DNA of 32,125 nt, from positions 1 through 32,125 of the forward strand of contig JAGAQZ010000088.1 of the NCBI GenBank assembly GCA_017622505.1, in the 5' to 3' direction. The DNA is from Lachnospiraceae bacterium. GTDB lineage: Bacteria; Bacillota; Clostridia; Lachnospirales; Lachnospiraceae. Below are positions 1-32,125 of this stretch, one piece after another; within the stretch, counting starts at the first letter, position 1; every line of letters begins with the position of its first letter. Under the pieces are notes generated by a model. The model was given only the letters and a program-made list of their open reading frames with translations, had not been told where the DNA came from and did not search any database. Both the position numbers and the translations under genes were made by a program.

Positions 1-1425
1 ATAGAATTCTCTTGATGCTTTCGTATTCTCCATTGCGAATTGGATACATTTGAAAATGATAAATCCTGCGATAATAAACATCGCAAACTGATAGCGCCAT
101 TCCATTCTAAATTCATTTAAAATCCAAAGCGCATCGTCATTGTACTGAATCCACTCCGAAACCGCATATTGAAGCCATTCCAGATTCGTTTCGATATCTA
201 TAGCCTCCGCCACTAAAGTAATGATGCCGGTGGCAATCAAATAACTTTTTAAACTCTGGGCAAGCACGGGATTTTCAACCGTTCTCTTTTCTTTTACCGC
301 AAGTTTATACGTCTTCTCTTTTTTATGATATAAAAGGAAAACGGCAATCACTTCGCCGATTACGGTAATAAACGCTGCTTTCACCGGTCCGCTTCCGGCC
401 CAACCCCAGTAACCGGCGCTTGATAAATATAACCAAATACCGCCAATCAATAAAAATGCAATATTTAAAGCATTTACGTAGAATAACTTTCCGCCGGGCA
501 ACTTCCGCGCATATGCATGCGCAATCATAATACCAAGCGATGCAAATAACATTACAATCAACACAATCGCAACATAAACGGTAATCGGATTACTGCATTT
601 CGCACCGTCCCATACAAATTTGCTGAAATACATCTTTGCATCAAAAGGTGCTGCTATCCTACGGTATAATTCATTTATCTCAACGTTAGATTCCAGCCCA
701 TGAATAATTGCACGAACACCATACACCCAATCTTTGATGAAATACCATAAAAGCACACCTATTGTAAGTCCTACCGCCCATTTCTTAAATAAGACAGAAC
801 ATACAAACCAAAAGGTTGTCATTGTAAGCAGGAAAAGCGCCAGCATGCCAAACTGATACAATAACGAAGTAGCATTAACCGCTACCAGATTTGCAGGCAC
901 GACATTACCTAACAATTGTGGAAAGCGCTCTGCCAAATCTACAATCTGTCGGTTCACATTCCCCATATACAGCAGGTGAATAACGGTTGCCACGATAATG
1001 TTTAACACAAGAATTCCCACCAATGCCACATAGTTATATAGCTCCAGCGCAACCCTTTTCACAGGCAGGATTTCCAGGAATTCTTTGGTTCCTTTATCAC
1101 TCATATTAAAGTAACTGAAAATCATCACAACCAAAATAACAAAGTTAAGTCCCACAAATCCCATATATGTCCAATTATTCATAAAACCGTTCATCAGACC
1201 TTCGGAATTCATACCGCTTTGAAATACATCCGGATTTTCCGCTAGTATCATTTCCACCTGTTCTTCCATCGCTATTTTAATTGCTGCATCGGGCATTACC
1301 CCCATCGCATTTCTTTCTACGGATAAATTATAAAATGCCCCCACAATGGTCAACAATAAAGTTAATACCAGTACCGTAAGATAAAACTCCTTACGGTTCC
1401 TGATTAAAGTCATAATATCCTTCAT
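1..1425 (-). CDS. ABC-2 type transporter permease (3' end outside window)
   Basis: The frame is open from an ATG at 1425 to the left edge (475 codons seen, no stop), so the C-terminus is missing. The translation begins MKDIMTLIRNRKEF, followed at once by a hydrophobic segment. A long loop (about residues 35-85) separates this from further membrane segments such as FVGLNFVILVVMIFSYF, giving roughly eight to ten in total. This is the build of an ABC-2 export permease. The partner ATPase gene ends 9 bp upstream, and the AGGAGG ribosome binding site lies in that gap, so the two are co-transcribed and probably form one transporter. The substrate cannot be read from sequence. Related GntR/YtrA-linked systems respond to cell-wall-active compounds, but that is family knowledge, not evidence here. 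Confidence 0.8.
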   Translation of the reverse strand, partial: MKDIMTLIRNRKEFYLTVLVLTLLLTIVGAFYNLSVERNAMGVMPDAAIKIAMEEQVEMILAENPDVFQSGMNSEGLMNGFMNNWTYMGFVGLNFVILVVMIFSYFNMSDKGTKEFLEILPVKRVALELYNYVALVGILVLNIIVATVIHLLYMGNVNRQIVDLAERFPQLLGNVVPANLVAVNATSLLYQFGMLALFLLTMTTFWFVCSVLFKKWAVGLTIGVLLWYFIKDWVYGVRAIIHGLESNVEINELYRRIAAPFDAKMYFSKFVWDGAKCSNPITVYVAIVLIVMLFASLGIMIAHAYARKLPGGKLFYVNALNIAFLLIGGIWLYLSSAGYWGWAGSGPVKAAFITVIGEVIAVFLLYHKKEKTYKLAVKEKRTVENPVLAQSLKSYLIATGIITLVAEAIDIETNLEWLQYAVSEWIQYNDDALWILNEFRMEWRYQFAMFIIAGFIIFKCIQFAMENTKASREFY

Positions 1426-1434
1426 AGGCGCCTC

Positions 1435-2313
1435 CTACTCTTTTCTGTTTTCTTCCAGAGTAACAAACAACTCTTCCAGACTTAATGCTACCGGCTCAAT
1501 AAAGCTTGCGCCTAAGGCTTTTAACTCTTCCGCCTTATCTTCGTTGTAATCTTTGATAATCAGCGTATAAATGCTTCCTATGTTGCTGACACGCAGTAAA
1601 TCCTTGCGGTTGTACAACGCAGGGCCCGCACCGCCTTCAAATACCACATTTAACTTGGTCAGTACATCCTTCATGCTGTCCATAGACATCTGACGCTCTA
1701 CCTTGCCCTGATGAATCATAGTTACGGAATCACAGATTTTCTCAAGGCCCATCAAATTGTGGGAACTGATTAAAACACCGATTTCATTCTCTTCCGCTTC
1801 TTTGATAAGCACTTTATAAAAGGCTTCTTTGGCCACCGGATCCAGGCCCGATGTAGGCTCATCCAGAATTAAGTACTTCGGTTTCTTGGCAATTTCCAAC
1901 ATAATTGCAAGACGCATTTTCTGCCCCTTTGAAAGGGAACTGATGCTCTTCTCCAAAGGGATTTCAAAAATGTCGTTTAAATAATTGAATTTCTCCACAT
2001 CAAATTCCGGATAAAAGCGCTGGTACATTTTCACCATTCTGATGGCATTGTAAAAACGTATGTATTCATTGTGATCTGCCACGTAACCGATTTGTACTTT
2101 TGCTTTCGGGTTATCATAAATTGCTTCGCCGTCGATTAAAATCTCACCTTTATCGGCCTTGTATACGCCTGTTGCACACTTAATCAACGTAGTTTTACCG
2201 ACACTGTTTTCACCGATTAATCCGTGGATTTCCCCGGGTTTTACTTCCAAGGAAATTCCGTGCAATACTTCTGTTTTCTCATAACTTTTATATACTTCTT
2301 TGATTTCTAACAT
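1435..2313 (-). CDS. ABC transporter ATP-binding protein (YtrB/BcrA-like)
   Basis: This 292-residue ATPase would power the ABC-2 permease encoded directly downstream. The nucleotide-binding domain fills about residues 1-215. It has a Walker A motif GENSVGKTT (the usual GENGAGKTT with S-V in place of G-A, which keeps GxxxxGKT), the signature LSKGQK, Walker B YLILDEPTSGLDP and an H-loop SSHN. The C-terminal 75 residues are the accessory tail common in this class. The start codon overlaps the end of the gntR gene by 7 bp and its AAGGAGA site lies inside gntR, so translation is probably coupled. One half-transporter ATPase with one permease suggests a homodimeric NBD with two permease copies. The substrate is unknown. 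Confidence 0.93.
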   Translation of the reverse strand: MLEIKEVYKSYEKTEVLHGISLEVKPGEIHGLIGENSVGKTTLIKCATGVYKADKGEILIDGEAIYDNPKAKVQIGYVADHNEYIRFYNAIRMVKMYQRFYPEFDVEKFNYLNDIFEIPLEKSISSLSKGQKMRLAIMLEIAKKPKYLILDEPTSGLDPVAKEAFYKVLIKEAEENEIGVLISSHNLMGLEKICDSVTMIHQGKVERQMSMDSMKDVLTKLNVVFEGGAGPALYNRKDLLRVSNIGSIYTLIIKDYNEDKAEELKALGASFIEPVALSLEELFVTLEENRKE

Positions 2314-2687
2314 ACACTCATCTCCTTATACAATTCTTTGACCATATCGGTCACTTCCGTTTCCGAAAGTCCCATTACCTTTAATTCAAGGATAACCGAA
2401 CGCATCATTTTCTTGCTCTCTTCCATTCGTGTATCATCCGGCTTTAACTCAATATTTCCTGCGATAAAAGTGCCTTTCCCGCGAATGGTTTCAATAATAT
2501 GCTGACGCTCCAGCTCCTGATAAGCCTTCGCCACCGTTCCCGGTGTAATGGCAATATCCAATGCCAGTTTACGCACGGACGGAATGGCATCGCCCGGTTT
2601 TAAATGTCCTTTTAATACATGAAATTTCATCTGCTCTACAATTTGTTCGTAGATTGGTTTATTGCTTTTTAAATCTAAAACAATCAC
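2307..2687 (-). CDS. GntR family transcriptional regulator, YtrA subfamily
   Basis: A 126-residue regulator. Residues 8-75 form the GntR winged helix-turn-helix (PIYEQIVEQMK, LKPGDAIPSVRKLA, VAKAYQELERQHI, RGKGTF). The remaining 50 residues are too short for a FadR or HutC effector domain, which places it in the YtrA subfamily; these usually repress the ABC transporter operon they head. The start is GTG at 2685-2687, with a GGAGGA site about 5 nt upstream. The gene leads the operon gntR-ATPase-permease and is preceded by a promoter overlapped by a perfect 10-bp inverted repeat, which fits autorepression. The inducing signal is not visible; members respond to antibiotics or envelope stress. 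Confidence 0.93.
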   Translation of the reverse strand: MIVLDLKSNKPIYEQIVEQMKFHVLKGHLKPGDAIPSVRKLALDIAITPGTVAKAYQELERQHIIETIRGKGTFIAGNIELKPDDTRMEESKKMMRSVILELKVMGLSETEVTDMVKELYKEMSVC

Positions 2688-2749
2688 GTAACTCCTCCTT
2701 TCAAATAAGTTGTATTCCTGTCTTGGCCAATTACTTTTCTTTCTGTACT

Positions 2750-2776
2750 AACTGTATCATTCTTGTTGATACAGTT
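2750..2776 (-). promoter_or_regulatory. Probable GntR operator (inverted repeat)
   Basis: Perfect 10-bp arms AACTGTATCA and TGATACAGTT are separated by 7 bp. The palindrome overlaps the -10 box (2774-2779) of the gntR operon promoter and covers the expected transcription start. This is where an autorepressor would block RNA polymerase. Binding by the adjacent GntR protein is inferred. Confidence 0.7.
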
Positions 2777-2802
2777 ATATCACTTGTTATTATAAAAGTC
2801 AA
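2774..2802 (-). promoter_or_regulatory. Promoter of the gntR-ABC operon
   Basis: On the minus strand, -35 TTGACT (2797-2802), a 17-bp spacer and -10 TATAAC (2774-2779). This is close to the housekeeping consensus and overlaps the palindromic operator candidate. Confidence 0.75.
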
Positions 2803-2872
2803 TACCAAAACGTAAACAATTAATACGTTTTCTCCCCTACAGATTTTTTTACATTGGATAGCAACTATTTTA

Positions 2873-2933
2873 TTGATAATTTTTGATATTTTTATTATTA
2901 TATTTTTGTAGTTATTTGCAGAAGGCAGATAAC
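2873..2933 (+). promoter_or_regulatory. glnA promoter and 5' leader hairpin
   Basis: -35 TTGATA (2873-2878), 17-bp spacer, -10 TATTAT (2896-2901). The expected start near 2908 is followed at once by a 9-bp hairpin (GTTATTTGC 2911-2919 with GCAGATAAC 2925-2933, one G-U pair, 5-nt loop). No known riboswitch was recognised in the leader. Confidence 0.55.
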
Positions 2934-2960
2934 AAATTTTACTCTTGGAGGAAAACAAAG

Positions 2961-4385
2961 ATGGCTAGAAGTGCGAAGGATTTAATGGAAATGATTCAGG
3001 AAAATGATATTCAGATGGTGGATTTCAAAATCGTTGATATTAACGGACAGTTCCGCCACGTAACCATTCCTGCATCTAATTTTACGGAAGAAACAATCAA
3101 AGACGGTATCGGTTTCGATGCTTCCAACTATGGTTATGCCGTAGTTGAAAAAAGTGATATGGTATTCATTCCCGATTTGGATACTGCAGTGGTAGACCCG
3201 TTCTGCGGAATTCCTACATTATCCATTACCGGTAATGCGATGATTATTGATTACCCCAACAACCGACCTTTGGATCAGTATCCCAGAAACATCGTTCTGG
3301 CCGCTGAACAATATATGAAAGACACAGGCATTGCTGACACCATGCTTATTTTACCGGAATTCGAATTCCACTTATTTGACAGCGTAGACTGGTCAGTACG
3401 TCCCGACTCTATCAGCATGAACATTGATGCTGAACAGGCTTACTGGAACAGCGACAATCAGGGACAGGGCGTGATTGTACCGCACCAGAAGGCTTATCAC
3501 GTAGCAAAACCCCTTGATACTTCTTACGAGTGCCGCTCCGAAATGGTTCTTGAAATGGAGAAGGCAGGCATTCCCATCAAATATCATCATCCCGAAGTTG
3601 GTGCTGCGGGACAGTTTGAAATCGAGCCTATGTTAGGCCAGATGTCCAAGATGGCAGACGCAACCATGATGATTAAGTACATCATTCATAATACTGCGTT
3701 GAAATACGGCAAGACCGCAACTTTTATGCCCAAGCCCGTATACAATGAAGCCGGCAACGGTATGCACGTGCATATGCTTCTTTTAAAAGACGGACAGCCC
3801 GTATTCTCTGACGATAACGGCTACTCTCACTTAAGCGAAACCGCACACTATTTTATGGGTGGACTTTTAAAGCATATTTCTTCCCTCTGTGCATTAACCA
3901 ATCCCTCTACCAACTCCTTTAAGAGATTGGTTCCCGGATTTGAGGCTCCCGTTACCGTAGGTTATGCAACCTCTAACAGAAGTGCGGTAATCCGTATCCC
4001 TGCTTACGCAAAGACACCTGCATTAAGAAGATTCGAACTTCGTAACCCCGATGCAACCTGTAATCCTTACCTTTGCTATGCGGCAATCCTTATGGCAGGT
4101 CTTGACGGTATTAAGAATAAAATCGACCCTCACGCAAACGGCTGGGGACCTTATGATATGAACCTTTACTCTCTTTCTGATGAAGAAAAGGCGAAATTAT
4201 CTTCACTTCCCACCAACTTGGGCGATGCTTTGGATGCATTGGAAGCAGATCACGATTATTTGACCGCAGGCGGCGTATTCCCTGAGCATTTAATCAAAAA
4301 CTTCATTGCAAATAAGCGTAAGGAAGTCGCAGAAATGGCTAAAATTCCCCATCCTGCGGAATTTGAAAAATATTTTAATCTGTAA
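2961..4385 (+). CDS. glnA: Glutamine synthetase, type I
   Basis: Makes glutamine from glutamate, ammonia and ATP in the cytoplasm, the central ammonia-assimilation step. The protein has 474 residues, in the usual GSI range. The beta-grasp domain (about residues 1-105) contains DIQMVDFKIVDINGQFRHV and GFDASNYGYAVVEKSDM. The catalytic domain follows, with metal and glutamate ligand motifs LPEFEFHLFD, GQFEIEP and NGMHVHM, the ATP-binding stretch VPGFEAPVTVGY, and RRFELRNPDATCNPY. I chose ATG 2961 because GGAGG lies at 2947-2951; the frame is open further upstream but without a ribosome binding site. A tyrosine sits in a NLYSL context where adenylylated enzymes carry their target, but that alone does not show adenylylation. 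A 151-nt hairpin ending in a T-run begins right after the stop codon. Confidence 0.97.
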   Translation: MARSAKDLMEMIQENDIQMVDFKIVDINGQFRHVTIPASNFTEETIKDGIGFDASNYGYAVVEKSDMVFIPDLDTAVVDPFCGIPTLSITGNAMIIDYPNNRPLDQYPRNIVLAAEQYMKDTGIADTMLILPEFEFHLFDSVDWSVRPDSISMNIDAEQAYWNSDNQGQGVIVPHQKAYHVAKPLDTSYECRSEMVLEMEKAGIPIKYHHPEVGAAGQFEIEPMLGQMSKMADATMMIKYIIHNTALKYGKTATFMPKPVYNEAGNGMHVHMLLLKDGQPVFSDDNGYSHLSETAHYFMGGLLKHISSLCALTNPSTNSFKRLVPGFEAPVTVGYATSNRSAVIRIPAYAKTPALRRFELRNPDATCNPYLCYAAILMAGLDGIKNKIDPHANGWGPYDMNLYSLSDEEKAKLSSLPTNLGDALDALEADHDYLTAGGVFPEHLIKNFIANKRKEVAEMAKIPHPAEFEKYFNL

Positions 4386-4546
4386 AACTATTCAGAGCCA
4401 TGCGAATTTATGAAACATAATCCGTGTAAGTTTACTTACAAAGGATTGTTTTCATAAATTCATTTGGCAAAGCCATCACATAAGCAAAAGTAAAGTGCTG
4501 AAGGCACGATTTTGCGAATGTTGGCTCTGAATAGTTGCTTTTTTTT
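4386..4546 (+). repeat. 151-nt intergenic hairpin element A, with T-run
   Basis: Outer arms 4386-4400 and 4522-4536 are perfectly complementary over 15 bp (AACTATTCAGAGCCA). They enclose one long hairpin at 4404-4461 (12-bp perfect base, then AATCC/GGATT and TGTAAG/CTTACA at the tip) and a second at 4484-4515 (GCAAAA/TTTTGC and GTGC/GCAC). The T-run from 4539 would make it a glnA terminator, but it is far larger than an ordinary one. Its size and layout match elements B (20637-20785) and C (24770-24914). Confidence 0.75.
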
Positions 4547-4577
4547 AAAAATATCTTAAATAGGAATTATATTTTTC

Positions 4578-4653
4578 TTGCAACATAGAAAAGATAGTTA
4601 TATAATATGACGTGGGTTTTTTAGGGAAGCTTATTAAACTTCCTAATTCCCAC
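4578..4653 (+). promoter_or_regulatory. Promoter and 5' hairpin of the CofE-like gene
   Basis: -35 TTGCAA (4578-4583), 17-bp spacer, perfect -10 TATAAT (4601-4606). The predicted transcript begins with a hairpin: GTGGG 4612-4616 pairs with CCCAC 4649-4653, and TTAGGGAAG 4621-4629 with CTTCCTAA 4639-4646. No terminator T-run follows, so it looks like a stabilising or regulatory 5' structure. Confidence 0.65.
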
Positions 4654-4680
4654 AAATCTAAAAATAAGAAGGTGCACAAC

Positions 4681-5871
4681 ATGGAAAGAAAAGTTGGAAC
4701 TGTATCACGAGGCATTCGTTGTCCGATTATCCGCGAAGGCGATAACTTGGTTGACATCACCGTTAACAGCGTAATCGAAGCAGCAGAAAGCGAAGGCTAC
4801 GCATTTCGCGACCGCGACGTCGTAGCTCTTACAGAGTCTATCGTAGCGCGTTCTCAGGGTAACTACGTGTCTGTACAGAACATCGCAGATGATGTTAAGG
4901 CTAAATTAGGCGGTGGTACCATCGGTATTATTTTCCCGATTTTATCACGTAACCGTTTTGCCATCTGCTTAAAAGGTATGGCAATGGGCGCTAAGAGAGT
5001 CGTTCTTATGTTAAGCTATCCCAGCGATGAAGTAGGAAACGCGCTTTTAACCTATGATCAGTTAGACGAAGCAGGTATTAATCCTTACAGCGATGTTTTA
5101 ACTTTAGAGAAGTATCGTGAACTCTTTGGTGAAAACAAGCATGAATTTACCGGCGTTGACTATGTTCAGTACTATTCAGATATTATTACCGAAGCAGGCG
5201 CAGAAGTTGAAATCATTTTTGCAAACAATGCAAAGACGATTCTTAACTACACAGACTGCGTAATCAACTGTGACATCCACACAAGAGTAAGAACCAAACG
5301 TCTCTTAAAGGAAGGCGGCGCAAAAGTTGTTTGCGGTATGGACGATATTATGACTGCTCCCATCAACGGTAGCGGCTATAATGCAAAGTATGGTTTGTTA
5401 GGTTCTAACAAGTCTACAGAGGACACAATTAAGTTGTTCCCCAGAGACTGCCAGGACTTAGTAGAAGACATTCAGGCACAGTTGCTTGAAAAGACCGGAA
5501 AGCACGTAGAAGTAATGGTTTACGGCGACGGCGCATTCAAGGATCCCCAGGGTAAGATTTGGGAACTTGCAGACCCCGTTGTATCTCCCGCTTTCACCAA
5601 AGGCTTGGTTGGTACTCCCAACGAATTAAAGTTAAAATATCTTGCTGATAACGACTTTAAGAACTTAAGCGGTGCTGAATTAAAAGAAGCAATTGCCAAG
5701 AGTATTAAAGAAAAGGATTCAAACCTTGTTGGCAACATGGCTTCTCAGGGTACAACACCGAGACAGTTGACTGACTTAATCGGTTCACTCTGTGACTTGA
5801 CCAGTGGTTCCGGTGACAAGGGCACACCCGTAATCCACATCCAGGGCTACTTCGATAACTTTACAGATTAA
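4681..5871 (+). CDS. CofE-like (F420-0:gamma-glutamyl ligase family) protein
   Basis: A 396-residue protein of the CofE family (PF01996/COG1478), whose characterised members add glutamate to coenzyme F420-0 using GTP. Family-like features are the opening VGTVSRGIRCPIIREGDNL, LTESIVARSQGN, a glycine-rich GGGTIGIIFPILSRNR and the acidic region VMVYGDGAFKDP. It is much longer than archaeal CofE (about 250 residues). The start at 4681 is set by AAGAAGG about 8 nt upstream; the frame is open to 4612, but that part lies in the promoter-proximal hairpin. No F420 biosynthesis gene is in the window and Lachnospiraceae are not known F420 producers, so the acceptor is probably something else. A bidirectional terminator follows. 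Confidence 0.85.
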   Translation: MERKVGTVSRGIRCPIIREGDNLVDITVNSVIEAAESEGYAFRDRDVVALTESIVARSQGNYVSVQNIADDVKAKLGGGTIGIIFPILSRNRFAICLKGMAMGAKRVVLMLSYPSDEVGNALLTYDQLDEAGINPYSDVLTLEKYRELFGENKHEFTGVDYVQYYSDIITEAGAEVEIIFANNAKTILNYTDCVINCDIHTRVRTKRLLKEGGAKVVCGMDDIMTAPINGSGYNAKYGLLGSNKSTEDTIKLFPRDCQDLVEDIQAQLLEKTGKHVEVMVYGDGAFKDPQGKIWELADPVVSPAFTKGLVGTPNELKLKYLADNDFKNLSGAELKEAIAKSIKEKDSNLVGNMASQGTTPRQLTDLIGSLCDLTSGSGDKGTPVIHIQGYFDNFTD

Positions 5872-5886
5872 TCTCAACAAATAATA

Positions 5887-5920
5887 AACCCGTAGGTTTT
5901 CAATACCTACGGGTTATTTT
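5887..5920. terminator. Bidirectional terminator
   Basis: The 11-bp perfect stem AACCCGTAGGT (5887-5897) / ACCTACGGGTT (5905-5915) has a 7-nt loop and flanking A and T tracts. It sits between the convergent CofE-like and AGCS genes. Confidence 0.85.
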
Positions 5921-5979
5921 ATATACATATTCTTTCAAATCACATATCAACTTCTATATGTTTATTTGAATCCAACACT

Positions 5980-7428
5980 TTACATCCTCTTAATTGATTC
6001 TTCCTTAGTCCAAACCGTATTTGTCAGACCGATGTTTTCTTCGCAGAATACCGGGTTTTTGCCCTCTTTCTTCTGGGTTTCATAATCTTTTAGGGTCTTA
6101 AATACTGTCTTACTTAAAAGGAAGATTGCCACGATATTTACAATCGCCATAAGTCCCATGGTAATATCCGCTACGTTCCAGGCCAAATCAAAGTCTGCCA
6201 ACGCCCCTAAGAAAACTGCTATCAAGCAGGTCACACGGAATAAGTTCAATAAAAGCTTACTATCCTTAATAAAAAGAATATTCGATTCTGCATAGAAGTA
6301 ATTACCAATCAAACTACTGAACGCAAATGCAAAGATAGATACCGTGATAAAATGAATGCCCCACTCACCTACATTCGCACTGATTGCAGCCTGCACAAAC
6401 GGAATACCGTCAAGCACGCCACTCTGACCTTCCACACCGGAACAGAATAATAACATTGCAGTACTGGTACAAATAAGCAGTGTATCAATAAATACGGAAA
6501 TAACCTGTACAAGCCCCTGCTGAACCGGGTGTGAAACATCCGCTGATGCAGATGCGTTGGGCGCACTACCCATACCTGCTTCATTGGAGAACAAACCTCT
6601 CTTGATACCAATTACAATAGCACTTCCGGCAAAACCGCCTGCCATAGCACGGAAATTAAAAGCACTCTCAAAAATCATTCTAAAAATTTCAGGAAGTTCC
6701 TTAATATTTATAATGGTAACCACAACACTCATCAAAATATAAATGGACGCCATCACAGGCACCATTACGGAAGATACGAAACCGATTCGGTGCGCACCAC
6801 CCCAAATAACCCAAGCGGTTACGGCAGCTAACACCAGGCCAAGAACAATGGATACAATCATTGGCACATCGGTATCCGCATAATCCTGGAAATAATACTG
6901 CAACGCAGACGACATATTATAAGACTGTAAGCCGTTAAATCCGTATGCAAAACAGATAATCAGAAGAATCGAGAACAACACGCCCATCCAACGCATTCCA
7001 AGTGCCTTCTCCATATAATAAGAAGGACCGCCACGGAAAGAACCGTTTTTATCCTTTACCTTATATACCTGTGCCAATGTACTTTCTGCAAAAGCAGATG
7101 CACCGCCGATAATCGCCATCAGCCACATCCAGAATACTGCCCCCGGACCACCTGTTGCAATCGCAGTTGCAATACCCGCAATATTTCCGGTACCGACTCT
7201 TGATGCGGTAGAAATCATCAAAGCCTGGAAAGAAGAAACCTTCTTCTTGCCGTTCTCATCCGTGGAACCTTTCTCCAACATCGCCTTGAATCCGTCTTTT
7301 AACAGACGAAACTGCACGAACTTCGTTCCCATGGTATAAAATACCCCAATACCAATCAACAGAATAATCAATATGTACGTATACATAAAATCATTCACGG
7401 AACCTGTAAACTTAACTAAAAAATCCAT
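5980..7428 (-). CDS. Sodium:alanine symporter, AGCS family
   Basis: A 482-residue inner-membrane symporter that imports alanine, glycine or related amino acids with Na+ (or H+). About ten to eleven membrane helices are evident. Family signatures are clear: GPGAVFWMWLMAIIGGASAF, GGPSYYMEKALG, and the diagnostic NEAGMGSAPNASASAD around residue 285, where substrate and sodium bind. The length fits AlsT/AgcS proteins. The start ATG 7426-7428 has only a moderate site (AAGGGTAAGGG). The gene stands alone; its leader seems to contain the hairpin and T-run described at 7461-7490. The exact amino acid cannot be decided from sequence. Confidence 0.95.
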   Translation of the reverse strand: MDFLVKFTGSVNDFMYTYILIILLIGIGVFYTMGTKFVQFRLLKDGFKAMLEKGSTDENGKKKVSSFQALMISTASRVGTGNIAGIATAIATGGPGAVFWMWLMAIIGGASAFAESTLAQVYKVKDKNGSFRGGPSYYMEKALGMRWMGVLFSILLIICFAYGFNGLQSYNMSSALQYYFQDYADTDVPMIVSIVLGLVLAAVTAWVIWGGAHRIGFVSSVMVPVMASIYILMSVVVTIINIKELPEIFRMIFESAFNFRAMAGGFAGSAIVIGIKRGLFSNEAGMGSAPNASASADVSHPVQQGLVQVISVFIDTLLICTSTAMLLFCSGVEGQSGVLDGIPFVQAAISANVGEWGIHFITVSIFAFAFSSLIGNYFYAESNILFIKDSKLLLNLFRVTCLIAVFLGALADFDLAWNVADITMGLMAIVNIVAIFLLSKTVFKTLKDYETQKKEGKNPVFCEENIGLTNTVWTKEESIKRM

Positions 7429-7460
7429 CTGTACCCTTACCCTTCTTATATTTTACCCCG

Positions 7461-7490
7461 AAAAAAAAGGGGATTTTACTTCCCCTTTTT
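7461..7490 (-). terminator. Terminator-like hairpin in the AGCS leader
   Basis: AAAAAGGGGA (7464-7473) pairs with TCCCCTTTTT (7481-7490), with a 7-nt loop and, on the minus strand, a run of eight T. It is suited to ending transcription of the ArAE gene upstream, but it also falls just downstream of a predicted AGCS promoter. Confidence 0.75.
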
Positions 7491-7501
7491 CAACTATAAA
7501 A

Positions 7502-7529
7502 ATAATATCATATTTTTCTTTGCTTGCAA
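7502..7529 (-). promoter_or_regulatory. Candidate AGCS promoter
   Basis: Minus strand -35 TTGCAA (7524-7529), 16-bp spacer, -10 TATTAT (7502-7507). The inferred start near 7495 is about 5 nt before the hairpin at 7461-7490. Confidence 0.45.
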
Positions 7530-7581
7530 ACTATAATCTGCTTTGAACGTTCTATTTCATTATACCTGCAGATTCAATAAA

Positions 7582-8568
7582 TCACTTCTGCTTCCCGGCC
7601 TCCGAAAACTTCTCCGAAAACTCAATTTTCAGAAGTACAAACTCTTCGATTTTACGCATCAAACTGAATAACATGGCGCGATCTTCGAATTCCTTACGGG
7701 CAACCGGCAAGGGCTTGGACTTCATCTCCAAATCCATTTCCTTAAACTTCTCCAGCGTAAGTTTGCCGTCATTATCCTTATGATACGTCTCTGACATATA
7801 TTTTAGAAAGTCCGAAATCAAATGGGCCGTGCTGGGCGTCGTATCAATGTGACGCACGATTTTGTACATTTCATGGATGACCATACATTGTTTGTCACGC
7901 ATTCGTATGTACTCAATATCATAAATGTCCGTAGTTCCGAACTGGTTATTATAATTCCGGTCCGCCACGTTCTTGGCATTACGAATTGACTTACGCAACT
8001 GGTGAAGCAGTTCACCGTTATAGTCTGTATTTTCCGCATCCAGAATATGCTCTGCCATTCCCGCAAGAATACTCTTCATTTCCGCATCGGTCTCATCTTT
8101 TAACTGCTCAATGTAGTCCACGTCTTTGCGTAAATGCAAGTTTGCAACCACGCCCATACCGACACCGATGGTGAAAATCAAAATTTCATTCATTACATGG
8201 TTAAAACTCATATCTCCCAAAATAATAAAATGCGACGCTACTACCGAACATATGGTAAGGGCATAACTCCACCTGCACAACTGACATACAGGAATATAAA
8301 TTACCAAAAACAGCGCAAATGCCTTAATGTTAAAACCAAGCAAACCAAAGCAAACAAAAGCCAGAATCAGCGCAACGCCAAACGCCAGAAAGCGGATGCC
8401 GGCAGTCTTTAACGTCTCTTTCTTTGTAGGCATAATCGTCAACAAAGATATAACGCCTGCCGAAGCCACAAACTCCAAATCCAATAAATAGGCAATGGCC
8501 ATAGCCAGCAAAGCTGCACATATTAACTTAATACAGGTAAACAAAGTTTCCAACCAAGGTTTCTTCAT
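7582..8568 (-). CDS. Aromatic acid exporter (ArAE/DUF939) family membrane protein
   Basis: A 328-residue protein with about six hydrophobic helices in residues 1-150 (for example LFTCIKLICAALLAMAIAYL and FIILGDMSFN before the last pair). A soluble, largely helical C-terminal half of about 180 residues follows. This is the layout of Firmicutes ArAE_1 proteins (PF06081 with its C-terminal partner domain), relatives of the AaeB/FUSC exporters. I chose ATG 8568 over a GTG at 8577 because AGGAAG lies 8 nt upstream of the ATG but directly abuts the GTG. The substrate is unknown; export of aromatic or other organic acids is inferred from the family. It appears monocistronic, ending in the hairpin at 7461-7490. 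Confidence 0.85.
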   Translation of the reverse strand: MKKPWLETLFTCIKLICAALLAMAIAYLLDLEFVASAGVISLLTIMPTKKETLKTAGIRFLAFGVALILAFVCFGLLGFNIKAFALFLVIYIPVCQLCRWSYALTICSVVASHFIILGDMSFNHVMNEILIFTIGVGMGVVANLHLRKDVDYIEQLKDETDAEMKSILAGMAEHILDAENTDYNGELLHQLRKSIRNAKNVADRNYNNQFGTTDIYDIEYIRMRDKQCMVIHEMYKIVRHIDTTPSTAHLISDFLKYMSETYHKDNDGKLTLEKFKEMDLEMKSKPLPVARKEFEDRAMLFSLMRKIEEFVLLKIEFSEKFSEAGKQK

Positions 8569-8652
8569 ATGGTTCACTTCCTATTGTTTTTAAGATGCTC
8601 CTATCAAGTATATCATACCCTGCCTGTTTTTTCGATATTTTTATTCATTCTT

Positions 8653-9342
8653 TTAGTTTCGACGTCTCCTTCCAAACAGAAGAAATAAACGAAGTACCTG
8701 TAACGCCGTAGCAATCACTCCTGCCACATAAGTTAAGGCGGCTGCATTTAATACTTTCTTTGCCCCCGTAATTTCATCACCGTACAGAATCCCTGTATCA
8801 CGGATTACTCCAATCGCCCGCTTGGAAGCGTTAAATTCCACCGGCAAAGTCACAATCTGAAACAATAAAACCAGTGTAAAAAGTATAATTCCGACATCGA
8901 CCAATCTAGTCAATCCAAACAAAACACCCAGTAAAATCAAGGGCCACGACAGATTTGAGCCAAAATTTACCACCGGCACGATGGCATTGCGCACACGAAT
9001 GGGCAGATAGCCGTTATAATGTTGTAATACGTGCCCGCATTCGTGGGCCGCCACTCCGATTGCGGCCACCGACGTAGAATAATACACGCCCTCCGACAAA
9101 CGCACCACCTTATTCTTTGGATCGTAGTGGTCCGTCAATTCCCCTTCAATCCTTTCAATCCGCACATCCGAAATCCCTGCGCCCTTCAAGATGCGCTCCG
9201 CCACCTCTGACGCAGTCATTCCGCGGGCATTTTCAATTTTACTGTATTTTCTGTAAGTGGCGCTGACATTGCCGGACGCTGCCAGACAAAGAAGCATTCC
9301 CACAATAATCAGCCACCACGTAGGATCATAAAAAAAGAACAT
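8653..9342 (-). CDS. Membrane neutral zinc metallopeptidase (YugP-like)
   Basis: A 229-residue membrane protein of the Zn_peptidase_2 family (PF04298, B. subtilis YugP type). An N-terminal membrane helix (WWLIIVGMLLCLAAS) is followed by a soluble part with the zinc-binding motif HECGH at residues 100-104. The motif sits in AAHECGHVLQH, where both histidines and the glutamate are expected to bind zinc and catalyse. Two or three further membrane segments follow (VDVGIILFTLVLLFQIV and the alanine-rich C-terminus). GGAGG upstream of ATG 9342 supports the start. Its substrates are not known. The flanking genes share its strand but with gaps of about 50-80 bp and no obvious functional link. Confidence 0.92.
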   Translation of the reverse strand: MFFFYDPTWWLIIVGMLLCLAASGNVSATYRKYSKIENARGMTASEVAERILKGAGISDVRIERIEGELTDHYDPKNKVVRLSEGVYYSTSVAAIGVAAHECGHVLQHYNGYLPIRVRNAIVPVVNFGSNLSWPLILLGVLFGLTRLVDVGIILFTLVLLFQIVTLPVEFNASKRAIGVIRDTGILYGDEITGAKKVLNAAALTYVAGVIATALQVLRLFLLFGRRRRN

Positions 9343-9395
9343 AAAAAATTCCTCCGTTACATACTTTACTTTTAGAATGTCCCGAAGGATATTTT

Positions 9396-10133
9396 TTAAT
9401 TCAAGGATATTTCACGCAAGTGCACGGACTGAAATTTCCGTGGCGTCAGTCCGGTATATTTCTTAAATACCTGTGTAAAATAGCTTTGGTCGGGAAACGC
9501 CAGAATAGAAGATATTCTCGCCGGCGTGAAATCAGAATACAGAAGCATATTCTTCGCAGCATCAATTTTTAACTGCTGGATATATTCGCTGACAGACACG
9601 CCTGTTTCTTTTTTAAAAAGACGGCACAAATACGACGGATTCAAGTCCACCAGCTCCGCCAGTTCTTCCACTGTAATTCTGGAATGCAGGTTATCATGCA
9701 TATAATCAATGCAACGTACCACATGAATGGAGCAGATTTTATCCTTGCGAAGTTTCTTCATACGCCCCGCATAATCCATAGCCGCCTCACGATGCAACAC
9801 ATTTAAGGCCTCCGGCGAATTGCTCTCGTCCGCCTTCTGAATATAAAAGTCACTCAGCGCATAAGACGTGGACACGTCCATTCCTCCATCAATACAGTAT
9901 CTCGCAATCAGCGCAATTGTAATAACGAAATGATACTTCAAATTCTGCATATTATTCTTGGACAAAACGCCAAGACCTTTCTTATCCGTAAAAGTATCCT
10001 TACACAATTCCTCTGTCTTCTTCACGTCCCCGGACTTAATAACGGAATAAAATTCAAGTTCCGGGTTGTACGGTGCACGCAGAATATTCTCTTCTTTTCT
10101 TAAAAATTCTTTGTATACAAATTCTTTTTTCAT
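9396..10133 (-). CDS. AraC family transcriptional regulator
   Basis: A 245-residue regulator with a C-terminal AraC/XylS DNA-binding domain (about residues 145-240). The first helix-turn-helix is ITVEELAELVDLNPSYLCRL and the second, family-signature part is SSILAFPDQSYFTQVFKKYTG. The N-terminal 140 residues are helical and lack the cupin fold of sugar-sensing AraC proteins; they resemble the N-terminal part of other Firmicutes two-HTH regulators that use no obvious small ligand. The start ATG 10133 has AAGGGAAG upstream. It is divergent from the GH16/GH5 glucanase genes with 213 bp between, so control of that pair is the natural reading, though inferred. Confidence 0.9.
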   Translation of the reverse strand: MKKEFVYKEFLRKEENILRAPYNPELEFYSVIKSGDVKKTEELCKDTFTDKKGLGVLSKNNMQNLKYHFVITIALIARYCIDGGMDVSTSYALSDFYIQKADESNSPEALNVLHREAAMDYAGRMKKLRKDKICSIHVVRCIDYMHDNLHSRITVEELAELVDLNPSYLCRLFKKETGVSVSEYIQQLKIDAAKNMLLYSDFTPARISSILAFPDQSYFTQVFKKYTGLTPRKFQSVHLREISLN

Positions 10134-10346
10134 ATTCTTCCCTTATTTACATTTTACAATCTGACTGTAATTCGCAATTCATTATTTCAACAATTCAACA
10201 TTTCACTTTCATAAATACATTTTTATTATTTACTACATTTCACATTATATCATAATCCTTATAAAATTGTAATTATTTTTATATAATTTAGACTTTTATA
10301 ATGCTATTTTAGTATCAGAAACACAAATCCCGAAAGGAGCAGACTT
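10134..10346. promoter_or_regulatory. Divergent control region, araC-like / GH16
   Basis: This AT-rich spacer holds two exact copies of ACATTTCAC (10198-10206 and 10235-10243, 37 bp apart), arranged as tandem direct repeats as AraC proteins often require. A -10 box TATAAT at 10297-10302 precedes the GH16 gene but has no good -35 at 17 bp, as expected for an activator-dependent promoter. The roles of the repeats are inferred. Confidence 0.4.
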
Positions 10347-11726
10347 ATGAAAAAGAATTTTAAAACCGCAATTTCAATTGCAGCAATGTTAACAATGACA
10401 ATTTCACTGTTCGGCTGTGGCGAAGAACCCCAGGCCAACCAGTTCGCCCAGGAAGACGTCCCCCAGTTAGAAGGCTATTCTCTTCTCTGGAATGACGAAT
10501 TCAACGGCAACGAATTAAATATGGACATCTGGAACTATGAACCCCATGAGCCCGGCTGGACCAACAATGAATTGCAGGAATATACAACTTCTACCGACAA
10601 TGTTTTCATCCGTGACGGTCACGTAGTAATCAAGGCATTGGAAACCACCGATGAAAACGGTAACCCTTACTACACTTCCGGAAAAATCACTTCTCAGAAC
10701 AAGAAAGATTTCATGTACGGCAAAGTGGTAATCAGTGCCAAAGTTCCCGAAGGTCAGGGTTTATGGCCTGCACTTTGGATGATGCCCACCGACGAAAGCT
10801 ACTACGGACAGTGGCCCAAATGCGGTGAAATCGACATTATGGAAGTGCTCGGCGACCAGACCGAAATCGCATACGGCACCGTACATTACGGCGAGCCTCA
10901 CGCAGAACAGCAGGGTATCTATACTTTGGAAGAAGGCACTTTTGCAGATGACTTCCATGAGTACAGTGTCGAATGGGAACCCGGCGAAATGCGCTGGTAC
11001 ATCGACGGCAACTTATATCACACCGCAAACGACTGGTTCACAGCTTACCCTGATGAAGACGAGAAGCCTTACCCCGCGCCTTTTGACCAGACCTTCTTCG
11101 TACAGATGAACTTGGCTGTAGGCGGCAACTGGCCCGGCAATCCCGATGAAACAACTGATTTTGAAAACGCAGAATTTGAAATCGATTATGTACGTGTATA
11201 TCAGAAAGACTTTTATGACACAAACGTAACCAAACCCGAGAAATTATTCCGTGAGCCTTTAGAAGACGGCAACTACATTTACAACGGTGACTTCTCTGAT
11301 AACGAAGATCTTTTGGACGAAGAAAACTGGTACTTCCTTTTATTTGAAGGCGGTGACGGCTCTGCTGCCCTGAACGACGGCGTATTAACCATCTCAACCG
11401 TAGCGGAAGGTACCGTTGACTATTCCGTACAGATTGTACAGCCCGCAATTCCTATTTTAAAAGGTAAAACCTACCGTTTGACCTTTGACGCCTGGGCTGC
11501 TGAAGAACGCGATATGATTGTATGCGTATCCGCACCTACCGCAGGATGGATTCGCTACTTTGAAGATACTACTTTTACGGTGACAACCGAACCTCAGACT
11601 TTTACTTACGAATTTACAAGTCTTTACAAAGATGACAACAACGGACGTTTGGAATTCAATATGGGTAACAATGGCTCTACTGCTGAAATCTATATTGACA
11701 ACGTACGCATTGAATTAGTGGAATAA
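10347..11726 (+). CDS. Lipoprotein GH16 endo-beta-1,3(4)-glucanase with CBM
   Basis: A 459-residue surface enzyme likely to cut laminarin or mixed-linkage beta-glucan. A lipoprotein signal peptide ends in the lipobox LFGC (Cys24), so the enzyme is tethered to the outer face of the membrane. The GH16 domain spans about residues 42-287. Its catalytic core is GEIDIMEVLG, where Glu161 is the expected nucleophile, Asp163 assists and Glu166 is the acid/base; the extra residue (ExDxxxE-like spacing ExDIME) is that of the laminarinase branch. WPALWMMP and GLWP support this. Residues about 300-459 form a jelly-roll resembling CBM4/9 modules. AAAGGAG precedes ATG 10347. A GH5 gene follows 13 bp before its chosen start, so they form an operon. 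Confidence 0.93.
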   Translation: MKKNFKTAISIAAMLTMTISLFGCGEEPQANQFAQEDVPQLEGYSLLWNDEFNGNELNMDIWNYEPHEPGWTNNELQEYTTSTDNVFIRDGHVVIKALETTDENGNPYYTSGKITSQNKKDFMYGKVVISAKVPEGQGLWPALWMMPTDESYYGQWPKCGEIDIMEVLGDQTEIAYGTVHYGEPHAEQQGIYTLEEGTFADDFHEYSVEWEPGEMRWYIDGNLYHTANDWFTAYPDEDEKPYPAPFDQTFFVQMNLAVGGNWPGNPDETTDFENAEFEIDYVRVYQKDFYDTNVTKPEKLFREPLEDGNYIYNGDFSDNEDLLDEENWYFLLFEGGDGSAALNDGVLTISTVAEGTVDYSVQIVQPAIPILKGKTYRLTFDAWAAEERDMIVCVSAPTAGWIRYFEDTTFTVTTEPQTFTYEFTSLYKDDNNGRLEFNMGNNGSTAEIYIDNVRIELVE

Positions 11727-11739
11727 TAAGGTGATCAAA

Positions 11740-12768
11740 ATGCGCAAATTTGAAGGTTTTTACAGAGGCATAAATTTAGGTGGCTGGCTCTCACAGGGAA
11801 GCCTTGAAAAAGAGCACCTGGATACTTTTATTACGGAAGACGATATTATCGCCATTAAAAATATGGGCATCGACCACATTCGCATTCCTGTGGACTTTGA
11901 ATTAATTGAAGATGAGAACGGCACGCTTATAGAAGATGGTCACACCTACATCCGCAAAGGCATCGACTGGTGTTTAAAGCACGGTTTTAACGTGGTATTA
12001 GACCTTCACAAAACTGCCGGTTATGTATTTGATGATGCGGCATATTCCAACGGATTCTTTGATAATGAAGCATTGCAGGAACGTTTTATCAACCTTTGGA
12101 AAGAACTCGCCACACGTTACGGCAACGAGCCGGACAGAGTTGCGCTGGAATTATTAAACGAAGTAGTTGACCCTTCCGTAGCGGATAAGTGGAATGCCAT
12201 TGCACGTCGCGCAATTCAAGCAATCCGCGAAATCACTCCGGACTCCTGGATCATCGTTGGCGGCACCAGAAACAACAGTGTTGTATCGGTCAAAGAATTA
12301 GGCGCACCTTATGACGAGCGCATTGCCTATACCTTCCACTGCTACGAGCCCTTGATTTTTACACATCAGGGTGCCTACTGGATTGAAAATATGCCGGAAG
12401 ATTACCGCATCAGTTATCCCGATACCATCGGCCATTATGTGCAAGAAACCGAGCGCTTAATCGATCCTGCTTTTGCTTATCCCATTAAGCATATTTCAGC
12501 AGGTACAACAGGGAAGGAGTTCTTTCGCAAGTTCTTTGTGGATGCAATTGAAGTTGCCGAAAAATACAACGTCCCCCTCTATTGCGGTGAATACGGTATG
12601 ATTGACCGCGCGAATCCCGAAGACGTCCTTCGCTGGTTTGAAGACATTCACGCCGTATTTGAAGAATTCCAAATTGCAAGAACCGTTTGGACCTACAAAG
12701 AGAAAGACTTCGGTATTATCGGCGACCACTATCGCCCGATTTGGAATCAATTAATAAAATGCTTATAA
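11740..12768 (+). CDS. Cytoplasmic GH5 family glycoside hydrolase
   Basis: A 342-residue (beta/alpha)8-barrel of glycoside hydrolase family 5, related to endoglucanases and exo-1,3-beta-glucanases. The opening GINLGGWLSQGSLE, the IRIPVDF strand and VVLDLHK are family marks. Glu141 in LELLNEV is the acid/base and Glu284 in CGEYG the nucleophile; FHCYEP and WTYKEKDFG complete the site. There is no signal peptide, so it should act inside the cell on imported oligosaccharides released by the surface GH16 enzyme. I prefer ATG 11740 over GTG 11731 because the AAGGTG site is correctly spaced only for the ATG. Terminator hairpins follow the stop. Specificity for beta-1,3 against beta-1,4 links cannot be settled from sequence. 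Confidence 0.92.
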   Translation: MRKFEGFYRGINLGGWLSQGSLEKEHLDTFITEDDIIAIKNMGIDHIRIPVDFELIEDENGTLIEDGHTYIRKGIDWCLKHGFNVVLDLHKTAGYVFDDAAYSNGFFDNEALQERFINLWKELATRYGNEPDRVALELLNEVVDPSVADKWNAIARRAIQAIREITPDSWIIVGGTRNNSVVSVKELGAPYDERIAYTFHCYEPLIFTHQGAYWIENMPEDYRISYPDTIGHYVQETERLIDPAFAYPIKHISAGTTGKEFFRKFFVDAIEVAEKYNVPLYCGEYGMIDRANPEDVLRWFEDIHAVFEEFQIARTVWTYKEKDFGIIGDHYRPIWNQLIKCL

Positions 12769-12822
12769 TCTCCCCTTCATTCACTGCCTGAATTTTTGTA
12801 TCGTTCAGGTAAATATCTCCCC

Positions 12823-12866
12823 AAAAACATCGCTTAAACTTATGCTTAGGCGATGTTTTTATTTTA
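12823..12866 (+). terminator. Terminator after the glucanase operon
   Basis: The 11-bp perfect stem AAAAACATCGC (12823-12833) / GCGATGTTTTT (12850-12860) is followed by more T. A smaller hairpin CCTGAA/TTCAGG lies just upstream. Confidence 0.85.
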
Positions 12867-12887
12867 TAAAAAAACCGCCTTGCTTTA

Positions 12888-12916
12888 TTGTAATTGTGAA
12901 TTTCTTGTGATAATAT
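12888..12916 (+). promoter_or_regulatory. Promoter of the OFA transporter
   Basis: -35 TTGTAA (12888-12893), 17-bp spacer ending TGA, -10 TAATAT (12911-12916). The start would lie near 12923. Confidence 0.55.
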
Positions 12917-12976
12917 AAAAATGGCGTGATTTTTACATAAAACAATAAGAAAAAATCGGAAAGGACGCATGAAATT

Positions 12977-14365
12977 ATGAGTAACACAGAAAAGAAAACC
13001 GGCGGGTGGCGTACCAACAAATGGATTCGTGCAGCGATTCCTGCATTATTGCTTCACTGCAGTATCGGTACCGTTTATTGCTGGTCAATCTTCAGTCAGG
13101 AAATCGCCGATCACATCGGTTTTAGCAAAGGCGCTACCGAATGGGCATTCAGTTTCGCTATCTTCTTCTTAGGTATGTCAGCTGCCTTCCTTGGTAACGT
13201 AGTAGAAAAAGACATTCACAAGTCTTCCTTAATCGCTACCATCTGCTTCGCGGCAGGTATGGCAGGTACAGGTTTCTTCATTTGGTTCGGCGGTAACAAC
13301 CCCGGAAACGTTCTTGCCTTAATCGGTATTTACGTAAGCTATGGTTTGATTATGGGTATCGGTCTTGGTACCGGTTATCTTTCACCCGTTAAGACTCTTA
13401 TGCTTTGGTTCCAGGACCGCAAGGGTCTTGCTACCGGTCTTGCAGTAGCAGGTTTTGGGGCAGCGAAGGCAATCGCAAGCCCCATCATGCAGTGGATGCT
13501 TGACGGACTTGGCGAAGGCGGTATCTATAAGATGTTCTACATCTTAGCTGCTGTATATTTTGTAATGATGTTTGTTGGTCACCTTCTTTTAAAGAAACCC
13601 GAAGGATGGCACGAACCCCAGAAGAAAGAAAAAGGTCAGGGCATCTTTTCTGTTATTAAAACAAGACCCATCACCAACTACATCGGTATCTGGGTAATGT
13701 TTTACATTAACATCACCTGTGGTCTTGCACTTATTTCTCAGGAAAAGATGATTGTAAAATGTATCGGTCTTGCCGGTATCGTTGGTATTATTTCTACAGT
13801 ATCTGCAGTATTTAATGCAGCAGGTCGTTTAGGTTTATCTGCTTGGGCTGATAAAATGAAAGACCGAAACACAATGTACAAGATTATTTTCATTGCATCT
13901 ATCGCACTTACAGCAGTTGTTATCCTTACTAAGGGTATCACAAACGGTGCAAGCAGCATTGTTTTAATGATTCTTGTATTAGCACTTATTATGGTTGTAA
14001 ACGCAGGCTACGGCGGCGGTTTCTCTAACGTACCTACTCTTCTTTCAGACCAGTACGGTATGGGCAGCATTTCCGCACTTCACGGTATTACATTATCTGC
14101 TTGGGCATTCGCAGGCCTTACAGGTAATCAGCTTGCAAACTGGATTGTTAACAAGTTCGGTGAGTTCATCGATATGGATAAATGGGTAAACGAAGGTGTG
14201 AAAGTTGTAGTTGACCCTGCAAACCTTGCAGCAGGACAGACAGCAATTAACCCTACCGGTTACCAGACTGTATTGTATGTAACAATCGCACTTTACATTG
14301 TAGCATTGCTTATGAGCTTCTTCTTCGTAAGAAAACCTTTCAAAGAGGAAAAAACAGAAGCGTAA
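12977..14365 (+). CDS. MFS transporter, OFA (oxalate/formate antiporter) family
   Basis: A 462-residue, 12-helix major facilitator. The N-terminal LLLHCSIGTVYCWSIFSQEI and the GLGTGYLSPVKTLMLWF segment around residue 130 are typical of the OFA group (OxlT, YhjX), which exchange or import small monocarboxylates such as oxalate, formate or pyruvate. ATG 12977 is the start; the AAAGGA site at about 12960 is rather far (11-12 nt). A second ATG at 12969 begins a three-codon frame whose TGA overlaps the true start. The transported acid cannot be decided. A strong terminator follows and the next gene has its own promoter, so the gene is probably monocistronic. Confidence 0.92.
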   Translation: MSNTEKKTGGWRTNKWIRAAIPALLLHCSIGTVYCWSIFSQEIADHIGFSKGATEWAFSFAIFFLGMSAAFLGNVVEKDIHKSSLIATICFAAGMAGTGFFIWFGGNNPGNVLALIGIYVSYGLIMGIGLGTGYLSPVKTLMLWFQDRKGLATGLAVAGFGAAKAIASPIMQWMLDGLGEGGIYKMFYILAAVYFVMMFVGHLLLKKPEGWHEPQKKEKGQGIFSVIKTRPITNYIGIWVMFYINITCGLALISQEKMIVKCIGLAGIVGIISTVSAVFNAAGRLGLSAWADKMKDRNTMYKIIFIASIALTAVVILTKGITNGASSIVLMILVLALIMVVNAGYGGGFSNVPTLLSDQYGMGSISALHGITLSAWAFAGLTGNQLANWIVNKFGEFIDMDKWVNEGVKVVVDPANLAAGQTAINPTGYQTVLYVTIALYIVALLMSFFFVRKPFKEEKTEA

Positions 14366-14392
14366 CGCATAAATACATAACATAAAAGTTGG

Positions 14393-14433
14393 CAGGTTCT
14401 CACATGATATCACATTGTGAGGGCCTGTTTTTT
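14393..14433 (+). terminator. Terminator after the OFA transporter
   Basis: A 12-bp stem (14393-14404 with 14416-14427, containing two G-U pairs) is followed by TTTTTT. Confidence 0.85.
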
Positions 14434-14456
14434 ATTCTTTTTTAACTACGCTTTAG

Positions 14457-14510
14457 TTGACTGGTAAATTGCCACGTTTTATAATGTAGTTGTATGGGGG
14501 ACATACAATT
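14457..14510 (+). promoter_or_regulatory. Promoter and 5' hairpin of the SDR gene
   Basis: -35 TTGACT (14457-14462), 17-bp spacer, perfect -10 TATAAT (14480-14485). This is one of the best promoters in the window. TTGTATG (14490-14496) / CATACAA (14502-14508) forms a hairpin at the inferred mRNA 5' end. Confidence 0.75.
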
Positions 14511-14535
14511 TAATAAAATATTGGAGGATAAACTT

Positions 14536-15300
14536 ATGGGTCGTTTAGACGGAAAAGTAGCAATTATTACAGGCGGTAATTCAGGCGTTGGTGCTGCAAC
14601 TGCAGAGTTATTTGCCAAAGAAGGTGCGCAGGTTGTTATCAGTGCACGTCGTTTACCGCAGTTAGAAGAAGTCGCTGCCAAAATCACAGCAGCAGGCGGT
14701 GAAGTATTAGCAGTTCCCACTGATGTTTCCAAGGTGGAAGATGTTGAAAATCTCATCGCTAAAACCGTTGAAAAATTCGGTAAAATCGATATTCTCGTTA
14801 ACAATGCCGGTGTTTTAGAAGAAGGCTTAAAGCCTATCGAATGCTTTACGGAAGAAGATTTGGAAAAAGTTCTTGGCGTTAATACCAAGGGTTGTTTATA
14901 TTGTACACGCGCAGCGGTTAAAGAAATGATGAAGAACAATTCCGGTTCTATCATCAACCTTGACTCTGTAGCCGGACATTTCGGTACCGGCGGCGCTGCT
15001 TACGTTACCAGTAAGGCGGCTGTAATCGGTTTGACCAAGCATACTGCTGTTCGTTTTACCGGTACAGGCATCCGTTGCAACTCTGTAAATCCCAGTACTA
15101 TCGTAACACCGATGACAATGAATACAGATCCCGCTTCTTTGAATCCCGACATGATGGGGCAGATGAGAAAGCATATGAATTTAGGCGTTCAGCCTTGTAT
15201 GCCTGCTGACGTTGCTAACATTCTTCTCTTCTTAGCAAGCGATGAGTCCAGAGCAATTACAGGCCAGGTGTTGGTGGCTGACTTTGGTGCGACATTGTAG
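14536..15300 (+). CDS. Short-chain dehydrogenase/reductase (SDR)
   Basis: A 254-residue classical SDR. The cofactor motif TGGNSGVG is at residues 12-19, NNAG at 89-92, and the catalytic Ser144, Tyr156 and Lys160 are all present (Y-x-x-x-K as YVTSK). The arginines after the second strand (ISARR, 37-39) favour NADPH over NADH. It is close in form to FabG-like and hydroxysteroid dehydrogenase-like enzymes; the exact ketone or alcohol substrate is not readable. The start ATG 14536 has GGAGG at 14523-14527; an in-frame upstream ATG at 14494 falls in the 5' hairpin and has no ribosome binding site. The gene stands alone between a strong promoter and a terminator. Confidence 0.94.
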   Translation: MGRLDGKVAIITGGNSGVGAATAELFAKEGAQVVISARRLPQLEEVAAKITAAGGEVLAVPTDVSKVEDVENLIAKTVEKFGKIDILVNNAGVLEEGLKPIECFTEEDLEKVLGVNTKGCLYCTRAAVKEMMKNNSGSIINLDSVAGHFGTGGAAYVTSKAAVIGLTKHTAVRFTGTGIRCNSVNPSTIVTPMTMNTDPASLNPDMMGQMRKHMNLGVQPCMPADVANILLFLASDESRAITGQVLVADFGATL

Positions 15301-15345
15301 GATTAGGGTTAATCAATTTAGCTAACTATTTATAGGGTATAAAAG

Positions 15346-15376
15346 AAAAACTGCAAGCAATGCTTGCAGTTTTTTG
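15346..15376. terminator. Bidirectional terminator
   Basis: The 8-bp GC-rich stem CTGCAAGC (15351-15358) / GCTTGCAG (15362-15369) has A-tract and T-tract flanks. It can end both the SDR gene (plus) and the small secreted protein gene (minus). Confidence 0.88.
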
Positions 15377-15406
15377 ATGTCAATATTCAGTTTTTAATTG
15401 TTGTGT

Positions 15407-15820
15407 TTAGTATGTACGGTATGCGGAAGTACCACTCTTTTCTTCGGTATTAGCACGACATTCCATAGATACGCGGTAAGTTCCGCGGCTTGAAAGCTGG
15501 TAGGTTTCACCTATAGTTGCACCTGGCGTACTACTTGAATCTTCCCAAGATTTCACATCAACCCAACCACCGCCAACACTCATTTGCAATGTACATTTTA
15601 CATATGTACTTGTAACGCCTGATTTACCACGAACATTACCCGTAATGGTTGCCACACCAGTACTAGTAATACTTAAGTCTGTAGTATATGACAATATATA
15701 TGTCATCCTTGAATCAACCATTGTATCTTCAGCTTGAATTCTAATTGGTACGGAAACAGCACCAAATACTACACATAAACTTAATATTATTGCATAAAAA
15801 CCAATTCTTACCTTTTTCAC
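15407..15820 (-). CDS. Small secreted protein (DUF6147-like, tentative)
   Basis: A 137-residue exported protein. The signal peptide (MKKVRIGFYAIILSLC...) has a likely type I cleavage site after IQA, near residue 30. The mature part (about 107 residues) is rich in Thr, Ser and Gly with beta-strand character: LSITSTGVATITGNV, VTSTYVKCTLQMS, GGWVDVKSW, GTYRVSMECRA. This resembles small Ig-like secreted proteins of Clostridia annotated as DUF6147, but I name that family only tentatively. The start is GTG 15820 with an excellent AAGGAGG 8 nt upstream. It follows an ECF sigma and anti-sigma gene and has an ECF-like promoter of its own, so it may be a target of that sigma factor. Confidence 0.85.
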   Translation of the reverse strand: MKKVRIGFYAIILSLCVVFGAVSVPIRIQAEDTMVDSRMTYILSYTTDLSITSTGVATITGNVRGKSGVTSTYVKCTLQMSVGGGWVDVKSWEDSSSTPGATIGETYQLSSRGTYRVSMECRANTEEKSGTSAYRTY

Positions 15821-15849
15821 AAGATAATCCTCCTTAATTTTTATGCATA

Positions 15850-15877
15850 ATAACGAACTAAAAAAGAATACGTTACA
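15850..15877 (-). promoter_or_regulatory. ECF-type promoter of the secreted protein gene
   Basis: Minus strand -35 TGTAAC (15872-15877), 16-bp spacer, -10 CGTTAT (15850-15855). The AAC...CGT layout with 16-17 bp is that of ECF sigma factors (B. subtilis SigW/SigX class). The inferred start near 15843 leaves a leader of about 23 nt with AAGGAGG at 15829-15835. Recognition by the neighbouring sigma factor is inferred. Confidence 0.55.
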
Positions 15878-15902
15878 TCATATAAAAAAGCGCAAATACT
15901 TT

Positions 15903-16577
15903 TTAGTTGATACTTTCAAATATAAAAATAACTTCTTCTACACTTACATTTTCTGCCGATACTACATATATATATTGTTCTTTTTCATAATATGCCCTTA
16001 CTATATCCTTATCATATAGATTAATAATAATATATCCGCCATCTATTTCCGCTATAACCTGTTCTTTATAATTATCTAAAATATTCCATGTTCCATCTGT
16101 AATTTCGTATTGATCCCAATATAAATACGTATAATCCTTTTGATATTCAATATTTAATGTCCTATCCGTTTCAATTCTCCTTACCTCCTCATACCCTTCC
16201 GGAATATAACTCGGCTCGTGCGGCACAAACTCCTGCCCCTCTTCACCAATATCGTAAGTATGTACTACCGAATCCTCCCAAATCTCCTGTACTGTCTGGA
16301 AGAACTTACTACGATAGGCGTCCACACTCATAGTCACGGCCAAACTCACACCAAGAACGCAAAGCAACACGACCGCCACTTTTGCCATAAACTTTCCAAA
16401 GCCGGCCACCCACTTGTGTTCTTCTTTCCACATCAGACGCTTCATTCGTCTTTCAAACTTTTTAGAAAGCACAATCTCTTCGTCCGCAATTTCCGCTTCC
16501 AAAGCATCCAAATCCATCTCATCCGCTATGGGCATATATTGATAAAGTAATTCATCCGTTACTTCCATCTGTTTCAT
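15903..16577 (-). CDS. Membrane anti-sigma-like protein with DUF4367-type C-terminus
   Basis: A 224-residue single-pass membrane protein. Residues about 1-60 are cytoplasmic and acidic-helical (DEMDLDALEAEIADEE), suited to holding a sigma factor. A membrane helix (VAVVLLCVLGVSLAVTM) is at about 67-84. The outer part includes YIPEGYEEVRR and ends in a beta-rich region like DUF4367. There is no CxxC zinc anti-sigma motif. I chose ATG 16577 because GGAG lies 6 nt upstream; an ATG at 16589 has no good site. It lies 68 bp downstream of the ECF sigma gene, the usual sigma/anti-sigma order, so its role is inferred mainly from context. Confidence 0.8.
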   Translation of the reverse strand: MKQMEVTDELLYQYMPIADEMDLDALEAEIADEEIVLSKKFERRMKRLMWKEEHKWVAGFGKFMAKVAVVLLCVLGVSLAVTMSVDAYRSKFFQTVQEIWEDSVVHTYDIGEEGQEFVPHEPSYIPEGYEEVRRIETDRTLNIEYQKDYTYLYWDQYEITDGTWNILDNYKEQVIAEIDGGYIIINLYDKDIVRAYYEKEQYIYVVSAENVSVEEVIFIFESIN

Positions 16578-16645
16578 AGATTTCTCCATTCTTTTTACTA
16601 CTTCTGATTTTACAACGATATCTCTCTTATGTACACTAATACATT

Positions 16646-17191
16646 CTACTCTTCGTTCATCAGTCTCTTAATCTCTTCCTCAAGCATCTTCTTTGCCCTG
16701 AAAATTCTCTGCTTCACATTCGTCTCCGAAATATTAAGCATTTCACTAATTTCCTTAAGACTGTATTGGTTGGTATATTTCAAACTCAAGGGCAAACGAT
16801 ACTTATCCGGCAGATTACGAATTGCCTGCACCAGAAACTGCGCGTCACCGTCAATACTTGACTTCATATAGGTCCTCGGCGCACTGCTGTCGTACACTTC
16901 CTTAAAGTTTGCTTCCCTATTCCATCTGCGTTTCTTCTTGCGGTACACGTCCAACGCTGTATTCTTGGTAATCACCGCAAGGAAATTCCTGGTCTCCTTG
17001 CTGTCAGGGTCACCTATGTTTTGCATATTTTTCGCAACTTTGATAAAAGAATCGTGCAATGCGTCTTCTACATCACCACGGTTATGCAATACTTCATATG
17101 CAATTTTGTACATCAGACGATGATATTGTTTATATAAAATCTCTATCTTTTGTTGGTCTTCTTCTGTCTCAATTGCTAATAAGAAAATCAT
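16646..17191 (-). CDS. ECF-type RNA polymerase sigma factor
   Basis: A 181-residue sigma-70 family protein with only regions 2 and 4, so an extracytoplasmic function type. Region 2 spans about residues 19-90 (YKQYHRLMYKIAYEVL, DVEDALHDSFIKVA, TRNFLAVITKNTALDVYRK). Region 4 spans about 120-178 (NLPDKYRLPLSLKY, YSLKEISEMLNISETNVKQR, the recognition helix). The start ATG 17189-17191 has AAGGTG 5 nt upstream. The next gene encodes its probable membrane anti-sigma factor. The sigma gene seems to be driven by a housekeeping promoter (17257-17285) rather than by itself, since no AAC-N16-CGT pair was found directly upstream. Confidence 0.94.
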   Translation of the reverse strand: MIFLLAIETEEDQQKIEILYKQYHRLMYKIAYEVLHNRGDVEDALHDSFIKVAKNMQNIGDPDSKETRNFLAVITKNTALDVYRKKKRRWNREANFKEVYDSSAPRTYMKSSIDGDAQFLVQAIRNLPDKYRLPLSLKYTNQYSLKEISEMLNISETNVKQRIFRAKKMLEEEIKRLMNEE

Positions 17192-17256
17192 TTGTACACC
17201 TTAACTTCTTCACTGTTAATTTACTGTATCTTAATGGTTTCTGCCCATTTTACGCT

Positions 17257-17285
17257 ATTATACAATGCTTTCACGCTTTTCTAAA
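17257..17285 (-). promoter_or_regulatory. Promoter of the sigma/anti-sigma genes
   Basis: Minus strand -35 TTTAGA (17280-17285), 17-bp spacer, perfect -10 TATAAT (17257-17262). A housekeeping-type promoter with a weak -35. Confidence 0.5.
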
Positions 17286-17322
17286 GTAACTATAAGCCTA
17301 ATTCTTTTTACCCTGTTTCTTC

Positions 17323-18471
17323 CTACCTTCCGTAGATAATTTCGCCATTTATAACCGTCCACAATGTTCTTGTCATACACTCCAACGGGTTCCCCGAGAA
17401 AATCGCAACATCCGCATCCTTCCCTTTTTTCAAACTTCCCACTCTATCATCCACGCGACAAATACGCGCTGCATTAATCGTTATAGCCTTAAGCCCCTCT
17501 TTCCTTGGCATACCGTATTTTACCGCCAAACCGGCACACAAAGGCAGGTACTGAATCAGCGACACCGGATGGTCCGTTGTAATTGCAGTTAAAATCCCCG
17601 CATCGCACAACACCTTATTGGTTTTAAAATTCATATACTGCACCTCAGGCTTAGACCTGGCCGTCAAATCAGGTCCTACAATGGCAGGAAAACCCGAAGC
17701 CTTGATTTCATCTGCAATTAAATGCCCCTCTGTACAATGGTCGATTGTAATGTCTACACCAAACTCTTTGGCAATGCGGATAGCCGTCAGAATATCATCT
17801 GCCCGATGCGCATGTGCCTTCAGCGGAATCTCGCCGTTTAATACCGGAATCCAAGGCTCCATCTTAAAATCCTCTTGCTTTAATTCACCACTGACTTTGT
17901 CGGTCAAATACTGTCTTGCCTCAAATAACGTCTGTCGAAGCATTGCTGCAGTTGCCATTCTGGTAGATGGATACATATCTTTGTCCCCATATGCAGTCTT
18001 CGGATTCTCCCCGAAGGCTACCTTCATAGCTGCAGGCGCTTTTACCACCATATCGTCAATGCATCTTCCATGGGTTTTCATAAAAAGAAACTGACCGCCT
18101 ACCACATTGGCACTTCCCGGCCCTACCATAACAGACGTAATTCCGGCTTCAATTGCATCATGGAAAGCCGGGTCCATAGGATTTACCGCATCAATTGCCC
18201 GAAGTTCCGGCGTGACAGGATTTGTCATTTCATTACAGTCGTCTCCCATTGTCCCAAGCTTTTCTTCTATAATTCCGATGTGACAATGTGCCTCGATAAT
18301 CCCGGGCATCACCCAGGCGCCTTTGACATCAAGAACCTCCTCCCCGACTTCCGCCTTTGGACATACTGACATATCTCCTATCGCGTCTATGATTTTACCT
18401 TTAATTCGCACGAAACCGTTCTCATAGTCCTGGGCTTCCATCGTTATAATTTTACCGTTTATAATCAACAT
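17323..18471 (-). CDS. Amidohydrolase, imidazolonepropionase-like (COG1228)
   Basis: A 382-residue metal-dependent amidohydrolase. The small composite beta-domain is built from the two ends (MLIINGKIITM and the C-terminal GKDADVAIFSGNPL), with a TIM barrel between. Metal-site candidates are His62 and His64 (AHCHIG), His220/His222, Asp244-His245, His250 and Asp300-His301 (TTDHP), all in the order expected for the family. Family members open lactam or amide rings, or cleave dipeptides; the substrate here is unknown. There is no signal peptide. It lies 50 bp downstream of the K+ channel gene, and its AGAGGTGG ribosome binding site is part of the terminator hairpin in that gap, so expression may be conditional. 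Confidence 0.9.
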   Translation of the reverse strand: MLIINGKIITMEAQDYENGFVRIKGKIIDAIGDMSVCPKAEVGEEVLDVKGAWVMPGIIEAHCHIGIIEEKLGTMGDDCNEMTNPVTPELRAIDAVNPMDPAFHDAIEAGITSVMVGPGSANVVGGQFLFMKTHGRCIDDMVVKAPAAMKVAFGENPKTAYGDKDMYPSTRMATAAMLRQTLFEARQYLTDKVSGELKQEDFKMEPWIPVLNGEIPLKAHAHRADDILTAIRIAKEFGVDITIDHCTEGHLIADEIKASGFPAIVGPDLTARSKPEVQYMNFKTNKVLCDAGILTAITTDHPVSLIQYLPLCAGLAVKYGMPRKEGLKAITINAARICRVDDRVGSLKKGKDADVAIFSGNPLECMTRTLWTVINGEIIYGR

Positions 18472-18513
18472 AAAAAAACCACCTCTGTTTCATTATTCTA
18501 AACAGAGATGGTT
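18472..18513 (-). terminator. Terminator containing the SD of the amidohydrolase
   Basis: Arms 18477-18490 and 18500-18513 pair at 13 of 14 positions. On the minus strand the 3' arm holds AGAGGTGG and is followed by seven T directly before the ATG. It is therefore both an intrinsic terminator for the channel gene and a potential sequestering hairpin for the next gene's ribosome binding site. Confidence 0.8.
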
Positions 18514-18521
18514 AATTTATA

Positions 18522-19727
18522 CTAAACTTCCATATATTTTGCATCTTCCAAATGCATCTGTGTATGAAGGAAAACACGGTCATTCTTGATAAGTACCATA
18601 TCACCATTTGGAATCAAGGCTTTGTTTTTACGCTTCACAAGTACAATAACCGTCTTGCGCCCCAAATTCAAATCCCTAATGCGTTTATTGCACCAAGGAT
18701 GTTCTTTCTTCATTACAACTTCCTGCATACGAATGCTTTCGTGCTCCTTAAACGGTTCTGCACCAAGAACAACTACATCTTCTGCCTCAAGCACAGCGCC
18801 GCCGTTTGGAATCAGGAACTCATCATCGCGCTGAATCAGTGAAATAATAACACCTACGGGCAAATCCAAATCCGCAATACGTTTGCCGTTCCACACATCA
18901 TTGGCATCAACACGCACCTTAATAAAATTCATGTCCTCTTCATAGCCATATTCGTTTCTCTTCTTTAAATTGGTATACTGATCCACAAAACCTGCTGAAA
19001 TAATACCGGTAGGAATCGCAACCATTCCCACACCCAGAAACGATATAAAAATACCAAGGGCTTTTCCCCAGAATGTAATCGGATATATATCACCATATCC
19101 AATGGTCAGAAGCGTGGATGTCGCCCACCACAAACCGGAAAATGCATTCTGGAATACTTCCGGCTGCGCCTCATGCTCTAAGCTGTACATACAAAGACTG
19201 GAAGCTACCATCAATGTCAAAATAATAAAAACCGACGATATCAGCTGTTGCTTTTTACTTACCAGAACATGGGTAATTACATTCAACGAATCATAATACG
19301 CATTAATTCTAAACAGCCTGAAAATACGTACAATTCGAATCATACGAAACGCAATGGTACCCTGAGGGAAAATAACCGGCAGGAAGTACGGCAAGAAAGA
19401 AAGCAAGTCCACAATACCCATAAAAGAAAAGACATATTTGCGGATTGCCTTCCACTCATTTTTCTCTTTGTACATACATCTTGCAGTAATAAGTCTTAAA
19501 ATATAATCAATTACAAAAAATGCAACCGTTATTGCTTCAACCACAAGCAAAATCGGCTCATATTGTGCACGAATCGTCTCATATGTATACAAAATGCTGA
19601 CTGTAAGATTTAATACAATTGCAGCAACATTGACATAATCATATCCGCGGCTAACCCAATCCAAATCATACCCTACATCTATAATCTGAAAAATTCTCTG
19701 TCGTCTTTTCAACCACTTTTTACTCAC
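18522..19727 (-). CDS. Voltage-gated-type K+ channel with two TrkA-C domains
   Basis: A 401-residue cation channel. Helices S1-S4 occupy about residues 31-142, with S4 carrying the repeating arginines RMIRIVRIFRLFRI (128-141). The pore has the K+ filter TIGYGD at 208-213, between S5 (about 163-182) and S6 (about 222-245). The cytoplasmic tail contains two TrkA-C (RCK_C) units, about 268-323 and 332-390, that look like tandem copies: VWNGKRIADLDL...LIPNGG against PWCNKRIRDLNL...LIPNGD. There is no NAD-binding RCK_N domain. The start is GTG 19727 with GGGAGG 7 nt upstream. It lies 24 bp after nadE, so probably one transcript. The ligand is unknown; RCK_C units of related proteins bind cyclic di-AMP. 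Confidence 0.92.
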   Translation of the reverse strand: MSKKWLKRRQRIFQIIDVGYDLDWVSRGYDYVNVAAIVLNLTVSILYTYETIRAQYEPILLVVEAITVAFFVIDYILRLITARCMYKEKNEWKAIRKYVFSFMGIVDLLSFLPYFLPVIFPQGTIAFRMIRIVRIFRLFRINAYYDSLNVITHVLVSKKQQLISSVFIILTLMVASSLCMYSLEHEAQPEVFQNAFSGLWWATSTLLTIGYGDIYPITFWGKALGIFISFLGVGMVAIPTGIISAGFVDQYTNLKKRNEYGYEEDMNFIKVRVDANDVWNGKRIADLDLPVGVIISLIQRDDEFLIPNGGAVLEAEDVVVLGAEPFKEHESIRMQEVVMKKEHPWCNKRIRDLNLGRKTVIVLVKRKNKALIPNGDMVLIKNDRVFLHTQMHLEDAKYMEV

Positions 19728-19751
19728 AACAAATCCTCCCGTTGTTGTAAA

Positions 19752-20495
19752 TTATAACAACTCTTTATCCGGCTTATAAAAAGGCAAGGGTTTTAATTTA
19801 AATGCGTTCATCTTGTTCATTCGGTCAATCTTTGTCTTGGTGTCAGCATCTTCGCACACGCCGGTTCTGATATACTTATCGAGCACCGCATAAGTAAAAC
19901 CGATTTTATCTTCGTCAGACATACCGCTCAAACCGTCAGAAGGCACCTTGTGCACCAAATTATAAGGCACGCCAAGGTAGTCGCCCACCTGAAGCACTTC
20001 TTCCACCGTAAGGCCTGCTACAGGACCGAAATCCCCTGCGGAATCGCCGTAGCGTGTTGAATATCCAATCCAATCTTCGGACAAATTACAGGTATTTGCA
20101 ACACGGCCGTTTAAGGTCTGTGAAAAAGCATACAAGGTCGTCATACGAAGTCTCGGCGCCAAATTAAGCACTGCCTGATCGCTGGGCTCCAAGCCTGCTG
20201 CCTTAATGCTTGCCAAAGTATTATCATATGCATCTTTGATATTTGAAGTATAATTACGAATTCCCAAATGCTCTACCAACTGTCTGGAATCGGCAATATC
20301 ACACTGCTCGCCATTGGGCATCAGAATACCTACGACACGGTCCTTACCCAAAGCTTCCACACACAAAGCTGCTACAATACTTGAGTCCTTACCTCCGGAA
20401 ATACCGATTACAGCATTGCATCCCTTACCATTCTCTTCAAACCAATCCTGAATCCATTTGATTAAGTCTGCCGTCACTTTCTCTACCTGAAACAT
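19752..20495 (-). CDS. nadE: NAD(+) synthetase, ammonia-dependent
   Basis: Catalyses the last step of NAD synthesis: amidation of nicotinic acid adenine dinucleotide with ATP and ammonia. The 247-residue length covers only the synthetase domain, without the N-terminal nitrilase domain of glutamine-using enzymes. The pyrophosphate-binding P-loop SGGKDSS is at about residues 34-40. TCNLSEDWIGYSTRYGD and the DFGPVAGLTVEEV loop are characteristic. The end KLKPLPFYKPDKELL lies in the usual C-terminal position. GGAGG precedes ATG 20495. It heads a minus-strand run with the K+ channel. A 9-bp hairpin (19741-19761) overlaps its stop codon, just before the channel's ribosome binding site. Confidence 0.95.
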   Translation of the reverse strand: MFQVEKVTADLIKWIQDWFEENGKGCNAVIGISGGKDSSIVAALCVEALGKDRVVGILMPNGEQCDIADSRQLVEHLGIRNYTSNIKDAYDNTLASIKAAGLEPSDQAVLNLAPRLRMTTLYAFSQTLNGRVANTCNLSEDWIGYSTRYGDSAGDFGPVAGLTVEEVLQVGDYLGVPYNLVHKVPSDGLSGMSDEDKIGFTYAVLDKYIRTGVCEDADTKTKIDRMNKMNAFKLKPLPFYKPDKELL

Positions 20496-20550
20496 AATTG
20501 CCTCCGATTAATTATTTTTTATAATAATTTCGCACATCTATACACCCTAG

Positions 20551-20579
20551 ATTTTAACACCCAACCTTTATAAATACAA
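20551..20579 (-). promoter_or_regulatory. nadE promoter
   Basis: Minus strand -35 TTGTAT (20574-20579), 17-bp spacer, -10 TAAAAT (20551-20556). Confidence 0.55.
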
Positions 20580-20636
20580 CTAAATTATTACTCTGATTAT
20601 ATCAATTTGTTCACTTACTTTTCCCAAATATGACCT

Positions 20637-20785
20637 GCTGTATGAACATTTTATATTTCAAAAAGAACCGTATGAAAACGTCGGTACTTAACGAGTACAA
20701 ATGAAATGTAGTACGAGTTTAGTATCCGTTACGTTTTCATCCGAGCGAAAGCGCGTTCTGTTGGAATATAAAATGTTCATACAGC
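20637..20785. repeat. 149-nt intergenic hairpin element B
   Basis: The nadE/yuxH-like gap (20496-20927) holds the two divergent promoters and this element. Outer arms 20637-20657 and 20765-20785 are a perfect 21-bp inverted repeat (GCTGTATGAAC... / ...GTTCATACAGC), extending to 25 bp with one G-T pair. Inside, AGAAC/GTTCT, then ATGAAAACGT (20672-20681) with ACGTTTTCAT (20731-20740), then a long imperfect stem 20682-20698 / 20711-20728. A GNRA-like mini-hairpin GCGAAAGC lies at 20745-20752. No T-run follows, so it is not a plain terminator. Confidence 0.75.
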
Positions 20786-20836
20786 TTTCGTAACCTCGGA
20801 ACAAGCAATCAAATCAGTATTTATATTAACTTTCGA

Positions 20837-20901
20837 TTGTAGAAATATACATTTTATTGTAAAATGATTTTAATCAGCCGAATGTATTTACAATACATTC
20901 G
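20837..20901 (+). promoter_or_regulatory. Promoter and 5' hairpin of the YuxH-like gene
   Basis: -35 TTGTAG (20837-20842), 17-bp spacer, -10 TAAAAT (20860-20865). Perfect 10-bp arms CGAATGTATT (20879-20888) / AATACATTCG (20892-20901) lie about 7 nt after the inferred start. This is either an mRNA hairpin or an operator. Confidence 0.55.
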
Positions 20902-20927
20902 AGCCCCCCGCAAAAGGAGGATAAAAT

Positions 20928-22151
20928 ATGCTTGCAACACTAATCCCGTTATTTGATGAAAATATGTCTGTGAAGGCTTATTCGCTCTTCTCACAGAAGA
21001 ATAATTATTTCCTGGAACCCAGTTATATTTCCACCGGTTTGCTGGACGGCGCAGGACGTATCAACGGTCTGGAAATCATTGAAAGTATGGGCATCGAAAC
21101 CTTATCCCCGGACAAGGAAATTTTCATTCCCATCAACAATATTGCAATTTTCAGTAACATTTCCGAAGAATGCAAAGCACCCCACGAACGTATTGTGCTT
21201 TTAATCGACAATTCCATTCTTCCCAACGAAATGTATATTAACCGTTTGAAAGAATTAAAAGAACAGGGTTATCGTTTTGCAATCCGCAAACTCCCCGTAG
21301 CTTCTTTCGAAGACTACCGTCAGATTCTGCTTTTATGCAGTTATATTTTCCTGAATCATCAGAAGATAGACATCACTATGGCCAAAATTTATTTTACCAA
21401 GCTCTATCCCAATATTAAGTTGATTGCCGGCAACATCAAGAGCCAGGAAGAATATGAGAAGTTGAAATTCCAGGGTGGCTACGCCTTTTATGAAGGCGAA
21501 TTCTATCGCACACCCGTTACGGAAGGCGAGAACGAAGTTAACCCTGTTAAAATCAATTACATCCAATTATTGAACATTGTAAATGAAGAAAACTTCGACT
21601 TAACCGATGCTGCGGATGTCATCGGGCGCGATACCGCTTTGGTTATCTCTTTGTTAAAAATCGTAAACCGTATGGCAATCAATTCGGAGATTACATCCAT
21701 CCGTCACGCAACCGCAATGCTCGGTCAGCGTGAGCTTAAGAAATGGACCACAACTGCGGTAACCAAACAGCTTTGCCTGGATAAGCCTAACGAAGTAACC
21801 CGTTTATCCCTGCTTCGTGCAAAGTTTGCAGAGAATTTGGCACCTATATTCAGTATGGCAATGAAGTCCCAGGAACTTTTCTTGATGGGTCTGTTCTCCG
21901 TATTGGATATTATGCTTGATAAACCGATGGATGAGGCACTGGATATGGTAATCGTATCCAAAGACATCCGTAAATCCCTTGTAAACCACGACGGACCGCT
22001 CTCACTTCCCTACTACTTTATTCTGCAGTATGAGAATGCCAACTGGCAGGAAGTATCGCGTATTATGTTGATCCGCGAAATCGAAATGGACGAAGTTTAC
22101 AAGGCTTATTGCGATGCCCTGAAGTGGTACCGCAGAATTTTCAGTGAATAA
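20928..22151 (+). CDS. YuxH-like protein: degenerate EAL plus HDOD domain
   Basis: A 407-residue cytoplasmic signalling protein. The N-terminal half (about 1-195) follows the EAL fold as in YuxH (COG3434): LIPLFDENMSVKAYSLF aligns with the usual Q-P-I-F...YELL opening. The catalytic glutamate of EAL is replaced by serine (AYSLF) and the later acidic metal ligands are not evident, so hydrolysis of cyclic di-GMP is unlikely; binding is possible. The C-terminal half (about 205-400) is an HDOD domain (INYIQLLNIVNEENFD, SLLKIVNRMA, ITSIRHATAMLGQRELKKW). AGGAGG precedes ATG 20928. A response regulator and histidine kinase follow on the same strand, suggesting one signalling unit. Confidence 0.88.
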   Translation: MLATLIPLFDENMSVKAYSLFSQKNNYFLEPSYISTGLLDGAGRINGLEIIESMGIETLSPDKEIFIPINNIAIFSNISEECKAPHERIVLLIDNSILPNEMYINRLKELKEQGYRFAIRKLPVASFEDYRQILLLCSYIFLNHQKIDITMAKIYFTKLYPNIKLIAGNIKSQEEYEKLKFQGGYAFYEGEFYRTPVTEGENEVNPVKINYIQLLNIVNEENFDLTDAADVIGRDTALVISLLKIVNRMAINSEITSIRHATAMLGQRELKKWTTTAVTKQLCLDKPNEVTRLSLLRAKFAENLAPIFSMAMKSQELFLMGLFSVLDIMLDKPMDEALDMVIVSKDIRKSLVNHDGPLSLPYYFILQYENANWQEVSRIMLIREIEMDEVYKAYCDALKWYRRIFSE

Positions 22152-22242
22152 TTAAATAAGGATACACAAAGGATAAATCCTCCCTTTATGATGACATTGT
22201 AAAAGGGACACATAAACCTAATTTGTACCTTGGGAGGCAAAC
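22152..22242 (+). promoter_or_regulatory. Leader of the response regulator with alternative pairings
   Basis: TCCCTTT (22181-22187) can pair with AAAGGGA (22202-22208). CCTCCC (22179-22184), which shares the same bases, can instead pair with the ribosome binding site GGGAGG (22232-22237). The two structures exclude each other. A weak promoter (TTGTAA 22197-22202, 16 bp, TAATTT 22219-22224) is also possible. Confidence 0.35.
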
Positions 22243-22920
22243 ATGGCATATCAAATTCTGTTGGTTGAAGACGATTCTCAAATCCGTGAAGTAATCTGCG
22301 ATTATTTTACGGATAAAAGTGAGGGTGAAATGGTGATGCACGCCTATGACAACGGCGACGATGCGTTGGAAGCCATTTATGAAAACGAATTTGACCTGTG
22401 TATATTGGATGTCATGTTGCCCGGTGCAGACGGCTTTGAAATCTGCCGTACCATCCGCAAAGACAGCATTGTTCCCATTATGTTTATCACGGCGAGAGGC
22501 CGAGAAGAAGACGTTCTTTACGGCTACCAGCTGGGCTGTGATGACTATGTGGTGAAACCCTTCTCTCTTGCGGAGTTCTACGCCAAAACCCAGGCGCTCT
22601 TAAAACGCGCCAAGGGTATGGTGGCAGGACCTTGGTTATCATGTGGTGAAATTGCCTTGAATCCCTCCCGCTATAAGGTGACGGTAGAAGGTCATCCCAT
22701 TAATTTACCACCCAAGCAGTTTGCACTTCTGAAATATCTGTTGGAGAACAAAAACACCGTCGTTCCCCGCGAAACCCTGTTAGTCAAAATCTGGGGCTAC
22801 GATTACGAAGGCGGTGAACGCGTGGTAGATAACCACATCAAGAAACTCCGTCATGCGGTCGGTCCTTACAAGAAACAAATCAAGACCGTCATTACCAAAG
22901 GCTACAAAATTACGGATTAA
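22243..22920 (+). CDS. Response regulator, OmpR/PhoB family
   Basis: A 225-residue two-component regulator. The receiver domain (residues 1-118) has the acidic pair in LVEDD (10-11), the phosphorylation site Asp56 (LDVMLPG), a conserved threonine in FITARG and Lys105 in VKPF. The C-terminal winged helix (about 130-225) has PPKQFALLKYLLENKNTVV, RETLLVKIWGYDYEGGERVVDNHI and the wing VITKGYKI. GGGAGG lies 6 nt before ATG 22243. The cognate histidine kinase starts 45 bp downstream. The genes it controls are not evident from the window. Confidence 0.97.
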   Translation: MAYQILLVEDDSQIREVICDYFTDKSEGEMVMHAYDNGDDALEAIYENEFDLCILDVMLPGADGFEICRTIRKDSIVPIMFITARGREEDVLYGYQLGCDDYVVKPFSLAEFYAKTQALLKRAKGMVAGPWLSCGEIALNPSRYKVTVEGHPINLPPKQFALLKYLLENKNTVVPRETLLVKIWGYDYEGGERVVDNHIKKLRHAVGPYKKQIKTVITKGYKITD

Positions 22921-22965
22921 TGTGTTTTCCGCTCTTTCAATCATAAACGGAAAGGATTTATTTTT

Positions 22966-24678
22966 ATGTCTAAAAATAAAAAAAGTCGCGTTGCCCGTCT
23001 TGGCAAACGCAAAACTTTTAAAAGTATATTTTTCAAAAGATGGTTCGAAGTACTTCTTGTTTTTGCCATTTTACTGGCTATCTTTGTTCCCGTAATAATA
23101 AACGCTACTTTTATCGCTATGGAAAATCTGTTTTTCGTAACAAATTCCAATATGCAACAAACCCTGGAAGACGCTTACGCTGATATCTATGGCAAGGGTT
23201 CTCTTGTGCCGGAAGAAGAGCGCAATCAAGCCTTTATCGACCGTGCCAAATACCGTGTTATCTCTTACTCCTATAGTTCAGAATATCTCAGCATGTTATA
23301 CGATCCTTCTACCGGTGAAATACTTGCCGATTGCGATGAGACCCTTTTTATCTTAGTGCGCGAAGATGAAGAAAAACCTGCTAAAATGTACTCCTGTCCC
23401 ACCTCCGCAGTGCCGGAATACAGGGATTTGCTGGCAAGCGTAGCGCAAGATTTTAAGACTTATACAAAGTATTATGTCGAGGCAGACTTTGATACTTTCT
23501 ATATCAAAGATGACGAATTCCGTCCCGGCTCAATGACTGCCTATGTTGCACCCTTAGAATCGGAATATGATTTAACCTTACAGGACATTGAAGATGTTGC
23601 TGTGGAAACTTATCACTTCGACTATACTCCTACCGAAAGCGGTTATACGGAATGCAATGTTAATTCTTACAAAACCGTGTTAGGGCCTCTGGTGGCAGGA
23701 TATGGTGACACTTCCTTCTATCTGTTCCGGGATTCCGCCGATAAAGCTTGGGAAATCCTACATGAAACCTATAACGAAGAAACCGGGCTTGTCACTCCCA
23801 AAGAAACCGATATAACCATTTCTCATGAAGGAGATGCCCTGCTGATTGTATCCGAAACACCGATTTATTTCTCGGCGGATACCGTTTATACCCTGCGCAG
23901 TGTATGTTACTTTGACACAGATGATATATTTGGTATTCCTTTAATCATTTTTATCATTGCGGTTATATTACTTTCAGCCCTGTTCTGTTTTATTACTGCT
24001 AAGATTACTTATGCACGTTTAAAAGCGCAGTACGACATAGCGGACTACCGCAAGACCTTGATGAACACCATGGCCCACGATTTAAAGAGTCCGCTGATGT
24101 CCATCTCAGGCTACGCCGAGAATCTGAAAGAGTCAGTACACTCCGAGAAACGCGAACACTATGCTTCTGCCATTATGAATAACGTAGACCATATGAACCG
24201 CATCATCAGTGATATTCTCTCCCTCTCCAAAACAGAAGATGGTAATATAGTTCTGAACAAAACAGAGTTAAGCGTCGAATACGTGATTCGCAACTGTTTG
24301 AAGAAATACGAGTTACAGTTGGGCGAACGCAAGTTGCAGACTGAAATTGTTGGTGCCTTAAACCTTCGTGCAGATCAAACACTTTTTACGGAAGCGATGG
24401 ACAACCTCATTGGAAATGCTGTAAAATACGCCGACAGCGATTCGGTAATCACTTTTACTTTAAATAAAAAAAGCATCGGTATTACGAACCAATGCAGTGC
24501 TGAAATCAGTGATGCAAATGAATTACTTAAGCCCTTCGTGACCGGCAATGAGAATCGCAACAACAAGGGCGGAAGCGGTTTGGGATTAGCGATTGCCAAG
24601 AACATTATGGACTTGCATAAATTTAGTTTATATGTTAAATGTGAGAACAAAAATTTTGAAGTAGGTATCAAATTATAA
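22966..24678 (+). CDS. Sensor histidine kinase
   Basis: A 570-residue membrane kinase paired with the response regulator just upstream. A basic cytoplasmic start is followed by TM1 (about 27-50), a large extracellular sensor of about 270 residues, and TM2 (about 324-347, IPLIIFIIAVILLSALFCF). The phosphoacceptor His371 lies in MAHDLKSPLMSISGY. The ATPase domain has the N-box DNLIGNAVKYA and the G-box GGSGLGLAIAKNI; the part between them is short, as in other Firmicutes kinases with a compact lid. The sensor is rich in acidic and aromatic residues and matches no domain I recognise. The start has AAAGGA about 9 nt upstream. The stimulus is unknown. Confidence 0.95.
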   Translation: MSKNKKSRVARLGKRKTFKSIFFKRWFEVLLVFAILLAIFVPVIINATFIAMENLFFVTNSNMQQTLEDAYADIYGKGSLVPEEERNQAFIDRAKYRVISYSYSSEYLSMLYDPSTGEILADCDETLFILVREDEEKPAKMYSCPTSAVPEYRDLLASVAQDFKTYTKYYVEADFDTFYIKDDEFRPGSMTAYVAPLESEYDLTLQDIEDVAVETYHFDYTPTESGYTECNVNSYKTVLGPLVAGYGDTSFYLFRDSADKAWEILHETYNEETGLVTPKETDITISHEGDALLIVSETPIYFSADTVYTLRSVCYFDTDDIFGIPLIIFIIAVILLSALFCFITAKITYARLKAQYDIADYRKTLMNTMAHDLKSPLMSISGYAENLKESVHSEKREHYASAIMNNVDHMNRIISDILSLSKTEDGNIVLNKTELSVEYVIRNCLKKYELQLGERKLQTEIVGALNLRADQTLFTEAMDNLIGNAVKYADSDSVITFTLNKKSIGITNQCSAEISDANELLKPFVTGNENRNNKGGSGLGLAIAKNIMDLHKFSLYVKCENKNFEVGIKL

Positions 24679-24769
24679 CATTATATTTATAATAACCAAA
24701 CAACTACTGTCCACTCAAATTTAATATCAAAATTTGCGAAGTTGAAACATCTCTAGCAGTATATGAAAT

Positions 24770-24914
24770 GCCCATCTAAGATAAAAATTATGTTTTCAAA
24801 GGGCTTTTGTGCGCGTCAGTGCTTAGATTGCGTATTTTGCAATCTTATGCACTGCTACGTAGCACAACAGAGCGCAAGCGTCCCTGCGAAGACATATTTT
24901 TATCTTAGATGGGC
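24770..24914. repeat. 145-nt intergenic hairpin element C
   Basis: The element lies between the convergent kinase and AlkD-like genes. The outer 19-bp arms 24770-24788 and 24896-24914 are perfect (GCCCATCTAAG... / ...CTTAGATGGGC). With one bulge the stem continues (TATGTTTTC 24789-24797 / GAAGACATA 24888-24896, one G-U), then GGG/CCC. CTTTTGTGC (24804-24812) pairs with GCACAACAG (24862-24870). The tip AGTGC...GCACT encloses AGATTGC (24825-24831) / GCAATCT (24839-24845). A GNRA mini-hairpin GCGCAAGC is at about 24872-24879. Same length class as elements A and B. Confidence 0.78.
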
Positions 24915-24923
24915 CTCTTTATA

Positions 24924-25631
24924 CTACCTGTGTTTCATCCCCCGCAAATACTCCTTCTGCAAAGGAGTAATGCGATAGCTTTCAATCGCTTTTTGAATCG
25001 CCTTATTATGCGTCCACTTCTCCAGCTTACCATTCTCGATATAAGGAATTACCGCATCCCATTGCTTTGCCAGGGCGGTCGCAAAATACCAGGCCACCAT
25101 CATTTTAACATAATATTCTTCCGACTCAACTGCTGCCACCTCATCCACATATTTTACATCGAAATACTCATCCAGGAAATAGGTCATCAGCATACCGATT
25201 CCGTAACGCACCGTATAAGTCTTACCCGATGCTATCCACTCTCTAATCTTCGGTAAAAGCATCTTCGGATTTCGCTTAAAAACCTTCGGACGCATCATAT
25301 CACAGGTTGCCCAGTTATCTACATACGGCAAAAAGCGGTCCACCTCTGCCAAGCACTTATCAAAATCCTTCATACCCTCGATGATAAATCCCTGCAGATT
25401 ATTCTCCTCATAAAATTTATGGGGCAAATCCTGCATAAACATCTCTACGCCCTCGTATTTGGCCATTTCCTTGGCAAATTTGCGCAAGGCGGGTGTTCTT
25501 ACCCCTATGATGGTTTCAGGGCTTATTGTGGGCATTAAACGGCTGTGGAAGGCCTTGTACTCCAAATCCTGCATAGAAAACAGCTGTTGTTTAATATATT
25601 CAGTTACATTTTCATCTGAATGCAATGCCAT
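24924..25631 (-). CDS. DNA alkylation repair protein, AlkD-like
   Basis: A 235-residue all-helical protein of the HEAT-like-repeat DNA glycosylase family (PF08713), which excises N3- and N7-alkylated purines. Family marks are GVRTPALRKFAKEM at about residues 43-56, the central DNWATCDMM (about 105-113, whose aspartates and tryptophan correspond to the DNA-contacting cleft), VRYGIGMLMTYFLD and MMVAWYFATALAKQ. NKAIQKAIESYRIT closes the last repeat. The start ATG 25631 has only a modest GGAAG site. It is the last gene of a minus-strand group with two metallophosphoesterases and an HD protein (gap of 55 bp). Element C lies directly beyond its stop. Confidence 0.92.
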   Translation of the reverse strand: MALHSDENVTEYIKQQLFSMQDLEYKAFHSRLMPTISPETIIGVRTPALRKFAKEMAKYEGVEMFMQDLPHKFYEENNLQGFIIEGMKDFDKCLAEVDRFLPYVDNWATCDMMRPKVFKRNPKMLLPKIREWIASGKTYTVRYGIGMLMTYFLDEYFDVKYVDEVAAVESEEYYVKMMVAWYFATALAKQWDAVIPYIENGKLEKWTHNKAIQKAIESYRITPLQKEYLRGMKHR

Positions 25632-25686
25632 TTGTGCGATTTCTTCCTTCTCTTTATATCTTTTATTCTCTCGGGCGTGTAAATCA

Positions 25687-26577
25687 CTACTCCGTCGTCA
25701 AACGCACCACTACCACTTCCGGCCTATTATTAATGCGCACAGGGATTACACTGTTCCCTAATCCGCGACTCACCACCATAGTTGTATTTCCTTCCGTAAA
25801 AGTGCCTTCCGCATACTCCGGAAACAATCCCGCACCCGGTGCTACAACACCACCGATAAAAGGAATGCGGAACTGTCCGCCATGATAATGACCTGAGAAA
25901 ACCAAGTCAGCATCACTTTCAACATAGGTATCAAACAACTCCGGTCTGTGGGATAAAAGAATGGTATATCCCTCCAACTCAGACATTAACGAATGAATCG
26001 CCTGTTTTGCAAGCACAATATTATTACCCGGCATATCCGGATCATTTGCGCCTGCTATCGAAAGTACTTCGCCTTCAATCTCCACTGTAAATGCTTCATT
26101 CTCCAACACTACAACGCCGGCTTGCAAGAGCTGCGCTTTCAAATCAGCATATGTACCTTCAAGCCAGCCTTCATGATTTCCTGTTACATAATAAACCGGG
26201 GCAATTTCCACTGCCTGATTGATGAAATCCATTGCCACCTCCACGTTTGTGTGGGAAGAATCCACCAAATCACCTGTAACAACAATAATATCCGGCGACT
26301 GCTCAGTGACTGCCTGAATCAACCTCGACTGCTCCCTGCCAAATCGTGCGTTGTGAAGGTCTGAAATCTGTACAATGGTATATCCCTCAAGACCACTGTA
26401 TTCCTGCGGTACTTTTACATCATATACGGTAGTCTGTAAAGACAAATTGCCATAAAGAAGCCATACTAAAACCAAGGCAAAAATAGCAAGCCAAATTAAT
26501 TTTTTAATACGGCGTTTGCACTTTTGCTTATCTTTTTTAAGCATTGTATTTTCTTCACTGAACTCTTTGTTTTTCAT
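25687..26577 (-). CDS. Membrane-anchored metallophosphoesterase (YkuE-like)
   Basis: A 296-residue calcineurin-like phosphoesterase with an N-terminal membrane anchor (IKKLIWLAIFALVLVWLLYG, about 25-43). The basic residues before the helix put the catalytic domain outside. All metal motifs are present in order: SDLHNARFG, GDLVD, GNHEGW, LLSHRP and GHYHGGQ. This arrangement (D-x-H, GD, GNHE, H, GHxH) is that of YkuE and UDP-diacylglucosamine or phosphoglycolipid hydrolase relatives; the substrate is open. No strong ribosome binding site precedes ATG 26577. An internal ATG at codon 12 is an alternative that would keep the anchor. It shares an operon with the HD gene upstream (gap of 48 bp). Confidence 0.92.
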   Translation of the reverse strand: MKNKEFSEENTMLKKDKQKCKRRIKKLIWLAIFALVLVWLLYGNLSLQTTVYDVKVPQEYSGLEGYTIVQISDLHNARFGREQSRLIQAVTEQSPDIIVVTGDLVDSSHTNVEVAMDFINQAVEIAPVYYVTGNHEGWLEGTYADLKAQLLQAGVVVLENEAFTVEIEGEVLSIAGANDPDMPGNNIVLAKQAIHSLMSELEGYTILLSHRPELFDTYVESDADLVFSGHYHGGQFRIPFIGGVVAPGAGLFPEYAEGTFTEGNTTMVVSRGLGNSVIPVRINNRPEVVVVRLTTE

Positions 26578-26625
26578 TTCGATACGACTTTCTGCATTTA
26601 TCTTTTATATAAAACGCAACAAATT

Positions 26626-27282
26626 TTATAATACCTTATCGCCATTTACGCGCAACTTAAAACCCGCATCCAGAATTTCCGCAGCGCCTCTGCACATCAT
26701 CATACGTGCAAGGAAAATATCAAAATATTCATACATGCTACAGATATTCTCATCAACGGAAAGATTTAAAATAATAACTTTTTTCTCTTTATCCACTGTA
26801 ATATCCGACTTGGTTACCGCGTAATTTACGCGGTCGTGAATATCAAATTTAGAACGGTCCTGCGGACGCACGCGGCTTCTGCGCACGTCGGTTTTATCTG
26901 CAATGATTAAAGCTGCCGAAACCGCATCTTTTGCCCCACCTGTGGACTCGTCATGATTGCCGATGGCAGACATAACAGTCACCCTGTCTGCCAAAGACAT
27001 ATCTGTCTTCTGAAGAATATCATTGGCAAGAAGCGCACCGTATTCCGCGTGATTTTTACGATTAATGGAATTACCGATATCATGCATAAAACCTGCAATC
27101 TTGGCCAATTCAATTGTATGCTCATCATAACCCAGTTCTTCCAGAATATACGCCGCACGCTCCGCAACAAAAGCGGTATGTGCCTGTGAATGGTCCGTAA
27201 AACCAAGCACGCCCAAATTGTCGTTACCGCGCTTAATATATGCGTTTACCTCTTCGTTCTTTTTGATTTCTTCGTAGGTCAT
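26626..27282 (-). CDS. HD domain phosphohydrolase
   Basis: A 218-residue cytoplasmic protein with an HD domain in its N-terminal two thirds. Metal ligands are visible as His in FTDHSQAHT (about 31-35), the HD pair in AGFMHDIGN (about 67-68), NHAEYG, and GNHDES (about 108-110). This ligand set fits nucleotide or dNTP-type phosphohydrolases, and the following arginine-rich DKTDVRRSRVRP is a feature often seen in them. The substrate is not determinable. AAGGAGAGG precedes ATG 27282. It lies 25 bp downstream of one metallophosphoesterase gene and 48 bp upstream of another, which points to a shared phosphate-ester or nucleotide clean-up role. Confidence 0.9.
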   Translation of the reverse strand: MTYEEIKKNEEVNAYIKRGNDNLGVLGFTDHSQAHTAFVAERAAYILEELGYDEHTIELAKIAGFMHDIGNSINRKNHAEYGALLANDILQKTDMSLADRVTVMSAIGNHDESTGGAKDAVSAALIIADKTDVRRSRVRPQDRSKFDIHDRVNYAVTKSDITVDKEKKVIILNLSVDENICSMYEYFDIFLARMMMCRGAAEILDAGFKLRVNGDKVL

Positions 27283-27307
27283 TTTAGTCCTCTCCTTATA
27301 TTCACAT

Positions 27308-28075
27308 TTATATCTGTTTAGGTTTCACAATTGTCTCATACAGAAGCATATGCTTATCGTCAATTCTTTGATCCATATGGTAATGCCCGAAATACCAGTT
27401 GGTAAACTCAAGTTTCTCTTCCAATTGCTCAAAATATTCGGTCAAAATGTCCGGCGCAAACAACTTATAAGGCGCAGGGTCAAGAATGTCCTGTACTCTT
27501 GTGGAACAACAATGGCTAATCACATAGTCCACCTTATAATTTACCTTTTCAAGGTTACGTATTCCTTCCTGCATCTCTTCCTCTGAAGGAAGTTCCTCTG
27601 GCCACCAGCTCTCGCGTAAAATACGATATGGCAATCGCTCCTTCTTCGCCTTCTTCACCAAATTATCATAGTTCGGATCCTTTCGATCCAAGACGCCACC
27701 CTGAATATCGTGGGAAGCAGCTCCACCAAAGGTAAAAAATGTTTTACCTTCAATCGTAAAAACCTGACCGCGCTCCAAGAGTATCACCTTGTCTCTGACA
27801 ATATGGCGCACCTTACCGCCGTTCCATTCTTCTATTTCAAACTCCGAGATAAAATCATAATTCTCGTGATTTCCCTGTACCCAAAGCACCGTAAACGGCT
27901 TGCCCGCGAAGAATTCGCACTCGTAACGGAAGGTTGCATTATTCTGCCAACACAAACCGAAATCGCCACAAACAATCACGTAATCTTCCTCTTTCAGCTC
28001 CATCCCCTGTGCACGCATACGCCGGTTTGAAAAGCGCTCGTACTCGCCATGGGTATCCCCTGTTATGTAGATCAT
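27308..28075 (-). CDS. Cytoplasmic metallophosphoesterase
   Basis: A 255-residue calcineurin-like phosphoesterase without signal peptide or membrane helix. Motifs: GDTHGEYERF at residues 6-15 (D-x-H), VCGDFG, VQGNHENYD, VISHCCS and FGHYHMD. They supply the two-metal site in the standard order. A spacer of about 90 residues between the GNHE and SHCCS motifs (SWWPEELPSEEEMQEG) is specific to this Firmicutes subgroup. The substrate is unknown. The start ATG 28075 has AGGGGG upstream. It is the first gene of the minus-strand set with the HD protein, the membrane phosphoesterase and the AlkD-like protein. Confidence 0.93.
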   Translation of the reverse strand: MIYITGDTHGEYERFSNRRMRAQGMELKEEDYVIVCGDFGLCWQNNATFRYECEFFAGKPFTVLWVQGNHENYDFISEFEIEEWNGGKVRHIVRDKVILLERGQVFTIEGKTFFTFGGAASHDIQGGVLDRKDPNYDNLVKKAKKERLPYRILRESWWPEELPSEEEMQEGIRNLEKVNYKVDYVISHCCSTRVQDILDPAPYKLFAPDILTEYFEQLEEKLEFTNWYFGHYHMDQRIDDKHMLLYETIVKPKQI

Positions 28076-28192
28076 ACGTCCCCCTAATTTGTTTATACAT
28101 TTCCCTTTATAATAAATAATGCTATAACATTCACGAAATATTATAGCATATATTTACCTTATATTACATTGTTTCTTTTAACGAAGGTTTCA

Positions 28193-29221
28193 TCATTGAT
28201 ATTTTTGAATCACATCTTCCAATTCCCGAAGATAACCTTCATAGATTTCCTTTTTCTTATCCAATCCCTCTATTTGTTCTTCCTTCTCCGTTATTTTAAG
28301 CCTGGTCTTGCCGTTCTTTCCATCGTTCTCCCTGATTACCTTTTCCGTATCCTCGGCCGCCTGCTTGTTTTTAAACCACTTACTATCCAATACTTTATAT
28401 AAAATAAAATATAAAATAGTCGGTATCAGACCCATAGCAATCATTACTACAGCTCCGATTTGCATTGTCGGTTCATTTTTAAATCCAATCAAAAAGCTAA
28501 TACCGAAAACAATCACAGGAATACCTAAAAACAAACCTATTTTCATAAGCACTTCAAAGAACCTTGAAACAGAAGCGCAGGTGCCGGCCTTGCTCTTTAA
28601 ACTTTTTGCCTGTTTACTCAGCTTATCATTGGTTGCATGCAAATTTTTAATATCCTGCTCCAATGATTCAATCTGCGACTTCAAATCGTTTATGTCTGCA
28701 TTAATATCTTTTGAAATAAAAGATTCCACACCCACTTTGGCGCCTTCTAAAAGTTCACAAATCTTCTTACGAATTTCAACCTTTTCTTCGCCCATAGCCG
28801 TCGCAACTGCATTGCCAAAATCTCTTTTCATACTCTCGTATGCTTTTCTGTTATTTACAACAATATCTGCTACAACATCTGCATTAAAATCTTTGGTCTG
28901 CGAACAGATTTTTCCATACCAGACTTTGTAATTGGTCGGTGCAAGACTTTCAATTTCATTATAAATTTCATAAGCAGCTTTGTATTCTTTTAACTGGTAT
29001 AAGTACTCCTCCGCCGCAGCCATTCTTTTAGCGAAAGACTTTTCATCATTTACGATAATATTAGCATTCTCAATATTATATGTATTATTGATCTCATAAT
29101 TATGAATTGCTTTTTCAACAATAAATGCTGAACCGCAATACTGACAAACTGCTGCATCCTTGGAATTATCAACCTGTAATGCAGCCCCACAATTGGTACA
29201 CTGCGCCGCTACTAATGGCAT
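28193..29221 (-). CDS. Zinc-ribbon, coiled-coil membrane protein
   Basis: A 342-residue protein of unknown function. Residues 8-30 form a zinc ribbon (CTNCGAALQV...CQYCG; CxxC twice). A helical stretch with a TPR-like segment follows (AAAEEYLYQLKEYKAAYEIY, LAPTNYKVWYGKIC, about 69-108). A coiled coil is evident at about 175-215 (DLKSQIESLEQDIKNLHA). Two membrane helices follow at about 228-272, then a second charged coiled coil to the end. Both termini should face the cytoplasm. Its AGGAGG site and promoter (29252-29280) are strong, and the gene is probably monocistronic. Proteins of this layout in Clostridia are annotated only as hypothetical or TFIIB-type zinc-ribbon proteins. Confidence 0.88.
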   Translation of the reverse strand: MPLVAAQCTNCGAALQVDNSKDAAVCQYCGSAFIVEKAIHNYEINNTYNIENANIIVNDEKSFAKRMAAAEEYLYQLKEYKAAYEIYNEIESLAPTNYKVWYGKICSQTKDFNADVVADIVVNNRKAYESMKRDFGNAVATAMGEEKVEIRKKICELLEGAKVGVESFISKDINADINDLKSQIESLEQDIKNLHATNDKLSKQAKSLKSKAGTCASVSRFFEVLMKIGLFLGIPVIVFGISFLIGFKNEPTMQIGAVVMIAMGLIPTILYFILYKVLDSKWFKNKQAAEDTEKVIRENDGKNGKTRLKITEKEEQIEGLDKKKEIYEGYLRELEDVIQKYQ

Positions 29222-29251
29222 TATGCTTTCCTCCTAAAGTATGTTTCTTTT

Positions 29252-29280
29252 ATCATACATTCATTAAGAAAATGTGTCAA
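29252..29280 (-). promoter_or_regulatory. Promoter of the zinc-ribbon gene
   Basis: Minus strand perfect -35 TTGACA (29275-29280), 17-bp spacer, -10 TATGAT (29252-29257). Confidence 0.75.
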
Positions 29281-29310
29281 CGAATAGAATTTCCTAAATG
29301 CATTATTTCA

Positions 29311-29529
29311 TTATATCTCCCTAAAATCCGCATTGTCGTTTGACTTCTTTCCGGTTAACCAGTTTGTAACAAGGCCGATAATACCGGCACCTGTAATCAA
29401 CAAGTCATCCAGCTGACCTACGCCCGCCATAACGTCAGGAATAATATCCAGGGGCGAGATGTCATATCCCAAAACAACAGCCACAATCAAAATCGTTACA
29501 ATAATTTTACGCAATTTGGATTTATCCAT
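29311..29529 (-). CDS. Small DUF1232 (YkvA-like) membrane protein
   Basis: A 72-residue protein with the DUF1232 core: a membrane helix (IIVTILIVAVVLGYD), then SPLDIIPD at about residues 25-32 and GQLDDLL at about 39-45. This is the diagnostic PLDxIPD...G.lDDl pattern; the function of the family is not established. I set the start at ATG 29529, because GGAGG lies 8 nt upstream. The frame extends to a TTG at 29550, but that would put the ribosome binding site inside the gene. It lies between the zinc-ribbon and DUF2130 genes, all on the minus strand, with about 85 bp on each side. Confidence 0.88.
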   Translation of the reverse strand: MDKSKLRKIIVTILIVAVVLGYDISPLDIIPDVMAGVGQLDDLLITGAGIIGLVTNWLTGKKSNDNADFREI

Positions 29530-29614
29530 TCTATTCTCCTCCGCCATCAATTCTTGCCGCCTGGTACAATTATATTATACCTATATAAGTTTACACATAC
29601 AAGATTTTAATACA

Positions 29615-30847
29615 TCATTCATCTTCCGATTTTAATTCATCAAACATAGCCTTAACGGAAGGCGCATTTTTCGTAAGTTTCTTAATGCTTAATTCATCTG
29701 CCTTGTTATTTGCCAAACGCAAATTATTCTCAGAAGAAAGAAGTGCAGCCTTTGTTTTCTGCAAATGGTCAATGGTTTTATCAATTTCATCAATCGCAGT
29801 TGCAAACTTATCGCTTGCAATTCGATAATTACGCGCAAATCCTTCTTTGAATGCATTCATATTCTCCTCAAAATGAAGAATATCCACTTGCTGATTTCTC
29901 ACAAGCTGAAGCTCCTGACGATACTGGAGTGAATTCTGCGCCGCATTTCTCAACAATGTAATCATTGGAATAAAAAACTGCGGACGAATAACATACATCT
30001 TAGGGTATTTATACGACACATCCACAATACCGTTGTTGTACAGCTCGTTATCAATTTCAAGTAAAGACACGAGAATTGCGTATTCACAACCTTTTTCATT
30101 ACGGTCTTTGTCTAATTCTTTAAAAAAGTCTTCATTCTTATGTTTGGTTGCCGTAGTATCAGCCTCATTCTTCATCTCAAACATAATAGATATAAACTCT
30201 GTTCCGTCTTCACCGCTTTCGCGATAAATGAAATCACCCTTGCTACCGGTTCTGGCGTCATTATCTTTTTCAAAATATGCATTCGGAAAAGCAGTCATTC
30301 GTAATGAATTAAACTGATTCAAGCAATGCTGTTCCAAACTTTCACCAATCATCTTGGTAGACTGACGCGCCTTAAAATCCTTATAATATTCAATCTGCTC
30401 ATCCTTCAGTTTGAGTTTATCTTCGTATTGTTCTTTCAACGCTTTTTCATTAAGACGATTTTCGGTCTCAATATTCTTAAGGTCTCCTTTAAGACCGGCA
30501 ATTTCAGAAGTTTTCTTTGACAATTCCTCATTCTTTTTTTCAACGGCTTCCGCAACCGCAAGTTTCTTCTCGGTTTCGCTGGCTCTTAATTTCGCCTGAA
30601 GTTCTGCTATTTCACGATCTTTTGCTGTGAGCAAAGCCTCTTTCTCTGCTATATTCGCTGAATATTCTTTTTCTTCCTGCAAACGAATCAGTTCCAATTC
30701 CTGTTCGCGTTTGTCCTTCATTTCTTTTTCACGTCTGTCAAGTTCTTTGATAAACTCTTTATCGCGAACCTGATGCACAATCTGATCATAACCGGTTTCG
30801 TCAACTTGAAATACTTCGCCGCACTTTGGACATTTTAATTCCTGCAT
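29615..30847 (-). CDS. DUF2130 domain protein (nuclease-like, coiled coil)
   Basis: A 410-residue cytoplasmic protein. It opens with a half zinc ribbon (LKCPKCGEVFQV), then a long charged coiled coil (about 35-165). The DUF2130 domain (PF09903) follows from about 170. This domain contains GSKGDFIYRE and IMFEMKNEADTT, whose D...ExK spacing resembles a PD-(D/E)xK nuclease core; nuclease activity is inferred, not shown. A second helical region (FEENMNAFKEGFARNY onward) closes the protein. The start at 30847 is fixed by GGAGG 8 nt upstream; the frame reaches 30886 without a site. A good promoter lies at 30904-30932. There is no restriction-modification partner nearby, so the role stays open. Confidence 0.9.
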   Translation of the reverse strand: MQELKCPKCGEVFQVDETGYDQIVHQVRDKEFIKELDRREKEMKDKREQELELIRLQEEKEYSANIAEKEALLTAKDREIAELQAKLRASETEKKLAVAEAVEKKNEELSKKTSEIAGLKGDLKNIETENRLNEKALKEQYEDKLKLKDEQIEYYKDFKARQSTKMIGESLEQHCLNQFNSLRMTAFPNAYFEKDNDARTGSKGDFIYRESGEDGTEFISIMFEMKNEADTTATKHKNEDFFKELDKDRNEKGCEYAILVSLLEIDNELYNNGIVDVSYKYPKMYVIRPQFFIPMITLLRNAAQNSLQYRQELQLVRNQQVDILHFEENMNAFKEGFARNYRIASDKFATAIDEIDKTIDHLQKTKAALLSSENNLRLANNKADELSIKKLTKNAPSVKAMFDELKSEDE

Positions 30848-30903
30848 ATCGTAATCCTCCTTATTTACAGCAAATAAGTATCGCACTTTTCATATCTGCT
30901 TTT

Positions 30904-30932
30904 ATTTTAAACACATTTATATCTTTGTGCAA
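30904..30932 (-). promoter_or_regulatory. Promoter of the DUF2130 gene
   Basis: Minus strand -35 TTGCAC (30927-30932), 17-bp spacer, -10 TAAAAT (30904-30909). A 7-bp hairpin CTTATTT/AAATAAG (30860-30878) touches the ribosome binding site of the gene. Confidence 0.6.
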
Positions 30933-30951
30933 TAAACTTCCGGTTAAAAAA

Positions 30952-30992
30952 AGAAAAAAGCTCCAAAGCCATAATTTATAAAGCTTTGAAGC
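30952..30992 (-). terminator. Terminator of the lipoprotein gene
   Basis: GCTCCAAAGC (30960-30969) pairs with GCTTTGAAGC (30983-30992) at 9 of 10 positions, and a T-run follows on the minus strand. Confidence 0.85.
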
Positions 30993-31002
30993 ATTTTTAC
31001 TG

Positions 31003-31653
31003 CTAGTGATTGAAAAAAGTGACACCTGTCATTTTCGTTTCACCATTTTCAGTTTTGAATCCTATTCTCACACTGCCGGAATCATAATCATAGGTTAATA
31101 TCGTATTCATGAATGTATCTTCACTTCCTGTACTTCCTTCCGTGGTTGGTTCACCATAGGCTGCTTTTACATCCTCAATACTACTTGCCCATGTAAGACC
31201 ACCGGGAAGAATCATTTTATGCTTTTGATATCTGTCAGCGCTGTATGTAGTAACCATCGCCTCACCAACAGGAATTTTTTCAGCACTTTCATTCATCAAA
31301 ACAATTGAAATTTCCTTTTCCTGTTCTCCATCCATTCGAATCATTGTAACACCCATTGTTTCGGTGTAAGCAGGGTAAGGATCCACCTCACTCAATATTT
31401 CTTCCGGGAACGTCCATCCTTCATCTAATAAGAATTGAACATTCATTGGAAATGAATAAATAGCACCATCTATAGAGACCTTCATAACAGAAAGCTCAGT
31501 TCCCAAAACTTCGACTGCTGCTGCAATTTCTTCTTCATTTGCAATATAAGAAGATTGGGTATTTGATGCGCTTCCACCGAAAAAACAAGCAGTCCCAATC
31601 AGACAGAATGTCGCAATCATCAGGACAGCTAATATGCGTTTACTCTTTTTCAT
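31003..31653 (-). CDS. Lipoprotein of unknown function
   Basis: A 216-residue exported lipoprotein. The signal peptide MKKSKRILAVLMIATFC ends in the lipobox LIGTAC, so Cys23 would carry the lipid anchor. The mature N-terminus is Ser/Gly-rich. A segment near residues 145-160, SSIEDVKAAYGEPT, resembles the YGxP turn of SmpA/OmlA-like (BLIP-type) folds, followed by DSGSVRIGFKTENGE strands; this is only a similarity of pattern. The start at 31653 is set by GGAGG 8 nt upstream, and an ATG at 31668 would overlap that site. Its promoter contains a TA dinucleotide repeat between the -35 and -10 boxes (31706-31734), so expression may switch by repeat-length change. Confidence 0.85.
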   Translation of the reverse strand: MKKSKRILAVLMIATFCLIGTACFFGGSASNTQSSYIANEEEIAAAVEVLGTELSVMKVSIDGAIYSFPMNVQFLLDEGWTFPEEILSEVDPYPAYTETMGVTMIRMDGEQEKEISIVLMNESAEKIPVGEAMVTTYSADRYQKHKMILPGGLTWASSIEDVKAAYGEPTTEGSTGSEDTFMNTILTYDYDSGSVRIGFKTENGETKMTGVTFFNH

Positions 31654-31705
31654 ATCATTTTCCTCCATCTATATAATAAGTTATCCAGTAAATTTTAAGC
31701 ATAAA

Positions 31706-31734
31706 ATATTATATATATATATATGCAAAGTCAA
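31706..31734 (-). promoter_or_regulatory. Promoter of the lipoprotein gene with TA-repeat spacer
   Basis: Minus strand -35 TTGACT (31729-31734). The spacer is mostly an uninterrupted TA run (31710-31724, 15 nt). A perfect TATAAT is at 31708-31713 but only 15 bp away; a weaker TAATAT at 31706-31711 has the ideal 17 bp. One more TA unit would place TATAAT at 17 bp. Confidence 0.6.
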
Positions 31735-31745
31735 TAGGTTTTTGA

Positions 31746-31877
31746 AAGAATCTACACAATGATAAAACTATCTATAATAAATTGGGACATACTACAACCG
31801 CAATGACGTTACACTACTTGCGTACGGTTACGCCTATGGATAAAACAGTGGATATTATGCGTATGGCTCTGGGTTAA
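31746..31877 (+). pseudogene. Tyrosine recombinase (integrase) C-terminal remnant
   Basis: A 43-codon frame with no start codon of its own, opened by a TGA at 31743-31745 and closed by TAA at 31875-31877. It contains KLGHTTTAMTLHYLRTV. This matches the LGHxxxxTTxxY end of XerC-like and phage-type integrases, with the tyrosine nine residues after LGH as in XerC (LGHSHLSTTQIY). The rest of the integrase is absent; upstream lies the lipoprotein promoter. It points toward the 3' end of tRNA-Leu, 113 bp away, the usual place for an integrase next to its attachment site. Confidence 0.55.
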
Positions 31878-31883
31878 AAACGT

Positions 31884-31907
31884 AAAAAAGCCCGAAAATA
31901 CGGGTTT
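31884..31907 (-). terminator. Hairpin with T-run downstream of tRNA-Leu
   Basis: CCCG (31891-31894) / CGGG (31901-31904), extended by G-T and two A-T pairs, is followed by six T on the minus strand. A second-line terminator for the tRNA transcript. Confidence 0.5.
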
Positions 31908-31940
31908 GCATACACTTGTATACATTTTAAGCAAAAAATA

Positions 31941-31978
31941 AAAATGCCTTAAAGCCTTGATATATAAGGCTTTAAAGC
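31941..31978 (-). terminator. Terminator of the tRNA operon
   Basis: GCCTTAAAGCCTT (31946-31958) pairs with AAGGCTTTAAAGC (31966-31978) at 12 of 13 positions. A T-rich tract follows on the minus strand, 13 bp past the 3' end of tRNA-Leu. Confidence 0.8.
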
Positions 31979-31990
31979 AATTCTCAATAC

Positions 31991-32076
31991 TGCCGGCGAC
32001 CGGAATCGAACCGGTACGGGAGGTTAGTCCCGCAGGATTTTAAGTCCTGTGCGTCTGCCAGTTCCGCCACGCCGGC
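31991..32076 (-). tRNA. tRNA-Leu (anticodon UAA)
   Basis: An 86-nt class II tRNA. The acceptor arms GCCGGCG/CGCCGGC are perfect and the discriminator is A. The anticodon stem is CAGGA/TCCTG around the loop CTTAAAA, giving anticodon TAA at 32040-32042, which reads UUA. A long variable arm (CGGGACTAACCTCCCG) and T-arm CCGG-TTCGATT-CCGG fit leucine. CCA is not encoded. The 3' end faces an integrase remnant and a strong terminator follows. It is probably co-transcribed with the tRNA upstream. Confidence 0.96.
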
Positions 32077-32077
32077 A

Positions 32078-32094
32078 TAACCGATATTCGGTTA
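32078..32094. other. Palindrome between the two tRNA genes
   Basis: TAACCGA (32078-32084) and TCGGTTA (32088-32094) form a perfect 7-bp inverted repeat with a 3-nt spacer, filling the gap between the tRNAs. It could serve as a processing hairpin in the tRNA precursor. Confidence 0.5.
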
Positions 32095-32095
32095 G

Positions 32096-32125
32096 TGGGA
32101 CCTACAGGGCTCGAACCTGTGACCC
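32096..32125 (-). tRNA. tRNA, 3' part only
   Basis: The last 30 bases read on the minus strand as a T-arm (ACAGG-TTCGAGC-CCTGT) followed by the 3' acceptor strand AGGTCCC and discriminator A. The anticodon lies beyond the window, so the amino acid cannot be named. It sits 19 bp upstream of tRNA-Leu in the same direction. Confidence 0.8.

Follow-up and report, generated by a model that had tools for sequence, protein, structure and literature searches.

The window, by which we mean the whole stretch of 32,125 nucleotides that was analysed, contains three intergenic hairpins, which an earlier note had described as elements A, B and C of a single family (all coordinates are given on the plus strand). 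Their positions, 4386-4536 for A, 20637-20785 for B and 24770-24914 for C, could be confirmed, and so could the outer stems, which are perfect over 15, 21 and 19 bp and consist only of Watson-Crick pairs. The folding energies calculated for the plus strand are -66.0 kcal/mol for A, -66.4 for B and -73.9 for C. These are the only sites in the window with perfect inverted repeats whose arms are at least 15 bp long and 20-200 bases apart, and repeats of that kind did not occur at all in 20 mononucleotide-shuffled windows. The genome from which the window comes amounts to 2.44 Mb in 146 contigs.

Judged by their sequences, B and C are homologous. The profiles of the two recover each other in searches of the retrieved loci, and one single covariance model finds both, with 84.2 bits (E 4.4e-16) for a conserved structured core in B at 20666-20762 and 62.8 bits (E 1.3e-11) for a core of the C subtype at 24801-24889. 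The core of B is enclosed by the inner inverted arms at 20637-20657 and 20765-20785, which form the perfect 21-bp stem, and that of C by the arms of the 19-bp stem at 24770-24788 and 24896-24914. B probably reaches past the limits first assigned to it, as a weaker second inverted repeat is found about 20 bases further out; its probable, degenerate outer arms were read by eye at 20593-20612 and 20799-20817, and the right one is not seen at the orthologous site in the related genome G041. A DNA search with B gave 27 matches in the window's genome, a count that includes the query and its match to itself in inverted orientation.

Element A, with its terminal inverted repeat (AACTATTCAGAGCC...), inner long hairpin and 3' mini-hairpin, is on the same grounds a second repeat of similar build that is unrelated to B and C, and the idea of one family of three had to be given up. 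An iterated nhmmer profile found 12 copies of A in the retrieved loci of the window's genome, nine near-complete (the window copy counted) and three partial, which have conserved ends, and it found no B/C element in the loci retrieved at that stage. A was likewise rejected as a B/C member by the covariance model, which has no match there and whose next best match in the window after B and C reaches 8.0 bits. The short motifs said to be common to A and C are placed as claimed, but the two do not share more words than expected by chance (nine 6-mers against a shuffled mean of 5.9, p about 0.18; three 7-mers against 1.5, p about 0.23). The motif GTTTTCA does occur in all three elements, but is marginal, with p about 0.02 for any 7-mer common to all of them. 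It is also correct that A alone has a T-run beside it and that none follows B or C, but this T-run belongs to the locus: it is found again beside the A ortholog at the same place in G041 and is missing from the nine other aligned copies (L002-L008, L057 and L345). The arrangement of an intrinsic terminator, a GC-rich stem followed by a T-run, is thus lacking in B and C and locus-specific in A.

With the covariance model, 58 B/C matches were found in the window's genome, 46 in G005 and 39 in G041. In the window's genus 27 out of 31 genomes are positive, with a range of 0-58 matches and none in four. In a sample of the order, where the filters were stricter than in the genus count, 13 out of 196 genomes had matches, the window's genome counted, and all 13 belong to one family, for which 22 genomes are listed. 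Among other genomes, the Agathobacter MAG G227 has at least 150 matches, G172 has 76 and G226 has 44. An exact-pattern scan of named genomes gave at least 118 stretches with the B/C pattern, and most of the 80 matches listed carry the name of Lachnospiraceae or its genera, some of these 80 being labelled just Clostridiales, Clostridia, Eubacteriaceae, Firmicutes or bacterium, and one Bacteroides sp.; among viral contigs there was one match. The covariance-model search of the host and its relatives, which the earlier note had proposed, thus yielded both further copies and covariation, and not the lack of both that it had named as counting against a family. Rfam 15 at the gathering threshold gave only tRNA in the window (also with E up to 1) and nothing in 14 B/C loci. 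No publication on this Lachnospiraceae repeat was found in the open-access literature, which is weak evidence for its absence from print.

In an alignment of 94 diverse B/C cores the fold comprises about 90 nt, with one long bulged arm and a mini-hairpin with a GNRA-type loop. Nineteen of the 23 core pairs vary on both sides, and the covariation score is 0.500, compared with 0.184 when shuffled and 0.116 at most when slid. The switches between G-C and A-U pairs show few G-U states, except at the innermost pair 39-65, which adjoins the variable loop. At the same time a 2-nt bulge, a U-U mismatch and a tandem G-A step are kept in the alignment as read, and since these unpaired features are retained while the pairs change, we read the pattern as selection on the fold. 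For the B/C core, the earlier suggestion of a structured family can therefore be upheld.

One explanation would be that the core is a structured RNA gene or 3'-UTR element used by the host, that the copies are ancient and that selection on the RNA keeps them paired. The strong covariation, the unpaired motifs that are conserved across a bacterial family (GNRA-type loop included) and the many loci common to several species all agree with this, and so does the excess of G-T pairs (46) over A-C pairs (22) among the mismatches of the inner stem. RNA stems are expected to hold more G-U pairs than B/C stems show, and G-U pairs are in this respect few for an RNA. The genomic setting also speaks against a host RNA. 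The 124 copies at 119 loci have no clear bias in orientation relative to genes, 34 and 28 being co-directional with their neighbours, 19 between convergent and 12 between divergent genes, with 12 more within an ORF call and 19 with a neighbour missing. When the 475 ORFs within 2.5 kb were clustered, with one element per locus, no cluster covered more than 8 loci, so that there is no recurrent neighbour gene; a partner gene travelling beside the elements was ruled out by the same result. The biggest of these clusters resembles an ABC transporter, judged by eye. Together with the range from 0 to at least 150 matches per genome and the target duplications described below, this makes a host RNA rather unlikely in our view.

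The other possibility raised by the earlier note, palindromic mobile elements, gains support in the case of B/C from that same range of copy number, from sites without the element and from the terminal repeats and target duplications in Agathobacter. The Agathobacter unit is about 180 bp and runs from TCCC to GGGA; its inverted ends are long, and matches to the left end are spaced about 180 bp from those to the right end. Fifty of 65 copies could be parsed to both ends (the left end was misplaced in one), and in 17 of the 50 the two flanks agree at 8 or all 9 of 9 bases, which corresponds to AT-rich target duplications of 8-9 bp. Flanks taken from different copies agree this well in 4.7% of cases. 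Of the 17 copies, 8 lie at one offset. The duplications were found in Agathobacter only, and none was seen in the genome of the window. A similar end motif is present in both arms of 11 out of 75 elements from four genomes of the window's genus and in none of the 75 further out, two of the 11 being an orthologous pair and L251 looking doubtful.

Orthologous stretches for 15 loci of the window's genome were compared in three related species, and 27 out of 36 have no profile match. Twenty-two of these 27 aligned across the junction, and L270, also one of the 27, on one flank only, the quality of the junctions being uneven because the intergenic DNA has diverged. In G041 the B element of the window is missing at the orthologous site. 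Some of the empty sites may be losses. At L288, one of the 22 aligned stretches, and in the G041 ortholog of C, the arms and the mini-hairpin are kept but not the long arm. Presence or absence at orthologous sites, terminal inverted repeats and a target duplication are among the features by which a MITE is recognised, and the B/C family shows these three, the last in Agathobacter. Another such feature would be ends shared with an autonomous element. A transposase or an autonomous partner was not found in 222 kb of Agathobacter loci, where only 12 of the 154 matches to the ends are not next to a core and the sole facing pair encloses no gene, nor in a whole-genome search with the Agathobacter ends, among the 40 of 379 candidates that were scored.

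Where the arms come from is another matter, and they could be the split stem of a DNA hairpin or terminator into which the element had inserted. G005 carries a hairpin of 9 bp at the L050 site, and in the window's genome the two arms of this hairpin are found on either side of the element. At the L018 site of G005 there is a terminator-like hairpin, of which the outer 7 bp border the element, and in G041 a small palindrome sits at the L053 junction. At all three sites the relative lacks the element, and its hairpin or palindrome has letters in common with the arms. The L015 and L023 sites have other hairpins, and all five cases taken together fit hairpin targeting. The terminator-like hairpins at L015 and L018 are unrelated between species, which indicates a fast turnover of hairpins there. 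On the other side, the private arm in the genome BH.7_2 has, by eye, the conserved outer ends on one side and the core on the other, and the arms in Agathobacter lie inside the target duplications, both of which indicate that the arms belong to the element. The element-free sites of window B, L011 and L017 also have no right outer arm in the alignments as read. As a general explanation, arms derived from the target were thus reduced to a minor rival by the Agathobacter duplications, and we regard insertion into hairpins as improbable.

If the arms are part of a mobile element, an unusual property of theirs is that they are private to each copy and paired all the same. A near-perfect inner stem with a median length of 20 bp stands beside the core in 197 of 216 distinct elements, compared with 7.5% when arms from different copies are combined, and an outer stem is found in 103 of 215 family members, compared with 10.5% for mismatched copies; left and right arms match better within a copy than against other copies. 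Pairs other than Watson-Crick are rare in the inner stems that were detected, with 123 of 4067 (46 of them G-T and 22 A-C), which agrees with copying from arm to arm. In three G005 copies whose cores are 97-99% identical the outer half of the inner arm differs and each is still paired, and in the G041 ortholog of C the inner arms differ on both sides and still pair. From such unrelated but perfectly paired arms the earlier note had concluded that there is selection on structure. This does not follow, because the arms of Agathobacter copies change together and 5 out of 50 carry one version on both sides: at a diagnostic arm site left and right differ in 34 copies, three carry the left form in both arms, two the right form, and 11 are of other kinds. 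In 49 Agathobacter copies there are 28 alike changes in both arms beside the core, compared with a shuffled mean of 8.2 and a maximum of 16 in 500 shuffles, and 54 at the ends, compared with a mean of 29.7 and a maximum of 47. These correlated changes, and the five copies with one version on both sides, point to copying from arm to arm. Changes in one arm only are more numerous than alike ones (34 against 28 beside the core, 160 against 54 at the ends), and the identity of the arms over 50 nt is barely higher within copies (0.656) than between them (0.582), so the copying in Agathobacter seems to be incomplete. Template switching is able to create and maintain hairpins (PMC8794818). The locus-specific paired arms are probably best explained by DNA copying of one arm from the other.

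L012 and L067 have almost identical arms and flanks and different core subtypes, and the same is true of the orthologous loci L047 and L039, where arms and flanks are near-identical and the core is of another subtype, from which we infer that cores are exchanged between copies. At the orthologous loci L051 and L061 both arms and core differ. Across the B/C family the ends have diverged more than the core, and in Agathobacter the median pairwise identity is 91% for cores and 71% for left arms.

We therefore propose, with a probability of about 0.68, that the B/C elements are small, non-autonomous, MITE-like elements of Lachnospiraceae whose arms are kept paired by arm-to-arm copying. The unit would consist of two long terminal inverted arms around a folded core of about 90 nt, in total about 180 bp in Agathobacter and by our estimate roughly 200-230 bp in the genome of the window. 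It would insert into AT-rich intergenic DNA, in several copies directly beside a terminator, with the 8-9 bp target duplication seen in Agathobacter and with a transposase presumably supplied in trans. Once the palindrome has settled, its two arms would edit each other through template switching or mismatch repair, as the pattern of changes suggests, and since a change in one arm can be copied to the other, the arms of each locus would become private and stay paired. Cores would also be exchanged between copies, as the orthologous loci indicate, and mobility probably requires the conserved core in cis, in the form of a folded strand. We further hypothesize, with considerable doubt, that the core is a functional folded strand of single-stranded DNA or RNA whose shape is read by the mobility machinery, and that this class of element, spread through a whole bacterial family, is defined by the core and not by the ends and has arms that drift freely and correct themselves.

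The high copy number, the intergenic location and the opposed pairs about 50-300 bp apart could also suggest REP-like elements whose movement as single-stranded DNA depends on a RAYT-type tyrosine transposase, and the letters CGTC and GTAG-like do stand at the foot of the core arm. RAYT-type REP elements would not be expected to have long terminal repeats or target duplications, and the presence of both in B/C speaks against this origin. The foot letters are moreover paired, columns 22-27 with 80-87 being unpaired in at most three of the 94 sequences each, so that the unpaired GTAG/CGTC tag at the foot of a hairpin is not found in these cores, and GTAG is replaced by GTAA in many members. We consider such an origin very unlikely. 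REP elements with GTAG/CGTC tags (PMC3733652) are likewise palindromic, intergenic, numerous and arranged in opposed pairs, but they are 20-40 bp with an unpaired tag, whereas the B/C unit is about 180 bp and its letters are paired. Neither of the words Clostrid and Firmicutes was found in the main text of PMC3733652.

The B/C family is an abundant repeat in an important gut family, with no Rfam match in the window and the 14 loci that were scanned. It also calls for caution, since paired changes in a stem, the standard sign of RNA structure, can come from copying between the arms of mobile DNA palindromes. The Agathobacter set, with its similar cores and more diverse arms, is a natural place for measuring arm copying in bacteria. 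BOX, ERIC and bcr1 are dispersed intergenic repeats with a predicted secondary structure, and B/C resembles them in these three respects. In a usual MITE the ends are better conserved than the core, and the opposite order in B/C counts against the proposal. The B/C elements share several traits with bacterial MITEs as reviewed in PMC10969869: they are short, no gene was seen in them, they are bounded by terminal inverted repeats, their targets lie in AT-rich intergenic DNA, young copies carry direct repeats, and a strand of them folds into a stable hairpin. They differ in that each copy has private arms of about 50 bp and that conservation across a bacterial family is higher in the folded core than at the ends. 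The B/C elements are thus ordinary in kind, being MITE-like, and unusual in their conserved, family-wide folded core and their private, self-matching arms.

Elements of the B/C family, a MITE-like repeat family, recur as opposed pairs in which a copy on the minus strand is followed by one on the plus strand at a spacing of about 50-300 bp. Such pairs were found in Agathobacter (L305, L309, L297 and L329, L numbers denoting individual loci), at eight further loci (L092, L107, L113, L118, L128, L151, L181 and L194), and, in the covariance-model scan of genomes of the genus, at G000:C35:18147-18624 (genome, contig and positions). The long core arm is missing from two copies, L288 and L233, the latter being the ortholog of window element C (24770-24914) in the related genome G041, and both have kept the outer arms and the mini-hairpin. 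One B/C element is carried by L202, an IMG/VR contig classed as viral.

In several copies (L025, L027, L289, L329 and L156), as judged by eye, an end of the element sits immediately past the T-tract of a terminator-like hairpin. At the intergenic sites of loci L015 and L018 of the window's genome, the terminator-like hairpins of sister species have unrelated stems (L272, L273, L283, L285 and L287), and look as if they had been wholly rewritten.

Family A, the separate family of the element at 4386-4536, has a 3' mini-hairpin of its own, GCACC..GGTGC and variants, which by eye covaries between that element and the copies L002-L008 and L057. Elsewhere, the window holds a tRNA gene on the minus strand (31991-32076) and a gene (10347-11726) that is similar, by a match under curated cut-offs, to endo-1,3-1,4-beta-glycanases.
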